64,000 nt of DNA from Knoellia sp. Soil729 (GTDB taxonomy: Bacteria > Actinomycetota > Actinomycetes > Actinomycetales > Dermatophilaceae), in contig NZ_LMSA01000005.1 of assembly GCF_001427985.1 (NCBI RefSeq), forward strand, positions 95,042 to 159,041. The letters are read 5' to 3'. A program made the translations under genes and the position numbers. Every line of letters begins with the position of its first letter. The stretch's first letter is position 1. The notes below the pieces were generated by a model. The model was not told the DNA's origin and did no database searches. It worked only from the letters and a program-made list of their open reading frames with translations. This document shows positions 1 through 64,000 of this stretch, piece after piece.

Positions 1-1137
1 ACCGAGCGCGAGGCCGGCCGTCTCCAGCGCCGTCCACACACCACTCATCGCCCCACCCCTGGCCCGGCCGGCCTCCTCGATCACGTCCGGGAGCATCGCC
101 AGCGGGAAGAGCTGCATCCCGGCATACGCGACACCACCTCCCGCAAGGGCGAGCACCGACAGCCACGTCCACCCGAGCGCGAGCGCCGGCACCTGCACCA
201 CGCACGCCACGACGAAGAGCCACGACGACGCAAGGTATGCCGTCCGCTTGCCATGCGTTGCGGCATACCGCTTCCACGCCGGCATGACGACGAGAGCGGG
301 TGCGACCACCGCGGCGAAGAGCACGCTCACCATCGACTGCGAACCGAGCAGGTAGGTCGCGACGTACTGCGCCGCCGCGAGGACGATCCCGGTGGCCAAA
401 GCCTGCAGCACGAAGACGACGAGAAGCGATCGGTAGCGGGGCAGCTCGCGGATCGCGTCCAGCCCGGCCCGGAATGAGGGCGGCGCCTCCCCGGAACCAC
501 GGTGTGCCGTGTGGCTCTCGTGACCACGCAGGCTGGCCACCGTTGCGAGCATCCCCAGAGACAGGACGATCGCGGACACGACTGCCATGACGAGGTAGCC
601 CGACCGGCCGCCGCCCAGGGCGTCGCGAACCCCCGGGGCGCCGGCACCGAAGACAAGGATCGCGAGCGCGAGGACCCCCACGCGCCACGCCATCATCCGA
701 GTGCGCTCGGCATAGTCGTTGGTGAGGTCCGCCGGCACCGCGATGTAGGGCACCTGGAAGAGGCTGAACGACGTGGTGGCGAGGACGAATGCGACGACGA
801 CCCACACTGCCGCGAGCCCGCTCGACAGACCGGACGGGACGGCGAACATCCCGATGAACCCCGGGGGCAGGGTCAGCGCGCCGAGCGCCATGAGCCGGTG
901 TCGCGACCCCCGGGACGACAGCTCGTGGTCGCTGCGGGCACCGATCGCCGGGTCGATGACGACGTCCCAGACCTTGGGGAGAAGCACGACGACGGCAGCC
1001 AGCACGGCGGCGACCCCGAGCGTGTCCGTGAGGTAGTAGGCGAGGACGAGGCCGGGAAGGGTGCCGAAGCCGCCGGTGCCGACACTTCCCGCGGCATACC
1101 CGGCCGTCTGGGCGCGGGTGAGTCTCGCACTGGGCAT
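1..1137 (-). CDS. GPH-family (MelB-like) MFS sugar transporter, C-terminus cut by window edge
   Basis: Membrane symporter of the major facilitator superfamily. The reading frame is open from an ATG at 1137 down to base 1 (379 codons), so the C-terminus lies outside the window. The translation has many hydrophobic segments, and residues 50-75 read VLLPKVWDVVIDPAIGARSD, the K-D-x-x-x-DP-x-x-G loop typical of the glycoside-pentoside-hexuronide (GPH) family. A second family feature, FQVPYIAVPADLTNDYAERT, follows near residue 130. Substrate unknown; usually a sugar with Na+ or H+. It is divergent from the flavoprotein at 1245. The family call is good; substrate cannot be inferred. Confidence 0.85.
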   Translation of the reverse strand, partial: MPSARLTRAQTAGYAAGSVGTGGFGTLPGLVLAYYLTDTLGVAAVLAAVVVLLPKVWDVVIDPAIGARSDHELSSRGSRHRLMALGALTLPPGFIGMFAVPSGLSSGLAAVWVVVAFVLATTSFSLFQVPYIAVPADLTNDYAERTRMMAWRVGVLALAILVFGAGAPGVRDALGGGRSGYLVMAVVSAIVLSLGMLATVASLRGHESHTAHRGSGEAPPSFRAGLDAIRELPRYRSLLVVFVLQALATGIVLAAAQYVATYLLGSQSMVSVLFAAVVAPALVVMPAWKRYAATHGKRTAYLASSWLFVVACVVQVPALALGWTWLSVLALAGGGVAYAGMQLFPLAMLPDVIEEAGRARGGAMSGVWTALETAGLALG

Positions 1138-1175
1138 GCCCGAAGTATGTCGGGCGGCGAGCGGTGTGGGGCGGG

Positions 1176-1200
1176 GTTTTGCACGGCATGCTGTGGGTAG
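1176..1200 (+). promoter_or_regulatory. SigB/SigF-type stress promoter, GTTT-N15-GGGTAG
   Basis: GTTT at 1176-1179 and GGGTAG at 1195-1200 are separated by exactly 15 bases, the spacing and sequence of actinobacterial SigB/SigF-class general-stress promoters. It lies 44 bases upstream of the GTG start of the flavoprotein. The same arrangement recurs at 4454, 6283 and 8271, which makes chance unlikely. Function is inferred from the consensus. Confidence 0.7.
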
Positions 1201-1244
1201 GCCCACTGTGTCGATGTGCACGCGAGGAAAGGTCAGGTGGCGAT

Positions 1245-2837
1245 GTGACGACAGCAGACGCGGTCGTCGTCGGTGCCGGCCCCAACGGGCTGGTGGCCGC
1301 CATCGCCCTGGCGGATGCCGGGTGGGACGTCACGTTGGTCGAGGCCAATGACACGGTGGGCGGCGCGGTGGCCAGTGGCGAGGTGACGGCGCCCGGCTTC
1401 TCGAGCGACCTGTTCAGCGCCTTCTACCCACTCGCCGCAGCGAGCCCGGTGATCCGCGACCTCGACCTGGCTGCGCACGGACTCGTCTGGCGGCGCGCCC
1501 CCGACGTCGTGTCCCATGCGCTCGAGGACGGTCCCGCTGCGGTCATGCACGCAGACCCGGACAGGACAGCAGCGGAGCTCGATGCGGCAGCGGCCGGTGA
1601 CGGAGCGGCGTGGCTCGACCTCTGCGCCGGGTGGCAGCGCGTGCGCGACCCCCTGCTCGACGCCCTCTTCACACCCTTTCCTCCCGTGGTGTCGGGGCTG
1701 CGGATGGCCCGGCGCCTCGGACTGGCCGACGGCCTCGACTTCGCCCGCCTCGCCGTGACACCGGTCAGGCGCCTGGCCAAGGAGCGGTTCCGGGGTGACG
1801 GTCCCGGCCTGCTGCTCACGGGCAACGCGATGCACAGCGACGTGCCACCGGACGCTGCCGGCAGCGGCGTCTTCGGCTGGCTGCTGGCCATGCTCGGACA
1901 GGACGTCGGGTTCCCGGTGCCCGAGGGCGGGGCCGGCCAGCTGGCGCAGGCCCTCCGCAGCCGCGCGGAGTCGGCCTCCGTCCAGGTACTCACCGGCGCG
2001 CGGGTCACCCAGGTCGTCGTCTCCGGTGGCCGCGCCTCCGGCGTCCGCCTCGCGGACGGCACGTTGATCAAAGCGCGTCACGCAGTCCTGGCCGACGTCA
2101 CGGCCCCCTCCCTCTACGAGCAGCTGCTCTCGGAGCACCACCTCCCGCCGCGGCTGCTGCGGGACCTGGGCCGCTTCCAGTGGGACAACGCGACGATCAA
2201 GGTCAACTGGGCCCTGGACCGACCCGTGCCATGGGCAGACTCACGGCTGGCCGGCTCCGGCACCGTGCACCTGGGCGTGGACCTCGACGGATTCGTCGAC
2301 ATGGCTGCCGACCTCTCGGTGGGCAGGGTGCCCGAGCGGCCGTTCCTGCTCTTCGGCCAGATGGCGACCGCGGACCCGACCCGGTGCCCCCCCGGCCGGG
2401 AGACGGCGTGGGCGTACACGCACGTCCCCCACGGGCACGACTGGTCGGGGTCACTGCTGAGCGAGCACGTCGATCGGATGCAGTCCGCCGTCGAGAGGGT
2501 CGCACCCGGGTTCGGCGACACCGTCCTGGCTCGCCACGTGCAGTCCCCCCAGGACCTCCAGCACGCCGACGCCAACCTCGTCGACGGAGCCCTCAACGCG
2601 GGGACCTCCGCACTGCACCAGGAGCTGGTCTTCCGCCCCACCCCCGGACTGGGGCGTGCCGAGACCCCGGTCACCGGGCTCTACCTGGCGAGCGCCTCGG
2701 CCCACCCCGGAGGCGGGGTGCACGGCGCGTGCGGCTGGAATGCGGCACGTTCGGCGCTCGTTGCTCACGGCAGGACCGGTGTGCTGCATCGCGCGATCAC
2801 CCGGACGGCGTGGGCACGTCTGCTGGCCGATCACTGA
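1245..2837 (+). CDS. Phytoene desaturase / carotenoid dehydrogenase-like FAD oxidoreductase
   Basis: A 530-residue flavoprotein of the NAD(P)/FAD-dependent oxidoreductase family that includes phytoene desaturases and PYROXD2-like proteins. The N-terminus shows the dinucleotide-binding Rossmann motif VVVGAGPNGLVAA followed by the acidic end of strand 2 (LVEAND); the C-terminus has the second FAD-contact region (GLYLASASAHPGGGVHG). I place the start at GTG 1245, just ahead of the FAD motif and after an AGGAAAGG-like ribosome site, instead of the upstream in-frame ATG at 1164, which would add 27 unconserved residues. No carotenoid genes adjoin it, so the substrate is unknown. A stress-type promoter precedes it. 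Its last 41 bases overlap the convergent SRPBCC gene. Confidence 0.85.
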   Translation: MTTADAVVVGAGPNGLVAAIALADAGWDVTLVEANDTVGGAVASGEVTAPGFSSDLFSAFYPLAAASPVIRDLDLAAHGLVWRRAPDVVSHALEDGPAAVMHADPDRTAAELDAAAAGDGAAWLDLCAGWQRVRDPLLDALFTPFPPVVSGLRMARRLGLADGLDFARLAVTPVRRLAKERFRGDGPGLLLTGNAMHSDVPPDAAGSGVFGWLLAMLGQDVGFPVPEGGAGQLAQALRSRAESASVQVLTGARVTQVVVSGGRASGVRLADGTLIKARHAVLADVTAPSLYEQLLSEHHLPPRLLRDLGRFQWDNATIKVNWALDRPVPWADSRLAGSGTVHLGVDLDGFVDMAADLSVGRVPERPFLLFGQMATADPTRCPPGRETAWAYTHVPHGHDWSGSLLSEHVDRMQSAVERVAPGFGDTVLARHVQSPQDLQHADANLVDGALNAGTSALHQELVFRPTPGLGRAETPVTGLYLASASAHPGGGVHGACGWNAARSALVAHGRTGVLHRAITRTAWARLLADH

Positions 2838-3333
2838 GGCTCTCGCGGTGGCGGCCCTCCGACAGGAACGCCAGACGACGCAGGGACTCGACGTTGCGCG
2901 GACCGATGGCCAGCTGACGCACCGGGTGCGGAACGGCGGTTCCGGGCCCGCGGACTGCATCCTCGCCGATGGAGACCGTGCAGCGTGACGCACCGCGCTC
3001 CTCGATGCGGATGATGACCTGCGCCTCACCCACGGGCCACCCGCGGGCCTGGAGCACCATGGTTGCGGGTTCATCTGCCCGCAGCACCTCGGTGGTGTCG
3101 TCGACCACGGCCGGCCACACGCCGAATGAGTGGTGGATCTTGCTGCCGGGCGTGGGCCAGCTGAGGTCGACGGCCCGGATGCGTGAGGCTCCGACCACCC
3201 AGGTGGCATACAGCCACCCGTCGGCCAGGACGTCCCAGACCGCTTGGGCGGGTGCATCGACGTCGCGGTGGACGACGACGACCTCGGACAGGTCGAGGTC
3301 GGGCTGGTCGACCTCGTCGGCGGGGTTGTTCAT
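2797..3333 (-). CDS. SRPBCC (polyketide-cyclase/START-like) family protein
   Basis: A 178-residue protein whose N-terminal half fits the START/SRPBCC fold: VVVHRDVDAPAQAVWDVLAD, then LSWPTPGSKIHHSFG, is the usual opening of polyketide-cyclase-like proteins that bind hydrophobic ligands. Start chosen at ATG 3333, five bases after the stop of the SDR gene, so the two are probably cotranscribed; an upstream in-frame start would run into the SDR gene. The C-terminal 40 residues are charged and not recognisable. Its 3' end overlaps the convergent flavoprotein gene by 41 bases. Ligand unknown. Confidence 0.8.
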   Translation of the reverse strand: MNNPADEVDQPDLDLSEVVVVHRDVDAPAQAVWDVLADGWLYATWVVGASRIRAVDLSWPTPGSKIHHSFGVWPAVVDDTTEVLRADEPATMVLQARGWPVGEAQVIIRIEERGASRCTVSIGEDAVRGPGTAVPHPVRQLAIGPRNVESLRRLAFLSEGRHRESLSDRPADVPTPSG

Positions 3334-3338
3334 GGAGA

Positions 3339-4325
3339 TCACGTCCTCTGTTGTGGGGATCGGGTACTCGGTGATGGGCGGTGATGCCACATGGCGAGGC
3401 CGGCGAGAGCCAGGCCGCTCGGCACAAGCCGACGCAACCAGTGCCGGCCCCACGGTCCGTGGACGGCGTCACCGGCGGGCTGGGGGGCGAGAACGTTGCC
3501 CGGCGTGGCCTCGGTCGAGCGACGTTCGAGCCCGGCGATGCGCATGAGCGGCGTGGCGAGCACGTCGAACAGCGCCGGAACCAGCCGGAAGCCGGCCACC
3601 ATGATGTGGTTGCCCACGCCTACCGAGATCTCGCGCCGCGGGCGGCCGAGGGCCCGCACCGCTGCCCTCGCCACCCTCTCGGGCGGGTCGACCGGGACGG
3701 GAGGCCTGCCCCGCCGCCCCAGGTAGGTGCCGGCCTGCTGGTAGACGGGAGTGTTGACCGCGCCGGGCCACACGAGGCTGATGCCGACGCCCGGCGTCGA
3801 CCGAGCCTCGATCTGCAACGTCCGGACGAGACCGTGGACGCCCCACTTCGCAGTCGTGTACGGGCTCATGAACGGCGTGGCCATCTTGCCCAGGAGCGAG
3901 CCGATCACGACGAGGCTCCCGCCGCGCTCCCCGAAGGCTGCCAGCGCGCACCGCGCGACCGTGGCCGTGCCGCCCAGAGTGGTCTCGACCGACCGGTCGA
4001 AGACGTCGGGCGGGATGTCCTCGAAGCGGCCGTAGGCCAGGGCTGCCGCCGAGTGCACCACGCCGTCCAGGGGGCCGAAGGTGCGTTGCGCCGCGTCGAA
4101 GGCGGCTTGGACCGCAGCCGGGTCGGTGACGTCGGCTGGGACGACGAGGGTGGATGCTCCCAAGGTCCGGCACTCGGCGCTGGCCTCGTCCAGGGACGTC
4201 CGCGAGCGCGCCACCAGGACCAGCTGCACGCCGTCTCGGGCGAGCAACAGGGCGGTGGCCCGGCCGATGCCGCTCGACGCCCCGGTGACGAGGACGGTCC
4301 TGCCGCGCAGGTCGACGCCAGCCAT
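3339..4325 (-). CDS. SDR-family oxidoreductase
   Basis: Short-chain dehydrogenase of 328 residues. It has the classical cofactor motif TGASSGIG near residue 15, an N-S-Y-K catalytic set (Ser in VVIGSLLGK, then YTTAK) and the downstream WPGAVNTP segment. It is longer than a minimal 250-residue SDR; the extra C-terminal part contains a hydrophobic stretch (LVPSGLALAGLAMW) that may associate with membrane. The ATG at 4325 has a good AGGAAGGGG ribosome site and replaces an upstream start that would add 53 low-complexity residues. It heads a two-gene unit with the SRPBCC gene. Substrate unknown. Confidence 0.85.
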   Translation of the reverse strand: MAGVDLRGRTVLVTGASSGIGRATALLLARDGVQLVLVARSRTSLDEASAECRTLGASTLVVPADVTDPAAVQAAFDAAQRTFGPLDGVVHSAAALAYGRFEDIPPDVFDRSVETTLGGTATVARCALAAFGERGGSLVVIGSLLGKMATPFMSPYTTAKWGVHGLVRTLQIEARSTPGVGISLVWPGAVNTPVYQQAGTYLGRRGRPPVPVDPPERVARAAVRALGRPRREISVGVGNHIMVAGFRLVPALFDVLATPLMRIAGLERRSTEATPGNVLAPQPAGDAVHGPWGRHWLRRLVPSGLALAGLAMWHHRPSPSTRSPQQRT

Positions 4326-4453
4326 CAGGCCCCTTCCTGTCTGCGCGCTCAAGCTCGGTCCGATCCCGGTCTTCTCCGGCTTCATCACCGACCTACCCAC
4401 CCGCCGCGCCCGGTACACCCGCGAGTGCGTGGACAGCGTCTGGCGATGGACCG

Positions 4454-4478
4454 GTTTGGTCTCGTTCTCCGCGGGTAA
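4454..4478 (+). promoter_or_regulatory. SigB/SigF-type stress promoter, GTTT-N15-GGGTAA
   Basis: GTTT at 4454-4457 and GGGTAA at 4473-4478 with a 15-base spacer, about 80 bases upstream of the DUF6131 start codon. The flank CCGGTTTGG is shared with the promoter at 8271. The stress-sigma assignment is by consensus. Confidence 0.75.
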
Positions 4479-4558
4479 TGACAACGGGCGGTATCCAAGT
4501 CACACGGCGGTCAGTCCGTGAGCCGGAGCCCACGAAGGTCTCGAGAGGAGTCCTGTCC

Positions 4559-4714
4559 ATGATCATCCTGGGTGTCATCCTCGCCCTCATCGGCTACTTC
4601 GCCAACATCTCGATCCTGCTCACGATCGGAGTGATCCTCATCGTGGTGGGCCTGGTGCTCTGGCTGCTCGGTGCGACCGGTCGTGCCGTCGGCGGGCGCT
4701 CGCACTACTACTGA
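4559..4714 (+). CDS. DUF6131 small membrane protein
   Basis: A 51-residue protein made almost entirely of two transmembrane segments (IILGVILALIGYFANISIL and LTIGVILIVVGLVLWLLG) and a short polar tail, matching small actinobacterial DUF6131 proteins. The start at ATG 4559 is preceded by GAGAGGAG at the correct distance. It is a stand-alone unit behind a GTTT-N15-GGGTAA promoter, which suggests induction under general stress. Molecular function is unknown. Confidence 0.8.
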   Translation: MIILGVILALIGYFANISILLTIGVILIVVGLVLWLLGATGRAVGGRSHYY

Positions 4715-4754
4715 TCCGGCGGGTCGTCGGGCCATGCCCGGTTGCCTCACGTCG

Positions 4755-5453
4755 TCACCGCTCGCTGCGGACGGCCCTGTCGATGACACGTCGCGCGACG
4801 TTGCTGAGCGAGGTCTCGTCGTCGGCCATCGAGCGAAGACGGTCATAGGCCTGATCCATGTCGATGCCCTCTTGGTAGGCCAGGACTCCCTTGGCCTGTT
4901 CGATGAGCGTGCGGCCCGCCAGCGCCGCCATCACGCGCTCGAAGGGATCGACCTGGGTCTGCCCGCCCTGCACCGTCACGGCCGTGGCGATGTCGGCGAA
5001 GGCCTGACCGACAACTGCGAGGTCGATGTCCTCCGGCAGGGCGCCGGAGTGGAAGACGTTCATGGCTCCGAGGGTCTGGTCCTGCCAGCACATCGGGAAG
5101 GTGTGCACCGCTGTGTAGCCCGCAGCAACGATCTGCGGCCCCACGCTGGGCCAGCGTGCCTCAATGGCCGGGCCCGTCGTCTCGACCACCTGAGCGGCGG
5201 TGTCGAAGCAGTCGACGCACGGGCCGGCAGCCTGTTGGGCCTGCAGCAGCTCGAGCTCGTGGGCGCGGTGGCTCGTGGCGGTCAGCACCTCCAGGGCATC
5301 GTCCTGTCCCCTCACGAGCAGGCCGATGGCGTCAGCCCGCATGAGGTCGGCTGCGTCCTCGATGACCACGGCGAGGACGTGGGCGACGTCGGTGGCCTGC
5401 ACGAGTGCACCGGCGGCATGAGCGAGCGCTTGGGTGGGAGTGCGACGATTCAT
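4755..5453 (-). CDS. GAF-ANTAR domain regulator (second of a pair)
   Basis: A 232-residue predicted antiterminator. Residues 1-165 resemble a GAF sensor domain (AGPCVDCFDTAAQVV, then PMCWQDQTLGAMNVF). The C-terminal 60 residues form an ANTAR RNA-binding domain (LIEQAKGVLAYQEGIDMDQA followed by LSNVARRVID). ANTAR proteins bind paired hairpins in nascent RNA and prevent termination. Start set at ATG 5453, overlapping the stop of the upstream GAF-ANTAR gene by four bases (ATGA), so translation is coupled. The pair is divergent from the stress operon at 6363. The signal is not identifiable; the CVDC pair in the GAF domain is a possible redox site. Confidence 0.85.
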   Translation of the reverse strand: MNRRTPTQALAHAAGALVQATDVAHVLAVVIEDAADLMRADAIGLLVRGQDDALEVLTATSHRAHELELLQAQQAAGPCVDCFDTAAQVVETTGPAIEARWPSVGPQIVAAGYTAVHTFPMCWQDQTLGAMNVFHSGALPEDIDLAVVGQAFADIATAVTVQGGQTQVDPFERVMAALAGRTLIEQAKGVLAYQEGIDMDQAYDRLRSMADDETSLSNVARRVIDRAVRSER

Positions 5454-6178
5454 GAGGTGCCGTTCGGGTCGGTGGTGCCTGTGCTGTCGGGATCTGTGAA
5501 GTCGAGTCCACGGCCGACGACACTCTCGGCAGTGGCGGCAAGACTCTGGTCTGCCGCAAACGCGTGGGCCCGCAAGAGTGCCAGCGCGTCCTCGAGCCCG
5601 ATGTGGAGCTGCGCGACCACCATCCCGGTGGCCTGGTGGATCTGGGCCTGGGCGGTCCACGGGCCGGACGCGTCAGAGGCCGTGGTCTCGGGGTCGCGCA
5701 GCAGGGCAACACCGATCGCATCAGCCAGGAACTGGGCGTGGGCATGGTCGAGCAGCGGCGCCGATCCCGTGGGGAAGTGGCACGTGAGGACACCGAGCAC
5801 CTCGTGGTCGGGGCGGATGGGCAGGGCGCAGACGCTCACGGACCCGAGGCCTGAACGCACCTCGTGGGCCAGCGCGGGCCAGGGCTGCTCGGCGGAGGCG
5901 TCGTGGGACATCCACAGCTGCTGCTCTCCCGAGTCGAAGGCCTGCCAGCTCGGGCCTTGTCCGAACACGTCCTGGAGGTCTGCGAGACGAGCCGCCGTGT
6001 CCCCGGAGCTGCAGAGCGTCACCCGCTCGTGGCCCGAGTAGGTGAGCGTGATGGACGCGCCTTCGCCGCCAAGGAGGGTGACCGCCGAGCTGCACAGCCG
6101 AGCGGCCAGCGTCGTGGAGGGATCCTGCTGCGCCATGGCTCTGGCGAGGCTGGACAGGAGCGTTGCCCGGTCCTCCAT
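5450..6178 (-). CDS. GAF-ANTAR domain regulator (first of a pair)
   Basis: A 242-residue GAF-ANTAR protein. The GAF part (residues ~20-160) includes LTYSGHERVTLCSSGDTAAR and VSVCALPIRPDHEVLGVLT. The ANTAR part follows at ~175-235 (QIHQATGMVVAQLHIGLEDA). The ATG at 6178 sits behind AAGGGAGAG and is preferred over an upstream start at 6364 that would overlap the divergent promoter. It is cotranscribed with the second ANTAR gene. Two ANTAR proteins in tandem suggest they may act together on shared RNA targets, which is inference. Confidence 0.85.
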   Translation of the reverse strand: MEDRATLLSSLARAMAQQDPSTTLAARLCSSAVTLLGGEGASITLTYSGHERVTLCSSGDTAARLADLQDVFGQGPSWQAFDSGEQQLWMSHDASAEQPWPALAHEVRSGLGSVSVCALPIRPDHEVLGVLTCHFPTGSAPLLDHAHAQFLADAIGVALLRDPETTASDASGPWTAQAQIHQATGMVVAQLHIGLEDALALLRAHAFAADQSLAATAESVVGRGLDFTDPDSTGTTDPNGTS

Positions 6179-6282
6179 GGGCTCTCCCTTGATCCCGTCC
6201 GCCTGCACCTCGAGGCGCGCGATTTCTGACGATTTGCCCAATCTACCCGCCGTCGGCAGCTGGCCGCCGCTCGAGGGCCGGT

Positions 6283-6306
6283 GTTTCGCCCGCGCTTCCG
6301 CGGGTA
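6283..6306 (+). promoter_or_regulatory. SigB/SigF-type stress promoter, GTTT-N15-GGGTA
   Basis: GTTT at 6283-6286 and GGGTA at 6302-6306, spacer 15, followed 57 bases later by the first gene of the holin-like operon. It lies in the divergent region between the ANTAR pair and that operon. Confidence 0.75.
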
Positions 6307-6362
6307 GGCCTGATGCATGCGACGTGAGCCGCATCCACGCACGAACGAACGAAGGAGCAGTC

Positions 6363-7118
6363 ATGACAGAGAGCTACGGAAGCACAGCGCTGCCAGGGAG
6401 CACCGGTCCGACGACGTCCTCCACGTCCTCGCCCGGGTCCACCTCTGACGTCGCCGCGCAGGAGGCCGGTTCGGTGGCCCAGGACGCCAAGGAGGGGGCG
6501 TCGCACGTCGCCGGCGTGGCCAAGGACGAGACCGCATCCGTGGCCAGCGACAGCGTGGACCAGGCCAAGGCGCTGTGGCACCAGACCCGGTCCGAGCTGA
6601 CCGAGCAGGCAGGTGCCCAGCAGCAACGCCTGGCCGGCGGCTTGCGGTCACTGGCCGACGAGCTGTCCGAGATGGTGTCCGGGACGCAGAGCCAGGGCAT
6701 GGCCAGCGACCTGGTGGGGCGCGTGGCCACGCAGGCACGCGATGCCTCGCAGTTCCTCGAGGGCCGCGAGCCGGGCAGCCTCATGGATGAGCTCAAGGGC
6801 TTCGCCCGCAGGCGGCCGGGAACCTTCCTGGCTGTCGCCGCTGGCCTCGGTGTCATCGGTGGGCGCCTCAGCCGCAGCATGGTCGACGAGCACCGCGACA
6901 CGGACCAGGCGCCCACGACCTCGAACGTGGGCACCACCGGCGGCATCGACAGCATCGACAGCATCGACAGCATCGAGACGGTCTACCCGGCCGGCGAGGT
7001 CGGCGGGACCGTGGGTGTGACCGAGACACCCCCCGTGCTCACCCCGGCCGCCACACCGCTTGCCAGCCCCGTCGCAGAGCCCCGCGTCGGGGGCCTCGCC
7101 GACGACGGACTCCGATGA
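6363..7118 (+). CDS. Conserved hypothetical, first gene of holin-like/DUF3618 operon
   Basis: A 251-residue protein with a helical, Ala/Gln-rich middle part resembling late-embryogenesis-type or apolipoprotein-like helices (AAQEAGSVAQDAKEGASHVA and AGVAKDETASVASDSVDQAK), a weak hydrophobic stretch near residue 165 (FLAVAAGLGVIGGRL) and a disordered Pro/Thr-rich tail. A 9-base tandem repeat at about 6947-6976 encodes repeated Ile-Asp-Ser. Start at ATG 6363 behind GAAGGAGCAG. The ATGA overlap with the holin-like gene shows a single operon. Membrane-associated stress protein is the likely role, with no direct evidence. Confidence 0.8.
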   Translation: MTESYGSTALPGSTGPTTSSTSSPGSTSDVAAQEAGSVAQDAKEGASHVAGVAKDETASVASDSVDQAKALWHQTRSELTEQAGAQQQRLAGGLRSLADELSEMVSGTQSQGMASDLVGRVATQARDASQFLEGREPGSLMDELKGFARRRPGTFLAVAAGLGVIGGRLSRSMVDEHRDTDQAPTTSNVGTTGGIDSIDSIDSIETVYPAGEVGGTVGVTETPPVLTPAATPLASPVAEPRVGGLADDGLR

Positions 7119-7573
7119 GCAGCGAGTACGACGTCAGGGGTGAGCCTCCCCGCGTCGAGACCATCCGGACCACCGATGAGCCGGTCGAGGGACGGTCGCT
7201 GAGCTCGGTCGGCGACCTGCTGTCCAACATCAGCCGTGACTTCTCGACCTTGGTGCAGCAGGAGGTCGCGCTGGCCAAGGCGGAGGTACGTGAGAGCGCC
7301 AAGGACGCAGGCAAGGGTGCCGGCATGCTCGGGGGCGCAGGGGTGGCCGGGCACTTCGCCCTGCTCTTCCTGTCCGTTGCGCTGTGGTGGGCCCTGGGTG
7401 ACGCGGTCGGACTCGGCTGGTCGGCGGTCATCGTGGCCGTCCTGTGGGCGATCATCGCAGCGATTCTCGCCTCGATCGGTCGCCGCGAGATGAAGAAGGT
7501 CAGCGGTGTGCCCCGCACCGTGGAGACCACCAAGCAGATTCCCGACGCGTTGAAAGGACATGAGAGCGCATGA
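7115..7573 (+). CDS. Phage holin family protein (DUF1469/superfamily III)
   Basis: A 152-residue protein: a soluble N-terminus, an amphipathic segment (LLSNISRDFSTLVQQEVALA) typical of the DUF1469 holin-like family, then two transmembrane helices (FALLFLSVALWWALGDAVG and WSAVIVAVLWAIIAAILAS) and a basic tail. Despite the name, chromosomal members are not lytic phage genes; they pair with DUF3618 proteins in actinobacteria. It overlaps its upstream and downstream neighbours by 4 bases each, so all three are translationally coupled. Confidence 0.88.
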   Translation: MSSEYDVRGEPPRVETIRTTDEPVEGRSLSSVGDLLSNISRDFSTLVQQEVALAKAEVRESAKDAGKGAGMLGGAGVAGHFALLFLSVALWWALGDAVGLGWSAVIVAVLWAIIAAILASIGRREMKKVSGVPRTVETTKQIPDALKGHESA

Positions 7574-8178
7574 GCAACAACCCGGAACTGATCAGGCAGG
7601 ACATCGAGATGACCCGAGGGCGTCTGAGCGAGGACGTCAACGCCCTGACCGAAACCGTGCGACCCGGCAACGTCGCCCGCCGGCAGGCCGACAAGGTGAC
7701 CGGCCGCGCGTCGGCCCTCAAGGACCGCGTCATGGGAACCGGCGACGACTTGGCCCAGCACGGCAGCGACACGGCGCACCAGCTCGGGGACAGGGCCTCG
7801 GAGATGGGTGACAGGGCCTCCCAGATGCCCCAGAAGGCGCGTCAGCAGACCAAGGGCAACCCCCTCGGTGCCGGGTTGGTGGCTCTGGGCGCCGGCTGGC
7901 TGCTCGGCTCTCTGCTCCCCGCGAGCCAACGCGAACGGCAGGCCACGGAGCATCTGAAGGAGAAGGCGCAACCTGTGGTCGACGAGGTCAAGAGCGTGAC
8001 GCAGGAGACCGTGCAGGATCTCAAGGAGCCGGCCAAGGAGGCCATCCAGGAGGTCAAGCAGAGCGCGGCCGACTCCGCGCAGGTGGTCAAGGAGGAAGGG
8101 ACCTCCATCGCCCAGGACGTGAAGTCGTCAGCGGACGACTCGGCACAGACCGTCAAGAGCGCGAACCAACAGGGCTGA
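7570..8178 (+). CDS. DUF3618 domain membrane-associated protein
   Basis: A 202-residue protein beginning with the DUF3618 signature (ELIRQDIEMTRGRLSEDVNA), a single hydrophobic helix near residue 105 (GAGLVALGAGWLLGSLLP), and a long charged C-terminal helix of repeating Val-Lys-x-x-x-x-Asp/Glu units. It is the last gene of the stress-type operon and is followed by a strong hairpin terminator at 8198. It probably acts with the holin-like protein at the membrane; mechanism unknown. Confidence 0.85.
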   Translation: MSNNPELIRQDIEMTRGRLSEDVNALTETVRPGNVARRQADKVTGRASALKDRVMGTGDDLAQHGSDTAHQLGDRASEMGDRASQMPQKARQQTKGNPLGAGLVALGAGWLLGSLLPASQRERQATEHLKEKAQPVVDEVKSVTQETVQDLKEPAKEAIQEVKQSAADSAQVVKEEGTSIAQDVKSSADDSAQTVKSANQQG

Positions 8179-8197
8179 GGCGGCAGCCGCGTCCCGT

Positions 8198-8237
8198 CGA
8201 CGGCGTGCCCAAGGCATGAGCCTCGGGCACGCCGTCG
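8198..8237. terminator. Hairpin terminator after the holin-like operon
   Basis: A perfect 13-base stem: CGACGGCGTGCCC (8198-8210) pairs with GGGCACGCCGTCG (8225-8237) around a 14-base loop. No long U-tract follows, as is common in high-GC actinobacteria. It separates the operon from the udgX promoter. Confidence 0.8.
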
Positions 8238-8270
8238 GCATGTCCACCAGTCGCCGGACGGCGCTGGCCG

Positions 8271-8294
8271 GTTTGGCTCGATCGCAGCCGGGTA
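8271..8294 (+). promoter_or_regulatory. SigB/SigF-type stress promoter in front of udgX
   Basis: GTTT at 8271-8274, 15-base spacer, GGGTA at 8290-8294. The start codon of udgX is only 10 bases after the -10 element, so the transcript would be leaderless or nearly so. Confidence 0.75.
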
Positions 8295-8304
8295 CCCGCT
8301 CAGC

Positions 8305-8964
8305 ATGACGCCGCTTCGGCCATCCGACTTCCCCGGTGCCACCGCTTTCGTGCCGGCCGAGGCAACGTGGGCCCAGCTGACGCACGCCTCCCAAGAATGC
8401 CGAGGTTGCGACCTGTATCTCGAGGCGACGCAGACGGTGTTCGGTGAGGGCCCGGTTCCCGCCAGGTTGGCACTCGTCGGCGAACAGCCCGGGGACCGTG
8501 AGGACGTGGCCGGCGAGCCGTTCGTCGGTCCCGCCGGACGTCTCCTCGACCGGGCGCTGGAGAAGGCGGGGACCGCACGCGAGGAGGTCTACGTCACCAA
8601 CGTCGTCAAGCACTTCCGCTTCACCAGACCCCGCGGCAAGCAGCGCATCCACAAGTCGCCGGCCCGCTGGCAGGTCGCCGCATGCGAGCCGTGGCTGGTT
8701 GCCGAGCTCAGCCGGGTGCAGCCCCACGTCGTCGTGGTGCTGGGTGCCACAGCAGGGCAAGCAGTCTTCGGCCCCGCGTTCCGGGTGGGGACCAGCCGGG
8801 GCACGGTGGTGCCCTGGCCGCAGGACCGGCTGCCTCTGGCCGACGCACCCGTCTGCATCCCCACGGCGCACCCCTCGAGCGTCCTGCGATCGCGACAGCG
8901 CGATGAGGACCTGGCCGCACTCGTGTCCGACCTGCAGGTCGCCGTCGCCGCGCTTGACGCCTGA
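8305..8964 (+). CDS. udgX: UdgX-type uracil-DNA glycosylase / uracil-DNA cross-linker
   Basis: A 219-residue Fe-S uracil-DNA glycosylase of the family 4-related UdgX group. Visible features: Cys32, Cys35, Cys127 and Cys184 as the [4Fe-4S] ligand set; motif A GEQPGDREDVAGEPF at 59-73; the UdgX-specific insertion KQRIH at 112-116; and motif B HPSSVLR at 189-195. In the characterised mycobacterial UdgX the His of the equivalent KRRIH loop forms a stable covalent bond to the excised uracil site, and that His is kept here (His116). Start at ATG 8305. A stress promoter precedes it. It probably protects uracil or abasic lesions; the covalent activity is inferred from the motif. Confidence 0.9.
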   Translation: MTPLRPSDFPGATAFVPAEATWAQLTHASQECRGCDLYLEATQTVFGEGPVPARLALVGEQPGDREDVAGEPFVGPAGRLLDRALEKAGTAREEVYVTNVVKHFRFTRPRGKQRIHKSPARWQVAACEPWLVAELSRVQPHVVVVLGATAGQAVFGPAFRVGTSRGTVVPWPQDRLPLADAPVCIPTAHPSSVLRSRQRDEDLAALVSDLQVAVAALDA

Positions 8965-8984
8965 AAGGTAGGAAGAAACCAGGC

Positions 8985-10097
8985 ATGTATGCAGACCCCC
9001 TGATCCAGCCGTGGCTGGATCACATCCTCGGGCAGCTTCCGAGCCGCTCGATCTTCGACGCCCACACCCACATCGGCGGCAACGACGACAGCATCAGCGG
9101 CACCTGGGACGAGCTCGTCGAGTCGCTCGACCGGGTGGACGCACGAGCCGCGGTCTTCCCGCTCCATGAGCCCGGCGGCTACCGGGCCGCCAACCTGGAG
9201 TGCGCCAGGGTTGCGACCGAGAGCGACGGCCGGCTTCGCGCCTTCGTCCGGCTCACTCCCTCGGAGGTCTCGGACGGGCTCCTCGAGGAGTCCCTGGCTG
9301 CCGGAGCATGCGGGGTCAAGCTGCATGTCTCCAGCGACGAGTTCCTGTTGGACGACCCCCGTCTGGAGCGGGTCTACGCCACTGCGGACGAGCGGCGGCT
9401 GCCGGTGCTGGTGCACGCGGGTCCCGAAGTGGACTCCATGGGCGGCAAGGTCATGGAGCTCTGTCACAGATGGCCGGGTCTGCGGCTCATCCTTGCCCAC
9501 TGCGCCATCGCCGACCTCGGTCGGCTCTGGCGGCGGGTCCCGGAGGCCCCCAACCTCTTCTTCGACACGTCGTGGTGGACGCCCGCCCACCTCATGGCCC
9601 TGTTCCGCCTCATCCCGCCCGGGCGCATCCTCGGAGCCAGTGACCTGCCCTACTGCACGCCGTTGCTCGCCACTCTGACGACGGCACGGTGCGCCTGGCA
9701 GGCTGGCCTCACGCCCGAGCAGATCACCTCCGTCATCGGCGGTCAGTTCGCCCGGCTGGTGGACGGTGTCGAGCCGGCCGACATCGGGCCACCACCCGCG
9801 CATGAGCTGCAGCCGATGGGCCCGTTCCAGGAGATCGTCTCGACCAACCTGCTGGCGGCGCTCGAGGCCATGCAGCGAGGCGCCGAGCCCGGCACGCCGC
9901 TCGTCGTGGCCCGCCACGGTTGCGACGTGGAGGAGGACGACCCTGAAGCTCCGGTGCTGAGGTCCGTGGTCCGGCTTCTCGACCTCTACGAGGAGCACCA
10001 CCACTCGCTGAGGCAGCGCAACCAGTTCCGGCCCGGCTGGGACATCATCGCGACCGCGGCAGCGGTGGCCCGGACCCCGTCGGCTCCCCTCCCCTGA
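8985..10097 (+). CDS. Amidohydrolase (TIM-barrel metal-dependent hydrolase)
   Basis: A 370-residue amidohydrolase-superfamily protein. The first metal motif is FDAHTHIGG (residues ~24-32); KLH occurs near 110, HAG near 139, LAHC near 166 and an Asp in GASDLPY near 223, giving the expected His/Lys/His/His/Asp set of the amidohydrolase_2 type. A C-terminal helical extension with EEHHHSLRQRNQFRP is not part of the core barrel. It begins 20 bases after udgX and may be read from the same transcript. Substrate unknown. Confidence 0.82.
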   Translation: MYADPLIQPWLDHILGQLPSRSIFDAHTHIGGNDDSISGTWDELVESLDRVDARAAVFPLHEPGGYRAANLECARVATESDGRLRAFVRLTPSEVSDGLLEESLAAGACGVKLHVSSDEFLLDDPRLERVYATADERRLPVLVHAGPEVDSMGGKVMELCHRWPGLRLILAHCAIADLGRLWRRVPEAPNLFFDTSWWTPAHLMALFRLIPPGRILGASDLPYCTPLLATLTTARCAWQAGLTPEQITSVIGGQFARLVDGVEPADIGPPPAHELQPMGPFQEIVSTNLLAALEAMQRGAEPGTPLVVARHGCDVEEDDPEAPVLRSVVRLLDLYEEHHHSLRQRNQFRPGWDIIATAAAVARTPSAPLP

Positions 10098-10099
10098 CG

Positions 10100-11200
10100 T
10101 CAGGCAACCCGGAAGTCGCCCATCCCCATCCCCGGGCCGGCTGCCAACGGATTGACCAGGCGGCGCTGACGTTCGGCGATGCCGCCTTCGCCGAGGAGAC
10201 GGTCGACGCACGCGCGGACCCGCTCGACGTCGCCCTCCTCCTCGAGTGCGTCCCCAGTCACCGTGAGAAGAGAGCCGACGGCTTCCTTGGCAGATACCAG
10301 CTCGGCCGTTGCCGGGTTGACGAGCCGCTCGGTCAGGCCGTGGCGGGCCGAGCGCCACGCGGCCGCTCGCAGCACCGCGGTGGAGACGGCCGAGGAACCC
10401 GCGGAGGGCTGGCGGGAACTCACCGCCTCCGGCAACAGCGCACCCCGCACGGCCGACACCACGAGGGCCCGGCAGAGGGCCGCGACCATGACAGCCACCT
10501 CCGGGTCGGGGCTCACATCGGTCACGCGCACCTCGACGGTCGGGTAGCGGGCGGAGAGCCGGGCGTCGTAGTACAGCATGCCCTCGTCGAACGCCCCACC
10601 GGCATCGATGACCTGCTTCGCCACTCCTCGATAGTTCTCGAGGTCGCCCCAGGCATCGGTCGGTCCAGCGGTGGGCAGCTGGGACAGCACCACTGACCTG
10701 AAGCTGGCACAGCCGGTGTCGCGTCCCTGCCAGAACGGCGAGTTCGCGCTGAGTGCCGTGAGGACCGACAACCAGGGACGCATCCGGTCGAGCGCCACGA
10801 TGCCCTCCTCGGGCGAGTCCACGGCGACGTGCACGTGCGTGCCGCAGGTGAGCTGCTGTCGTGCCAGTTGACCGAACGCATGGTCGATGCGGGAGAAGCG
10901 TGGGGAGTTGCCCGCCACCGGTTCGTGCACGCCCGGCCAGGTCCCCGAAGCCACGACGACCGCATCTCGCAGATCGGCGAGGGCCCCCACGCGGCGTCGC
11001 AGGTGGGCCAGGTCGGCGGCAAGCTCGTCCATGCTTCGACACGGGCGGGAGGTGATCTCCACCTGCTCCTGCTTGAACTCGGTCCGGATGCACGGATCGC
11101 CCGCATCGCGGACCAGTGCAGGGCCAAGGGGAACCGGCTGGTGGGTGCGCGCGTCCACCAGGAGGAACTCCTCCTCGACGCCGACCGTCCGGGTGGTCAC
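10100..11200 (-). CDS. YbdK-type carboxylate-amine ligase (glutamate-cysteine ligase 2 family)
   Basis: A 366-residue ATP-dependent ligase of the GCS2/YbdK family, which joins a carboxylate and an amine, classically gamma-Glu to Cys. The N-terminus TVGVEEEFLLVD is the family hallmark (the Glu run binds Mg-ATP); further support comes from SANSPFWQGRDTG and VEVRVTDV. The start is GTG 11200, which overlaps the stop of the di-iron enzyme gene (GTGA, 11197-11200). It is the last gene of a four-gene coupled operon. In this context the substrate may be a small metabolite or peptide rather than glutamate and cysteine; this is inference. The 3' end almost touches the convergent amidohydrolase gene. 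Confidence 0.88.
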   Translation of the reverse strand: MTTRTVGVEEEFLLVDARTHQPVPLGPALVRDAGDPCIRTEFKQEQVEITSRPCRSMDELAADLAHLRRRVGALADLRDAVVVASGTWPGVHEPVAGNSPRFSRIDHAFGQLARQQLTCGTHVHVAVDSPEEGIVALDRMRPWLSVLTALSANSPFWQGRDTGCASFRSVVLSQLPTAGPTDAWGDLENYRGVAKQVIDAGGAFDEGMLYYDARLSARYPTVEVRVTDVSPDPEVAVMVAALCRALVVSAVRGALLPEAVSSRQPSAGSSAVSTAVLRAAAWRSARHGLTERLVNPATAELVSAKEAVGSLLTVTGDALEEEGDVERVRACVDRLLGEGGIAERQRRLVNPLAAGPGMGMGDFRVA

Positions 11201-12264
11201 CTCAGGCTCGACCGGCCGGCCGACCAAGCCGCGAGGACCTCGTCGGCGAAACGGCCTCCGAGTAGCTGGCTCGCCTGGATGCCGAACACCAGGTCGGCCC
11301 TGAGCTCGGGTTCGCGCTCCACGAGCGGAGCGAGCACCTCGCGACGCAGGATCTGCTCGTGGACCGCATCTGCCTCGACGTGCTCGGCGTAGTAGTACTC
11401 GGTGTGCGGGCCGCACCCGAGGCGTCGCGCTGCCTTCACCAGCCGGGCCGAGCCCGGCGAGGAGGTCAGCTCGATCACGGCGAACTGTCCGACCGATGCC
11501 CCGCGCAGCTCGCGCCGCAAGCCGCACAGGGTCATGAGGTTGACCTCGGCCAGCACCGTCCCGCTGATGCGGTCGAGCTCAGCACCGTAGGCCGAGGGCA
11601 GACCCAGCTCGCGCATCATCTCGGCATACAGCTCCGAGTGCATGGCACTGTGGCGGCCTGCGCCGTACTCGTCGTGCTCGACGGCGACCAGCCCGGCCTT
11701 CGCAGGGCCGTCCAGTCGCGAGACCACGAGGAGCTGCGGGTCGGCCTCCTTGAGGTGGTAGGCCGAGCGGTGCGAGACGTACTCACGGAACTGCTCGATC
11801 GTTCCCAGGGTGGCCAGGTGCTGCGAGACGCTGGGTTGGCCGACCGACTCACGCAGGAGCGCCGCGAGCTCGGCATCGAGGTCATCCCCACCCGGGACGT
11901 CACGGCGCAGGGCCTCGAGGAAGATCGCCTCCAGCTCGAGCCGCAGACCGAGCAGGTGGACGTCCCACTCCATGGCGTCGGGCACGCCGTCGAACCCGCG
12001 GTAGTGCAGCTCGTAGCAGACGTACAACGCCAGGTGCAGGTCCTCCCCGTAGGGGTCGATGACGCGGGGGCACGGGAACGAGCCCTCGTCCCGCCCCGCG
12101 CACAGGTCGATCACGGCCTGCGAGATGGGGCCCCTCGCGGCCGGCAGCCGGGGCCGGACAGCAACGGGCGCCTCCGTCGCCCGAGCAGTCTGCGCCGACG
12201 TCTCCGGAGGAGTCCGCGGCTGGCCAGACGCCGACTTCTCGGTGTCCCTCGCGGCGGCGGTCAT
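11197..12264 (-). CDS. Iron-containing redox enzyme, heme-oxygenase-like di-iron family
   Basis: A 355-residue protein. After a disordered ~45-residue N-terminus it is all-helical and carries the ligand pattern of heme-oxygenase-like di-iron enzymes: EHDEYGAGRHSAMHS (residues ~196-210), and YAEHVEADAVHE (~292-303) with the D-x-x-H helix. Members of this fold oxidise or cleave amino- and fatty-acid-derived substrates (UndA, SznF and BesC types). Start at ATG 12264, overlapping the CDGSH gene stop by 4 bases. The adjacent CDGSH protein is a plausible electron donor. Product unknown. Confidence 0.85.
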   Translation of the reverse strand: MTAAARDTEKSASGQPRTPPETSAQTARATEAPVAVRPRLPAARGPISQAVIDLCAGRDEGSFPCPRVIDPYGEDLHLALYVCYELHYRGFDGVPDAMEWDVHLLGLRLELEAIFLEALRRDVPGGDDLDAELAALLRESVGQPSVSQHLATLGTIEQFREYVSHRSAYHLKEADPQLLVVSRLDGPAKAGLVAVEHDEYGAGRHSAMHSELYAEMMRELGLPSAYGAELDRISGTVLAEVNLMTLCGLRRELRGASVGQFAVIELTSSPGSARLVKAARRLGCGPHTEYYYAEHVEADAVHEQILRREVLAPLVEREPELRADLVFGIQASQLLGGRFADEVLAAWSAGRSSLR

Positions 12265-12494
12265 GGCCCGTCCTGTCGCTCGGCCCGGACCTTGGTCCGG
12301 TGGCTCGTGTCGCAGAAGGGCGCGATCTTGCTGCGCCGGCAGGTGCAGAGCGCGACGACGCGGCGGTCCGAGCGGACGATGGTGCCGTCCGGCGCGACCA
12401 CCTCCACCGGCCCGTCGACGAGCACCGGGCCCTCGCCGGTGACGACCACCCGGGCGATCGCGGGCGTCCTTGCGGTGACAGGCGACTCCGTCAT
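12261..12494 (-). CDS. CDGSH iron-sulfur domain protein
   Basis: A 77-residue protein. The C-terminal half contains the 3Cys-1His [2Fe-2S] site Cys50, Cys52, Cys61, His65 within CTCRRSKIAPFCDTSH, where the canonical CDGSH tetrad reads CDTSH. A short N-terminal beta segment precedes it. CDGSH proteins transfer electrons or clusters. It is sandwiched, with ATGA overlaps on both sides, between a methyltransferase and a di-iron enzyme, which suggests it supplies electrons to the latter (inference). Confidence 0.9.
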   Translation of the reverse strand: MTESPVTARTPAIARVVVTGEGPVLVDGPVEVVAPDGTIVRSDRRVVALCTCRRSKIAPFCDTSHRTKVRAERQDGP

Positions 12495-13216
12495 GCGGAC
12501 GCCTCCTGCTCGGAGGCCCTCGAGGCCCGGATGACCACGAGCTCCTCGACATCCTGCTCGCCCAAGCCGAGCCCACGGGCGCGGATCAGCTCGGCGCGTG
12601 CGCGCATCACCGGGCCGAAGGGCACGCGTTCACGCCGGACGACCGCGACGTCGAGCCCTTGGCGTCGCAGGCGCCGGACCGATCGTGCGTGGTCCGCCAC
12701 GGCGGACTGCACCAGGAGCAGGCTCCCGCCGGGCCGCAGCCGATCCGCAGCTCCGGCGCAGATCCGGTCCAGCAGCCGGCGTCCGTCGACGCCGGCGTCC
12801 CAGCACCGCGAGACCGTGTGCCGGGGCAGCCGGTCGCTGTGGCCCGGCACGTAGGGCGGGTTGCTCAGCACCACGTCGAACTGCTGGCCGGGCAGCAGCG
12901 CCTCGAACAGGTCACCGCGCAGGACCCTCGCGGTCACGCCATGTCGCCGGCTGTTGAGCCATGCGTTGGCTGCCGACCGCAGGGAGATGTCCACCGCGGT
13001 GACGCTGGCGGCACCCTCGAGCCCGGCGGCGACCGCCAGGGCCCCGGTGCCCGTGCAGAGGTCGAGCACGTCGGCGCCGGAGGCGAGGTCGAGCTCACGC
13101 AGCGTGTCGGCGAGCAGCCAGGTGTCGGCCTGCACCGGGTAGCACCCCGGTAGGCGGATCAGCGTGGGGCGGCTCGGTGCGGGGCTGGCAGTGACGGCAG
13201 CGAGGTTGGCGCTCAT
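12491..13216 (-). CDS. HemK/PrmC-like (HemK2/MTQ2-type) methyltransferase
   Basis: A 242-residue class I SAM methyltransferase. Motif I is VLDLCTGTGALAVAA (~residues 50-64) and the catalytic loop is SNPPYVPG, the NPPY signature of glutamine/adenine N-methyltransferases. The size and the lack of an N-terminal PrmC helical domain fit the HemK2/MTQ2-like subgroup. Start taken at ATG 13216. It is the first gene of the coupled four-gene operon; the substrate could be a protein glutamine or the product of the other enzymes. Confidence 0.85.
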   Translation of the reverse strand: MSANLAAVTASPAPSRPTLIRLPGCYPVQADTWLLADTLRELDLASGADVLDLCTGTGALAVAAGLEGAASVTAVDISLRSAANAWLNSRRHGVTARVLRGDLFEALLPGQQFDVVLSNPPYVPGHSDRLPRHTVSRCWDAGVDGRRLLDRICAGAADRLRPGGSLLLVQSAVADHARSVRRLRRQGLDVAVVRRERVPFGPVMRARAELIRARGLGLGEQDVEELVVIRASRASEQEASA

Positions 13217-13333
13217 GGTTCTCCTGTCGGGGCAGCTCTGGGGACTGTCCAACGGCACCAGCACGCCGACGCCGCCATACTTCTCCTGCCCTGTACCCCG
13301 GCGAACCGCTTCCCATGCAGACTGCGGCGCAGA

Positions 13334-14101
13334 TCACGTCGCGTCGCTGCGCACGAGCCGCCGTCCGCCGACGGCCAGGGCCGCAGCCGCCCACGACACC
13401 AGGGTGAGCCGCGCAGTCGTGGCGGTGAGGTCGTCGAACAGGTCGTTCCCGAGGATGAGGAACAGCGCGCTCGACCCGGGCAGGTGCTTGGCCACGGTGA
13501 CCGCCCACTCGTAGGGCAGCTGGCCCATGAACACCGGCAGGAAGAGCAGGAGGGCGACGGCGATGACGACGGCCGCGGCCGTGCTGCGCGTCGCCAGCCC
13601 GAGCCCGATGGAGAGGAGGGCCGCGCAGGCGAGGACCATGGCCGTGTCCCCGAGCGAACGTGCCCCCTCGGCGAGCGGTAGCTCCAGCCCTGGGGCGACC
13701 GCCCGGACCGCGAGACTCGCGACCGCCACGAGGGCGGCCCCCACGAGGGTCACCGTTGCGGTGATGACGGTGCTGCGCACCGCAAGAAGGAGCCCTCGCC
13801 GTGGCGTCCACTGCAGCGTCGGCACGATCGCGCCGGTCGCATGGTCGGTCGTGCTCGCCACGACCGACCACGCGACGGTCCCGAAGAGGGCGAACATCGT
13901 GGTGAAGCCCGCGACGTCCCACGCCGTGCCTCCGCCCTCCTGCCCCTGCCCGGGGTTGTTGGCGACGTCGAGGCCCGCGACCGTCCCCAGCCCGACCACT
14001 GCCAGCGCGATGGCCGCGACGAGGAACCAGCTCGACCGGACGCTCCAGATCCGGCTCCACTCGGCACGGCTCGCGCGCACCACCACCGTGGCCGTGCTCA
14101 T
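13334..14101 (-). CDS. ABC transporter permease (ABC-2 type)
   Basis: A 255-residue integral membrane protein with about six hydrophobic segments: a first one at residues ~24-42 (SSWFLVAAIALAVVGLGTV), a periplasmic Gly-rich loop, and the rest spread to the C-terminus (LSIGLGLATRSTAAAVVIAV, LLFLPVFMGQLP). The layout is that of ABC-2 exporters. The ATGA overlap with the ATPase gene at 14098 makes a two-gene exporter. Substrate unknown; such pairs often handle drugs, peptides or lipids. Confidence 0.85.
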   Translation of the reverse strand: MSTATVVVRASRAEWSRIWSVRSSWFLVAAIALAVVGLGTVAGLDVANNPGQGQEGGGTAWDVAGFTTMFALFGTVAWSVVASTTDHATGAIVPTLQWTPRRGLLLAVRSTVITATVTLVGAALVAVASLAVRAVAPGLELPLAEGARSLGDTAMVLACAALLSIGLGLATRSTAAAVVIAVALLLFLPVFMGQLPYEWAVTVAKHLPGSSALFLILGNDLFDDLTATTARLTLVSWAAAALAVGGRRLVRSDAT

Positions 14102-15030
14102 GCGCTCGCTCCTTCACCAAGCGCGCCCAGCACCTGTCCCTGGTGCTCGACCTCACCCTCGGTCAGGGAGAGATATGCCTCCTCGAGGGACTGCTCCACC
14201 TCCGCGAGATGGTGAAGGGGTATGCCGTGTGCGTGCGCGAGCTCTCCGACCTCGCTCGCGACCAGGCCACCGACCTCGAGCTCCCCCGGTCCCGAGCGGG
14301 TCACCGTGACGTCGGGACCCAGCGCGTTTGCCAGATCATCGACCTGAGGCGTGCGCACGCGGATGCGGCGGCCGCCCAGGCCGCCGAGCATCCCGGCGAT
14401 GTCCTCGTCCGCGATGAGGCGCCCCCTGCCGATGACGACGACGCGATCGGCGATGAGCTGCATCTCGCTCATGAGGTGGCTCGACACCAGGACCGTGCGA
14501 CCCTCGTCGGCGAGCCCCCTGAACAGCGTCCGAATCCAGCGCACGCCGTCGAGGTCGAGGCCGTTCACCGGCTCGTCGAAGAGCAGGACGGGCGGGTCAC
14601 CCAGGAGCGCCGCGGCGATGCCCAGTCGCTGGCGCATCCCCAGCGAGTAGCCCTTCACCCGTCGGCCCGCCGCACCCCCCAGGCCGACCTGGTCGATGAC
14701 CTCCTCCACCCGGGCGAGCGGAACTCCATTGCTGCGAGCGCCGATCCGCAGATGCGCGCGGCCGGTACGGCCTGGGTGCATGGCACCCGCGTCAAGGAGC
14801 GCGCCGATCTCGCGCAGCGGCGCGGGGAAGTCGACGTAGCGCCGGCCGCCCACCGACGAGGTCCCCGCGGTGGGCCGGTCCAGTCCCAGGATCATGCGCA
14901 TGGTCGTCGACTTGCCAGCCCCGTTCGGACCGAGGAAGCCGGTCACCTTCCCCGACTCCACGTCGAAGGTGAGGTCGTCGACCGCCGGCACCCCGGCATA
15001 CAGTTTTGTCAGCCCCTGAACCCTGATCAT
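14098..15030 (-). CDS. ABC transporter ATP-binding protein
   Basis: A 310-residue ATPase: Walker A GPNGAGKS (~residues 35-42), signature YSLGMRQRL (~128), Walker B VLLFDEP (~150) and the switch His in VSSHLMSE. A C-terminal ~90-residue extension is typical of DrrA/CcmA-like ATPases paired with ABC-2 permeases. Start at ATG 15030. It is transcribed ahead of the permease gene with a 4-base overlap. Confidence 0.92.
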   Translation of the reverse strand: MIRVQGLTKLYAGVPAVDDLTFDVESGKVTGFLGPNGAGKSTTMRMILGLDRPTAGTSSVGGRRYVDFPAPLREIGALLDAGAMHPGRTGRAHLRIGARSNGVPLARVEEVIDQVGLGGAAGRRVKGYSLGMRQRLGIAAALLGDPPVLLFDEPVNGLDLDGVRWIRTLFRGLADEGRTVLVSSHLMSEMQLIADRVVVIGRGRLIADEDIAGMLGGLGGRRIRVRTPQVDDLANALGPDVTVTRSGPGELEVGGLVASEVGELAHAHGIPLHHLAEVEQSLEEAYLSLTEGEVEHQGQVLGALGEGASA

Positions 15031-15238
15031 CCCTGCCGCCTCTCTGCGCCGCCGAACCCGACGCCACGCACGCTAGGCCCATGCACGCGCCCGGGAGGGG
15101 TGCGACGTGTGAAGGTTCCGTGCAGATGCCCGCTGGACGGTCACGGCGAAGGACCATCGAGTGGGCGGGGACTGATGTCGTGGTCGTGGGTGCTGCAGAC
15201 TGCAGATCACCACCCACCGGACAGGACAGGAGCCCAGC

Positions 15239-17197
15239 GTGAGCGCGAACCAGCGACGGGCGCCTGTCTGGGCGGTCATCGCCGTACTGTCCCTCGCTGG
15301 CATGCTGGCCGCGCTGCAGCAGACGCTGGTCGTGCCACTCACCCCCGACATCCCGCACATCTTGGGCGTGTCGGAGGCGAGCGCCTCGTGGATGGTGACC
15401 ATCACGCTGCTCACCGGGGCCGTGGCAACGCCGATCGTCTCCCGCCTGGCCGACATGTTCGGCAAGAAGCGCATGATTCTGGTCGCCCTGTGCTGCATGG
15501 TGGTCGGCTCGCTGCTCCTCGCACTCGGCAGCGTGTTCGCGACCGCACTGATCGGGCGCGCACTTCAGGGATTCGCCTCGGCGATGATCCCTGTCGGCAT
15601 CAGCATCATGCGCGACGAGCTCCCGCCTGCCCGGGTCGGCTTCGGCGTCGCGTTGATGAGCGCCACCCTCGGGATCGGCAGCGCGTTGGGTCTTCCCCTG
15701 TCCGGCGTGCTCTTCGAGCACTTCGGGTGGCACTCCCTCTTCTGGTTGTCGGCCGCCATCGGGGTGGTGGTCACCATCGCGGTCTACCTGCTCGTCGACG
15801 AGTCCGAGGTTCGATCCCCCGGACACTTCGACTACACCGGCGCACTTCTCCTCTCGGTTGCCCTCACGTCGTTCCTGCTCGCGGTGACCAACGGTGGCTC
15901 ATGGGGCTGGCTCAGCCCGGGGGTGCTCGGCTGCTTCGCCTTGTCAGCGGTCGTGATGGCGGCGTGGTTCCCCTACGAGCTGCGCTCCGGTGAGCCGCTG
16001 ATCGACCTTCGGACGTCGGCCCGCAGACCGGTGCTGCTGACCAACATCGCCTCAGTGCTCATCGCCTTCGCCATGTACGTCAACATGCTGCTGACCGTCC
16101 AGCAGCTCGAGCTCCCAGAGGCAACGGGATACGGCTTTGGTCTCGACGTCAGTGCGGCCGGCTTGGCGATGGTGCCGACGGGTCTCGTCATGGTCCTGCT
16201 GTCCCCGTTCTCGGGCGCCCTGCTCAGCCGGTACGGCGGCCGGTCCACGATGCTGCTCGGTGCAGGGATCATGTCGGTCGGCTACCTGTTCCGGGTCTTC
16301 GTGTCCGACTCCCTGTCCCAGATCATCGCCGGCTCGACCGTGGTCGGCATCGGGACGGCCTTCGCGTTCGCCGCCATGCCGACCCTCATCATGGCCTCGG
16401 TGCCGATCACCGAGACGGCCTCCGCGAACGGTCTCAACTCGCTGATGCGTGCTGTCGGTGGGTCCACCTCAAGTGCGGCACTCACGGCCATCCTGACCAC
16501 GATGACGGTCGGGTTCGCCGGCCGGATGATTCCGTCCGAGCAGGCCTTCACGCTGATGTTCTGGATCTGCGCGCTGACCTGCGGCGTCGCCTGCGTCGTC
16601 ACCCTGATGATCCCGCGCCTCACCACCGTCGCCGTTGGTCGTGAAGGGGTCCCGGCCGTGGCCACGGCCGGCGACAGCAACGAGCGCGTCATCCGCGGCC
16701 GGATCCTGCCCGGTGGCGACGTGCCCCGGCAGAACATCGCGATCGTCACGGTCACCCGCATGGATGGACGGCCCGTCGACTGGGCGCGCTGTGACAACGA
16801 CGGTCGCTACTCGTTGGCACTGCCGGGCCCCGGGCAGTACCTCCTCATCGGCAACGCCCGCGGCTGGGCGCCGCAGGCGCAGGTCATCGAGTTCCGTGAC
16901 GGTGCCGTCCAGCACGACGTCGCCCTGGCGCGGCAGCTGACCATCTCGGGTGAGGTCACGGACGGGGGACGCGCCGTGGCCGGCGCCCTGGTCACTCTGC
17001 ACCAGGGCACTGGGGACTTCGTGCTCTCCGACCATGCCGACGACGAAGGCGCGTTCACCATGCCGTTGCCGGTGCCCGGGCCCTACATCGTCACGGCCGC
17101 CAGCGAGGATTCCGGTCGGGCCGCCTCACGCAAGCTCACCGTGGAGACGAGGTCGGAGGTCGTCGACGTCGACCTGGCCCTGGAATTCCGGCGCTGA
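15239..17197 (+). CDS. MFS transporter with C-terminal carboxypeptidase-regulatory-like domains
   Basis: A 652-residue fusion. Residues 1-465 are a 14-helix-type (DHA2-like) drug/proton antiporter: the loop-2 motif SRLADMFGKKRMIL and motif C GIGSALGLPLSGVLFE are clear. Residues ~480-652 are hydrophilic and contain two tandem beta-sandwich repeats (RGRILPGGDVPRQNIAIVTV and SGEVTDGGRAVAGALVTLHQ), the carboxypeptidase-regulatory-like or prealbumin-like fold. The GTG at 15239 has CAGGAG at proper spacing. A CTGCAG-A-CTGCAG direct repeat just upstream could be an operator. Substrate unknown. Confidence 0.88.
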   Translation: MSANQRRAPVWAVIAVLSLAGMLAALQQTLVVPLTPDIPHILGVSEASASWMVTITLLTGAVATPIVSRLADMFGKKRMILVALCCMVVGSLLLALGSVFATALIGRALQGFASAMIPVGISIMRDELPPARVGFGVALMSATLGIGSALGLPLSGVLFEHFGWHSLFWLSAAIGVVVTIAVYLLVDESEVRSPGHFDYTGALLLSVALTSFLLAVTNGGSWGWLSPGVLGCFALSAVVMAAWFPYELRSGEPLIDLRTSARRPVLLTNIASVLIAFAMYVNMLLTVQQLELPEATGYGFGLDVSAAGLAMVPTGLVMVLLSPFSGALLSRYGGRSTMLLGAGIMSVGYLFRVFVSDSLSQIIAGSTVVGIGTAFAFAAMPTLIMASVPITETASANGLNSLMRAVGGSTSSAALTAILTTMTVGFAGRMIPSEQAFTLMFWICALTCGVACVVTLMIPRLTTVAVGREGVPAVATAGDSNERVIRGRILPGGDVPRQNIAIVTVTRMDGRPVDWARCDNDGRYSLALPGPGQYLLIGNARGWAPQAQVIEFRDGAVQHDVALARQLTISGEVTDGGRAVAGALVTLHQGTGDFVLSDHADDEGAFTMPLPVPGPYIVTAASEDSGRAASRKLTVETRSEVVDVDLALEFRR

Positions 17198-17280
17198 CGC
17201 GGGTCAGGTGGTCGAGACGTCCCGGACGGACAGGACAACGACCTCTGTCCGAGGGGACGCAGGGCGCACCACCACACGGT

Positions 17281-17419
17281 CACTGATTGCCCGTTCGGCC
17301 AGTGCCACAACACCACTGATTGCCCGTTCGGCCAGTGCCACAACACCACTGATTGCCCGTTCGGCCAGTGCGTCGAACTGGATTTCGGTGCCGCGACCAG
17401 CCGAACGGGCCATCAGTGG
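17281..17419. repeat. 33-bp tandem repeat with an inverted near-copy in a convergent gene junction
   Basis: Two full 33-base copies (17281-17313, 17314-17346) and a third partial copy (17347-17370) are identical as read. The core CACTGATTGCCCGTTCGG is followed at 17397-17419 by the reverse complement with one change, so the last direct copy and the inverted copy can form a long stem. It lies between the 3' ends of the MFS gene and the extradiol-like gene and probably acts as a bidirectional terminator. There are no unique spacers, so it is not a CRISPR. Confidence 0.8.
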
Positions 17420-18102
17420 AGGCGGAGGTGGGCGACGACATAGAGCACGCCACACGGGTCAGTGACCTCGCACGACACCACCTCACACCTCGCATCGCCT
17501 GCGGAGGTGGCTGCCCTGGCGACCACATCCGCAGACGCAAGCGCGGGGGTCGGGTCGCTGCTGACCGCCGCCGCCAAGACCTGGAGGGGCGCCCGTCCGG
17601 CGACGAGGAGCTCGGCACACACCTCAGGGTCCAGCTCGAGGAGCCGCTCGAGGTCACCGTCGGCCGCACCCGAGATCGCCGCCACGATCGCGTCGTCGAC
17701 ATCGGCCGCGCGAGTGTCGAGGTGGCCAGGCGCCTTCTCGGTGCGTCGAGCCGACCCGTCACCGACGACGAGCAGGGTTGTCCCAGAACCGCTTTTGAGC
17801 TCTCGCCCCAGCGTCATGCACTCCTGCACCGATGCGTCCCACGCCACGGCGACGTGCTCGACCTCGAAGGCCTGGTGGGTGGCCGCGAGCAGGTGGTCGG
17901 CCACCCTCAGCCCGATCGCGGGTTTGGTACTGCGTGCCTCACGGTCGGTGGCGTGCACGACCACCACGTGGTGCGAGGACCCGACGGCCTCGCTGAGCAC
18001 CCCGACGCAGGACTCGAGCAGGCCCGGCACGGCAGCCACCCGCCCCTGGTACTCGGGCAGCAGCAGCGGCGCCCCGGGCACGATGACGACGTCGGTGATC
18101 AC
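17413..18102 (-). CDS. Class III extradiol dioxygenase-like protein
   Basis: A 229-residue protein resembling the LigB/MEMO-like class III extradiol fold: VVIVPGAPLLLPEYQG at the start, then SHHVVVVHATDRE and LLVVGDGSARR. The GTG at 18102 overlaps the folP2 stop (GTGA) and is preferred. Genes of this kind next to folP2 and gpgS in actinobacteria are mostly annotated as hypothetical; a ring-cleaving activity is not established. Last gene of a six-gene operon. Its final bases fall in the inverted repeat at 17397-17419. Confidence 0.7.
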   Translation of the reverse strand: MITDVVIVPGAPLLLPEYQGRVAAVPGLLESCVGVLSEAVGSSHHVVVVHATDREARSTKPAIGLRVADHLLAATHQAFEVEHVAVAWDASVQECMTLGRELKSGSGTTLLVVGDGSARRTEKAPGHLDTRAADVDDAIVAAISGAADGDLERLLELDPEVCAELLVAGRAPLQVLAAAVSSDPTPALASADVVARAATSAGDARCEVVSCEVTDPCGVLYVVAHLRLH

Positions 18103-18971
18103 GCGAGCCCCCGGGCGGTGCGGGCCGGCGGGAGGTCCCCCGTGATGACGGAGACCATGTCGAGCACCTGCCGGGTCTCCACGACCTCGTGCACGCGATA
18201 GATGTGGGCGCCGTGCCATGCCGAGATGGCCGTGGCCGCCAGCGTCCCAGTGAGCCGCTCACCAACGGGCAGGTCGAGCGCCTCCCCCACGAAGTCCTTG
18301 TTGGACAACGACACCAGCAGCGGCCACCCCAGGGCCACGAGCTCGTCGAGCCGCCGGGTCACCTCCAGCGAGTGCCACGAGTTCTTGCCGAAGTCGTGGG
18401 CCGGGTCGATCACGACCCTGTCCCGCGCGACGCCCATCGAGACGGCGCGACCCGCCTGTGCCACAAGGGACTCCACGACCGACTCGACGACGTCGTCGTA
18501 CTCGATCCGGTGGGGCCGCGTGCGCGGCGTCACGCCCCCGGTGTGCGTGCACACGACGGCGGCGTCGAACTCTCCCGCCACCTCGACCAGGCCCGGGTCG
18601 GCCCCGCCCCAGGCGTCGTTGAGGATGTCCGCCCCGGCCTCGAGAACCGCTCGGCCGACGGAGGCCCGCCAGGTGTCCACGCTGATCAACAGGTCGGGGT
18701 GCTCGGCTCGCACCGCCGCGACGAAGTCGACGACGCGTCCCTTCTCCTCGTCGGCGCCGATCTCAACGCCCGGCGCGGCCTTGATGCCACCGATGTCGAC
18801 GATGTCCGCGCCCTGAGCGACGACCTCGCGCACCCGGTCGAACGCCGCATCCTCACGCCACGTCGCGCCCTTGTCGTAGAAGGAGTCGGGTGTCCGGTTC
18901 ACGATCGCCATGACGAGCCGCGAACGCTCGTCGAACGATCGCGACCCGAGGCGGAAGGTGAAGCCGGTCAT
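18099..18971 (-). CDS. folP2: Dihydropteroate synthase homologue FolP2
   Basis: A 290-residue TIM-barrel pterin-binding protein. It has AIVNRTPDSFYDKG (the DHPS N-terminal motif), GADIVDIGGIKAAPG where a typical DHPS reads GGxSTRPG, DILNDAWGG and VIDPAHDFGKN. The altered second loop (IKAAPG) is typical of the FolP2 paralogue of actinobacteria, which in M. tuberculosis sits beside gpgS as here and whose DHPS activity is doubtful. It overlaps both neighbours by 4 bases. A role in folate synthesis is therefore uncertain. Confidence 0.85.
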   Translation of the reverse strand: MTGFTFRLGSRSFDERSRLVMAIVNRTPDSFYDKGATWREDAAFDRVREVVAQGADIVDIGGIKAAPGVEIGADEEKGRVVDFVAAVRAEHPDLLISVDTWRASVGRAVLEAGADILNDAWGGADPGLVEVAGEFDAAVVCTHTGGVTPRTRPHRIEYDDVVESVVESLVAQAGRAVSMGVARDRVVIDPAHDFGKNSWHSLEVTRRLDELVALGWPLLVSLSNKDFVGEALDLPVGERLTGTLAATAISAWHGAHIYRVHEVVETRQVLDMVSVITGDLPPARTARGLA

Positions 18972-19948
18972 CGCGAGCCCGCGGACGGCATATGCACCGA
19001 ATCGGCCGAGGGCCGTTCTCCGACCGCGACCGCGCTGACCTGCGGCTCGAAGCCAGCAGCACCTCGGGTGTACTGCGTCAGGTCCACCGTGTCCCCCGCC
19101 ACCCCGCCACGGTGGGCACCGCGACGGCGCTCCGCTGCGGCCAACACCTGCACTGCCATGAGCCCGAGCGTGTCATGCCGGTGGTGCCGGTGGGTGCGCC
19201 GCCCCAGGTCGACCTGGGCGATCGCCGCGGCGCCGAAGCGGTCGGCGGTGTCGATGAGGGCGGCGATCTCCACGCCGTAGCCGACGGGCACCGAGAACGT
19301 GGCGAAGCTCGAGCGCCGGATCGCCCACTCCCCCGACAGTGGCTGCACGATGCCGGCGAGCTCGGGGCGGTGCAGGGCGAGCCAGGGGCGCGCGACGAGC
19401 TCGGTCACCCTCCCACCCACTTCCTCCTCTCGACCCGTCGCGTCGAGCATCGGTCGGTCGTAGATGGCCTTGACGAGATGGGTGCCCGGGTCGCTCAGCA
19501 GCGGTCCGAGCAGCCCTGTGACGAAATGCGTGCCCCAGTCGACCAGGTCCGCATCCACGAACACGACGAGGTCGCCACGGGTGACGAACTGCGACTTCCA
19601 CAGCGCCTCGCCCTTGCCAGTCACGCTGCCGAGCTGCGGCTGGATCTTGCTGGCGGAGAACACTTTTGCTCCCGCGCGGAGTGCCATCTCGGCGGTGCGG
19701 TCGGTCGAGTCGGAGTTGATGACGACGACCTCGTCGACGAGGGCGGCGACGTCGGCGAGGATGCGGCCGGCGACGTCGCCGACGGTCGCCTCCTCGTTCT
19801 TTGCAGGAATGACGACCGAGATCGTCAGGTCGCCCTTGAGGCGCAGCAGGCCTTCGAGAGTCCAGTCGGACGCGGCGTATGCCGGCCCACGCAGAGCGTG
19901 GGACCCGCGCCCGCCCGAGCCTGTCGCACCACCCACCGTTGCGCTCAC
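18968..19948 (-). CDS. gpgS: Glucosyl-3-phosphoglycerate synthase
   Basis: A 326-residue GT-A glycosyltransferase (GT81). VVIPAKNEEATVGDVAGRI opens the nucleotide-sugar domain, NSDSTDRTAEMA follows, GKGEALWKS and the metal motif VDADLVDW are present, and YGVEIAALIDT matches the GpgS C-terminal region. It makes glucosyl-3-phosphoglycerate from NDP-glucose and 3-phosphoglycerate, the first step to glucosylglycerate or methylglucose lipopolysaccharide. It is coupled by ATGA overlaps to the enoyl-CoA hydratase gene upstream and folP2 downstream; the gpgS-folP2 order is conserved with mycobacteria. Confidence 0.92.
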   Translation of the reverse strand: MSATVGGATGSGGRGSHALRGPAYAASDWTLEGLLRLKGDLTISVVIPAKNEEATVGDVAGRILADVAALVDEVVVINSDSTDRTAEMALRAGAKVFSASKIQPQLGSVTGKGEALWKSQFVTRGDLVVFVDADLVDWGTHFVTGLLGPLLSDPGTHLVKAIYDRPMLDATGREEEVGGRVTELVARPWLALHRPELAGIVQPLSGEWAIRRSSFATFSVPVGYGVEIAALIDTADRFGAAAIAQVDLGRRTHRHHRHDTLGLMAVQVLAAAERRRGAHRGGVAGDTVDLTQYTRGAAGFEPQVSAVAVGERPSADSVHMPSAGSR

Positions 19949-20709
19949 CGACCGAACGTCGGTGGGCGCTTCTCGCGGAAGGCGGTGAGGCCCTCGACGA
20001 AGTCATCGGTGCGGAGCAGCGCGTGCTGACCCCGCTCCTCACGGTCAAGGGCTCCCTCGAGGTCCAGCACTGCGTCGGTGATGGCCCTGGTCGTCTCGGC
20101 CGTTCCGTCCGGCGCCAGTGATGCGAAGTGGGTGGTCAGCTCATCGGCGCGGGCCGCGAAGCGCTCTGCCGCAACGGATTCCGCGACGAGGCCCCAGTCG
20201 GCAGCAGTAGCACCGCTGACCTTCTCGCCCGTCAGGGCCAGGCGCAGCGCGCGGGCGCGACCGACCGACGCCGCGACGAGGGCGGTCGCGCCACCGTCGG
20301 GCATGAGCCCCAGGCCACCGAATGCGAGCAGGAGAGTGGCGTCGTCGGCCACCAGCACATAGTCGGCGGCGAGGGCGATCGACAGCCCGGCCCCCGCCGC
20401 AACGCCGGGGACGAGGGACAGCACGGGGGTCCGGGCCTCGACGATGGCACGCACCGCCGACCCCAGCCCGAACAGCGTCGCGTCGAGGTCGCCGATGTCA
20501 GCGTGGGCCGAGATGTTGGCGCCGGCCGAGAAGGCGCGCCCCTCACCCGAGAGCACGATGACCCGCACGGCGGGGTCGGAGTCGAGACGGGAGACCTCGG
20601 CACCCAGGGTGTCGATCATCTCCGGGTCGAGGGAGTTGAGCCGAGCCGGCTGCGCGAACGTGATCCGCCCGACAGCACCTTCGACCGACACCGCGATGCC
20701 GTCGCTCAT
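19945..20709 (-). CDS. Enoyl-CoA hydratase/isomerase family protein
   Basis: A 254-residue crotonase-fold protein. The CoA-binding and oxyanion segments are recognisable: GEGRAFSAGANISAHADIGD (residues ~55-75) and VPGVAAGAGLSIALAADYVL (~103-122). The first catalytic Glu position of classical hydratases reads AGAG here and the second is in FGGLGLMPDGGAT, where Asp replaces the usual second Glu, so isomerase or hydrolase activity is possible. Start ATG 20709 overlaps the DoxX stop by 4 bases. Confidence 0.88.
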   Translation of the reverse strand: MSDGIAVSVEGAVGRITFAQPARLNSLDPEMIDTLGAEVSRLDSDPAVRVIVLSGEGRAFSAGANISAHADIGDLDATLFGLGSAVRAIVEARTPVLSLVPGVAAGAGLSIALAADYVLVADDATLLLAFGGLGLMPDGGATALVAASVGRARALRLALTGEKVSGATAADWGLVAESVAAERFAARADELTTHFASLAPDGTAETTRAITDAVLDLEGALDREERGQHALLRTDDFVEGLTAFREKRPPTFGR

Positions 20710-21227
20710 GACTGTGCCTTCCTTGCGTTGGGGCGATAGGACGTGATGAGCAGACCAGCCGCGGCCAACAGGCCACCCACGAGGGCGATGATGCCCCAGA
20801 CCACACCGAACAGGTCGAGGCCGAAGGCCTTGTCCAGGGACCAGCGACCGGGGCCGAGGACCGCGAGCGCCACAGCCACGATGCCCACGAGCACGACGTA
20901 CTCGGCACCACCCTTGAAGATGAAGTAGCCCTTGCCCCGGTGGTCGGTGAGCGCCGCCACCGTCATGAGGCCGACGAAGGCCATCGCGGCGAGCCCGTTG
21001 AGCAGCCCGAGCGTCACGAGGAGGCCGGCGCCGATCTCGGTGGAGGCGGCGACGCGGGCGTGCAGCCAACCGGGCCGCAGCCCGAGCGACTCGAACCACC
21101 GCTCCGTGCCGTCCAGCCCACCCCGCACCTTGTTGAGCCCGTGGAGCACGAGCATCGGGCCGAGCGCCAGACGCAGGAGGAGCGAGGCGACGTCGGCATC
21201 GGCCCACGAGATCGGCATGGCATCCAT
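20706..21227 (-). CDS. DoxX family membrane protein
   Basis: A 173-residue membrane protein with four hydrophobic helices; LLLRLALGPMLVLHGLNKV (residues ~15-33) and ASTEIGAGLLVTLGLLNG (~61-78) are the standard DoxX signatures. DoxX proteins are linked to quinone/thiosulfate redox or membrane oxidoreductase complexes. It begins on the last base of the fgd stop codon (TGATG arrangement), so it is translated directly after the F420 enzyme; a redox partnership is inferred. Confidence 0.88.
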   Translation of the reverse strand: MDAMPISWADADVASLLLRLALGPMLVLHGLNKVRGGLDGTERWFESLGLRPGWLHARVAASTEIGAGLLVTLGLLNGLAAMAFVGLMTVAALTDHRGKGYFIFKGGAEYVVLVGIVAVALAVLGPGRWSLDKAFGLDLFGVVWGIIALVGGLLAAAGLLITSYRPNARKAQS

Positions 21228-22282
21228 CAGGCGCTGTCCTTGGGCGTGTCCGGACCAGCAGCGGCCAGCTCTGCGGGCACCAGCTCGCGCAGGCCGGGCA
21301 CGACCTGCTCGGTGAACGTGCGCAGGAACCGCTCCTGGTCGTGACCCGGGCCGTGGAAGACGAGGTGGTCGAAGCCGAGGTCGGTGTACTCACGCACCGC
21401 GTCGACGACGTCCTCCGGGCGCGACGCGACGATCCAGCGCTTGGCGACCTGCTCGATGGGCAGCTCGTCGGCGGCCTTCTCCATCTCGGCGGGGGTGGAG
21501 ATCGAGTGCTTCTGCTCGGCCGTCAGCGACAGCGGCGCCCAGAAGCGCGTGTTCTCCAGCGCGCGGTCGGCGTCGGGGTCCCACGACACCTTGATCTCGA
21601 TCATCCGGTCCACGTCCGCAGGTGCGCGACCGCCCTTCTCGAGACCCTCGGCCACCGCGGGAAGGAGCTTGTCGGCATACAGCTCGCGGCCCTTGCCGGA
21701 GGTGCAGATGAAACCGTCACCCGAGCGGCCGGCATACCTTGCCACGAGCGGACCACCGGCGGCAACGTAGACCGGGATCGGCTCGTCCGGGCGGTCGAAG
21801 ATCCGCGCGTCCTCGGTGCGGTAGTAGTCGCCCTCGAACGTCACGGACTCCTGCGTCCACAGCGCACGCATCAGCCGCACCGACTCACGCAGGCGCGCAT
21901 AGCGCTCCTTGAACTCGGGCCAGCCACTCTCGGGGACCGAGCCGACGGCCACCTCGTTGAGAGCCTCCCCGGTCCCGACGCCGAGCATGATCCGACCCGG
22001 TGCCAGGCACCCGAGGGTGGCGAACGTCTGCGCGACGACCGCCGGGTTGTAGCGGTAGGTCGGCGTCATGACCGACGTGCCGAGCAGCACCCGCTCGGTG
22101 CGCGCCGCGACCCACGAGAGCCACGCCATCGAGTTGGGAGCGTGTCCACCCTCCAGCCGCCAGGGCTGGAAGTGGTCCGAGATCGTCACGGAGTCCAGCC
22201 CCAGCTCCTCGGCGAGCACGGCGTAGCCCGCGAGCTCGGTGGGGGCGAACTGTTCGGCCGAAGCCTTGTAGCCGATGCGCAT
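21227..22282 (-). CDS. fgd: F420-dependent glucose-6-phosphate dehydrogenase
   Basis: A 351-residue luciferase-like TIM-barrel protein closely matching mycobacterial FGD1: [11 protein letters not shown] at the N-terminus, TISDHFQPW with the active-site Asp/His/Trp (Asp36, His37, Trp41), [11 protein letters not shown] with the catalytic Glu, and [17 protein letters not shown]. It oxidises glucose-6-phosphate and reduces coenzyme F420, feeding F420H2-dependent reductases such as the LLM proteins at 36324 and 50446. Start ATG 22282 matches the family N-terminus; an upstream in-frame start would add 33 unconserved residues. First gene of a six-gene operon. Confidence 0.93.
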
Positions 22283-22320
22283 GCGGCCATCCTCTCCCAT
22301 CTGCGTGCCATAGTTGCGAC

Positions 22321-22764
22321 GTGCCTTCCCACCTGCGCAAACGTCGTATGCCGTACCGCATCTCGGCTCTGTCCGTGGCACTTCTCGTCGTTGCCGGACT
22401 CACCGGCTGCGCCGGTCGGGGCTCGTCGCAGGACGGAGCCGTCGGTGACGCAGCCACCGCCTTCTTCGGTGCGCTGAGCTCGAGTCCCGACCGTGCCTGT
22501 GAGCTCCTGGCGCCGGCCACGCTCGAGACCGTCAGCTCCGACGGCGAGCAGTGCGCCGACGCCGTGGCCGAGGTCAGGCCGAAGAGCGACCTGACCTCGG
22601 GACCAGAGCCAGTGGTGCAGGCCTACGGTCGCGAGGCCATCGTGCAGTGGGGCAGCGAGACGCTCTTCCTCTCCCGGTTCGACAAGGGCTGGCTCGTCAG
22701 CGCTGCCGGCTGCCAGTCGCGCGGCAAGGACCTCGCCTACGACTGCACCATCGAAGGTCGGTGA
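22321..22764 (+). CDS. Small lipoprotein of unknown function
   Basis: Up to 147 residues with a lipoprotein signal peptide: a basic N-terminus, a hydrophobic core ([13 protein letters not shown]) and lipobox LTGC. The start is either GTG 22321 or ATG 22348 (giving MPYRISAL); the second gives a signal peptide of more usual length, and the octamer GTATGCCG overlaps it. The mature part contains several Cys and no domain I recognise; it resembles small NTF2-like secreted proteins only vaguely. It overlaps the next micro-ORF by GTGA and forms a three-gene operon divergent from fgd. Confidence 0.75.
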
Positions 22765-22853
22765 CTGACATGCGCTGGTCGTTTCTCGGATGGCTCCTCT
22801 TCATCGCCGGAGGGCTCGCGTGGTGCATCACCCTGGGGGTGCTCGGACGATGA
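22761..22853 (+). CDS. 30-residue single-pass membrane micro-protein
   Basis: A 30-codon ORF (GTG 22761 to TGA 22853) encoding one hydrophobic helix, core [20 protein letters not shown]. It shares 4-base overlaps with both the lipoprotein gene (GTGA) and the DUF6766 gene (ATGA), which argues that it is really translated; an internal ATG at 22770 could be an alternative start. It is too short for homology assignment. Confidence 0.6.
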
Positions 22854-23524
22854 AGAAGGTCCTGCGCAACCACGGGCTGTCCCTGGCCTTCGGCGGGCTG
22901 CTCCTCCTCGCCCTCGTCGGCCAGGCGGTCTCGGGGCTGGCCAAGGAGAACGGCGACGCCCGCGACCACGGCCTCGCGCTCATCGGGATGGGCGAGTACC
23001 TCACCTCCTCGAGCTTCGCGGTCGACGTCGCCGAGAACTGGCAGTCGGAGTACCTCCAGTTCCTCCTCTACATCCTGCTCAGCGTCTGGTTCCTGCAGAA
23101 GGGGTCGCCGGAGTCCAAGCCGCTGGACCAGGCCGGGCGCGGCACCGACGAGGAGCAGAAGGTTGGTCGCTTTGCCCTGCCCGACTCGCCCCGCTGGGTC
23201 ACGATGGACGGCTGGCGCCGCAGCCTCTACTCGCACTCGCTGGGCCTCGTGATGGGCCTGATCTTCCTCGGGTCCTGGTCGGCCCAGCTCGTCGCGGGCC
23301 ACGCGGCCAACAACGTCGAGCTGCTCCGCGAGCTCAAGGAGCCGCTGACCCTGGGCGGCTACCTGGCGGCCCCCGACTTCTGGAGCCGCACGTTCCAGAA
23401 CTGGCAGTCGGAGTTCCTCGCCGTCGCGAGCATGGTGGTGCTCTCCATCTATCTGCGCGAGCGAGGGTCGCCCGAGTCCAAGCCCGTGGGCGAGCCCCAC
23501 GAGAGCACCGGCGTCAGCGGCTGA
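22850..23524 (+). CDS. DUF6766 family membrane protein
   Basis: A 224-residue membrane protein with an N-terminal helix ([20 protein letters not shown]) and three further hydrophobic segments. It contains an internal duplication: [20 protein letters not shown]...GSPESKP (residues ~63-92) is repeated as [20 protein letters not shown]...GSPESKP (~183-212). The W-Q-S-E and G-S-P-E-S-K-P motifs match DUF6766 proteins. The ATGA overlap with the micro-ORF sets the start. Function unknown. Confidence 0.85.
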
Positions 23525-23634
23525 GCCGGGTCGTTCCCGCCTTCGGCGACGGGCCTAGGCTGGATGTGCGTGAGACCCACGCACGACACCGCTGCGCCAC
23601 CGCGCGGCCCAGTACTGACAAAGGAGTCACCACC

Positions 23635-24756
23635 GTGACCGCGTCGTCCACCTCCACCCCTGCAGCCCCTTCGGCCCCGCCGCTCGACCCCACCGACACC
23701 TCCGGGCACGAGCAGGTCGTCTTCTGCTCCGACCACGCGTCCGGCCTGCGAGCGATCATCGCCCTGCACAACACGGCCCTCGGGCCGGGGCTCGGTGGGA
23801 CGCGCTTCTACCCCTATGACAGCGAGGACGAGGCGCTCGCCGACGTCCTGCGCCTCTCGCGCGGCATGTCCTACAAGAACGCGATGGCGGGCATCCCGCA
23901 CGGCGGCGGCAAGGCGGTCATCATCGGTGACCCGGGCTCGGTGAAGTCGCCCGAGCTGCTGCGCGCCTTCGGCCGCTTCGTCGAGAGCCTCGGCGGTCGC
24001 TACGTGACGGCCTGCGACGTGGGCACCTACAGCCCCGACATGGACGTCGTCGCCGAGACGACAGCGTGGGCCACGGGTCGCTCCCTCGACAAGGGTGGAT
24101 GCGGCGACTCCTCGATCCTCACCGCGTTCGGTGTCTTCCAGGGCATGCGGGCCGCCGCCCAGCACGTGTGGGGCGAGCCGACCCTGCGGGGGCGCCGGGT
24201 CGGCATCGCGGGCGTCGGCAAGGTCGGACGCATCCTGGCCGGACACCTCGTCGACGACGGCGCGCACGTGGTGGTCACCGACGTCAACGCCGATGCGGTC
24301 TCGGCGCTCACCGCCACCCACCCGGGCATCGAGTCCGTCGACGATGTTGCGGCCCTCGTGCGCGGCGACCTCGACGTCTATGCGCCGTGCGCGCTCGGCG
24401 GTGCGCTCGGCGACGACACCGTTGACGCCCTCAAGGCCCGCATCGTCTGCGGCGGCGCCAACAACCAGCTCGTGACCGAGGGAGAGGGCGGCACCGCGGA
24501 CCGGCTGGTCTCGCGCGGCATCACCTACTGCCCCGACTTCCTCGTCAACGCGGGCGGCGTCATCCAGGTGAGCGACGAGCTCCTCGGCTTCGACTTCGAC
24601 CGGGCCAAGCGGGGTGCGACGGCCATCTTCGAGCACACGCTCGAGGTGCTGCGCACGGCCGATGAGCACGGCACCTCACCCGCCGCCGCAGCCGACCACA
24701 TCGCCGAGAAGCGCATGGCCGCCGGTTCGCCGACGATGTGGCTGCCCCAGCGCTGA
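23635..24756 (+). CDS. vdh: Valine/leucine dehydrogenase (Glu/Leu/Phe/Val dehydrogenase family)
   Basis: A 373-residue NAD-dependent amino-acid dehydrogenase. The catalytic segment [18 protein letters not shown] (residues ~81-98) holds the active-site Lys, and [20 protein letters not shown] is the Rossmann motif. It oxidatively deaminates branched-chain amino acids; length and sequence agree with Streptomyces valine dehydrogenase. The GTG at 23635 follows an AAGGAG ribosome site with correct spacing. Transcription ends at the hairpin at 24790. The vdh versus ldh name cannot be decided from sequence alone. Confidence 0.88.
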
Positions 24757-24789
24757 CCCACCCGCCTCCCCTGTGACGGGTGGCCCGCG

Positions 24790-24836
24790 AAACGCGTCCC
24801 GAGCAAGAGGTCTGATCCCTTGCTCGGGACGCGTTT
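24790..24836. terminator. Strong hairpin terminator after vdh
   Basis: A perfect 18-base stem, AAACGCGTCCCGAGCAAG (24790-24807) with its reverse complement (24819-24836), 11-base loop, ending in TTTT. Gene-free DNA from 24757 to 25053 holds this hairpin, a CCCTTCGGG-type small hairpin near 25000-25018 and the DUF3073 leader. Confidence 0.88.
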
Positions 24837-25053
24837 TCGGGGTTCGGTGCCGAGCTCAGGCCACCCGCCCCGCGGGGTCGCCCACGACACCGTCTCAGTA
24901 CGCCGACCCGCGGAGCGGAAACACTCCGGCCTGATGTAGCGTTGTCCCCACGACATACACACGATTCCCGGGACCACAGCTCGACTTGGGATGACCCCTT
25001 CGGGGCCGTCCCTTCGGGTATGTCGCCCGGCAGACGCACAAGGGGGTCTCGCC

Positions 25054-25251
25054 ATGGGGCGCGGCCGAGCAAAAGCCAAGCAGACCAAGGTGGCCCGGGA
25101 GCTGAAGTACTACAGCCCGGACACTGACCTGAGCTCGCTTGAGCGAGAACTCCACGGGAGCTCATCCACGTCTCTGCCGTCGACTCGGGTCGCCGAGTCG
25201 GGCACGGACGAGGACGACGACTACGACAAGTGGGCCAGCGGGCGTCGCTGA
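25054..25251 (+). CDS. DUF3073 small basic-acidic protein
   Basis: A 65-residue protein: MGRGRAKAKQTKVARELKYY at the N-terminus is the highly conserved DUF3073 signature, followed by an acidic C-terminus (ESGTDEDDDYDKWASGRR). The family is universal in actinobacteria, next to purM in mycobacteria, and purM lies 2.2 kb away here. Start ATG 25054; the upstream Shine-Dalgarno region is AGGGGG. Function unknown; the basic head suggests nucleic-acid or ribosome contact. Confidence 0.9.
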   Translation: MGRGRAKAKQTKVARELKYYSPDTDLSSLERELHGSSSTSLPSTRVAESGTDEDDDYDKWASGRR

Positions 25252-25335
25252 CGCCTTCCTGCACCACGCGTTGCACCGGCACGTCCGCGTGCGGCCTGCG
25301 TCATCCGCCGCTCGTGATCTGCCATGCTTCCGGGC

Positions 25336-26829
25336 ATGACTGACGTGCGCACCGCCGACGCTGCCCAGCGCCTCGGCGTCGAGACCACCGGCATCGAGAT
25401 CATCGACGAGGCGGAACGCACCGCCGCGCCACGAGACCTCTTCTGGCCCTGGTTCGCCGCCAACGTGTCGGTGTTCGGCATCTCCTACGCCGCCTTCGTC
25501 CTCGGCTTCGGCATCTCCTTCTGGCAGGCCGTGCTCGTGACCGTCGTCGGCATCGTCGTGTCGTTCGCGCTGTGCGGCATCATCGCGATCGCCGGCAAGC
25601 GCGGGTCGGCCCCGACGATGGTGCTGTCGCGGGCGGCGTTCGGCGTCAAGGGGCAGAAGCTGCCGGGTGTCATCTCGTGGCTGGTCTCGATCGGCTGGGA
25701 GACCTTCCTCGCGATCCTGGCCGTCCTCGCGACCGCCACGATCTTCGAGCGCCTCGGCTGGGGCGGGGGGACCGCCACCAAGGTCGTGGCCGCCGTCGTC
25801 GTCGCCGCGATGATCGTGGCCGCCGCAGTCGCGGGCTACCACATCATCATGCGGATGCAGTCGGTGCTCACCTGGGTGACCGGCATCATCACCGTCCTCT
25901 ACGTCCTCATGACGGTCAACCACGTCGACTGGTCGACGGTGTCGTCGATGCCGTCCGGGGGCGCGGGGGCCATTATCGGCGCTCTCGTCCTGGTCATGAC
26001 CGGCTTCGGGCTCGGCTGGATCAACATCGCTGCCGACTGGTCTCGCTACCAGCGTCGCGACGCCAGCGGCACGGCCATCGTCGGCTGGAACACCTTCGGC
26101 GGCGCCCTCGCCCCGGTGGTGCTGGTCTGCTACGGCCTCGCCCTCGCCGGTTCGGACGCCAAGGTGCTCGAGGGCATCGGAGCCGACCCCATCGGCACGC
26201 TCGCCACCCTGCTCCCGACGTGGGTTCTGGTGCCGTTCCTGCTGGCCGCGATCCTCTCGCTGGTCTCGGGCGCGGTCCTCGGCATCTACTCCTCCGGCCT
26301 CACCCTGCTCTCGCTCGGTGTGCGGATCCCTCGGCCACTGGCGGCCCTCGTCGACGGCGTGATCCTCACCCTCGGCACCTTCTACGTCGTCTTCGTCGCC
26401 CAGAGCTTCATCAACCCCTTCCAGTCCTTCCTCATCACGCTCGGCGTGCCGCTGGCCTCGTGGGCGGGCATCATGATCGCCGACATCGCGCTGCGCCGGC
26501 GCGACTACGACGACGACGCCCTCTTCGACTCCTCGGGACGCTATGGCGCCTTCGACTGGGTGTCCATCGGGACGATGGTCGTGACCTCGATCCTGGGCTG
26601 GGGCCTGGTCGTCAACAACTTCACCGACGACGCCACCTGGAACAACTGGCAGGGCTTCCTGCTCGACCCGCTCGGCCTGGGCACCTTTGTCGACGACCCC
26701 GCCGGATCGTACTGGGAGGGAACCTTCGCCTACGCCAACCTCGGCGTCCTGCTGGCCCTCGTCCTGTCCTTCGCCGTCACCTACGTCGCCCGCCGCGGGA
26801 CGGTGCGCCGGCAGGAGGACCGCGCGTGA
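25336..26829 (+). CDS. NCS1-family purine/cytosine permease
   Basis: A 497-residue transporter with about 12 hydrophobic segments. The N-terminal IEIIDEAERTAAPRDLFWPW and FAANVSVFGISYAAFVLGFG are the usual opening of cytosine/purine permeases, and GLGWINIAADWSRYQRR in helix 6 is the NCS1 substrate-site region. Start taken at ATG 25336 (an ATG four codons upstream is possible). The downstream cysteine hydrolase overlaps by GTGA, so an imported nucleobase or related amide may be degraded by it (inference). Confidence 0.9.
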   Translation: MTDVRTADAAQRLGVETTGIEIIDEAERTAAPRDLFWPWFAANVSVFGISYAAFVLGFGISFWQAVLVTVVGIVVSFALCGIIAIAGKRGSAPTMVLSRAAFGVKGQKLPGVISWLVSIGWETFLAILAVLATATIFERLGWGGGTATKVVAAVVVAAMIVAAAVAGYHIIMRMQSVLTWVTGIITVLYVLMTVNHVDWSTVSSMPSGGAGAIIGALVLVMTGFGLGWINIAADWSRYQRRDASGTAIVGWNTFGGALAPVVLVCYGLALAGSDAKVLEGIGADPIGTLATLLPTWVLVPFLLAAILSLVSGAVLGIYSSGLTLLSLGVRIPRPLAALVDGVILTLGTFYVVFVAQSFINPFQSFLITLGVPLASWAGIMIADIALRRRDYDDDALFDSSGRYGAFDWVSIGTMVVTSILGWGLVVNNFTDDATWNNWQGFLLDPLGLGTFVDDPAGSYWEGTFAYANLGVLLALVLSFAVTYVARRGTVRRQEDRA

Positions 26830-27386
26830 GCCCGTCGCCCGCCGACATCGACGCCGTCGAGCCGCTGCCCGACGAGTGGCTCGTCATCATCGACCCCCAG
26901 GCGATCTTCGCCGACCCCGCGACGAGCCCTTGGGGCTCGCCGATGTGGGCAGCGACGGTGCCGCGCATCGCTCGTCTCGCCACGGCATACGAGGGTCGTG
27001 TCGTCGTGACCCGCTTCGTCGCGGACCTGGGCATCGGCGGTTCGTGGGCCAGCTACTACGACGACTGGCCGTTCGCCCTCGTGCCCGACGAGGACCCCCT
27101 GTATGCCGTCGTGCCCGAGCTCGTCGGCCTCACCGAGCATGTGGTCACCGAACCCACCTTCGGCAAGTGGGGACCCCAGCTGCGCGCGGTCGTCGGCGAC
27201 CAGCCCAGGCTTGCGCTCGCGGGCGTCGCCACCGACTGCTGCGTCATCGCCACCGCGATCCCTGCAGGGGACGCCGGTGCCACGGTCCGGGTCGTCGCGG
27301 GCGCCTGCGCGGGCTCCACCCCGGCCATGCACGAGCAGGCGCTCGGGGCCATGGAGATGTTCGCCCCTCAGGTCACCGTCGTCTGA
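26826..27386 (+). CDS. Isochorismatase-like cysteine hydrolase
   Basis: A 186-residue cysteine hydrolase. The expected triad is visible: Asp in LVIIDPQAIF, Lys in FGKWGPQL, and Cys in VATDCCVIATA with the preceding cis-peptide region. This fold includes nicotinamidases, biuret and N-carbamoyl amide hydrolases. GTG start overlaps the permease stop (GTGA), so both form one unit. A nucleobase-catabolic role fits the neighbour but is not shown. The diverged palindrome at 27403 follows. Confidence 0.85.
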   Translation: MSPSPADIDAVEPLPDEWLVIIDPQAIFADPATSPWGSPMWAATVPRIARLATAYEGRVVVTRFVADLGIGGSWASYYDDWPFALVPDEDPLYAVVPELVGLTEHVVTEPTFGKWGPQLRAVVGDQPRLALAGVATDCCVIATAIPAGDAGATVRVVAGACAGSTPAMHEQALGAMEMFAPQVTVV

Positions 27387-27402
27387 ACCCGCCTGGCTCC
27401 AC

Positions 27403-27480
27403 CGGCTTCGGCCGGGAACCGCAGTGTTGCGCCGCCAACCGTTCCCGGCTGAACACTGCAGTTTCGTGATCCGCCGGAAA
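27403..27480. repeat. Dispersed intergenic palindrome, copy A (diverged)
   Basis: The right half GTTCCCGGCTGAACACTGCA... closely resembles the right half of copy B at 31989-32069. Inverted pairs here are GCAGTGTT (27421-27428) with AACACTGC (27452-27459), and GCCGGGAAC (27411-27419) with GTTCCCGGC (27441-27449), which interleave. It lies between the convergent 3' ends of the cysteine hydrolase and purM and may end both transcripts. Confidence 0.7.
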
Positions 27481-27503
27481 AGGTGTGGCTCGGGGCGCCG
27501 GGG

Positions 27504-28706
27504 TCAGTCGCGGCGCACCGGCTCCTGCGCGGCCTCGAGATCGACGCGGTCTCGCATGGGCATGACCCGTCGGGTCGGTGTGGCCTGCGCAGCGTCGCCC
27601 GGGTGCTGGCCAACGACCTGCACCGAGCCGCCGTCGACACCCTTGGCACCGCGCACGACCTCGACGCCGTCGACGACGGGCGCGTCCTCGAGCGTCGTGA
27701 CCTCACCCATGGGCCAGGCGCCGATGCCGCGCTCCGCAAGGGTCGAGACCGCCAGGTCGACCTGGTCGGCGGGCAGCATCGCGACGAAGCCCACCCCCAT
27801 GTTGAGGGTGCGCTCGATGTCGGCCTGCGGCACCCGCCCCAGGCTCTGCACCGTCGAGAACACCGGCGGCGGGGTCCACGTGCCACGGTCGACCCGGGCG
27901 AAGACGTCGCCGGGCAGGACCCGGGCGAGGTTGGCAGCGAGCCCGCCGCCGGTGACGTGCGAGAGGGCCTGGATGTCGAGGCCCTCGGTGCGGATGAGGT
28001 CGACGAGGTCGCGGCAGTAGACGCGGGTGGGCTCGAGCAGCTCCTCACCCAGGGTGCGGCCGAACTCGTCGACGTGGCGGTCGAGCGCCCACCCGGCGTG
28101 CTCGACGACCTTGCGCACCAGCGAGTAGCCGTTGGAGTGCAGCCCCGAGCTGGCCAGGCCCAGCACCACGTCGCCGGGACGCACGCGCTGCGGACCCAGC
28201 ACCGCGGCATGCTCCACGACCCCGGTCGCGGCACCGGCGACGTCGTACTCGTCGGGCTCGAGCAGTCCGGGGTGCTCAGCGGTCTCGCCGCCGACGAGGG
28301 CGACGCCGGCCTGCTCGCAGGCGCGGGCGATGCCTCCGACGATGGCCGCGATGCGCTCGGGGACGACCTTGCCCGTGGCGATGTAGTCGGTCATGAACAG
28401 CGGCTCCGCGCCGCAGACGACGATGTCGTCGACGACCATGCCGACGAGGTCGAAGCCGATGGTGTCGTGAATGTCGAGAGCCTGGGCGATGGCGACCTTG
28501 GTGCCGACACCGTCGGTGCTCGTCGCGAGGACGGGGCGGTCCATGCGGGCGAGGGCACTGGCGTCGAACATGCCCGCGAAGCCACCGAGCCCACCGAGCA
28601 CCTCGGGGCGGGTCGCCCGGCGCACGTCGGCCTTCATCAGCTCGACGGCCCTGTCGCCCGCCTCGACGTCCACGCCGGCGCCGGCATAGGTGATCGGTTC
28701 GCTCAC
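27504..28706 (-). CDS. purM: Phosphoribosylformylglycinamidine cyclo-ligase
   Basis: Fifth step of purine synthesis (FGAM to AIR, ATP-dependent). A 400-residue protein: ITYAGAGVDVEAGDRAVELM at the N-terminus, DGVGTKVAIAQ, MVVDDIVVCGAEPLFMTDYI and GGETAEHPG are PurM signatures. The GTG at 28706 is chosen because the conserved region starts right after it. Compared with ~350-residue homologues it has a ~45-residue C-terminal extension (GAKGVDGGSVQVVGQHPG...) that looks poorly structured. It lies 40 bases downstream of purF in one transcription unit. Confidence 0.95.
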   Translation of the reverse strand: MSEPITYAGAGVDVEAGDRAVELMKADVRRATRPEVLGGLGGFAGMFDASALARMDRPVLATSTDGVGTKVAIAQALDIHDTIGFDLVGMVVDDIVVCGAEPLFMTDYIATGKVVPERIAAIVGGIARACEQAGVALVGGETAEHPGLLEPDEYDVAGAATGVVEHAAVLGPQRVRPGDVVLGLASSGLHSNGYSLVRKVVEHAGWALDRHVDEFGRTLGEELLEPTRVYCRDLVDLIRTEGLDIQALSHVTGGGLAANLARVLPGDVFARVDRGTWTPPPVFSTVQSLGRVPQADIERTLNMGVGFVAMLPADQVDLAVSTLAERGIGAWPMGEVTTLEDAPVVDGVEVVRGAKGVDGGSVQVVGQHPGDAAQATPTRRVMPMRDRVDLEAAQEPVRRD

Positions 28707-28746
28707 GTCAGTTCCGCCTCGTTCTCGGTGTGGGTGGAGGTCAGGG

Positions 28747-30318
28747 TCAGGGGCGCCGGACGGCCTCGGCTGCGCCACCCGAAGCCGTGACCGAGACGCG
28801 CTCGACGTCGAGTGTGCCGGCCTCGGTCGCATCGGTCTCGCCCGCGTCGACAGGGAACTCGAGCTCGAGCAGCCCCTTGCCGAGGCGGTCGGACGACGGC
28901 AGCTCCAAGGGGTACTCACCACTGAAGCAGGCGGTGCACAGGCGCTCGCGGTCCTGGTTGGTGGCCGCGATCATCCCCTCCTCGGAGATGTAGCCCAGGG
29001 AGTCGGCACCGATGGAGTTGCAGACCTCCTCGACGCCGATGCCGGTCGCGATGAGCTCGGCGCGCGTGGCGAAGTCGATGCCGTAGAAGCAGGGCCACCG
29101 CACCGGCGGTGACGAGATGCGCACGTGGACCTCGGCGGCCCCCGCCTCGCGCAGCATGCGCACCAGGGCCCGCTGGGTGTTGCCGCGCACGATGGAGTCG
29201 TCGACGACGATGAGGCGCTTGCCCTTGATGACCTCTTTGAGGGGGTTGAGCTTGAGCCGGATGCCGAGCTGGCGGATCGTCTGCGACGGCGCGATGAACG
29301 TGCGGCCGACATAGGCGTTCTTGACCAGCCCCTGGCCGTAGGGGATGCCCGACTCCTGGGCGTAGCCGATCGCGGCGGGCGTGCCCGACTCGGGCGTCGG
29401 CATGACGAGGTCGGCCTCGACCGGGTGCTCGCGGGCCAGGGCCCGGCCCATCTCGACCCGTGCCTCGTGGACGACCTGGCCGTTGATCGTCGTGTCGGGC
29501 CGGGCCAGGTAGACGTACTCGAAGACGCAGCCCTTACGGTCGGTCTCGGCGAAACGCTGCGTCCGCAGCCCGTCCTCGTCGATGGCGATGAGCTCGCCCG
29601 GCTCGACCTCGCGGATGAACGACGCCCCAACGATGTCCAGGGCCGCCGTCTCGGAGGCGACGACCCAGCCACGCTCGAGACGACCGAGCACGAGGGGACG
29701 GATCCCCTGAGGGTCGCGGGCGGCATACAGGGTGTGCTCGTTCATGAAGACGAAGCAGAAGGCGCCGCGCAGCCTGGGGAGCACCTCGAGCGCCGCGTCC
29801 TCGACCGTGCGGTCGGGGTCGGCGGTGAGCAGTGCCGTGACGAGGGCGGTGTCGGTGGTGTTGCCGCGCCCGATCTCGCCGCGGTGCGGTCCCTCGGTGG
29901 CTCCCTCGACGAGGTCGCGCAGCTCGGCCGAGTTGATGAGGTTGCCGTTGTGGGCCAGGGCGAGCGTGCCGCCGTCGTGGCCGCCGAGCGTGGGCTGGGC
30001 GTTCTCCCAGGTGGAGGCGCCGGTCGTCGAGTAGCGGCAGTGCCCGATCGCGAGGTGGCCGGTGAGTGAGGCGAGGGACCGCTCGTCGAAGACCTGGGAC
30101 ACCAGGCCCATGTCCTTGTAGACAAGCAGGCGCCGGCCGTTGCTGGCCGCGATGCCGGCCGACTCCTGGCCGCGGTGCTGCAGCGCATAGAGCCCGTAGT
30201 AGGTCAGCTTGGCGACGTCCTCGCCGGGAGCCCAGACACCGAAGACGCCACAGGCGTCCTGGGGGCCCTTCTCACCGGGCAGGAGGTCGTGCGTGAGTCG
30301 TCCATCTCCACGTGCCAC
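28747..30318 (-). CDS. purF: Amidophosphoribosyltransferase
   Basis: First committed enzyme of purine synthesis (PRPP + Gln to phosphoribosylamine). 523 residues: a short propeptide, then the N-terminal nucleophile Cys in DACGVFGVWAPGEDV (Cys23 before processing), the glutaminase residues in GHCRYSTTG and HNGNLIN, and the PRPP loop RLIVVDDSIVRGNT. Cys residues near the end (RLCTACFSGEYP) match the Fe-S type of B. subtilis PurF. GTG start at 30318; purM follows. It is divergent from the molybdoenzyme with an 88-base gap. Confidence 0.95.
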   Translation of the reverse strand: MARGDGRLTHDLLPGEKGPQDACGVFGVWAPGEDVAKLTYYGLYALQHRGQESAGIAASNGRRLLVYKDMGLVSQVFDERSLASLTGHLAIGHCRYSTTGASTWENAQPTLGGHDGGTLALAHNGNLINSAELRDLVEGATEGPHRGEIGRGNTTDTALVTALLTADPDRTVEDAALEVLPRLRGAFCFVFMNEHTLYAARDPQGIRPLVLGRLERGWVVASETAALDIVGASFIREVEPGELIAIDEDGLRTQRFAETDRKGCVFEYVYLARPDTTINGQVVHEARVEMGRALAREHPVEADLVMPTPESGTPAAIGYAQESGIPYGQGLVKNAYVGRTFIAPSQTIRQLGIRLKLNPLKEVIKGKRLIVVDDSIVRGNTQRALVRMLREAGAAEVHVRISSPPVRWPCFYGIDFATRAELIATGIGVEEVCNSIGADSLGYISEEGMIAATNQDRERLCTACFSGEYPLELPSSDRLGKGLLELEFPVDAGETDATEAGTLDVERVSVTASGGAAEAVRRP

Positions 30319-30406
30319 ACTCAAAGTGTCCCACGAGTCCGGGGGCCGCTGCCGCAACCGTCCGGCGACCCCATCCGTTCCACCACCCCGCTCCGAATGG
30401 CTTGCC

Positions 30407-31978
30407 ATGGATGCTTCCGCTCGCTCGTCCCGGACAGTCTGGCCGTATGCCGTCAGCGGCGTTCTCGCTGCCGTCAGCGGTGCCGCCGTGGGCCACCTCG
30501 TCGCCGCGTTCGTCGCGCCCGAGGCCTCTCCCGTGCTCGCCGTCGGCTCGCAGGTCATCGACGCCACGCCCACACCGGTCAAGGAGTGGGCGGTCCGCAC
30601 GATGGGGACCAACGACAAGCCCGTCCTCATCGGCAGCGTCGCGATCGTCACCCTGCTGCTCGCGGCCCTGGCCGGGGTGGTGTCCCGGCGCCACCCGACC
30701 GCCGGGCGACTGGTCATCGTGGCCCTGGCGGCCGCTGCAGCCGCCGCTGCGGTGCTGCGCCCGGCCGCAGGCCAGCTCGACGTCGTCCCGGGGCTGGTCA
30801 CCGGGCTCGTGGGCGTGTTGGTGCTGGGCTGGCTGCTCGGTCTGGTCGAGCGCGACGAGAAGGTCGCCGACCACGAGAACCCCACTGACCACAACTCGCG
30901 AGCGACCGGCGAGGCAAGCCCAACGGGCCGGCGCAGCTTCCTCCTCGGAGCAGGTGCGGCCACGGTCGGAGCTGCTGCCGTGGGCGCTCTGGGCCAGAAG
31001 CTCACTGCTGACGCCATCGCCCCGTCGACTGTCGCCCTCCCTGCCGCCAAGGAGACCCTGCCACCCCTGCCGGCGGGCCTCGAGGCGCGCGTGCCGGGCA
31101 TCGCGCCGTGGCGCACGGCCAACCGCGACTTCTACCGGATCGACACCGCGCTCGTCATCCCCCGCGTCGACGCCGACTCCTGGGAGCTGAGCATCGACGG
31201 GGAGGTCGACAAGCCCTTCACGCTCACCTACGCCGAGCTCACCGCGATGCCTCTCGTCGAGAAGGACATCACGATGTGCTGCGTGAGCAACGAGGTCGGC
31301 GGCGGCTACATCGGTGGCGCCCGCTGGCTCGGCGTCCCCGTGCGAGAGGTCCTGTCGCGAGCCGGAGTCCGCTCGAGCGCCGACCAAATCCTCAGCACCT
31401 CCACCGACGGGATGACCATCTCCACGCCGGTGCAGGCGCTCCTGGACGACCGCGATGCCCTGCTGGCCATCGGCATGAACGGCGAGGCCCTCCCCCGCAA
31501 GCACGGCTACCCCGTGCGCCTCGTGACGCCGGGTCTCTACGGCTTCGTGGGGTCGACCAAGTGGCTCGCCCGCCTCACCGCGACGACCTACGACGCCAAG
31601 AAGGCCTACTGGACCGAGCGCGACTGGGCCACCGACGGCAGCATCCTCACCCAGTCCCGCATCGACACCCCCCGCGGCCTCGCCCAGCTCACGACCGGCA
31701 AGAACGTCATCGGCGGGGTGGCCTGGGCCCAGGGACGCGGCATCAAGAAGGTCGAGGTCCGCGTCGACGAGGGCCCGTGGCAGGAGGCCACGCTCGGGCC
31801 GGACGCCAACATCGCCTACTGGCGCCAGTGGTTCTTCCCCTGGGACGCCACCAAGGGTCAGCACCAGCTCACGGTGCGCGCGACCGACCTCACCGGCGCC
31901 GTGCAGACCGAGAAGCGCGCCTCACCGTTCCCCCGAGGCGCGACCGGCTGGCACAGCATCCCCGTCACCGTCTCCTGA
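30407..31978 (+). CDS. Membrane-anchored molybdopterin-dependent oxidoreductase (sulfite-oxidase fold)
   Basis: A 523-residue protein. Residues 1-150 hold about four hydrophobic helices; a twin-arginine-like segment GRRSFLLGAGAATVGAAAVG (~residues 180-200) precedes the catalytic part. The Mo-pterin domain (~250-420) has the Cys ligand in ITMCCVSNEVGGGYIG and the GLYGFVGSTKWLARL signature; a dimerisation domain (KKVEVRVDEGPW) ends it. The family includes sulfite oxidases and YedY-like reductases; the fused membrane part suggests electrons pass to or from the respiratory chain. ATG 30407 is preferred over an upstream in-frame start within the purF leader. Substrate unknown. Confidence 0.87.
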   Translation: MDASARSSRTVWPYAVSGVLAAVSGAAVGHLVAAFVAPEASPVLAVGSQVIDATPTPVKEWAVRTMGTNDKPVLIGSVAIVTLLLAALAGVVSRRHPTAGRLVIVALAAAAAAAAVLRPAAGQLDVVPGLVTGLVGVLVLGWLLGLVERDEKVADHENPTDHNSRATGEASPTGRRSFLLGAGAATVGAAAVGALGQKLTADAIAPSTVALPAAKETLPPLPAGLEARVPGIAPWRTANRDFYRIDTALVIPRVDADSWELSIDGEVDKPFTLTYAELTAMPLVEKDITMCCVSNEVGGGYIGGARWLGVPVREVLSRAGVRSSADQILSTSTDGMTISTPVQALLDDRDALLAIGMNGEALPRKHGYPVRLVTPGLYGFVGSTKWLARLTATTYDAKKAYWTERDWATDGSILTQSRIDTPRGLAQLTTGKNVIGGVAWAQGRGIKKVEVRVDEGPWQEATLGPDANIAYWRQWFFPWDATKGQHQLTVRATDLTGAVQTEKRASPFPRGATGWHSIPVTVS

Positions 31979-31988
31979 CGCCTCCCCT

Positions 31989-32069
31989 TTTCCGGCGCAT
32001 CACGAAAACGGAGTGTTTAGCCCGGAACCGTTCCGGGCTGAACACTCCGTTTCTGTGACCAGCCGGAAA
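31989..32069. repeat. Dispersed intergenic palindrome, copy B (nested long hairpin)
   Basis: A nested inverted repeat: TTTCCGGC (31989-31996) pairs with GCCGGAAA (32062-32069), AAACGGAGTGTT (32006-32017) with AACACTCCGTTT (32041-32052), and AGCCCGGAA (32019-32027) with TTCCGGGCT (32031-32039). It follows the molybdoenzyme gene and precedes the SigK-type promoter. It shares its right half with copy A at 27403. Confidence 0.85.
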
Positions 32070-32126
32070 GGGCAGAGCGGGCGGCATACCTGCTGTGGAA
32101 GTTGTCGAAAAAGGTTGGGGAGCAGC

Positions 32127-32154
32127 CAATCCGGACCGGGTGCCGTGGCGAATA
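32127..32154 (+). promoter_or_regulatory. Candidate SigK promoter, CAATCC-N16-CGAATA
   Basis: CAATCC (32127-32132) and CGAATA (32149-32154) with a 16-base spacer closely match the mycobacterial SigK consensus as I recall it (CCATCC, then CGAATA). It is 35 bases upstream of the fasciclin lipoprotein gene, and sigK-rskA follow directly. The octamer CGGCATAC at 32082 lies just upstream. Confidence 0.7.
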
Positions 32155-32189
32155 GGTGGTGTACGCCAACCCTCTCAAGGAGACACACC

Positions 32190-32852
32190 ATGAAGCTCAC
32201 CCACCGCACCGCGGCCATCGCCCTCGCTCTGACCCTGCCGCTCGGACTCGCCGCCTGTGGCAGCTCCGACGACACCGCCTCGGACTCCAGCTCGATGGCT
32301 CCGACCACCTCGGCACCGGCCGCCTCCGAGTCCCCGTCGGCCTCGGACTCCCCGTCCGCCTCGGCCTCCGACATGATGGCCAAGCCGTTCGGCGCCGCCT
32401 GCAGCAAGGTTCCCTCCAGCGGCGCCGGCTCCTTCGACGGCATGGCCACCGCCCCGGTCGCCACCGCCGCGAGCGCCAACCCGCTGCTGTCGACCCTGGT
32501 CACCGCCGTCAAGTCGGCCGGTCTCGTGGACACGCTCAACAGCGCGCCCGAGCTCACCGTGTTCGCGCCCGTCAACGACGCGTTCGCGGCACTGCCCAAG
32601 AAGACGATGGACGCCGCCATGGCCGACCCCAAGGGTCTGCTCACCAAGGTGCTCACCAACCACGTCGTTGCCGGCCGCATCGCTCCCGACAAGCTCGCCG
32701 GTGAGCACAAGACCCTCGGTGGCGGCACGATCACCGTCGAGGGCAGCGGCGAGGACTTCAAGGTCGGCGACGCCAGCGTCATCTGTGGCAACGTCCAGAC
32801 CGCGAACGCCACCGTCTACATCATCGACGGCGTCCTGCTTCCCGCGTCCTGA
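32190..32852 (+). CDS. Fasciclin-domain lipoprotein (MPT83/MPT70-like)
   Basis: A 220-residue exported lipoprotein. Signal peptide with lipobox LAAC, a Ser/Pro/Ala-rich linker (residues ~25-60), then one fasciclin domain: NPLLSTLVTAVKSAG, TVFAPVNDAFAALP and TNHVVAGRI are the FAS1 H1 and H2 regions. It matches mycobacterial MPT70/MPT83, the main SigK-controlled products. Start ATG 32190 behind AAGGAGA. The location next to sigK and a SigK-like promoter supports the same regulon here. Confidence 0.92.
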   Translation: MKLTHRTAAIALALTLPLGLAACGSSDDTASDSSSMAPTTSAPAASESPSASDSPSASASDMMAKPFGAACSKVPSSGAGSFDGMATAPVATAASANPLLSTLVTAVKSAGLVDTLNSAPELTVFAPVNDAFAALPKKTMDAAMADPKGLLTKVLTNHVVAGRIAPDKLAGEHKTLGGGTITVEGSGEDFKVGDASVICGNVQTANATVYIIDGVLLPAS

Positions 32853-32904
32853 TTCCGGTCACCTGAACCAGGCAGTACGCACTTCCGAGAGGCAGTAGGC
32901 AATC

Positions 32905-33507
32905 ATGGTCTTCATGGCAGCAGTCGGATCCGGGGACAGTTCCTCGCCGACTGCTGCCATGGGGCCGGATCTCGGGAGCCTGCTGACCCGAGCAGCACGC
33001 GGTGACGAGTCGGCCTTCGCCGAGCTCTACGACGCCACGGCGGCACGGGTCCACGGACTCGTCGTACGCGTCGTGCGTGACCGGGCCCAGAGCGAAGAGG
33101 TCACCCAGGAGGCCTACCTCGACATCTGGCGCCACTGCACCCGCTTCGACCCCTCGCGGGGGTCGCCACTGTCCTGGATGCTGACGATCGCACACCGCAA
33201 GGCGGTCGACCGGGTTCGCTCGGCCGAGGCCAGCAAGGCGCGCGACCTCACCTACGAGACCACGACCGTCGAACGCGAGCACGACACGACCCTGGAGAAG
33301 GTCGAGGTCCGCCTCGACCAGCAACGAGTACGACGCGCCCTGGCCTCGCTCACCGAGACCCAACGGGGGGCAGTCGAGCTGGCCTACCTCGGAGGGCACA
33401 CCCACACCGAGGTGGCAGCCCTCCTGGGCATCCCGCTCGGGACCGCGAAGACGCGGATCCGGGACGGACTCATCAGACTTCGAGACACTTTGGAGGTGAC
33501 GGCATGA
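32905..33507 (+). CDS. sigK: ECF sigma factor SigK
   Basis: A 200-residue extracytoplasmic-function sigma factor. Region 2: ESAFAELYDATAARVHGLVV through EEVTQEAYLDIWRHCTRFDP; region 4: LTETQRGAVELAYLGGHTHT and EVAALLGIPLGTAKTRIRDG. It is identified as SigK by its rskA partner and the fasciclin gene upstream. Start at ATG 32905, with ATG 32914 as an alternative. The ATGA overlap with rskA couples sigma and anti-sigma synthesis. Confidence 0.92.
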   Translation: MVFMAAVGSGDSSSPTAAMGPDLGSLLTRAARGDESAFAELYDATAARVHGLVVRVVRDRAQSEEVTQEAYLDIWRHCTRFDPSRGSPLSWMLTIAHRKAVDRVRSAEASKARDLTYETTTVEREHDTTLEKVEVRLDQQRVRRALASLTETQRGAVELAYLGGHTHTEVAALLGIPLGTAKTRIRDGLIRLRDTLEVTA

Positions 33508-34349
33508 ACCCAGACACCCACGCGCTGGCCGGCGCCTATGCCGTCAACGCCGTGACCGACGAGGAGCGAGCTTCCTTCGAGCTCCACCTCGACCAGTGCG
33601 CGGACTGCCGCGCCGAGGTCGCCGAGCTGCGCGCTGCCGCGGGCATGCTGGCCACCAACGTCGAGCTGTCTCCCCCACCAGCACTGCGTGCCTCGGTGCT
33701 GTCGGCCATCACCCAGACCCGCCAGCTCTCCCCCCTCACCGGGGCGTCCCATGAACCGGAGGCCGAGCTCGCACCGCAGCCGCCGACCGACCCGGACCCC
33801 GAGCCCGACGCCTCCTTCCCGGTGGAGCACGACGCTGCCCGCCCCGACTCTGCCGCTCCCGTGGAGCAGGACGCCCCCGTCACCGACGAGCTCGCTGCCC
33901 GTCGCCAGCGACGGCTGCGCCCCTGGCTCGCCGCTGCTGCGGCCGCCGCGATCGTCACCGTCGGCGGAGTCGCCTGGCACCCGTGGGACGACGGCACGCC
34001 CACCCTCACCGCCACCGAACAGGTGCTCCGCTCCGACGACGCCCAGCGGCTCGAGCAGCCCATGGGGTCCTCGGAGGTCGCGATCGTCCGCAGCCCGTCC
34101 AAGAAGCAGGCCGTGTTCGTGGCCGACGCCATGCCGCCGGCCCCCTCGGGCAAGGCCTACCAGCTGTGGCTCGACATGCCCGGGCAGGGCATGGTGAGCG
34201 CCGGGATGATCCCGACCGCGGGTTCGACCGTGGCGGTGCTGCTCCACGGCGATGCCACGACCGCGACGGCTGCCGGGATCACGCTCGAACCTGCGAGTGG
34301 CTCCGAGAAGCCGACCACGCCGCCCGTCGCGTTGTTCAGCTTCGCCTGA
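33504..34349 (+). CDS. rskA: Anti-sigma-K factor RskA
   Basis: A 281-residue membrane anti-sigma factor. The N-terminal zinc-binding motif is HLDQCADC (residues 28-35); an acidic, Pro-rich linker (~75-125) leads to one transmembrane helix (PWLAAAAAAAIVTVGGVAW, ~135-155), and the extracytoplasmic RskA domain (~185-280) contains GKAYQLWLDMPG. It holds SigK inactive until cut by regulated proteolysis. It overlaps sigK by four bases. Confidence 0.93.
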   Translation: MNPDTHALAGAYAVNAVTDEERASFELHLDQCADCRAEVAELRAAAGMLATNVELSPPPALRASVLSAITQTRQLSPLTGASHEPEAELAPQPPTDPDPEPDASFPVEHDAARPDSAAPVEQDAPVTDELAARRQRRLRPWLAAAAAAAIVTVGGVAWHPWDDGTPTLTATEQVLRSDDAQRLEQPMGSSEVAIVRSPSKKQAVFVADAMPPAPSGKAYQLWLDMPGQGMVSAGMIPTAGSTVAVLLHGDATTATAAGITLEPASGSEKPTTPPVALFSFA

Positions 34350-34402
34350 GCTCGTCGCCCTCGCCCGAGCTCGTCGGCCGCATCCGCCGCGTCGGTCCCG
34401 TG

Positions 34403-34603
34403 TCAGCGGTCCCGTCGATGGTCACCTCGGCGCGCGGACACGGCGAGGACCACTCCGAGGACCGCCACGATCGGGCCGACGACCGCCCACAGGGTCACCC
34501 CGGACATTGCGCTCCCGCCGAGGACGTTGAGCCCCTGCAAGGTCCAGACGACTCCGGCCAGGACCAGAAGGACTCCAAGAGCGGTGCGGATCCCGGAGCT
34601 CAT
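34403..34603 (-). CDS. Small two-helix membrane protein
   Basis: A 66-residue protein with two hydrophobic helices: ALGVLLVLAGVVWTLQGLNV and SGVTLWAVVGPIVAVLGVVL, then a basic tail (RRGDHRRDR). Such proteins are common and uncharacterised in actinobacteria. Start at ATG 34603, upstream in-frame starts lying in the neighbouring gene. It is convergent with rskA, 53 bases apart. Function unknown. Confidence 0.75.
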   Translation of the reverse strand: MSSGIRTALGVLLVLAGVVWTLQGLNVLGGSAMSGVTLWAVVGPIVAVLGVVLAVSARRGDHRRDR

Positions 34604-34649
34604 GCGAGGGGCCGGGACGAGGTGATCTCCATGCACCACACCGTAGTGC

Positions 34650-34946
34650 TCAGGGACCGCCCTCCACGCCATCGAGCACGAGGATGCGGGCCACGGGGAC
34701 CCCGGCAAGGCCCGGGCTGCTCTCGGGTACCGCCCACACCTTCGTCTGGAGGAACTCGCGGAACGACACTGCTGCGGACTCCGTCTCGAAGTCGAGGTCG
34801 ATGACGACGTAGTGGTCATCGTCGACCGGTTGGGCGATCCGCTGGCCTCGCACGCCGGCGTGGGCGCGCATGTCCGCGAACCTGTCGAAGGCCGCCTTCC
34901 ATGTGGGAAAGGCGGTGATGGCGTGCTCGATGTGAAGGGTGTGCAT
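34650..34946 (-). CDS. Antibiotic-biosynthesis-monooxygenase-like (dimeric alpha-beta barrel) protein
   Basis: A 98-residue protein: MHTLHIEHAITAFPTWKAAF and HYVVIDLDFETESAAVSFRE suggest a ferredoxin-like dimeric alpha-beta barrel, as in the ABM and related small proteins, but no catalytic residue is obvious. Start ATG 34946 chosen because homologous small proteins begin with this segment and the upstream 30 residues are low-complexity. It sits 46 bases upstream of the small membrane protein on the same strand and is divergent from the LuxR-type regulator. Confidence 0.7.
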   Translation of the reverse strand: MHTLHIEHAITAFPTWKAAFDRFADMRAHAGVRGQRIAQPVDDDHYVVIDLDFETESAAVSFREFLQTKVWAVPESSPGLAGVPVARILVLDGVEGGP

Positions 34947-35029
34947 CTCTCCACTGTCCGGCGCCTCCCGACCCCCGGGTATCCCACGAACCTGGGGTCT
35001 TTGCCTGCCGAGGCCCCTACGCTGACGAG

Positions 35030-36082
35030 GTGGCAAGGCCCGGTCTGCGTGAGCTCCAGCCGTCCGCGGTCGAGCGGTTGGCTCGCGACGCCGAGGACTC
35101 TCGCGTGCTGCGGACCGAGCTTCTCTCGAGACTGCGCCGTGTCATCGACTTCGACTGGTATGCATGGGTGCTCACGGACCCGACCACGTCGGTGGGTGTC
35201 GACCCGCTCGCAGAGATCCCCGACCCCTCGAAGATCCCGGCGACGATCCGGCTGAGATATCTCACGTCCCTCAACCGGTGGACGACCCTGGACCATCCCG
35301 CCACCCTGGGGTCGCGAGCCGCGGAGAGTCGCCTCTGGCGTGAGGCTCAAGCCCCCTACGGGGTGGTGGACGTGGCCTCGGTCCCGCTCCGCGACCGCCA
35401 TGGGTGCTGGGGCTTCCTCGACCTCTGGTCCACGCACCCGTTCGGAGCCGACGCACCAGCCGTGCTCGCAGGCCTCGCGCCGCAGCTCACCAGCGCGGTG
35501 CGACGGGTGCGAGCCCGAAGCTTCCACCCCACTGGTCCGGAGGCAGCGCCCGCGAGCGGTCCGACGGTGCTGATCCTCGGAGAGGATCTCTCCATCCTCG
35601 ACAGGGCGCAGGGCTCAGAGTCCTGGCTCCAGCTCCTCCTGCCGCAGCCGGACGGTTCGCGGCCGGTCCCTGCGTGCGCGTTCAACGTGGCCGCACAGCT
35701 GCTCGCCAGGGAGGAGGGCATCGACGACAACGACGCGATGGCACGCATGCCTCTCCCCGGCGGGGCGTGGGCCACCCTGCGCGCCACGCGACTGGAGTCG
35801 GGTCACGCGATCGCCGTCACGATCGAGCACACGAGCGCACGCGACCGGCTGGACGTGTTCGCGCGCGCCCACGGCTTGTCGGCCCGCGAAGGGGACATCC
35901 TGAGCATCATCGCGACCGGTGCGGACACGACCAGGACCGCCGAGGCACTCCGGCTCTCACCGCACACCGTCCAGGACCACCTCAAGTCGGTGTTCGCCAA
36001 GACGGGCGACCACAGCCGGCGCGAGCTGCTGGCGCGCGCCCTGGGCGCACCGCCGGCAGGCTCAGCGGTTGCGGCGCTCTGA
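35030..36082 (+). CDS. LuxR-type HTH transcriptional regulator
   Basis: A 350-residue regulator. The N-terminal 150 residues look like a GAF-type sensor (RVIDFDWYAWVLTDPTTS, SVPLRDRHGCWGFLDLWS). The C-terminus is a LuxR/GerE helix-turn-helix: GLSAREGDILSIIATGADTT and RLSPHTVQDHLKSVFAKTGD. GTG start at 35030; a TACGCT -10-like box just upstream suggests a leaderless transcript. It is divergent from the ABM-like gene, a possible target. The 3' end overlaps the convergent gene at 36062 by 21 bases. Confidence 0.85.
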   Translation: MARPGLRELQPSAVERLARDAEDSRVLRTELLSRLRRVIDFDWYAWVLTDPTTSVGVDPLAEIPDPSKIPATIRLRYLTSLNRWTTLDHPATLGSRAAESRLWREAQAPYGVVDVASVPLRDRHGCWGFLDLWSTHPFGADAPAVLAGLAPQLTSAVRRVRARSFHPTGPEAAPASGPTVLILGEDLSILDRAQGSESWLQLLLPQPDGSRPVPACAFNVAAQLLAREEGIDDNDAMARMPLPGGAWATLRATRLESGHAIAVTIEHTSARDRLDVFARAHGLSAREGDILSIIATGADTTRTAEALRLSPHTVQDHLKSVFAKTGDHSRRELLARALGAPPAGSAVAAL

Positions 36083-36313
36083 CAGGACCTCGAACAGCAC
36101 CGAGACACCGGCCGCGAGCAGTCCGAAGACCAGCGCGCCGAGCAACCCGAGGTAGCCCACGGCGCTCGAGGTCGAGTACGACCCCTGGGCGACGCGGTCG
36201 GACTGCGCCTCGATCCCGCGGTAGACCCCGAAGAAGCCGCCGATGGCGAAGCCCACGACCGCACCGATGATGAGGACGCGGAGGTGGTTGGGGCGACGGA
36301 CCTGACTGTTCAC
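36062..36313 (-). CDS. Small membrane protein of unknown function
   Basis: An 83-residue protein with two hydrophobic segments: RVLIIGAVVGFAIGGFFGVY (residues ~12-31) and VGYLGLLGALVFGLLAAGVS (~50-70), and a basic C-terminus. The GTG at 36313 (VNSQVRR...) is the likely start; an upstream start would run into the LLM gene. It lies 10 bases downstream of the LLM oxidoreductase gene, probably as the last gene of the sequence SCP-LLM-membrane protein. Confidence 0.7.
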   Translation of the reverse strand: MNSQVRRPNHLRVLIIGAVVGFAIGGFFGVYRGIEAQSDRVAQGSYSTSSAVGYLGLLGALVFGLLAAGVSVLFEVLSERRNR

Positions 36314-36323
36314 CCAGTCCACG

Positions 36324-37193
36324 CTACTTGCCGGCCGAAGCCCCCACCACACCGGAGGCGACGGCCTCGAGCGCCGCCAGCGAACCGGCATACGGGGACT
36401 CCGGACGCGGCCAGTGGGTGATGGTGTCGGTGAAACCGAGCTCGGCCGCGCGACCGGTGACCTCTTGGTAGACGCCCACCGACTCCAGTGAGAACTGCGG
36501 CGAGCCGTCGAGGGACAGGTAGCGGTCGAGCCCCGACGAACCCTCGATCGCCGTGAACCGCTCCACCAGCTCGGCCACTCCGGCCCACCATGCAGCGACC
36601 GTCTCGGCGTCCCGCGGTCCGGTGGTCACCCAGCCCTGCCCGTAGCGCGCGGCCAGCCGCAGCGAGCGCGGGCCGTTGGCGGCCACGACGAAAGGCACCC
36701 GGTCACGCACGGGACCCGGGAGCGTGCGGGCGTCGCGGACGGCATACCGGTCGCCGTCGTGCTCGACGTGGTCCTCGCGCAGGAGCCGGTCGAGCAGGGG
36801 GACGTACTCGTGGAACCGGTCGACGCGAGCCTTGAGCGGATGCGACTCCCCGAGCACGGCCGAGTCGAGGTCGCCGCCCGTCCCGAGCCCGCACAGGAAC
36901 CGCCCGCCAGACAGGTCGTCGAGCGCCAGCACGTCACGCGCGAACACGTAGGGGTGGCGGAAGTTCGGCGACGTGACGAACGTGCCCAGCCCGATCGTCG
37001 AGGTCACGCCCGCCGCTGCCGCCAGGGTCGGCACCGCGGGGAACCAGGTCGAGTCCGGCAGCCCACCCCACACGAGGTGGTCGTAGACCCACGCGTGCGC
37101 GAAGCCCATCTCCTCCGCCGCGCACCACCGCGGGCCCGCCTCGCGCCAGGGGAGGTCGGGCAGGATCGAGATTCCGTGGCGCAGTGGTGCCAT
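36324..37193 (-). CDS. LLM-class (F420-dependent) oxidoreductase
   Basis: A 289-residue luciferase-like monooxygenase-fold protein. EEMGFAHAWVYDHLVWGG, TIGLGTFVTSPNFRHPYVFA, RFLCGLGTGGDLD and VPFVVAANGPRSLRLAARYG are standard family segments. Such proteins use F420 or FMN; fgd in this window can supply reduced F420. It is eight bases downstream of the sterol-carrier-like gene. Substrate unknown. Confidence 0.85.
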   Translation of the reverse strand: MAPLRHGISILPDLPWREAGPRWCAAEEMGFAHAWVYDHLVWGGLPDSTWFPAVPTLAAAAGVTSTIGLGTFVTSPNFRHPYVFARDVLALDDLSGGRFLCGLGTGGDLDSAVLGESHPLKARVDRFHEYVPLLDRLLREDHVEHDGDRYAVRDARTLPGPVRDRVPFVVAANGPRSLRLAARYGQGWVTTGPRDAETVAAWWAGVAELVERFTAIEGSSGLDRYLSLDGSPQFSLESVGVYQEVTGRAAELGFTDTITHWPRPESPYAGSLAALEAVASGVVGASAGK

Positions 37194-37200
37194 GGTCCGC

Positions 37201-37599
37201 TCAGCTTTCGTCGAGGTCCGGGAACAGCGGGAGGTATGCCGTGAGGTCGGCTCGCGTGCCGCTCACCCGAAGTGCCCCCTGGCCGGCGGCCCCGGCCGGG
37301 TCGACGCGACCGACGGCGAGCGCCAGCCAGGTCGCGGCGTCGGTCTCGATGACGTTGGGCGGAGTGCCCCGACGGTGCTGCAGTCCCTCGATGCACTGCA
37401 CCGCCCCGAAGGGAGGGACCCGCACCTCAACGCTCCGCCCGGGCGCCCGGGTCTCGAGCTCCTCCAGGGTGAAGCGCACGGCGAGCGCCGTCGTGGCCCG
37501 ATCGGTGCCCGCGCCGCCTCGCTGGGCCGACGCCCAGGAGGCGAGTGCCGCGCGACCGTCAGCGACACGAACTCGGCGGCGGGGCGGCATACCGGTCAT
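37201..37599 (-). CDS. Sterol-carrier-family protein (MDMPI/SCP2-like)
   Basis: A 132-residue protein: VRFTLEELETRAPGRSVEVR, VPPFGAVQCIEGLQHRRGTP, then ETDAATWLALAVGRV match the bacterial sterol-carrier-like family; the mycobacterial homologue lies next to purF. Two in-frame ATGs (37599 and 37590) are possible, the octamer CGGCATAC overlapping the second. A lipid-binding role is inferred from the fold only. It is probably cotranscribed with the LLM gene. Confidence 0.78.
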   Translation of the reverse strand: MTGMPPRRRVRVADGRAALASWASAQRGGAGTDRATTALAVRFTLEELETRAPGRSVEVRVPPFGAVQCIEGLQHRRGTPPNVIETDAATWLALAVGRVDPAGAAGQGALRVSGTRADLTAYLPLFPDLDES

Positions 37600-37647
37600 C
37601 GTAGGTGGGCGGAGGACGCTCCCGGATCCGACCGTTCGCAGCACATT

Positions 37648-37661
37648 CACAAATAGTTGTG
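37648..37661. promoter_or_regulatory. Palindrome upstream of the 5'-nucleotidase gene
   Basis: CACAA-ATAG-TTGTG, a 5-base inverted repeat in unusually AT-rich DNA, about 90 bases upstream of the nucleotidase start codon and 49 bases upstream of the sterol-carrier gene. A candidate operator for either divergent gene. Confidence 0.35.
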
Positions 37662-37750
37662 CAGACCCCAGTGACGCCAGCAGATTTCTGGGGGAACATG
37701 GTCCACGTGCCGGGACCCCTGCCCGCACCTGACGGTCTCCCGGAGGACAC

Positions 37751-39787
37751 ATGAAGCACGGCAGAACCATCGCCGCGGCCGCGACCGGATTGGTCCTGGT
37801 CGGCTCGGCAGCACTGACCGGCCCCACGGCGTCGGCAGCGACGAACATGAACGGCGCCCCGCTCCCCGCGGGCACCACCCCGATCAACATCCTCAACCTC
37901 AACGACTTCCACGGTCGGATCGACACCGACGGCAAGGGCACGCTGGGCAAGAACTTCGCCTGCACGCTGCTCACCCAGCGCGAGAACCTCGGCGCTGCGA
38001 ACACCCTCACGCTCGGCGCTGGTGACCTCGTCGGAGCATCGCCGTTCACGTCGGCCGTCCAGAACGACGAGCCCACGATCGACTACCTCAACGCCATCGG
38101 GGTGAACGCGTCCTCGGTGGGCAACCACGAGTTCGACCAGGGCTATGCCGACCTCACCGACCGCATCGAGCCCCACGCGGACTTCCAGTACGTCGGCGCC
38201 AACGTCTTCCTCAAGGGGACCCAGACACCCGCGCTCAAGCAGTACGAGTCCTACACCGTCGGCGGCCTGCGCGTTGCCGTCATCGGCGGCGTCACCAAGG
38301 ACACCCCCAACCTCGTCGCAGGTGAAGGCGTCGCGAACCTCGACTTCATCGACCCGGTCGAGGGCGTCAACCGCGTCGCCACCCAGCTCACCGACGGCAA
38401 CGCCGCCAACGGAGAGGCCGACGTCCTCATCGCCGAGTACCACGAAGGTGGGCCCTTCTCGTCGACCAACGGAACGCTCGCCGACCAGCTGGCCGTGCCC
38501 GTCTTCGCGCACCTCGTCAACGACACCTCCGCCAAGGTCGCCGCGATCCTGCAGGGTCACACGCACCAGGCCTACGTCTACGACGTCCAGATCCCCGGTG
38601 AGTCCGCCGGTCAGACGCGCCCCGTCCTCCAGACCGGAAACTACGCAGCCGCCGTCGGCAAGATCCAGCTCGGCTACGACCCGGCTGCCAAGAAGGTCAC
38701 GGCCTACAACGCGGCCAACATCCCGGCCATCGCTCCGTCAGCCGCCTGCCTCGCGAACCCGACCTACCAGACCGCGGCCAAGATCATCGACGACGCCATC
38801 GCCTACGCCGCACCCATCGCGGCCCAGCCGGTCGGCAAGATCACGAGCAGCATCACCCGTGACGGCGCGGACGACCGCAAGCGGGAGTCGGCCCTGTCGA
38901 ACCTCATCGCCCAGCAGTACGTCGAGTCCCTCAACGCCCCAGGCCGCGACCTCGGCGTCGACATCGGGGTCATGAACCCCGGTGGTGTGCGCACCGACCT
39001 GCTCTACGGCACCGACGGCACGGTGACGTTCGCCCAGGCCGCCACCGTGCTGCCCTTCGGCAACAACCTCAAGGCTGCCGACTACACCGGTGCCCAGTTC
39101 AAGCAGATCCTCGAGGAGCAGTGGCAGCCGGACGGCCTCTCGCGGCCCTACCTGGCACTGGGCGTGTCCAAGAACGTCAGCTACACCTACGACCCGAACC
39201 GCCCCAAGGGTGACCGGATCACCGGCATCTTCCTCGACGGCAAGCCGATCGACCCGGCGGGGACCTACACGATCGCCTCCTCGTCGTTCCTCATCACGAA
39301 CGTGGGCGTCGCGCCGGACAACTTCGGCACCTTCCTCGAGGGCACGAACTACCGCGACTCCGGCCTGGTCGACCAGAACGCCTTCGTCGACTGGATCGGC
39401 GCCAACAGCCCGCTCTCACCGCCCCTCGTCCAGCACGGTGTCGGCGTCCTTGCCGCCAAGGTCACGGGCGACAAGAACGCTTCCCAGAAGTTCACCCTGC
39501 GCCTCGAGGGCTTCGACCTCGCCGGCGCCTCGGCCGTCGCCAACACCTCGGCCAAGGTCGCGATCAACGGTGTGACGATCCAGGATGTCCCGATCACCAC
39601 GGTCCGGGTGCCGGCCCCGCCGTCGCCCTCACGTGACGGTGTCCTCGACGCCAGCTTCTCGCTCACCAAGCAGCAGCTCCTGCCGTGGACCAAGGGCAAC
39701 GGTCACCGTGACGTCCCCGTCATGCTGACGATCACGGCGGCGCCGACCGGCACCACGGCCTACGTCCCGGTGACGATCAGCAAGTAG
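37751..39787 (+). CDS. Secreted bifunctional metallophosphatase/5'-nucleotidase
   Basis: A 678-residue exported enzyme that removes phosphate from nucleotides outside the cell. Signal peptide (ATGLVLVGSAALTGPTASAA, cut near residue 30). Metallophosphatase domain: NDFHGRID, GAGDLVGASP, GNHEFDQGYADL and GHTHQAY supply the two-metal ligands. The 5'-nucleotidase C-terminal domain follows: MNPGGVRTDLLYG, VLPFGNNL and NRPKGDRITGIFLDGKPID. The last ~130 residues are an extra beta domain. Start ATG 37751 behind CGGAGGA. It is monocistronic, with terminator at 39808. A role in purine or phosphate scavenging fits. Confidence 0.93.
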   Translation: MKHGRTIAAAATGLVLVGSAALTGPTASAATNMNGAPLPAGTTPINILNLNDFHGRIDTDGKGTLGKNFACTLLTQRENLGAANTLTLGAGDLVGASPFTSAVQNDEPTIDYLNAIGVNASSVGNHEFDQGYADLTDRIEPHADFQYVGANVFLKGTQTPALKQYESYTVGGLRVAVIGGVTKDTPNLVAGEGVANLDFIDPVEGVNRVATQLTDGNAANGEADVLIAEYHEGGPFSSTNGTLADQLAVPVFAHLVNDTSAKVAAILQGHTHQAYVYDVQIPGESAGQTRPVLQTGNYAAAVGKIQLGYDPAAKKVTAYNAANIPAIAPSAACLANPTYQTAAKIIDDAIAYAAPIAAQPVGKITSSITRDGADDRKRESALSNLIAQQYVESLNAPGRDLGVDIGVMNPGGVRTDLLYGTDGTVTFAQAATVLPFGNNLKAADYTGAQFKQILEEQWQPDGLSRPYLALGVSKNVSYTYDPNRPKGDRITGIFLDGKPIDPAGTYTIASSSFLITNVGVAPDNFGTFLEGTNYRDSGLVDQNAFVDWIGANSPLSPPLVQHGVGVLAAKVTGDKNASQKFTLRLEGFDLAGASAVANTSAKVAINGVTIQDVPITTVRVPAPPSPSRDGVLDASFSLTKQQLLPWTKGNGHRDVPVMLTITAAPTGTTAYVPVTISK

Positions 39788-39807
39788 TCGGCCACAACGC
39801 ACAACCC

Positions 39808-39843
39808 AGCACCCCCTGCGCCACTGTGGCGTGGGGGGTGCTT
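39808..39843. terminator. Hairpin terminator after the 5'-nucleotidase gene
   Basis: AGCACCCCCTGCGCCAC pairs with GTGGCGTGGGGGGTGCT with about 15 of 17 matches around a very small loop, ending in CTTGG. It lies between the nucleotidase stop and the following GTG start. Confidence 0.8.
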
Positions 39844-39853
39844 GGCTTTGGCC

Positions 39854-40654
39854 GTGAGCGATGAAGCCGAGTTCGAGCAGGACGGCGACGTCACGTGGAT
39901 CCGGATCGGGGACTTCGCCCAGTCCGCGGTGTCGATTGCCGACCCGGAGAACCTCGTCTTCGAGTACGTCCAGCACCTGGCCCTGTGCATCGACGCCTTC
40001 TTCGCACGGCCTGGGCCGGTGCGGGTGACGCACGTCGGCGGGGCCGGGCTGACGTTGGCGCGGTGGGTGCACGCCACCCGGCCGGGGTCGCCGCAGATCG
40101 TCCTGGAGCCCGACGTCGCGCTCACCGAGGCGGTGCGGCGCGAGCTGCCGCTGCCACGCGGTCACCGGATCCGGGTCCGCCCCCAGACGGGAGAGGCCGG
40201 CTTCGCGTCACTGGCCGACGCCAGTGCGGACCTCGTGATCCTCGACGCCTACGTCGACGGCCGGGTCCCCGCCTCCCTCACCACGGTCGAGTGGCTGAGC
40301 GAGGTGGCACGCGTCCTGGCGCCTGGCGGTCTCTTCCTCGCGAACCTCGGCGACCGTCCCGGACTTCGGTATGCCGGCCGCGTCGCCTCCGGTGCCCGGG
40401 CCGCGCTGGGTCCGGGCTCCCAGACGGCCTACGTCGGGCTGCAGCAGGTCCTCAAGAACAAGGGGTTCGGCAACGTCGTGCTCATGGCGTCGCGCAGCCC
40501 CCTGCCTCTGTTCGAGATGCGTCGCGCGACGGCCCGGGTGCCCCTGCCCACCGGCGTGGTGCCGCCGGCCGAGGTGCTGTCACGCAGCGCCGGCGCCGCA
40601 CCGTTCAGCGCGGATGGCGACGACACCTCGGCGTCCCCGGTCCCACCCACCTGA
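39854..40654 (+). CDS. Spermidine-synthase-like (polyamine aminopropyltransferase fold) protein
   Basis: A 266-residue class I methyltransferase-fold protein. VRVTHVGGAGLTLARWVHAT (motif I), IVLEPDVALTEAVRR (acidic residue after strand 2) and LVILDAYVDGRVPASLTT (motif IV) resemble spermidine synthases, and the Tyr/Asp pattern of the polyamine site is only partly conserved. GTG 39854 is chosen; a TTG at 39842 would fall in the terminator stem. Many actinobacterial members of this type are annotated fused MFS/spermidine synthase or hypothetical; the donor and acceptor are unknown. Confidence 0.78.
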   Translation: MSDEAEFEQDGDVTWIRIGDFAQSAVSIADPENLVFEYVQHLALCIDAFFARPGPVRVTHVGGAGLTLARWVHATRPGSPQIVLEPDVALTEAVRRELPLPRGHRIRVRPQTGEAGFASLADASADLVILDAYVDGRVPASLTTVEWLSEVARVLAPGGLFLANLGDRPGLRYAGRVASGARAALGPGSQTAYVGLQQVLKNKGFGNVVLMASRSPLPLFEMRRATARVPLPTGVVPPAEVLSRSAGAAPFSADGDDTSASPVPPT

Positions 40655-40680
40655 CCGGCTCCGGTCCTGCTGGACCCCGG

Positions 40681-41421
40681 TCAGCTCGGCGGCCTGAAGT
40701 CCTCCGGCGACCAGTCATCGCGGTAGTCCTCGCCGCCCCCGCTGGCCGGTTGGGTCCGTGCATCACGGGTGAAGCTCGTCGGAGGGCGAGGTCGGTCAAC
40801 CGCCCACTGCTCACCCGCCTCGTCCGTCCCGTGGAGGTCGTCGAGGCCGTCGAGGCCGTCATCGCGCTCCTCCTCGGAGTCGTCGCCGATGTCGTCGACG
40901 AGAGGCCCGAGGCGCAGCCACGCGAGTGTCGCGGCAACCAGGACCAGCAGCGAGGCACCCAGGGTCGACAGGAAGGCGAGCGATGAGTCGGCCAGCTGCC
41001 TGGCATCCAAGAATGCTCCGACGCCCTCGGTGGCACTCGGGGAGGTCAGGAGATAGAGGGCGGCCGCGACCAGGACCAGGACGGGGACCATGACCAGGAG
41101 CAGAGCGCCGAACACCTCCCAACGGAGGCTTCTGACGCGGTCCCAAGAGGGAATCCGGTGCAGGAGCACCACGGCGGCAGCCACCAGGGCCGAGGCCAGC
41201 AACAGCTGAGTGCTCAGCGCGCGGTAGGTGAAGTCGAACATCGCCATGGCGAGGCGAGCCCCGAAAGGGGCGCCCACATCGGTCTGAATGCCGTCCTGAC
41301 TGTAGGACTGACCCGCTTGCTGCCACACGGAGCGGATGACGAGCCCAACTCCGATGACGGTCAACACCGATGCACCGGCCAGGAGCCTGGCACTGGTCCC
41401 GACGAACCGCTCAGCTGACAT
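40681..41421 (-). CDS. Membrane protein of unknown function
   Basis: About 246 residues with four hydrophobic segments: VLTVIGVGLVIRSVWQ, LSTQLLLASALVAAAVVLLH, LLLVMVPVLVLVAAALYLL and LGASLLVLVAATLAWL, then a long acidic, proline-rich C-terminal tail (DDIGDDSEEERDDGLDGLDD...). No clear ribosome site; ATG 41421 (MSAERF) is the most likely start, an alternative lying at 41475. The tail is disordered and probably cytoplasmic. No family recognised. Confidence 0.65.
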   Translation of the reverse strand: MSAERFVGTSARLLAGASVLTVIGVGLVIRSVWQQAGQSYSQDGIQTDVGAPFGARLAMAMFDFTYRALSTQLLLASALVAAAVVLLHRIPSWDRVRSLRWEVFGALLLVMVPVLVLVAAALYLLTSPSATEGVGAFLDARQLADSSLAFLSTLGASLLVLVAATLAWLRLGPLVDDIGDDSEEERDDGLDGLDDLHGTDEAGEQWAVDRPRPPTSFTRDARTQPASGGGEDYRDDWSPEDFRPPS

Positions 41422-41520
41422 CGACCGAACCCGCACTGGCCACCCTCCCCGCGACGACAACGCTGTCCCAAGCACAGGCTAGGGGGCCGCGGCGCTCAGG
41501 TACCGGCTTTCCGCGCAGGA

Positions 41521-41718
41521 TCAGGCGGCGTCGGCCTCGCGAGCCAGACGGGCGACGCGTGCCGCCTCGACCTTGGCGTCTCGTCGCCGTCGCAGCCGCA
41601 TCTGCGGATCGTCGCCCGCGCCGAGCTGGGCCGGCCCGAACACCTCCCACATCGCCATCTGGAGCCGGTACCCCAAGCGGTAGCCCAACGACAGCCCTTC
41701 GTTCTCCGGCTTGCTCAT
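41521..41718 (-). CDS. Short hypothetical protein divergent from an OhrR-like regulator
   Basis: A 65-residue protein (MSKPENEGLSLGYRLGYRLQ at the N-terminus, basic Arg/Ala-rich C-terminus) with no domain I recognise. The ATG at 41718 has a GAAGGAAGAG ribosome site; another in-frame start lies at 41736. It is divergent from the MarR gene and shares the palindrome at 41737, so it may be controlled by that regulator. Confidence 0.65.
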   Translation of the reverse strand: MSKPENEGLSLGYRLGYRLQMAMWEVFGPAQLGAGDDPQMRLRRRRDAKVEAARVARLAREADAA

Positions 41719-41736
41719 GTGCCACTCTTCCTTCAC

Positions 41737-41753
41737 GCACCAATTGTTTGTGC
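41737..41753. promoter_or_regulatory. Candidate MarR/OhrR operator
   Basis: GCACCAA-TTG-TTTGTGC, an inverted repeat with 6 of 7 arm matches, in the AT-richer gap between the short hypothetical gene and the MarR gene. MarR-family repressors bind such 17-22 base palindromes near their own genes. Confidence 0.5.
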
Positions 41754-41790
41754 GCCAAGAATATCATCGAACCGACGTAGACTGGGCCGC

Positions 41791-42252
41791 GTGACGACCA
41801 CCCAACCCCGTCCGGCACCCCAGGGCACCAACCTGCTCGCCCTCGACCAACAGGTCTGTTATGCCCTCGCCGTCGCCTCACGCAACGTCATCGCGCTCTA
41901 CAAGCCGCTGCTCGAACCCATGGGCCTGACCCACCCGCAGTACCTCGTCATGCTGGCCCTCTGGGAGGAGACACCACTCACGGTGAGCGAGCTCGGACGC
42001 CGGGTGAGCCTTGACCCGGGCACCATGTCCCCGCTGCTCAAGCGCCTCGAGGTCGGCGGCCTGATCACGCGCGCACGCGACCCGAAGGACGAGCGCGCGC
42101 TCGCGGTCTCCCTCACTCCTCGCGGTGCTCGCCTGCGTGCCCGGGCCGAGAAGGTCCCACCGGCAATCCTCGCGCGGCTTGGCATGGAGGTGACGGAGCT
42201 CGAGTCCCTCCGCGACGGCCTCACCCGCCTCATCGCCGCCGCACGCTCCTGA
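41791..42252 (+). CDS. MarR-family regulator, OhrR-like
   Basis: A 153-residue winged-helix repressor. LDQQVCYALAVASRN near the N-terminus holds the single conserved Cys of OhrR-type peroxide sensors, followed by LTHPQYLVMLALWE, LGRRVSLDPGTMSPLLKRLE (recognition helix) and the wing DPKDERALAVSLT. The GTG at 41791 starts the conserved N-terminus. No ohr gene is adjacent, so the target may be the divergent short gene or lie elsewhere. Peroxide sensing is inferred from the Cys. Confidence 0.85.
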   Translation: MTTTQPRPAPQGTNLLALDQQVCYALAVASRNVIALYKPLLEPMGLTHPQYLVMLALWEETPLTVSELGRRVSLDPGTMSPLLKRLEVGGLITRARDPKDERALAVSLTPRGARLRARAEKVPPAILARLGMEVTELESLRDGLTRLIAAARS

Positions 42253-42299
42253 CCTCCAGCGTTCCTGGGCTCCACCGACCCCGGGAGCCCCAGCCAGGG

Positions 42300-45200
42300 T
42301 CAGCCGACGTGGACGCGGGCGTTGCGGAACATCCGCATCCAGGGCGAGACGTCCTCGACCCGGCCGCTCGTCCACGACATCTGCGCGTTGCGCTGCACTC
42401 GCTCGGGGTGAGGCATCATCGCGGTGAACCGGCCATCGGTCGTCGTCACCGACGTGAGTCCGTCGGGGGAACCGTTGGGGTTCGAGGGGTATGCCGTCGC
42501 GACTCCACCATCGTTGTCGACGAAGCGCGCCACTCGCTGGACGGAGGCCTCGTCGCCGCGCGCGGAGAAGTTGGCGAACCCCTCACCGTGGGCGACGGCG
42601 ATCGGGATGCGCGACCCGGCCATGCCGGTCGTGAAGATCGACGGCGACTCGAGGACCTCGACGAGCGAGAGGCGGGCCTCGTACTGCTCGGACCGGTTGC
42701 GGGTGAAGCGCGGCCACGCCTCCGCCCCCGGGATGAGGTCGGCCAGGGCGGCGAACATCTGGGCGCCGTTGCAGATGCCGAGCCCGAACGTGTCGCCGCG
42801 GGAGAAGAACCGTGAGAACTCCTGCGTCAGCCGGGAGTTGAAGAGCACCGAACGCGCCCAGCCCTCCCCGGCACCGAGGGTGTCGCCGTAGGAGAAGCCA
42901 CCGCACGCCACCAGTCCGACGACGTCGGAGAGCGAGGCGCGCCCGGTTTGGAGGTCGGTCATGTGGACGTCGAGCGTCTCGAACCCGGCACGGTGGAACG
43001 CGTAGGCCGTCTCGACGTGGGAGTTCACGCCCTGCTCCCGCAGGACGGCGACCCGGGGCCGCGCCCCCACGGTGAGGTAGGGCGCCGTGATGTCGTCGTT
43101 CGGGTCGAACGAGGTCGACACGTGCAGCCCGGGGTCGTCATCGGCGCCGAACCGGGCGTGCTCCTCGTCGGCGCACTCGGGGTTGTCCCGCAGCGACGAG
43201 ATGCGCCACGACACCTCGTCCCACGCCTGAGCCAGGTCCACGGTGGACTCGTCGAGCGGCACCGCGCCGTCGACCGCGACGATGACCCGGCGCTCGGGGT
43301 GCGTGCCGCCGATGATCGAGGCGAACTCGCCGACGCCCGCGTTGACCAGCACCTCGCGGACCTCGCCCACCGAGTCGGAGCGCACGCCGAGCACTGCACC
43401 CAGCTCCTCGGTGAAGAGCGCAGCCACGGAGTCCACCGCGATCTCGACGCCGAGCCCACCGGCGAACGCCATCTCGCACACGGTCGCCCACAGCCCACCG
43501 TCGGAACGGTCGTGGTAGGCCGAGACCAGCCCACGAGAGCGCAGCTCGCTCACGGCGTTGGCCAGGGCCACCAGCCGCGACGGGTCGTCCAGGTCAGGAA
43601 CGTCGCCGCCGAAGACGCCCGACACCTGCGCGAGCATCGAGCCGCCCAAGCGGTTGGCGCCAGCGCCAAGGTCCACCAACACCAGCGCCGAGTCGGGCTG
43701 CAGCTGCGGCGTGAGGGTCCCGCGGACGTCGGGCAGCGCAGCGAAGGCCGAGACCACGAGCGACACCGGTGACGTGACCTGACGCGACTGGCCGGACTCG
43801 GGATCGGTCCACCTGGTGCGCATCGACATCGAGTCCTTGCCGACCGGCACAGAGATCCCCAGGGCAGGGCACAGCTCCATCGCCACGGCCTCGACCGTGT
43901 CGAACAGGGCGGCGTCCTCGCCGTCCTCGCCCGCCGCGGCCATCCAGTTGCAGGACAGCTTGACGGCCGACAGTGACGGCAAGGGAGCAGCGAGAAGGTT
44001 CGTCAACGCCTCGCCGACCGCCATGCGACCGGAGGCGGGAGCGTTGACGGAGGCGAGCGGCATACGCTCCCCCGAGGCCATGGCCTCACCCGCGAAGCCG
44101 ACATGGTCGGCCAAGGTGACCGCCACGTCGGCGACGGGCACCTGCCACGGACCAACGAGCTGGTCGCGATGCGTGAACCCGCCGACGGTGCGGTCGCCGA
44201 TGGTGATGAGGAAGCGCTTGCTCGCGACCGAGGGGTGACGAAGGAGGGCGTATGCCGCGTCGCGCACGTCGACGTCGCTCACCTGGAGCGGGTCCCCGGT
44301 CCACGACACCCGGGTCGCGTCGCGGGTCATGCGCGGGGGCTTGCCGAGCAGGACCTCCATGGGCATGTCGATGGGCACGTCGTCGTCGGACTCACCGGCC
44401 ACGAGCAGCTGGGCGTCGTCGGCCGCGACGCCGATGACCGCCATCGGGCACCGTTCGCGCTCGGCAAAGGACTCGAGCAGCTCCAGCGACTCGGGCGCGA
44501 TGGCCAGGACGTAGCGCTCCTGGCTCTCGTTGACCCAGATCTCCTTGGGGGCGAGCCCGGACTCCTCGAGTTGGACGGCCGAGAGGTCGAAGCGGGCACC
44601 CAGGCCGGCGTCGTTGACCAGTTCGGGGAAGGCGTTGGACAGCCCACCCGCGCCGACGTCGTGGATCGCGAGCACGGGGTTGTCGGCGCCCAGGGACCAG
44701 CAGGAGTTGATGACCTCCTGAGCGCGCCGCTCCATCTCGGGGTTGCCGCGCTGCACGGAGTTGAAGTCGAGGTCGGCGGCGTTGGTGCCCGACGCCATCG
44801 ACGACGCGGCGCCACCACCCATGCCGATGCGCATGCCGGGCCCGCCGATCTGCACGAGCAGCGAGCCGGCGGGGAAGAGGATCTTCTCGGTCTGGTCGGC
44901 GCTGATCGAGCCGAGGCCACCGGCGCTCATGATCGGCTTGTGGTAGCCGCGGCGCACCCCGTCGACGGTCTGCTCGTAGACGCGGAAGAACCCACCGAGG
45001 CCCGGACGGCCGAACTCGTTGTTGAAGGCCGCAGCCCCGATCGGGCCGTCGACCATGATCTCGAGCGGGGTGGCGATGTGCTCGGGCGCGCCATAGACCT
45101 CGCGCTCCCACGGCTCGTCGGTGCCGGGCAGGTTGAGGTTCGAGACGACGAACCCGGTGAGCCCAGCCTTGGGCGCCGACCCTCGGCCGGTCGCGCCCTC

Positions 45201-46202
45201 GTCACGGATCTCGCCGCCGGCACCGGTCGCGGCGCCGGGGAACGGCGAGATCGCAGTCGGGTGGTTGTGGGTCTCGACCTTCATGAGGACGTGGACGTCC
45301 TCCTCGCGAGCGGCATAGGGTGTCGGCCCGTCACCACGCTGGGGCAGCCAGCGCTCGATCCGGCGGCCCTCCATGACGGAGGCGTTGTCCTTGTAGGCGA
45401 CGACCGTGCCGGCGCCGGCGACCTTCTCGGTGTGCCGGATCATCCCGAACAGGCTCTTGACCTGCGGCTCACCGTCGACGATGAAGTCGGCGTTGAAGAT
45501 CTTGTGGCGGCAGTGCTCGGAGTTGGCCTGCGCGAACATCATCAGCTCGACGTCGGTCGGGTTGCGCCGCAGTCCCGTGAACGACTCGGCCAGGTAGTCG
45601 ATCTCGTCGTCGGACAGGGCGAGCCCGTATGCCGTGTTGGCACCTTCCAGCGCCTCTCGCCCACCGCCGAGGACATCGACGTGCTCCATCGGCTCGGCCT
45701 CGCGCTCCTCGAAGAGGGCGGCGAAGGCCTCGTGGGTGGGCAGGGCGGTCTCGGTCATGCGGTCGTGCAGGACCGCTGCGACGGCGCCCCATCTGTCAGC
45801 ATCGGTCGCCGTACCTGTGTGGTCGACTCCTTCGAGCACGAACTCGGTGACCCGCTCGACCCGGCGGATGTCGATGCCGCAGTTGTGGACGATGTCGGTG
45901 GCCTTGCTCGCCCACGGCGAGATCGTGCCGAGGCGGGGGCCGACCACGACGAGGGCGCTCGGATCCGTGGAGGGTGCGTCACCGGCATACGGATCGCCGT
46001 AGGTCAGGAGTTCGGTCAGCCGCGCCGCGGCGTCGACAGTGAGTGGCTGCTCACTCGCGACCCAGTGCACGAAGCGCGCGCTGACGGCGGTGACGGCGGG
46101 ATCGACGGCCTGCAGTCGCGCCAGCAGCGCTCGGGCCCGGAAGGGGGAGAGCGCAGAGCCACCCTCGACGGTCGTCAGGGCGAGCTCATGCGTCGAAACC
46201 AT
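42300..46202 (-). CDS. purL: Phosphoribosylformylglycinamidine synthase, single-chain large PurL
   Basis: Fourth step of purine synthesis (FGAR to FGAM). A 1300-residue single chain holding all domains: an N-terminal PurS-like/linker part, the ATP-binding synthase domain ([47 protein letters not shown]), a second inactive half, and a C-terminal class I glutaminase ([31 protein letters not shown] with the nucleophile Cys, MMPHPERVQ). Mycobacteria and Streptomyces instead use separate PurS, PurQ and short PurL. Start ATG 46202 behind GGAGAC. Monocistronic as far as visible. Confidence 0.95.
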
Positions 46203-46293
46203 CACTAAAACGTCTCCAGGGAGGTGCGGCGGGGCCGAGTCACAGGCTACTGGGCTGCGCGACGGAGCCCCACAGCCGGATCGGCACGACCGG

Positions 46294-47049
46294 TCAGCGG
46301 TGCGTGGTGAGAACGCGCGGCACGTCGTCGACCACGAGGGCGTCGACACCGCCGTTGCGCAGGGCATCGAGGACATCCGGTGCGGGGCACCACACCATGA
46401 GCTCCCGTCCTGCGCCGTGCACAGCCCCCGTGACCTCGTCGACGCTCGCGTCCTCACCGAACCGGCGCTGGACCTGCGGGTCCAGTGACCCGGCATGCAG
46501 TGCCAGCAGCTGCACGTCGAGGTGCGCCGCCGCGGCGACGGCGATACCGATGGGGAAGTTCAGCCACGTCAGCCAGCCGAGCGCCATGCGGGGGTCTCCC
46601 GCCCGCACCTGCCCCAGCGCGGCCGGGTCGAAGGACTGGGTCAGGGCAGGCCGTGTCCCGAGCCGCGCCGCACACCACCGACCCAGGATCCCGGCCGTCG
46701 TCATCGCCGCGGGACGCCCGGCGTCCGCCACGGAGGACTTGACGTCGAAGACCACCCCCACGGCCTCGGGGACCGCCTCGAGCAGCGCGTCCAGACGCAG
46801 GGCGCCCACCGCGTCGAGGTCGCTCGCCGACCGCGCGGACACCTGGGACCCATCGGGCAGCACCGTGTTGTGGATGACGAAGAGCTCGTCGTCCCGCGCC
46901 CTGCGCACGTCGACCTCGATCCACTCGAGACCGAGCTCGATCCCCCTGAGGAACGACTCCATCGTGTTCTGCGTCAGGCCGTCGACGACACCGGCGCCGA
47001 GCCCGCGGTGCCCGACCAGCGTGCCCGGCTCGCCGAAGATCCCACTCAC
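46294..47049 (-). CDS. Glycerophosphodiester phosphodiesterase
   Basis: A 251-residue TIM-barrel enzyme of the GDPD family: [20 protein letters not shown] with the catalytic His and the N-T-x-E-S context, [20 protein letters not shown] with metal-binding Glu/Asp, and the second His in IHNTVLPDG. It releases glycerol-3-phosphate from glycerophosphodiesters. GTG start at 47049 overlaps the purC stop (GTGA), so the two are cotranscribed, as often seen in actinobacteria. Confidence 0.88.
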
Positions 47050-47939
47050 GACCGGAAGGTCAGTCCGGTGAGCCGCTCGTAGGCCTCGACGTACTTCGCG
47101 CGTGTCCGCTCGACCACCTCCGCGGGGAGCGCGGGTGGCGCCTCACCCGAGGACTTGTCCCAACCACTGGCGGGCGAGAGCAGCCACTCCCGCACGAACT
47201 CCTTGTCGAAGCTGGGCTGGGTGTGTCCCGGCTCCCACTGGTCGGCCGGCCAGAAGCGTGAGGAGTCGGGCGTGAGCACCTCGTCGGCGAGCACGAGGGC
47301 GCCGGACGCATCCACCCCGAACTCCACCTTGGTGTCGGCGATGAGGATGCCTCGCTCCCCCGCGATCTCGTTGCCCCGGGCCAGGATGCGCGTCGTCAGG
47401 TCACGCAGCGCCTCTGCGTGCTCGGCGCCCACCTGGGCGACGACGGCCTCGTACGACATCGGCTCGTCGTGCTGCCCCATGGGCGCCTTGGTGGACGGGG
47501 TGAACAGCACCTCGTCGAACCGGTCGCCGTCGCGCAGCCCGGCGGGCAGGGGCAGTCCGCTCACAGTGCCGTCCGCGACGTACTCCCGCAGCCCGCCACC
47601 CGTGAGGTAGGCACGCGCCACGCACTCGACCGGCACCATGTCGAGCTTCTGCACGAGGACCGCCCGCCCGGCCACCATCTCGGGCACGTCGGTGGACACG
47701 ACGTGGTTGGGCACGAGGTCGACGAGCTGGTCGAACCACCACAGGGACAGCTGGGTCAGCACCGCCCCCTTGTCGGGGATCGGTGGGTCGAGGATGAAGT
47801 CGAACGCCGAGATGCGGTCCGAGGCCACGAGCAGCAGCTGGTCGTCGCGACCGTCCGGGGCGTAGAGGTCCCGCACCTTGCCCGAGTAGAGGTGCGTGAA
47901 GCCAAGGATCTCCAGCGGTGACAGGGCAGGCGTCGTCAT
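47046..47939 (-). CDS. purC: SAICAR synthetase (phosphoribosylaminoimidazole-succinocarboxamide synthase)
   Basis: A 297-residue ATP-grasp-like enzyme joining aspartate to CAIR. YSGKVRDLYAP (ATP loop), LLLVASDRISAFDFILDPPI, VVSTDVPEMV, VPVECVARAYLTGGGLREY and TKVEFGVDASGALVLADEVL are standard. Start ATG 47939. It overlaps the glycerophosphodiesterase gene by 4 bases and is divergent from bioY. Confidence 0.95.
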   Translation of the reverse strand: MTTPALSPLEILGFTHLYSGKVRDLYAPDGRDDQLLLVASDRISAFDFILDPPIPDKGAVLTQLSLWWFDQLVDLVPNHVVSTDVPEMVAGRAVLVQKLDMVPVECVARAYLTGGGLREYVADGTVSGLPLPAGLRDGDRFDEVLFTPSTKAPMGQHDEPMSYEAVVAQVGAEHAEALRDLTTRILARGNEIAGERGILIADTKVEFGVDASGALVLADEVLTPDSSRFWPADQWEPGHTQPSFDKEFVREWLLSPASGWDKSSGEAPPALPAEVVERTRAKYVEAYERLTGLTFRS

Positions 47940-48041
47940 GGTGCTGATTCTCGCAGCCCGGTCCCGCGGCCATCCCGTCGGCGCGGTCCACGAGGCGGTC
48001 CAGGGCCCGCGCCGACACCCGGGAGTGGCACAGTACGGCCC

Positions 48042-48629
48042 ATGCTCACGTCCCGGGACCTCTCCCTCATCGCCACCTTCACCGGTGTGATCGCTGCGCT
48101 CGGTCTCATCCCGGCCATCGCCCCGTTCGGCGGAAGCGTGCCGATCACGGCCCAGTCGATGGGCGTCATGCTCGCGGGGGCCATCCTCGGGTCGAAGCGT
48201 GGCGCGCTGTCGGCGTTGCTCCTGCTCGCCCTCCTCGCCATCGGCCTGCCGCTGCTCTCCGGTGGACGTGGGGGCCTCGGCGTCTTCGCCGCCCCCAGCG
48301 CCGGTTACATCTTCGGCTTCCCGGTCGCGGCCTTCCTCGTGGGCCTGCTCACCGAGCGGATCGGCCGCCCCTACCGGCTGGGGCTCGGCATCATGGCCAA
48401 CGTCCTCGGTGGCGTCATCGCCCTCAACGCGATCGGCATCGTCGGCATGGCGCTGGTCCTCCGCGTCTCCCTGGTCAAGGCGACCACGCTGGCCGCGGTC
48501 TTCATGCCCGGCGACGTCGTCAAGGCCGTCCTCACCGCCTTCATCGCCGTTGGCGTCCACGCTGCCTACCCCGGGCTCATCCCGGCCCGCCGGCAGCAGC
48601 CCACCCCGGCCGAGCGCGTCTCCGCCTGA
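48042..48629 (+). CDS. bioY: Biotin transporter S component BioY
   Basis: A 195-residue membrane protein with six hydrophobic segments. VPITAQSMGVMLAGAILGSK is the classical BioY Q-x-x-x-V-x-L-A-G motif region, and FAAPSAGYIFGFPVAAFLVG is the second one. It binds biotin as the substrate-capture part of an ECF transporter. The start at ATG 48042 follows a TACGGC-like -10 and may be leaderless. bioM and bioN follow immediately. Confidence 0.92.
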   Translation: MLTSRDLSLIATFTGVIAALGLIPAIAPFGGSVPITAQSMGVMLAGAILGSKRGALSALLLLALLAIGLPLLSGGRGGLGVFAAPSAGYIFGFPVAAFLVGLLTERIGRPYRLGLGIMANVLGGVIALNAIGIVGMALVLRVSLVKATTLAAVFMPGDVVKAVLTAFIAVGVHAAYPGLIPARRQQPTPAERVSA

Positions 48630-48642
48630 GCCGTCACTGTCC

Positions 48643-49338
48643 TTGCCCGAGATCCGCGTCAGCCACGTCAGCCACTCCTTCGGCGACGGCTCGGCGCGTC
48701 GGACGGTGCTGACCGACCTCGACGTCACGCTCACCGAGCCCCGCATCGGCATCGTGGGAGCCAACGGCTCGGGCAAGTCGACCTTCGTGCGCCTTCTCAA
48801 CGGGCTCGTCCACCCCGACTCGGGGACCGTGACCGTCGACGGCCGCGACACGGTGCGCGACGGTCGCGAGGTCCGGCGCCGGGTGGGCTTCTGCTTCACC
48901 GACCCGGACGCGCAGATCGTCATGCCGACCGTCGCCGAGGACGTCGCGTTCGGGCTGCGTCGTCGAGGTCTCACCAAGGACGAGGTGCGGGCGCGCACGC
49001 AGGGTGCGCTCACGGCATACGGGCTGTCCGGTCATGCCGACCACCCCGCCCACCTGCTCTCCGGTGGCCAGAAGCAGCTACTCGCGCTGGCGAGCGTCCT
49101 CGTCACCGAGCCGGACCTCCTCGTCCTCGACGAGCCGACGACCCTGCTCGACCTGCGCAACGCCGCCATGGTCCGCAGCGTCGTCGACGGTCTCGCGCAG
49201 CAGGTCGTGCTCGTCACCCACCACCTCGACCTGCTCGACGGCTTCGACCGCGTGCTCGTCTTCAACGAGGGACGCATCGTCCACGACGGAGCGCCTGCGG
49301 GCGCCGTTGTCGCCTACCGCGCGCTCGCCACGGCCTGA
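48643..49338 (+). CDS. bioM: ECF biotin transporter ATPase BioM
   Basis: A 231-residue ABC ATPase: Walker A IVGANGSGKST, Q-loop DPDAQIVMPTVAEDVAFGL, signature LLSGGQKQLLALASVL, Walker B LLVLDEPTTLLDLRN and H-switch VTHHLDLL. No ATG or GTG fits near the conserved N-terminus; the likely start is TTG 48643 (a CTG lies two codons upstream). It is fourteen bases after bioY and overlaps bioN by one base (TGATG). It powers biotin uptake. Confidence 0.9.
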   Translation: MPEIRVSHVSHSFGDGSARRTVLTDLDVTLTEPRIGIVGANGSGKSTFVRLLNGLVHPDSGTVTVDGRDTVRDGREVRRRVGFCFTDPDAQIVMPTVAEDVAFGLRRRGLTKDEVRARTQGALTAYGLSGHADHPAHLLSGGQKQLLALASVLVTEPDLLVLDEPTTLLDLRNAAMVRSVVDGLAQQVVLVTHHLDLLDGFDRVLVFNEGRIVHDGAPAGAVVAYRALATA

Positions 49339-49946
49339 TGGCAGCCCAGGCCGTCCCGCTCTACCTGCCCGGCAGCTCCGTCGTGCACCGCACCGGCGCC
49401 GGGACCAAGCTGCTCGTCCTGCTCGCCGCCGGCGTGGCGCTGGCCCTGTGGCGGTCACCGTGGCAGGTTGCGCTCGCCTTCGCGCTCGTCCTTGCCGGGT
49501 ATGCCGTGGCGCGCCTGCCGCTGCGCACCCTCGTCCGCCAGCTGCTCGGGCTGGCGTGGGTCGCCGTGCCGCTGTTGGCCTTCCAGTGGATCTTCGCGTC
49601 GTGGCAGACCGGCATCGGCGTGGTGGGGTCGTTCGTGTCGATGGTGCTGCTCGCGGGGCTGGTGACCCTCACGACCCGGACGACGGCCATGGTCGACGTC
49701 GTCGTCCGTGCCTGTGGGTGGCTGCGACGTCTCGGTGTCGACCCCGAGCGCGTCGGCCTCATGCTCGCCCTGGGCATCCGCTCGGTGCACGTGGTGATCG
49801 GGCTGGCGCAGGAGGTGCGCGAGGCCCAGCACGCGCGTGGCCTGCGGGCCAGCCCACGAGCGTTCGCGGTGCCGCTCATTGTTCGTTCGCTGCGGCACGC
49901 GGACCGTCTCGGCGAGGCCCTCACCGCCCGCGGTGTCGACGACTGA
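49338..49946 (+). CDS. bioN: ECF transporter transmembrane protein BioN
   Basis: A 202-residue membrane protein: YLPGSSVVHRTGAGTKLLVL at the N-terminus, four to five helices, and the coupling-helix signatures AQEVREAQHARGLRAS and RSLRHADRLGEALTARG that dock onto the ATPases. It completes a BioYMN biotin uptake system. The start codon overlaps the bioM stop by one base. Confidence 0.92.
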   Translation: MAAQAVPLYLPGSSVVHRTGAGTKLLVLLAAGVALALWRSPWQVALAFALVLAGYAVARLPLRTLVRQLLGLAWVAVPLLAFQWIFASWQTGIGVVGSFVSMVLLAGLVTLTTRTTAMVDVVVRACGWLRRLGVDPERVGLMLALGIRSVHVVIGLAQEVREAQHARGLRASPRAFAVPLIVRSLRHADRLGEALTARGVDD

Positions 49947-49976
49947 CCGTCGTCCTTGTGCCCCGACGGGACCGGG

Positions 49977-50423
49977 TCAGACGATGCAGAACTCGTTGCC
50001 CTCCGGGTCCTGCATGACGAGGTGGTCGAGCCTGCCGTTGACCCAGTGCTCACCCTGACGCCGGGCGCCGCGTGCGACCAGGCGGGCCTCGGCCTCGCGG
50101 ATGCGGGTCTCCCGCAGGAGCTGCTCGACGTCACGGCCGCCGCTCACCTTGACGTCGAGGTGAACCCGGTTCTTGACCGTCTTGCCCTCCGGCACCTTGA
50201 GGAAGCTGATGGAGGGTCCGTCGCCGGATGCGGGCCGGATGGCCGCACCGTCATCCCACTCCTCCTGCGGGACGTCGTGGTCACGCAGGAAGCTCTCCCA
50301 GTCCGCCCATCCGGCCGGTGGCGGAGCCCTGACGTAGCCCAGGGCGTCGCACCAGAACTCGGCCAGCTCGCGGGCGTATGTGCAGTCGACGGTGATGCCC
50401 AGCGTGGGGGTGAGGTCGGCCAT
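49977..50423 (-). CDS. VOC (glyoxalase/bleomycin-resistance) family protein
   Basis: A 148-residue protein with two beta-alpha-beta-beta-beta modules: LGITVDCTYARELAEFWCDA, then KNRVHLDVKVSGGRDVEQLL and a terminal DHLVMQDPEGNEFCIV that carries the usual metal Glu position. The first half has the D-C-T-Y-A-R-E-L-A-x-F-W consensus of actinobacterial VOC proteins. It is divergent from the LLM gene with a 22-base gap. Substrate unknown. Confidence 0.85.
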   Translation of the reverse strand: MADLTPTLGITVDCTYARELAEFWCDALGYVRAPPPAGWADWESFLRDHDVPQEEWDDGAAIRPASGDGPSISFLKVPEGKTVKNRVHLDVKVSGGRDVEQLLRETRIREAEARLVARGARRQGEHWVNGRLDHLVMQDPEGNEFCIV

Positions 50424-50445
50424 GCGTCGAGCCTAGGGTGGGCGG

Positions 50446-51375
50446 ATGGACTTCCGGATCTTCACCGAACCCCAGCAGGGCGCGACCTACGACGACCTCC
50501 TCGCCGTGGCCCGCACGACCGAGGACGCGGGCTACGACGCGTTCTTCCGGTCCGACCACTACCTGCACATGGGCGGAGACGGCGCGCCGGGCCCCACCGA
50601 CGCGTGGACGACGCTCGCCGGGCTGGCTCGCGACACGCAGCGCGTCCGCCTCGGGACCCTCGTCACGGCCGCGACCTTCCGGCTGCCCGGCCCGCTCGCC
50701 GTCCAGGTCGCCAACGTCGACCAGATGTCCGGGGGCCGGGTCGAGATGGGACTCGGTGCCGGGTGGTTCGAGGCCGAGCACACGGCATACGGGATCCCCT
50801 TCCCCGACGTCCGGGAGCGCTTCGACCGGCTCGAGGAGCAGCTCGCGGTGATCACCGGACTGTGGACGACGGACAGGAGCGAGACCTTCGACCACGACGG
50901 CTCGCACTACCCGATCGTCGGTGCGCCCGGGCTCGGCCAGCCCGACGACCGCGGTGGCATTCCCGTCATCATCGGCGGCGCGGGCAAGCGACGCACGCCG
51001 GCGCTCGCCGCCCGCTATGCCAACGAGTTCAACTCGGCCTTCCAGGGCGTCGCCGAGAGCAGCGAGCTTTTCGCGCGCGTCCGCGCCGCGTGCGAGGACC
51101 ATCGACGTGACCCCGATGAGCTGGTGTTGTCCGTGGCCAACGTCCTCTGCCTGGGCAACGACGACGCCACCCTCCGGCGACGTGCCGCGGCCATCTCGCG
51201 AGACGTCGACGAGCTGCGCGCCAACGGTCTCGCCGGCTCCAGCGACGAGGTCGTCGACAAGATCGGCCGTTTCGCCGAGGTGGGCACGACGCGCTTCTAC
51301 CTGCAGGTGCTCGACCTCAGCGACCTCGAACACATCGAGGAGTTCGCCGCGACTGTCGTGCCGCAGCTCGCCTGA
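50446..51375 (+). CDS. LLM-class F420-dependent oxidoreductase (TIGR03560-like)
   Basis: A 309-residue luciferase-fold protein. FRIFTEPQQGATYDDLLAVA, DAFFRSDHYLHM, RLGTLVTAATFRLPGPLAVQ, GRVEMGLGAGWFEAEHTAYG and GIPVIIGGAGKRRTPALAAR match the F420-dependent TIGR03560 subgroup. Start ATG 50446 with a very short leader. Reduced F420 could come from fgd. Substrate unknown; it is convergent with purD, 6 bases apart. Confidence 0.87.
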   Translation: MDFRIFTEPQQGATYDDLLAVARTTEDAGYDAFFRSDHYLHMGGDGAPGPTDAWTTLAGLARDTQRVRLGTLVTAATFRLPGPLAVQVANVDQMSGGRVEMGLGAGWFEAEHTAYGIPFPDVRERFDRLEEQLAVITGLWTTDRSETFDHDGSHYPIVGAPGLGQPDDRGGIPVIIGGAGKRRTPALAARYANEFNSAFQGVAESSELFARVRAACEDHRRDPDELVLSVANVLCLGNDDATLRRRAAAISRDVDELRANGLAGSSDEVVDKIGRFAEVGTTRFYLQVLDLSDLEHIEEFAATVVPQLA

Positions 51376-51381
51376 GCCGGG

Positions 51382-52662
51382 TCAGCCGACGGCGATCTCG
51401 TCACGCGACGCCCTGAGGGCGATGTCGCTGCGGTGGTGCGAGCCCTCGAGCTGCACGAGGGCGACCGCGGCATAGGCCCGTTCGCGCGCCTGCACGAGGT
51501 CGGGGCCGGTCGCCACGACTGAGAGCACCCGTCCACCGGCGGACACCAGGGCTCCGTCACCGTCCAGCGCCGTCCCGGCGTGGAGCACGTATGCCGTCGG
51601 CACGCCTTCGACGTCACCCAGCCCCGCGATGGAGTCGCCCGTGCGCGGCGTCCCCGGGTAGTTGTGGGAGGCGACGACCACGGTCACGGCGTGCTCCGGC
51701 GACCACCGCAGGTTCTGGTAGTCGTCGAGCCGTCCGGTCGCTGCCGACTTGAGCAGTCCACCCAGTGGGGTGAGGAGCCGGGCCAGGACGACCTGGGTCT
51801 CGGGGTCGCCGAAGCGGACGTTGAACTCGATGACGCGGGGGCCGCGCGACGTCATGGCCAGTCCGATGAAGAGCACGCCGACGAATGGCGTGCCGATCCG
51901 GCGCATCTCGTCGATCGTCGGCTGCGCCACCCGGGCGACGAGGTCGTCGGTGAGCCCCTGCGGGGCCCATCCCAACGGGCTGTAGGCGCCCATGCCACCG
52001 GTGTTGGGGCCGGCGTCGTCGTCCCCGACCCGCTTGAAGTCCTGGGCCGGCGACAGCGGCAGCGCGGTGACACCGTCGCTGAGGACGAAGAGCGAGACCT
52101 CCGGGCCGTCAAGGAACTCCTCGACGACGACGCTGCCGCCCTCCTTGGCGAGGCACGCCTGCGCGTGGGCCAGTGCCTCCTCGCGGTCCTCGGTGACGAC
52201 GACACCCTTGCCCGCCGCGAGCCCGTCCTCCTTGATGACGTGGGGTGCACCGAGCGCGTCCATGGCATCGGCCACCTGCTCGATCGTCGTGCACACGTGG
52301 GCGAGGCCCGTCGGGACGTCAGCGGCCGACATGATGTCCTTGGCGAACGCCTTGCTGCCCTCGAGGCGGGCCGCGTCCGCCGACGGCCCGAAGACGTCGA
52401 AGCCGGCGTCGCGGAGCACGTCTGCCACCCCGGCGACGAGCGGGGCCTCGGGCCCGATGATGACGAGCTCGACGGCATGACGCTGGGCGATCGCGAGGAC
52501 GGCCGCCGCGTCGGTGAGGTCGGGGAGGGGCTCGCACAGCGCGAGCGCGTCGATCCCCGGGTTGCCGGGAGCGGCGATGACCGCGTCGACGACCTGGTCC
52601 TCCACGAGGCTGCGGACGATGGCGTGCTCACGGGCACCGGAGCCGACGACGAGGACCTTCAT
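51382..52662 (-). CDS. purD: Phosphoribosylamine-glycine ligase
   Basis: Second step of purine synthesis. A 426-residue ATP-grasp enzyme: KVLVVGSGAREHAIVRSLVE at the N-terminus, AAPGNPGID, VIIGPEAPLVAGVADVLRDA, VIKEDGLAAGKGVVV, DDAGPNTGGMGAYSPLGWAP and EFNVRFGDPETQVVLARL. Start ATG 52662 at the conserved N-terminus; the longer in-frame extension is unsupported. A GC-rich hairpin at 52752 lies in its upstream region, shared with the divergent regulator at 52956. Confidence 0.95.
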   Translation of the reverse strand: MKVLVVGSGAREHAIVRSLVEDQVVDAVIAAPGNPGIDALALCEPLPDLTDAAAVLAIAQRHAVELVIIGPEAPLVAGVADVLRDAGFDVFGPSADAARLEGSKAFAKDIMSAADVPTGLAHVCTTIEQVADAMDALGAPHVIKEDGLAAGKGVVVTEDREEALAHAQACLAKEGGSVVVEEFLDGPEVSLFVLSDGVTALPLSPAQDFKRVGDDDAGPNTGGMGAYSPLGWAPQGLTDDLVARVAQPTIDEMRRIGTPFVGVLFIGLAMTSRGPRVIEFNVRFGDPETQVVLARLLTPLGGLLKSAATGRLDDYQNLRWSPEHAVTVVVASHNYPGTPRTGDSIAGLGDVEGVPTAYVLHAGTALDGDGALVSAGGRVLSVVATGPDLVQARERAYAAVALVQLEGSHHRSDIALRASRDEIAVG

Positions 52663-52751
52663 GGAGGGCAAGCCTAGGGGCGCACGAGGTGCGTGCAGAC
52701 GGCGGTCCGCGACCCGGCATACGCGACCGGTAGGCGCCCGGAAAGGTGTGA

Positions 52752-52798
52752 GCGCGGCGCGCCCGGGGAGCAGGGGGGTACCCCCGGGTGCGCCGCGC
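52752..52798. promoter_or_regulatory. 17-bp GC-rich inverted repeat between divergent purD and HTH regulator
   Basis: GCGCGGCGCGCCCGGGG (52752-52768) and CCCCGGGTGCGCCGCGC (52782-52798) are inverted with 16 of 17 matches and a 13-base loop that includes GGTACC-like bases. The 293-base divergent gap contains this element about 90 bases before purD and 157 before the regulator; it could be an operator, an attenuator-like hairpin in the purD leader, or a terminator. The rest of the gap has a -35/-10-like pair for the regulator (TTGATT region and CATAGGGT). Confidence 0.6.
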
Positions 52799-52955
52799 CC
52801 GTCCGCGCGGCATCTCACGATTGGGGGAAACCGGAGGCTCTGCGCGAACGTCGACGAGGTCGACGTGACCAACCATGACATGCCGGAGACCCTTGATTCA
52901 AACTCAACGGCGGCGGGTTTCTGACAATGTCGCCTTCCCGCCATAGGGTGGTGCC

Positions 52956-53948
52956 ATGGCCGAGCGGGACAGCCCCACGATGGGTGACGAGCTCATGACG
53001 CGCGTCTACCTCCTGCTCCTGCGCCTGCCTGCGCCCCGGCGCTCCTCGCTCGTGCAGGAGGGGTTCACCGAGGACGAGGTCGACAGTGCGCTGACCGGCC
53101 TGCAGGAGCGCGGCATGGTCGGCGCCGCCCGGCGTGACGTCATCGAGGTCTACCCGCCCGACCAGACGATCCCTGCCTATGCGGCCGAGCTCGAGCGGCA
53201 GGCACGCTCCAGCCGTTCGGCGGCCGAGGGCCTGGCGCACATGTACTACGAGGCGCGCAGCGGTCGAGGCGGAACCCGGGCGAGCCCCGACGTCTCCCTG
53301 CTCGACACCGTCGACGACATCGAGTCCGCGTTCTTCCGGGCAGCCGCACGGGCCGAGAGCCGCATCGTGCGCCTGTGCGCGCGCAGCCCCCGCATGGACC
53401 AGACCACCCTCCGGCACGCAGAGTCGATCATCGCGGCGCGGCCGACCACCACCAACGCCGACCTGGACCGGTGCGTCGTGTTCGAGCAGTCGATCCTCGA
53501 GGTGGAGGGGGCCTTCGGCGCGTTGCAGACGATGCGCGCCAACGGCATCGATGTGCGCCTCACCCCGCACCTCGCCTTCTCGGTGCTGGCGGTGGACCGC
53601 ACGGTCGCCGTGATCGACATCAGCCATCTCGAACCCGGCGGCGGAGGCTCGCTGTTCGTCCAGCAGCGCCAGCTCGCCAGTGCGCTCATGGACATGTGCC
53701 TGGGTCTCGCCGCCCTTGCCACGCCGCTGCCGCGCACGCCGCGCGGGCCCTCCCTCAAGCGGCTCACCGACCGGGACGGCCAGATCATCGCGCTGCTGGC
53801 CGCCGGGGCGAGCGACGTGACGATCGCCCGCCAGCTGACCGTCTCGCAGCGCACCGTCGAGCGCAGGATCCGCTCGATCATGGAGGAGCTCGGGGCCACG
53901 ACGCGGTTCCAGGCCGGAACCGCGGCGGTGCAACGCGGTTTCCTCTGA
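52956..53948 (+). CDS. TrmB/LuxR-type helix-turn-helix regulator, paralogue next to purD
   Basis: A 330-residue regulator. N-terminus: an apparent winged helix (MTRVYLLLLRLPAPRRSSLV, TEDEVDSALTGLQERGMVGA). The middle part resembles a phospholipase-D-like/TrmB C-terminal sensor (NGIDVRLTPHLAFSVLAVDR). The C-terminal LuxR-type HTH is LAAGASDVTIARQLTVSQRT followed by VERRIRSIMEELGATTRFQA. It shares the architecture and the T-R-F-Q-x-G ending of the regulator at 57841. Divergent from purD. Targets unknown; control of purD is a hypothesis. Confidence 0.8.
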   Translation: MAERDSPTMGDELMTRVYLLLLRLPAPRRSSLVQEGFTEDEVDSALTGLQERGMVGAARRDVIEVYPPDQTIPAYAAELERQARSSRSAAEGLAHMYYEARSGRGGTRASPDVSLLDTVDDIESAFFRAAARAESRIVRLCARSPRMDQTTLRHAESIIAARPTTTNADLDRCVVFEQSILEVEGAFGALQTMRANGIDVRLTPHLAFSVLAVDRTVAVIDISHLEPGGGGSLFVQQRQLASALMDMCLGLAALATPLPRTPRGPSLKRLTDRDGQIIALLAAGASDVTIARQLTVSQRTVERRIRSIMEELGATTRFQAGTAAVQRGFL

Positions 53949-54091
53949 CCCGGCCTCGCCGAGGGCCCTCCCGCAGCGACCTCTTGGGATGTCCCGAGGC
54001 GCACCCAGCACCTCGCGCGCACGCGTAGACTCGTCCCTTCCGTGCGCTCGACGCACCGCACACTCGTAGCTCTGCAGGGAGGGCCTCGCCC

Positions 54092-56305
54092 GTGACGACC
54101 ACGCGCCCCGGTGCCGCTGACACCTCGGCTGATGTCGCCCGTGAGATCGAGCTCGAACAGGCTCACGTCGACCGCGTCTACGCCGAGCTCGAGAAGGCAG
54201 CCCTGCGGGCCAACGCCGTCGAGGCCGACGGCATGGCCCGGGGCCGCACGATGCGCACCGGCGACGTCCGCGACGAGGAGATGACCGGCCTCTTCGAGCG
54301 CGACGCCCTCGTGTATGCCGCGGCCAAGCGCCGTGCCGCGATCGAGAAGCAGTACGAAGGACTCGTCTTCGGACGGCTCGACCTCGGCGACATGGACACC
54401 CCGGCGGCCGAGCGGGACGTCAGGCACATCGGTCGGCTCGGGGTGCGCGACGACGACTACGAGCCGCTGGTGATCGACTGGCGTGCGCCCGCCGCCGCGG
54501 CGTTCTACCGCGCCACCCCCGTGGACCCCATGGGCGTGCTCCGCCGACGCGTCCTGCGCTGCAGCGGGGCCACCGTCATCGGTGCCGAGGACGACCTCAT
54601 GGTGCCCGAGGCGCCCGACGACCTCGTCGTCCTCGGCGACGGCGCCCTCATCGCCGCCCTCACCCGCAGCCGCGGCCGCCAGATGCGCGACATCGTCGCG
54701 ACCATCCAGCGCCACCAGGACGAGGCCATCCGGGCGCCCTCACGCGGCGTCACCGAGATCACCGGTGGTCCGGGCACGGGCAAGACCGTCGTGGCGCTGC
54801 ACCGCGCGGCCTACCTCCTCTACTCGGAGCGTCGTCGCTTCGAGTCCGGCGGCATCCTCGTGGTCGGCCCGTCCGCCGCCTACACCGCCTACATCGAGCG
54901 CGTGCTGCCCTCACTCGGCGAGGACACCGTCGCACTGCGTGCGCTCGGCGACCTCGTCGACGGCGTGACCGCGACCCGCCTCGACCAGCCCGAGGTCGCC
55001 GCCGTCAAGGGTTCGCTGCGCATCCGCCGGCTGCTCTCTCGGGCCGCCTCGCGCCCGCCCCAGGGGGCTCCGTCCCAGCTGCGCGTCTTCATCAACGGAC
55101 ATGCCGTCCGTCTGGACGAGGCTGTCCTGCAACGCATTCGCCGTCAGGTGCTGCGCTCGAGCCAGCACAACGTGGCCACGAAGCAGGCTCGCGAGCAGCT
55201 GGCCCAGGAGGCCTGGCGGTCGGTGCGGCAGGGCGATCGCGACGAGTTCTTCGACGCCTTCGACTCCTCACGTGACATCGACGAGTTCCTCCGGTCGTGG
55301 TGGCCCCAGGTCGACCCGCGCGAGGTCCTGCTCACGCTCGCCGACACGGACCGCACCTATGCGCTCGCTCGAGGCGTCCTCGACCACGAGGAGGCTGCGG
55401 CCCTGTCGCACTCCATGCGTGAGGCGCTCGAGCTCGGCTCGTGGTCGGTCTCGGACGTCGCCCTCATCGACGACCTCTCCGCCAAGCTCGGCCAGGTGCA
55501 GGAGCCCGAGGCCGAGGAACGTGGCTTCTACGACATCGAGGAGTTCGACGACCTGTCGTCCTACGGCGTGCTGGACGTCAGGGCGGGCGTCGACCGCCGC
55601 GTGCATGACCCATCGAGCACGAGCGTCGTCACCCCCACCGATGCCCGGGCCCGGCTCCTCCACGGACGCATCGAGAGGCCGTCGAGCAGCGCCCACGTCC
55701 TCGTCGACGAGGCCCAGGACCTCTCACCCATGCAGTGGCGCACGCTCGCCCGTCGCGGCCGCAACGCGTCGTGGACCGTGGTGGGCGACGCCGCCCAGGC
55801 CTCGTGGGGCGACCTCGAGGAGGCGCGGGCGGCACGTCTCGAGGCCTACGGGTCGCAGCAGCTGCGCGGCTTCCACATGGACACCAACTACCGCAACGCC
55901 CGCGAGATCTTCGACTACGCGCGCGACGTCATCCTGCCGCTGGTGCCCGACGCGGACATCCCGGAGGCGGTGCGCGAGACCGGGGTCGACCCCGTCGACC
56001 GCGACGTGGAGACGCCGCCGGTGGCCTCCGTGGAGGACGCGGTCCACGAGCTCCTCGACGAGGTTGAAGGTTCCATCGCGGTCATCACGCCGCGTCGGTG
56101 GGCCGATGGGCTGGTGCACCTTGACGGCGCTGGCGACGGCCGGGTGCAGGTCATCGACCCGCTCTCGACCAAGGGCCTGGAGTGGGACGCGACCGTGGTG
56201 CTGGACCCCGACGCGATCGTTGAGGAGTCGCCCGGTGGCGTGCGCGTGCTCTACGTCGTGCTCACCCGCGCAGCCCACCGCATGTCGGTCCTGCGCCCCA
56301 CCTGA
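54092..56305 (+). CDS. HelD/HelR-type superfamily I helicase-like ATPase
   Basis: A 737-residue protein. N-terminal coiled coil (ADVAREIELEQAHVDRVYAE), then LVIDWRAPAAAAFYRATPVD, Walker A TGGPGTGKTVVALHRAAYLLY-type segment (~residues 224-240), DEAQDLSPMQWRTLARR (motif II), TNYRNAREIFDYA (motif IV/V) and the terminal RVLYVVLTRAAHRMSVL (motif VI). This is the layout of HelD, and of the actinobacterial HelR that removes stalled or rifamycin-bound RNA polymerase. GTG start at 54092. I see no rifamycin-associated element upstream, so an antibiotic-induced role is not supported by the promoter. Confidence 0.87.
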   Translation: MTTTRPGAADTSADVAREIELEQAHVDRVYAELEKAALRANAVEADGMARGRTMRTGDVRDEEMTGLFERDALVYAAAKRRAAIEKQYEGLVFGRLDLGDMDTPAAERDVRHIGRLGVRDDDYEPLVIDWRAPAAAAFYRATPVDPMGVLRRRVLRCSGATVIGAEDDLMVPEAPDDLVVLGDGALIAALTRSRGRQMRDIVATIQRHQDEAIRAPSRGVTEITGGPGTGKTVVALHRAAYLLYSERRRFESGGILVVGPSAAYTAYIERVLPSLGEDTVALRALGDLVDGVTATRLDQPEVAAVKGSLRIRRLLSRAASRPPQGAPSQLRVFINGHAVRLDEAVLQRIRRQVLRSSQHNVATKQAREQLAQEAWRSVRQGDRDEFFDAFDSSRDIDEFLRSWWPQVDPREVLLTLADTDRTYALARGVLDHEEAAALSHSMREALELGSWSVSDVALIDDLSAKLGQVQEPEAEERGFYDIEEFDDLSSYGVLDVRAGVDRRVHDPSSTSVVTPTDARARLLHGRIERPSSSAHVLVDEAQDLSPMQWRTLARRGRNASWTVVGDAAQASWGDLEEARAARLEAYGSQQLRGFHMDTNYRNAREIFDYARDVILPLVPDADIPEAVRETGVDPVDRDVETPPVASVEDAVHELLDEVEGSIAVITPRRWADGLVHLDGAGDGRVQVIDPLSTKGLEWDATVVLDPDAIVEESPGGVRVLYVVLTRAAHRMSVLRPT

Positions 56306-56342
56306 CCAACTCGGCCCGGGCCCGAGCCCCAGTCACACCCTT

Positions 56343-56419
56343 CCCGCCTGAAGTGGGTTTCTCTCACCTCGCGTGACAGCGGCCGTCACGCGAGGTGAGA
56401 GAAAGCCACTGGAGGCGGG
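56343..56419. terminator. Very long hairpin between convergent helD-like gene and purA
   Basis: A perfect 20-base stem (56358-56377 with 56385-56404, 7-base loop) is enclosed by outer arms CCCGCCT...AGTGG and CCACT...AGGCGGG with about 12 of 15 matches, giving a ~35-base imperfect stem. It lies in the 140-base gap between the two 3' ends and probably acts as a bidirectional terminator. Confidence 0.85.
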
Positions 56420-56445
56420 GAAGTTGAGGTCCAAGCAGGGGTCAG

Positions 56446-57840
<1,395 letters not shown>

Positions 57841-58647
57841 CTATCGGGTATGCCGTGTGCGCACCGATGGCCCGTGGCGCGTGGACGCGAGCGCAGCACC
57901 CAGCTGGAAGCGGGTGTCGACCCCGTGCAGGGACATGAGAGCAGCGATCCGGCGCCTCACGGTGCGCAGCCCCAGCCCGAGGAACCGGGCGATCGCCTCG
58001 TCCTTGAGACCCATCCCGAGGAGCTCCAAAAGTCGCTCGTCACCGGGTTGGCTCGCAGCGAAGGGGACCGCGTGGGCATGCTCCCACGCCAGGTCGAAGT
58101 ACGCCGTCAGGGTGGAGATGAGCAAGGGGCCGCGGATGAGGACGTAGCCGGAGCCGACGTCGCCCCAGCGCGCCAGCCCCACGGCGCCGACGTCACCGAA
58201 GACCGCGAACTCCGAACCGACCTCCGGCAGGAGTCGTTGCTCCTCCCCCACTGCGGCCCAGGACCGGAGCCACTGCACCCCCCGCGGGGTATCCAGGGCG
58301 GCAGCGGGATAGATCGTGCGCTGAGCGTTGCCCCGGCTGATCCACTCCTGGTTGTCGCGCATGGTCGTGTCGTCCAACGCCGGGCCCGAGTCGACGACCA
58401 TGGCGACGTTGCGCAGGATGCCGGTGGACTCCTCGAGGAGGCGCCGCACCACGACGGGCGCCACCTCGTCGCTGATCGGGTCGACCCCCGGGGTGGGACG
58501 GCTCCGGTCGGTGTCCAGGAGTCGGTCGAGGAGGGCGCGGATCGTCGTGAGGTCGCGAGTCCGCTCCTCGATGCGCGCGTCCTCGCGGTCCAGGTACTCC
58601 TGGAGCACCCGATCGGCTGGTGCACCATCTGCCGAGGTCAGGGGCAT
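57841..58647 (-). CDS. TrmB/LuxR-type helix-turn-helix regulator, paralogue upstream of purA
   Basis: A 268-residue regulator. It has a coiled segment near the N-terminus (LQEYLDREDARIEERTRDLT), a middle sensor-like part (RNVAMVVDSGPALDDTTMRD), and a C-terminal HTH LLGMGLKDEAIARFLGLGLR with TVRRRIAALMSLHGVDTRFQ. The ending resembles that of the regulator at 52956, but it lacks the N-terminal winged helix. ATG 58647 follows GGAGGAGAAC, an ideal ribosome site. Placement upstream of purA is suggestive but unproven as control. Confidence 0.8.
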   Translation of the reverse strand: MPLTSADGAPADRVLQEYLDREDARIEERTRDLTTIRALLDRLLDTDRSRPTPGVDPISDEVAPVVVRRLLEESTGILRNVAMVVDSGPALDDTTMRDNQEWISRGNAQRTIYPAAALDTPRGVQWLRSWAAVGEEQRLLPEVGSEFAVFGDVGAVGLARWGDVGSGYVLIRGPLLISTLTAYFDLAWEHAHAVPFAASQPGDERLLELLGMGLKDEAIARFLGLGLRTVRRRIAALMSLHGVDTRFQLGAALASTRHGPSVRTRHTR

Positions 58648-58812
58648 GTTCTCCTCCTCCGACAATCCACGCGGCAGGTTCCTGCCATTGGCATCTAAGT
58701 GTCGCAGATCGGGGATGCGGCGGGGCATGATGGTGCGAACGTTCGGTCAGAGGTGGCAGGGGACACAGCTGGTCGGGCGCGCGCTACGGCGCGGCGCTCC
58801 CTGGCAGGGGAA

Positions 58813-58845
58813 AGAGAGGCTCGGACCACCGGTCCGAGCCTCTCT
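58813..58845. terminator. Hairpin between the purA-side regulator and DUF3151
   Basis: AGAGAGGCTCGGACC (58813-58827) pairs perfectly with its reverse complement (58831-58845), loop of 3 bases. The octamer GTATGCCG follows at 58859. It ends the DUF3151/fba transcript that runs toward it on the minus strand. The stretch 58648-58889 otherwise holds the regulator's promoter. Confidence 0.8.
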
Positions 58846-58889
58846 CGCGTGTCCTCCGGTATGCCGGCCGCCCGCCCGGGCGCAGCGGC

Positions 58890-59294
58890 CTACAGTCCGA
58901 GCTCGCGGGCCCCCGTGGCCGAGGAGTCCCGCAGGAAGTCGGCGCAGCGCCGCTCCTCGTCGCTCTCGCCGATGAGGCCAGCCGCCCTGGACAGCGCGGC
59001 GAGCGCCCGCAGGAAGCCGCGGTTGGGCTCGTGCTCCCACGGGACGGGCCCCTGACCGCGCCAGCCGTTCCTGCGCAGGGAGTCCAGGGCGCGGTGGTAG
59101 CCGGTGCGGGCATAGGCGTAGCCCTCGACCGTGCGGTCGTCGGCGAGGGCGTCCTCGGCCAGCGTTGCCCAGGCCAGCGACGAGGTGGGGTTGGCCGCGG
59201 CCACCTGGTCGGGGGCCACACCCTGGTCGAGCAGCCGTGCGGCAGGGTCCTCGGGCAGGAGCGTCTCGGGAATGCCGAGCAGGTTCTCAGTCAT
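58890..59294 (-). CDS. DUF3151 family protein
   Basis: A 134-residue all-helical protein. NLLGIPETLLPEDPAARLLD, PTSSLAWATLAEDALADDRT, VEGYAYARTGYHRALDSLRR and PVPWEHEPNRGFLRALAALS are DUF3151 signatures, TPR-like in appearance. In mycobacteria the homologue lies near purA and fba, the same neighbourhood. It starts 12 bases after the fba stop and is probably cotranscribed with it. Function unknown. Confidence 0.87.
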   Translation of the reverse strand: MTENLLGIPETLLPEDPAARLLDQGVAPDQVAAANPTSSLAWATLAEDALADDRTVEGYAYARTGYHRALDSLRRNGWRGQGPVPWEHEPNRGFLRALAALSRAAGLIGESDEERRCADFLRDSSATGARELGL

Positions 59295-59306
59295 GCGCTC
59301 CCCCTC

Positions 59307-60335
59307 TCAGGCCTGGTGCGTTCCGGCAGAACGCAGGTTCTGGCACGCCTCGACGACTCGCGCTGCCATCCCGGCCTCGGCCGCCTTGCCCCAGGCACGC
59401 GGGTCGTACTGCTTCTTGTTGCCGACCTCGCCGTCGATCTTGAGGACGCCGTCGTAGTTCTTGAACATCCACTCGGCCACGGGACGCGAGAAGGCGTACT
59501 GGGTGTCGGTGTCGACGTTCATCTTGACCACGCCGTAGTCGCAGGCGGCCGCGATCTCGTCGGCGCTCGAGCCGGAGCCACCGTGGAAGACGAGGTGGAA
59601 CGGCTTCTCGTCGGCGGTCTTGAGCTCCTTGTGGACGGCGTCCTGTGCCGCCTTCAGCACCTCGGGCTTGAGCTTGACGTTGCCGGGCTTGTAGACACCG
59701 TGCACGTTGCCGAAGGTCAGCGCGGTCATGTAGTAGCCGTTCTCGCCGAGGCCGAGGGCACGTGCTGTGGCGATGGCGTCCTCGGGCGTCGAGTAGAGCT
59801 TGTCGTTGATCTCGTTGGCGACGCCGTCCTCCTCGCCACCGACGACGCCCACCTCGATCTCGAGGATGATGTTGGCGGCGTGGCAGAGTGCGAGCAGCTC
59901 CTCGGCGATCTTGAGGTTCTCGTCGAGCGGCACGGCCGAGCCGTCCCACATGTGCGACTGGAAGATCGGCAGACCGCCCGCCTTGACCCGCTGGGTGCTC
60001 GCCGCGATGAGGGGGCGCACGAAGCCGTCGAGCTTGTCCTTGGGGCAGTGGTCGGTGTGCAGCGCAATGTTGACCGGGTAGTTCTTCGCGACCTCCTGCG
60101 CGTAGGCGGCGAGCGCGAGCGAACCGGTCACCATGTCCTTGACCGTCGAACCCGAGGCGTACTCCCCACCACCGGTGGAGACCTGGATGATGCCGTCGCT
60201 ACCGGCCTCGGCGAACCCGCGGATCGCCGCAGTGATCGTCTGGCTGGAGGTGATGTTGATCGCCGGGTAGGCGAACGAGCCGTTCTTGGCCCGGTCGAGC
60301 ATGTCGGCGTAGATCTCGGGGGTGGCGATGGGCAT
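59307..60335 (-). CDS. fba: Class II fructose-bisphosphate aldolase
   Basis: A 342-residue zinc-dependent aldolase cleaving fructose-1,6-bisphosphate. Catalytic and metal residues are visible in NIALHTDHCPKDKLDGFVRP (His and Asp), EIEVGVVGGEEDGVANEIND (Glu), GNVHGVY (His), FHGGSGSS (His, phosphate loop) and MNVDTDTQYAF. Start ATG 60335 behind AAGGAG. DUF3151 follows in the operon. Confidence 0.95.
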   Translation of the reverse strand: MPIATPEIYADMLDRAKNGSFAYPAINITSSQTITAAIRGFAEAGSDGIIQVSTGGGEYASGSTVKDMVTGSLALAAYAQEVAKNYPVNIALHTDHCPKDKLDGFVRPLIAASTQRVKAGGLPIFQSHMWDGSAVPLDENLKIAEELLALCHAANIILEIEVGVVGGEEDGVANEINDKLYSTPEDAIATARALGLGENGYYMTALTFGNVHGVYKPGNVKLKPEVLKAAQDAVHKELKTADEKPFHLVFHGGSGSSADEIAAACDYGVVKMNVDTDTQYAFSRPVAEWMFKNYDGVLKIDGEVGNKKQYDPRAWGKAAEAGMAARVVEACQNLRSAGTHQA

Positions 60336-60437
60336 GGGGTCTCCTTGTCAGCGGCGAGCAGGATCTCCCCCGATCCTTCCACGCGCCGCCGTGGTGGCAA
60401 CAGAGCGCCCAACGACCGGCCGGTAACGATCAGCGGG

Positions 60438-61655
60438 CTATGCCAGCGCGCTGAGCCGCGAGGACAGGTGGGCCCGCTCGACCTCGTTGTCGCACAACGC
60501 GATGGCCGACGCGAAGTGCTCGCGTGACGACGCCACGTCCCCTACGCGGGCAAGGAGCTCACCGCGCACCGCGGGCAGGCGGTGCCCCGGCAGGTCCAGG
60601 TCCTCGAGCAGCGCCAGGCCCGCTCGCGGCCCGTCCGCCTCGGCCACTGCGACGGCTCTCGCCACCCGCACGGCAGGTGAGGGAGAGACCTGCTCGAGCA
60701 CGGCATACAGGCTGGCAATGCGGTCCCACCGCGTCGCGTCGGGCGAGGGTGAGGTGGCGTGCTCGGCGGCGATCTGCGCCTGCAGCCGATAGCTCTGTGC
60801 GAGCGCGCTCGTCCCGGGCCGGGTCGCTTCGAGGAACGCCAGTGCCTCGGCGATCTCGTCGTGGTGCCAGAGGCTGCGGTCCTGGTCGGGCAGGAGGACG
60901 AGCGTCCCGTCGGCCGCGACCCGCGCGTCGCGCCGTGAGTGCTGCAGGGTCATGAGGGCGATGAGGTTGCCGAGCGCCGGTGTCGGGTGCAGCGCATCGG
61001 CCACGCGCGCCAGCCGGATCGCCTCTCCAGCGAGCTCGGCGCGCAGGAGGTCCGGTCCGCTTCCCGGCGCGTAGCCGGCCGTGAAGGCGAGGTATGCCGT
61101 GTGCCCGACGACGTCGAGCCGCTCGCCGATCGCTTCCCGTCCGGGGATGGTGAACGGGATGCCGGCGGTGACGATCTTCTTCTTGGCGCGAGTGATGCGG
61201 GCCGCCATCGTCGTCTCGGGCACGAGGAAGAGTCTCGCGACGTCGGCTGTCGAGATGCCCATGACGAGGCGGAGCGAGAGGGCGCTCGCACCCTCAGGCG
61301 GCAACGCGGGGTGGGCGCACATGAGGACCAGTCGCAGCAGGTCGTCGTCGACCACCTCACCGGCGTCTGCCATGACACCCTCCCGGGTTCGGTGCTCGGC
61401 CTCGACGGTGAGCAGGGGTTCCTTGCGCGCGGCCATCGCCTCGGCACGCAGCCGGTCGAGGATCCGGCGACGTGCGGCCGTGACGAGCCAGGCACTCGGG
61501 TTGTCGGGCTCGCCGTCCTGCGGCCAGCGGGTGTGGGCGGTTGCAACGGCGTCGGCGAGCGCGTCCTCGACGAGGTCCAGACGACGGAACTGCGCGAGGA
61601 GCAGGGCGACGAGTCGGCCCCACTCCTCGCGCACGACGCGCTCGAGGGCTGTCAC
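60438..61655 (-). CDS. ECF42-type sigma factor with TPR-like C-terminus
   Basis: A 405-residue sigma factor. Region 2: VVREEWGRLVALLLAQFRRL and VEDALADAVATAHTRWPQDG; region 4 includes LSLRLVMGISTADVARLFLV. The long C-terminal part (~residues 170-405, TPR-like) and the adjacent DGPF/YCII proteins match the ECF42 group, in which the extension is required for activity. The GTG at 61655 overlaps the YCII stop by GTGA. No anti-sigma gene is present, as is typical of ECF42. Confidence 0.87.
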   Translation of the reverse strand: MTALERVVREEWGRLVALLLAQFRRLDLVEDALADAVATAHTRWPQDGEPDNPSAWLVTAARRRILDRLRAEAMAARKEPLLTVEAEHRTREGVMADAGEVVDDDLLRLVLMCAHPALPPEGASALSLRLVMGISTADVARLFLVPETTMAARITRAKKKIVTAGIPFTIPGREAIGERLDVVGHTAYLAFTAGYAPGSGPDLLRAELAGEAIRLARVADALHPTPALGNLIALMTLQHSRRDARVAADGTLVLLPDQDRSLWHHDEIAEALAFLEATRPGTSALAQSYRLQAQIAAEHATSPSPDATRWDRIASLYAVLEQVSPSPAVRVARAVAVAEADGPRAGLALLEDLDLPGHRLPAVRGELLARVGDVASSREHFASAIALCDNEVERAHLSSRLSALA

Positions 61656-62014
61656 GTGTGGTCGAAGCCCTCGACCCGGACGACCGGGCGGATCTCGATG
61701 GCGTAGGAGTGCGGGAGGAGGTCGCACAGCTCCACGACGACGTCGAGGTTGTCGGCGTCGATGAGGTAGAAGCCGCCGACCACCTCGGCCGACTCGGCGA
61801 AGGGACCTGCGGTGAGCTGGGCCCGCCCGCCCACGTGCCGCACCGTCGTGGCCGTGTCCGTGCTCGCCAGTGCCTCTCCGGCCACGATGGTGGTCCGCTG
61901 TCGCGCCGCCGCGTCGAAGTCCAGGTGTGCCTGGTGCATGGTGGCCCGGTCGCTCTCGGACGCGTCTGCCCACACCTCGGCGGGGTAGGCCAAGCTGAGG
62001 AAGTAGCGGGTCAT
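61652..62014 (-). CDS. YCII-related (DGPF) protein 2
   Basis: A 120-residue dimeric alpha-beta-barrel protein of the YCII family. Motif TAGPFAESAEVVGGFYLIDA has AGPF in place of the canonical DGPF. It starts with the ordinary YCII opening RYFLSLAYPAEVW. It overlaps the sigma factor and the first YCII gene by 4 bases on either side. DGPF proteins are the hallmark partners of ECF42 sigma factors; their biochemical role is unknown. Confidence 0.88.
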   Translation of the reverse strand: MTRYFLSLAYPAEVWADASESDRATMHQAHLDFDAAARQRTTIVAGEALASTDTATTVRHVGGRAQLTAGPFAESAEVVGGFYLIDADNLDVVVELCDLLPHSYAIEIRPVVRVEGFDHT

Positions 62015-62400
62015 GACACACGCTCCTCAGCTGTGGGAACACGCCGCACCTCGACGGCGCCCATGCCCGCCGCGGCGTGGTCCGGTCCGGCGACGAGAGC
62101 CACCAGCCGGAGGAGGTCGTCGAGGTCGTCGGTCTCCACGTCGTAGTAGCCCGTCAGCTGTTCGACGATCTCGGCGAACGGACCATCACTGACCATGACC
62201 TTCCCGTGGGCGTCCGCGCGAACCACCTTGGCCTCACGCGAATGGGTGAGTTCGGCCCCACCGAGGACCTTGTGGCCGTTGGCCCGTAGCCCGGCCCCGA
62301 ACTCATCGTGGCGGGCGTACACCGCATCGCGTTGCTCTTGGGTGAGCGCCTCCCACGCGTCCTCGTTGCCCGGCAGGAGGATGAGGTAGCGCGCGGTCAT
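62011..62400 (-). CDS. YCII-related (DGPF) protein 1
   Basis: A 129-residue YCII-family protein with the full motif SDGPFAEIVEQLTGYYDVET and a conserved His in YARHDEFGAGLRANG. Start at ATG 62400, which overlaps the 20-codon leader ORF by ATGA and has a GAGGAG site inside that ORF; an upstream in-frame start at 62643 would pass through the leader region and is not supported. First full gene of the DGPF-DGPF-ECF42 operon. Confidence 0.88.
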   Translation of the reverse strand: MTARYLILLPGNEDAWEALTQEQRDAVYARHDEFGAGLRANGHKVLGGAELTHSREAKVVRADAHGKVMVSDGPFAEIVEQLTGYYDVETDDLDDLLRLVALVAGPDHAAAGMGAVEVRRVPTAEERVS

Positions 62401-62459
62401 GACGCACGCTCCTCGTCGACGAGGGCGAGGATGACGTACTCCTTGGTCTGAGCGGTCAT
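62397..62459 (-). CDS. 20-codon leader ORF upstream of the DGPF/ECF42 operon
   Basis: ATG 62459 to TGA 62397, encoding 20 residues (MTAQTKEYVILALVDEERAS). A strong AAGGAG ribosome site precedes it, and its stop overlaps the next start (ATGA). The sequence resembles the first strand of a YCII protein, so it may be a vestige of a third DGPF gene or a coupling/leader peptide. Confidence 0.55.
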   Translation of the reverse strand: MTAQTKEYVILALVDEERAS

Positions 62460-62557
62460 GGGTTCTCCTTGTGGCCTTGGGGCGCGAGGCCGCGAGCGCG
62501 ACCTCATGCACCTGACGAGCGAACCACAGTCGAATCGACAACGCCCGCGGAAGTCGG

Positions 62558-64000
62558 TCAGAAGGGAATGGGATCCGGTGGTCGTGGTGGGGGCGGCGGG
62601 ATGTCGACGAGGATCTCGCTCCAGGGCCCGAGGCCGTGTTCAAGTGTGGAGTCGAGGTCGATGTGTGGCGGTGGGCCGCCGTGGGTGTTGCCCTCGATGT
62701 CGAACCAGACCGGGTAGGCGCGGGGTCGGGCGTGGTCGGGCCCGCCGAGGAGCTCGATGAGCTCTTCCTCGAACGTCGTGGGGATCTCGCTCGGACTGGG
62801 GCGCGACGCGGTGCCGTGGTCGCGGGAGGTGTGGCCGGCGGTGAGGAGGTGCAGGTGGTCCACGGGCCAGGTGGTGGTGCGGCGCCCGGTGGGGTCGGTC
62901 CAGGTGACGGTGCCGTCAGGGTGAAGCCGCGCGGTCCAGCCGTGGCGTTGCTTGATGCGGTGGTGACGCCGGCACAGACACATCAGGTTGATGGGGGACG
63001 TGGGCCCGCCCGGCCAGGGACGGACGTGGTCGAGGTCGCACTGACGGGCCGGGGTGGAGCAGCCGGGGAAGCGGCAGGACCCGTCACGCAACCGGATCAG
63101 TCGGGCCATGGGGTCGGGCACCCGGTAGGACTCGCTGAAGTCCACGACCTCCTCGCCGCCCTGACCTGTCACTGCTCCCTCGCCAGGCTCTTGGGCTCTC
63201 TCTCGGGCTCGTTCGCGGGAACGGTGGGCCCGTCGGGCTTGGGCTTGGCCGCGGGCCAAGGACGGGGGCACATCTCCGTGGACGAGGGCTCCGGTGTCGC
63301 TGTCGCAGGCCAGCTCGCGCTCAGGGGCGGAGGTGCCGGCGTCGTCGAGCCAGTCCGCAGGCACGAACGTCGTCCCGGGCGCACCCAACCCACCCACCTC
63401 GACCAGATCCTCCGCGGCTGACCTACCAACCGGCGACGCGGAGGCCGGGCCAGCCGGCGCAGCCTGCGACTTCTCCGGTCGTGAGGCCGGGGTGGTCGTG
63501 GCCCCCGTGGTCTGTGCGCTGCGTGTAGTGGTGTTCGCGCATGGTGTGCCGGTGCCTGCGCTGCTCTGGGTTGCCGGGTCGGCGGCGGCGCGGGTGGCGT
63601 GGACGACGACCTTGACATCACTGTGCTCAAGGATGAGCCGCATCGCCGCGTCGGAGCGGGCCATCGCCAAAGTGTCGGCCTTGCCCTCGCGCACCAGCTG
63701 GCGGGCGCGGACCGTCACCGCCTCCCACGCCCTGCGAGCGTCCTCGACCCGGAAGTCGCCCCGCCAGTGATCCGTACCATGGGACCCCAACCGGCGAGTC
63801 AACCCCCGCCTCGCCCGCTCATCCTCGGCGTGCGCGCTCACCGCGTCCGGATCCACCTGCGCGGCCGTGCGCGCCAACACCTGGCGCAACGGCCCCACCG
63901 TCAGCTGCCCCCACACGTCCTTGACCCGCTCCACCACCTCGAAGGCGGACTGCGGCGACAGGAACTCCGTCTCCTCGGTCACCACCCGCGCCCGCTGCTC
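62558..64000 (-). CDS. DUF222/HNH endonuclease (13E12-like), 5' end outside the window
   Basis: 480 codons visible, open through base 64000. The N-terminal DUF222 part is helical (ALARTAAQVDPDAVSAHAED-like segment, RRGLTRRLGSHGTD). A low-complexity linker follows (residues ~140-190 of the visible part). The C-terminal HNH nuclease is clear: GSCRFPGCSTPARQCDLDHV, then GPTSPINLMCLCRRHHRIKQ, with the Cys pairs and catalytic His. The multicopy 13E12-type family of actinobacteria has unclear function, some copies resembling mobile elements. A GTG at 63985 is in frame, but the frame stays open upstream, so the true start is unknown. Confidence 0.85.
   Translation of the reverse strand, partial: EQRARVVTEETEFLSPQSAFEVVERVKDVWGQLTVGPLRQVLARTAAQVDPDAVSAHAEDERARRGLTRRLGSHGTDHWRGDFRVEDARRAWEAVTVRARQLVREGKADTLAMARSDAAMRLILEHSDVKVVVHATRAAADPATQSSAGTGTPCANTTTRSAQTTGATTTPASRPEKSQAAPAGPASASPVGRSAAEDLVEVGGLGAPGTTFVPADWLDDAGTSAPERELACDSDTGALVHGDVPPSLARGQAQARRAHRSRERARERAQEPGEGAVTGQGGEEVVDFSESYRVPDPMARLIRLRDGSCRFPGCSTPARQCDLDHVRPWPGGPTSPINLMCLCRRHHRIKQRHGWTARLHPDGTVTWTDPTGRRTTTWPVDHLHLLTAGHTSRDHGTASRPSPSEIPTTFEEELIELLGGPDHARPRAYPVWFDIEGNTHGGPPPHIDLDSTLEHGLGPWSEILVDIPPPPPRPPDPIPF

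Follow-up and report, generated by a model that had tools for sequence, protein, structure and literature searches.

Why should one octamer, GTATGCCG, recur so often in a single stretch of bacterial DNA? The stretch (hereafter the window) is 64,000 nt of Knoellia sp. Soil729 (GCF_001427985.1, NZ_LMSA01000005.1 positions 95,042-159,041), for which an earlier note had counted about 37 copies where two or three were expected. The count holds: the window contains 17 copies of GTATGCCG and 20 of CGGCATAC, 37 in all between positions 120 and 61099 (Table 1), versus 2.2 expected from base composition. The whole genome carries 2,138 octamers (1,055 and 1,083 by orientation) versus 89 (38 and 51) for a reversed-word control, and all nine genomes of the genus contain between 1,971 and 3,277. 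The description of the unit as a true octamer is also correct. In the window, GTATGCC is followed by G in 37 of 38 cases, and in a 436 kb sample of the genome the exact word is found 226 times, compared with 72 copies or fewer for every word carrying a single mismatch. Spacing along the genome is approximately random, and octamer density is higher in spacers than in coding DNA.

Table 1. Octamer sites in the window, with their state in aligned Knoellia congeners
Feature	Position	Strand	Remarks
octamer GTATGCCG	120..127	-	in gene 1-1137
octamer	235..242	+	in-gene inverted pair with 261, 26 bp apart
octamer	261..268	-	inverted pair with 235
octamer	1092..1099	-	exact match
octamer	11622..11629	-	exact match
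octamer	14220..14227	+	antisense frame 2, His-Gly-Ile-Pro
octamer	14994..15001	-	exact match
octamer	19877..19884	+	exact match
octamer	21673..21680	-	without alignment in any congener stretch
octamer	21730..21737	-	without alignment in any congener stretch
octamer	22346..22353	+	spans predicted gene edge; without alignment in any congener stretch
octamer	26983..26990	-	intact 5/5 aligned congeners
octamer	27101..27108	+	intact 5/5 aligned congeners
octamer	29721..29728	-	intact 7/7 aligned congeners
octamer	30445..30452	+	intact 7/7 aligned congeners
octamer	32082..32089	-	spacer; intact 4/4 aligned congeners
octamer	36386..36393	-	intact 8/8 congeners
octamer	36740..36747	-	intact 7/8 congeners
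octamer	37234..37241	+	intact 8/8 congeners
octamer	37585..37592	-	spacer; intact 7/8 congeners (one gapped)
octamer	40369..40376	+	intact 7/8 congeners
octamer	42489..42496	+	purL; intact 5/8 congeners, also Serinicoccus L022
octamer	44058..44065	-	purL, Arg-Met-Pro frame; intact 8/8 congeners
octamer	44250..44257	+	purL; intact 7/8 congeners
octamer	45627..45634	+	purL; intact 8/8 congeners
octamer	45983..45990	-	purL; intact 8/8 congeners
octamer	49013..49020	-	intact 8/8 congeners
octamer	49499..49506	+	intact 7/8 congeners
octamer	50783..50790	-	intact 6/7 congeners
octamer	51589..51596	+	intact 7/8 congeners
octamer	52715..52722	-	spacer; intact 6/8 congeners (one gapped)
octamer	54313..54320	+	helR-like gene; intact 6/8 congeners
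octamer	57153..57160	-	purA; intact 7/7 congeners
octamer	57848..57855	+	antisense frame 0; intact 4/7 congeners
octamer	58859..58866	+	spacer; intact 2/7 congeners (three gapped)
octamer	60701..60708	-	intact 3/4 congeners
octamer	61092..61099	+	intact 4/4 congeners

Thirty-two of the 37 window sites lie inside genes (our own gene calls) and fall into five orientation/frame classes: 18 in sense frame 2 (Tyr-Ala), 11 in antisense frame 1 (Ala-Tyr) and one in each of three others, the Arg-Met-Pro frame being represented by the single purL site at 44058. Five sites (22346, 32082, 37585, 52715 and 58859) are not fully within one predicted gene. These classes, together with the spacer sites at 32082, 52715 and 58859, agree with the earlier note's description of a word that ignores reading frame. 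The octamer is enriched in all six coding frames, about 10-fold above synonymous shuffles; 60 synonymous-codon shuffles gave a mean of 18.8 (sd 4.0, maximum 29) versus 195 observed, and a further shuffle comparison gave 36.8 versus 379 observed. Coding positions at which the protein permits the octamer are filled to 38-63% in six of eight octamer-rich samples and to 26-27% in the other two, whereas four family members poor in the octamer fill 0 of 345. Against such strong filling stand eight conserved genes surrounding rpoB/rpoC, where none of the 14 permitted positions is used in the Soil729 genome. As the note had also remarked, the octamers use TAT and GCA, codons that are rare here: TAT is kept in 72 of 77 cases within octamers versus 33 of 111 elsewhere, and GCA in 59 of 63 versus 78 of 383. 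Octamer density is minimal in the most codon-biased genes. Codon score was also tried as a stand-in for foreign genes, and the least biased genes showed no clear drop in density.

Among eight congeners, 161 of 184 aligned window sites are intact versus 24-31% for a matched control. Octamer sites are weakly conserved between genera. Near purL, Serinicoccus retains one of six window sites and Flexivirga none of three; at the rpo locus, 39 of 58 sites are kept in nine directed comparisons versus 0.44-0.62 for random words, and the congener G002 has 5 of its 11 sites there in common with the Soil729 genome versus 0.49. The rpoB, rpoC, fusA and tuf genes and their neighbours provide too few sites for such cross-genus comparison. 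Taken together, the shuffles, the use of permitted positions and the conservation of sites and codons strongly support the earlier argument that selection on DNA, or an equivalent drive, acts on the octamer.

The octamer forms the exact core of a motif that is longer than 8 bp, non-palindromic and equally frequent on both strands. Base preferences extend from about -12 to about +37, with A-rich positions near -12 to -5 and T at +11/+12 and +29/+30; for T at +11, z is 18 (955 sites). In 133 isolated non-coding sites, the A at -8 is present, as is the pattern from +1 to +11, and the T at +29/+30 is not seen; at 239 sites outside the genus the flanks give a weaker signal. The complete chromosome of congener G003 has 233 leading-strand and 236 lagging-strand sites and hence no replication-strand bias. 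Sites within 100 bp of each other are predominantly inverted (63 of 74 pairs, p = 5e-10; six of nine close pairs in the 436 kb sample). In some genomes, many close pairs are hairpins directly 3' of stop codons: 13 of 16 non-coding GTATGCCG..CGGCATAC pairs within 40 bp sit 8-53 bp past a stop codon (own gene calls), and five hand-picked facing pairs fold as full hairpins. All 24 non-coding pairs come from other genomes, and the 436 kb sample of Soil729 contains no pair of the terminator type. Paired octamers have likely been co-opted as transcription terminators.

Enrichment is confined to one family among the genomes sampled. Of 186 family genomes, 104 are rich and 68 at background, with 14 in between; elsewhere in the order, the 273 genomes sampled stay near background. 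Four poor family genomes contain zero octamers in 100 kb each, and TATGCC occurs in them 2-7 times per 100 kb versus 51 times in the 64 kb window (both strands). Their ten top 8-mers include no other dialect of the motif; an unrelated GAAGGGGG word is among those of one of them (g53). Two integrase/transposase-bearing stretches of G003 are octamer-poor, both having been picked for sparseness, and one octamer in them sits inside an integrase-core gene. Tetrasphaera phage TJE1 has two octamers in 49 kb, and with one window protein as query no plasmid exceeded 60% identity among the matches listed. A PurL query directed at named genomes gave mainly proteobacterial matches.

The Soil729 genome carries ComEA, ComEC and a tad locus (Tad/Flp pilus genes). 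In Micrococcus luteus, another actinobacterium, transformation requires tad genes (PMC4322843); the portions of the M. luteus transformation literature available to us nowhere mention an uptake sequence. This competence machinery does not track the tag, because ComEC (180 of 186 family genomes) and TadE (181 of 186) occur in rich and poor genomes alike, and their presence is thus unsupported as a rich/poor switch. The six genomes without a ComEC match, five rich and one intermediate, are all incomplete or fragmented assemblies. By eye, the ComEA/ComEC neighbourhoods of Soil729, G029, G432 and G378 show no obvious difference. The sole receptor candidate tried, a TadG-like protein of Soil729, is matched in 12 of 26 rich genomes and in 3 of 24 poor ones, and three congeners rich in the octamer lack it, a distribution that does not support it as the octamer reader.

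Could the octamer be a by-product of codon or dinucleotide preference? Coding octamers do lie mostly on Tyr-Ala and Ala-Tyr, and Markov models of orders 1 to 6 predict 5.8, 7.9, 10.3, 42, 128 and 201 copies in the 436 kb sample versus 226 observed. The earlier note had proposed an order-6 comparison as a check, and the resulting ratio of about 1.1, taken literally, goes against it. This maximal-order null is nevertheless circular and uninformative, because the background 7-mers and 6-mers are largely made by the motif itself, and the two non-circular tests, synonymous-codon shuffles and the use of permitted positions in octamer-poor family genomes, back the note. Shuffles, permitted positions and codon retention refute codon and codon-pair preference, including the Tyr-Ala/Ala-Tyr preference that the note had itself named as a possible undoing, and the by-product explanation also sits badly with the use of rarely kept codons, with enrichment in all six frames and spacers, and with the four same-family genomes that have no octamer in 100 kb each. 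We give it practically no credence. A Chi-like recombination hotspot, at which a helicase-nuclease, for instance AdnAB (the main end-resection enzyme of actinobacteria), would read the DNA as single strand, is distinctly unlikely. The octamer has the 8 bp length, non-palindromic sequence, frame independence and density of Chi, and RecC is matched in just 89 of the 186 genomes of the family, which requires some other enzyme in the remainder. However, E. coli Chi is strongly polar whereas the octamer is not, and some 50 bp of base preferences and inverted pairs are unexpected for an 8 nt single-strand site. The RecBCD version is excluded for this genus: RecC (PF04257) is absent from all nine of its genomes, and its presence across the family does not track octamer load (44 of 104 rich versus 37 of 68 poor genomes). 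The even strand split in G003 leads us to reject polar Chi and FtsK/KOPS as well. Of the four readings that the note had left open, FtsK/terminus orientation and Chi read by RecBCD thus go unsupported, and the uptake-like one fits best.

High filling of permitted positions, positional conservation and near-random spacing would also fit a structural or housekeeping site, serving a nucleoid or segregation protein or arising from a HIP1-like mutational bias linked to methylation or repair. HIP1 is likewise frequent in most lineages and near-absent in some (PMC4390886), but HIP sites are palindromic and tied to methyltransferases (PMC4390886), whereas the octamer is non-palindromic with long asymmetric flanks. 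The missing polarity speaks against KOPS-like segregation, inverted hairpins 3' of stop codons are not predicted, and a modification target alone would not account for the enrichment. We regard such a site as unlikely, though worth keeping in mind. Lineage-patchy presence, and the apparent scarcity in the two mobile-gene stretches picked for sparseness, would suit a defence or restriction-like system, unrelated to uptake, for which the octamer marks DNA as self and protects it. To our knowledge, no defence system requires exact 8-mers, about 2,000 of them and with flanks of 50 bp, and we consider this very improbable.

The interpretation that we favor is that GTATGCCG is probably a DNA uptake sequence, a self-tag for preferred uptake in natural transformation. 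The uptake-like reading fits best because of the long asymmetric flanks, the inverted terminator-like pairs, the within-genus conservation of sites and the existence of rich and poor lineages; by these properties, neither Chi nor KOPS nor methylation sites resemble the octamer as closely as the uptake sequences of the Pasteurellaceae and Neisseriaceae do. The core would be bound by a receptor on the cell surface, which could be one of the minor Tad pilins or else an accessory DNA-binding protein, with the A- and T-rich flanks assisting duplex bending; the Tad pilus would draw the DNA in, and ComEA/ComEC would hand it on. Import of tagged alleles would outpace that of untagged ones, and homologous recombination would then restore the tag wherever the protein tolerates it (transformation drive). 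Lineages that lose the receptor would retain the machinery while their tags decay. We would give an even chance to the full picture of a Gram-positive, high-GC Actinomycetota uptake system in which a single password is shared across the family, spans about 50 bp around an 8 bp core and is recognized by a putative surface receptor of the Tad-pilus competence apparatus; it would have been driven into up to 63% of the permitted synonymous places and lost with the receptor in many separate lineages.

In the accounts that we found, in the parts available to us, only two families, both Gram-negative, are described as taking up DNA in a self-specific way. If the uptake reading is true, this would be a convergent case in another phylum, in cells that lack an outer membrane and use a different pilus, and would show that passwords of this kind arise repeatedly; rich and poor species within one genus would offer a natural experiment for the receptor search and for testing transformation drive. 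However it works, a motif present at as many as 63% of protein-permitted places reveals a strong, unexplained force on genomes and codon choice.

Among known systems, Chi of E. coli (GCTGGTGG) is also a non-palindromic, frame-independent octamer, but the motif described here has no replication polarity, has long flanks and occurs in a genus without RecC. Pasteurellaceae USS occur about once every 1-2 kb, in genes and spacers alike, a density similar to that of the octamer. Uptake sequences in general number hundreds to thousands of copies (PMC2346458), and the 2,138 octamers of Soil729 fall within that range. The USS of Haemophilus influenzae (core AAGTGCGGT) resembles the octamer in combining a strict core with A/T-rich flanking tracts (PMC7811141); unlike it, the octamer belongs to a 70% GC actinobacterium and is unrelated to the USS core, its base preferences lie on either side and reach about +37, and it would be served by Tad/Flp in place of a type IV pilus system. 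Terminators containing uptake sequences are described for both known families (PMC13020248), and the putative terminators predicted here would be a likeness to USS and DUS alike. HIP1 of cyanobacteria (GCGATCGC) is a very dense octamer with rich and poor lineages, but it is a palindrome linked to methyltransferases (PMC4390886), whereas GTATGCCG is by direct inspection non-palindromic, forms inverted pairs and is bordered by long asymmetric flanks. The DUS of Neisseriaceae (GCCGTCTGAA and dialects) differs in its eight dialects (PMC3630211), where the rich genomes sampled here share one core and the four poor ones examined have no comparable replacement word, and in its known receptor ComP, a type IV minor pilin (PMC6370729), for which no counterpart is identified here. 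In its thousands of copies and its family-wide distribution with lineage differences (PMC3630211), the DUS is nonetheless like the octamer.

The window holds 37 copies of the octamer, matching the estimate in the earlier note, and of the 38 GTATGCC words in it 37 are completed by G. In the whole Knoellia sp. Soil729 genome (3.6 Mb, 8 contigs) the octamer occurs 2,138 times, or once per 1.7 kb, as compared with 89 copies of the reversed word that served as the control. A 436-kb sample of this genome, consisting of the window and 19 other stretches, contains 226 copies where Markov models of orders 1 to 3 predict 5.8 to 10.3. No single-mismatch word exceeds 72 copies in the same sample, and the core is therefore a strict octamer. 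The earlier note had also proposed a high-order Markov check, which gives an expectation of 201 and, taken literally, would refute enrichment; however, that background is circular because at maximal order its words are pieces of the motif itself. The octamer is the top 8-mer by z-score in seven of eight octamer-rich samples from seven genera, and in G448 it is second to an overlapping shift of itself.

Codon use does not account for this abundance. When synonymous codons were shuffled gene by gene (60 shuffles), 18.8 coding copies (sd 4.0) were expected in the Soil729 genome, where 195 are observed; the corresponding values for its congener G003 are 36.8 and 379. The enrichment, 4- to 29-fold over the shuffles, is found in each orientation and frame, and non-coding density is higher than coding density in both Soil729 (0.71 versus 0.50 per kb) and G003 (0.85 versus 0.57), bearing out the earlier claim of a frame-independent word with copies in spacers. 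Convergent, divergent and tandem spacers have similar densities. Counting every position at which the encoded protein would allow the octamer, 26–63% of these permitted places are filled across eight rich samples, including 195 of 509 in Soil729 and 54 of 86 in G015, versus 0 of 345 in four octamer-poor genomes. Exceptions are the most codon-biased genes, where octamers are fewer, and eight conserved genes near rpoB/rpoC in Soil729, where 0 of 14 permitted places are used.

The octamer is a real and strong genome watermark that is specific to the family Dermatophilaceae as defined by GTDB. In a sample of the order (297 genomes, 24 from the family), each of the 273 non-family genomes has at most 177 copies and, if tiny counts are set aside, no more than about four times its control. 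The three family members are the only octamer-rich genomes in a phylum sample of 296, and the highest count among the other 293 is 386, against 176 controls, in a genome of 7.5 Mb. The 1.8-Mb genome G727, from another family (f84), has 161 octamers and 30 controls, roughly a fivefold difference. For the 186 genomes (53 genera) of the family itself, we counted the 9-mer GTATGCCGT, which gives too few copies in genera preferring C 3′ of the core, and, setting our own thresholds at 40 and 10 copies per Mb, we scored 104 genomes as rich, 68 as poor and 14 as intermediate. Three genera mix rich and poor species (G378 in g25, G399 in g54 and G328 in g51), and in a tree of 19 genomes picked to include both types the six poor tips fall on six separate branches; two backbone nodes of this tree have weak support (0.21 and 0.57). 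Flexivirga endophytica has 2,542 octamers, an uncultured Serinicoccus 1,604 and Agilicoccus flavus 24; Agilicoccus matches the family member G323 at the four places listed for that genome. NCBI assigns these three to Dermacoccaceae, Ornithinimicrobiaceae and Dermatophilaceae, respectively, which GTDB merges into a single Dermatophilaceae. In genus g16, G023 has 1,142 octamers and 453 controls (2.5-fold), and the T-type 9-mer falls below its control in both G023 and G351; the octamer is perhaps present there in a decaying or altered form. The poor genome G359 (genus g53) has another enriched word (see table), often with C directly 5′ and without an evident link to GC skew across five stretches.

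Individual sites are conserved among close relatives. In alignments of part of the window with eight congeners, the octamer is intact at 161 of 184 aligned sites (75–100% by species), compared with 24–31% of random phase-matched octamers; three of the 29 octamers in this part could be aligned in no congener. Inside octamers 72 of 77 TAT codons are kept, versus 33 of 111 elsewhere; for GCA codons the corresponding counts are 59 of 63 and 78 of 383. Sites also turn over, as indicated by the comparison of Soil729 with its congener G002, where 6/6 Soil729 sites are shared with G002 and 5/11 G002 sites with Soil729. Between genera, site conservation is weaker: in nine directed comparisons of rich genera, 39 of the 58 octamers at the rpo locus are intact, versus 0.44–0.62 of random words, and near purL the window sites are kept in 1/6 cases in Serinicoccus and 0/3 in Flexivirga. 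In poor genomes, aligned sites of rich neighbours are intact in 1/5 and 0/5 cases, versus 0.38 and 0.46 for random words. Among the best 80 loci, the nearest relatives of the window PurL are a few actinobacteria (71–74%) and the remainder are mostly Betaproteobacteria, which suggests an old transfer of this gene.

Features located in the window and in sampled stretches (L numbers) of other genomes
Feature	Location	Strand	Observation
Region aligned with eight congeners	window 20,001-64,000		identity 81-83%
PurL	window 42303-46205	-	single-chain, PRK05297 type, ~1,300 aa
Small repeat array-like cluster	G349, L154:3205-3628		six octamers at 75-95 bp spacing; 4/5 neighbouring pairs inverted
Probable integrated element	G003, L110:7329-18500		serine recombinase gene at head; 0 octamers in ~11 kb
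Enriched word GAAGGGGG/CCCCCTTC	G359, L170-L174		41 in 100 kb; 5.5 expected

Octamer spacing is nearly random. Neighbouring octamers no more than 100 bp apart are nevertheless inverted in 63 of 74 pairs in eight samples (p = 5e-10), including 6 of 9 in Soil729. The 24 non-coding inverted pairs within 40 bp come from G003 (16), G442 (5), G015 (2) and G448 (1), and none from the Soil729 sample. By our own gene calls, 13 of 16 facing non-coding pairs within 40 bp lie 8–53 bp past a stop codon, compared with 3 of 8 opposite-facing pairs. Five hand-picked pairs show a full hairpin fold.

The motif extends beyond its core. At 955 sites, corrected for codon phase, an A-rich zone spans about −12 to −5, and A is nearly absent from −1 and +1. 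Positions +1 to +12 favor T G (C/T) G G (C/T) C. C C T T, and T is preferred once more at +29/+30. The A at −8 and the +1 to +11 pattern are present in 133 isolated non-coding sites alone, where the T at +29/+30 was not seen. At 239 sites from other genera the pattern is weaker and C is commoner at +1; T at +11 and +30 reaches threshold and the A-rich zone lies below it.

An FtsK/terminus-orienting motif, one of the options raised earlier, and a polar Chi site should both follow the replication axis. On the complete G003 chromosome (39 of 40 stretches, excluding that at the presumed origin), 233 octamers are leading and 236 lagging; this lack of polarity speaks against KOPS and polar Chi, and we disfavor both. 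RecC is absent from all nine genomes of the genus and present in 44 of 104 rich versus 37 of 68 poor genomes. The remaining reading, a self-tag read in duplex DNA, fits the anatomy of the motif. The octamer would work most like an uptake sequence, but we stop short of assigning it to the USS/DUS class, which is defined by preferential uptake. The competence and Tad machinery might act as the reader: Soil729 encodes ComEC and a ComEA that carries SLBB and HHH domains, and its tad locus includes Flp-like pilins, TadE and a TadG-like protein. ComEC and TadE are also found in poor genomes. A match to the TadG-like protein occurs in 12 of the 26 rich genomes compared and in 3 of the 24 poor ones; three rich congeners have no match.

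Searches of mainly open-access literature on uptake sequences in actinobacteria, and on competence or enriched words in the family, gave no report of the octamer among the matches listed, which for long lists were a portion (20 of 46 in one, 12 of 23 in another). As a word, the octamer occurs in one of the papers covered, on an unrelated subject. In the actinobacterium Micrococcus luteus, tad genes are required for transformation, according to one report (PMC4322843), and another (PMC6667448), in the passages searched for such terms, has no mention of an uptake sequence. Terminators of both known families contain uptake sequences, as described in PMC13020248, a likeness to the octamer pairs that lie behind stop codons here. 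A further likeness is to the H. influenzae USS, in which a core is accompanied by AT-tracts that might aid duplex kinking (PMC7811141), much as the octamer core is accompanied by A- and T-preferring flanks.
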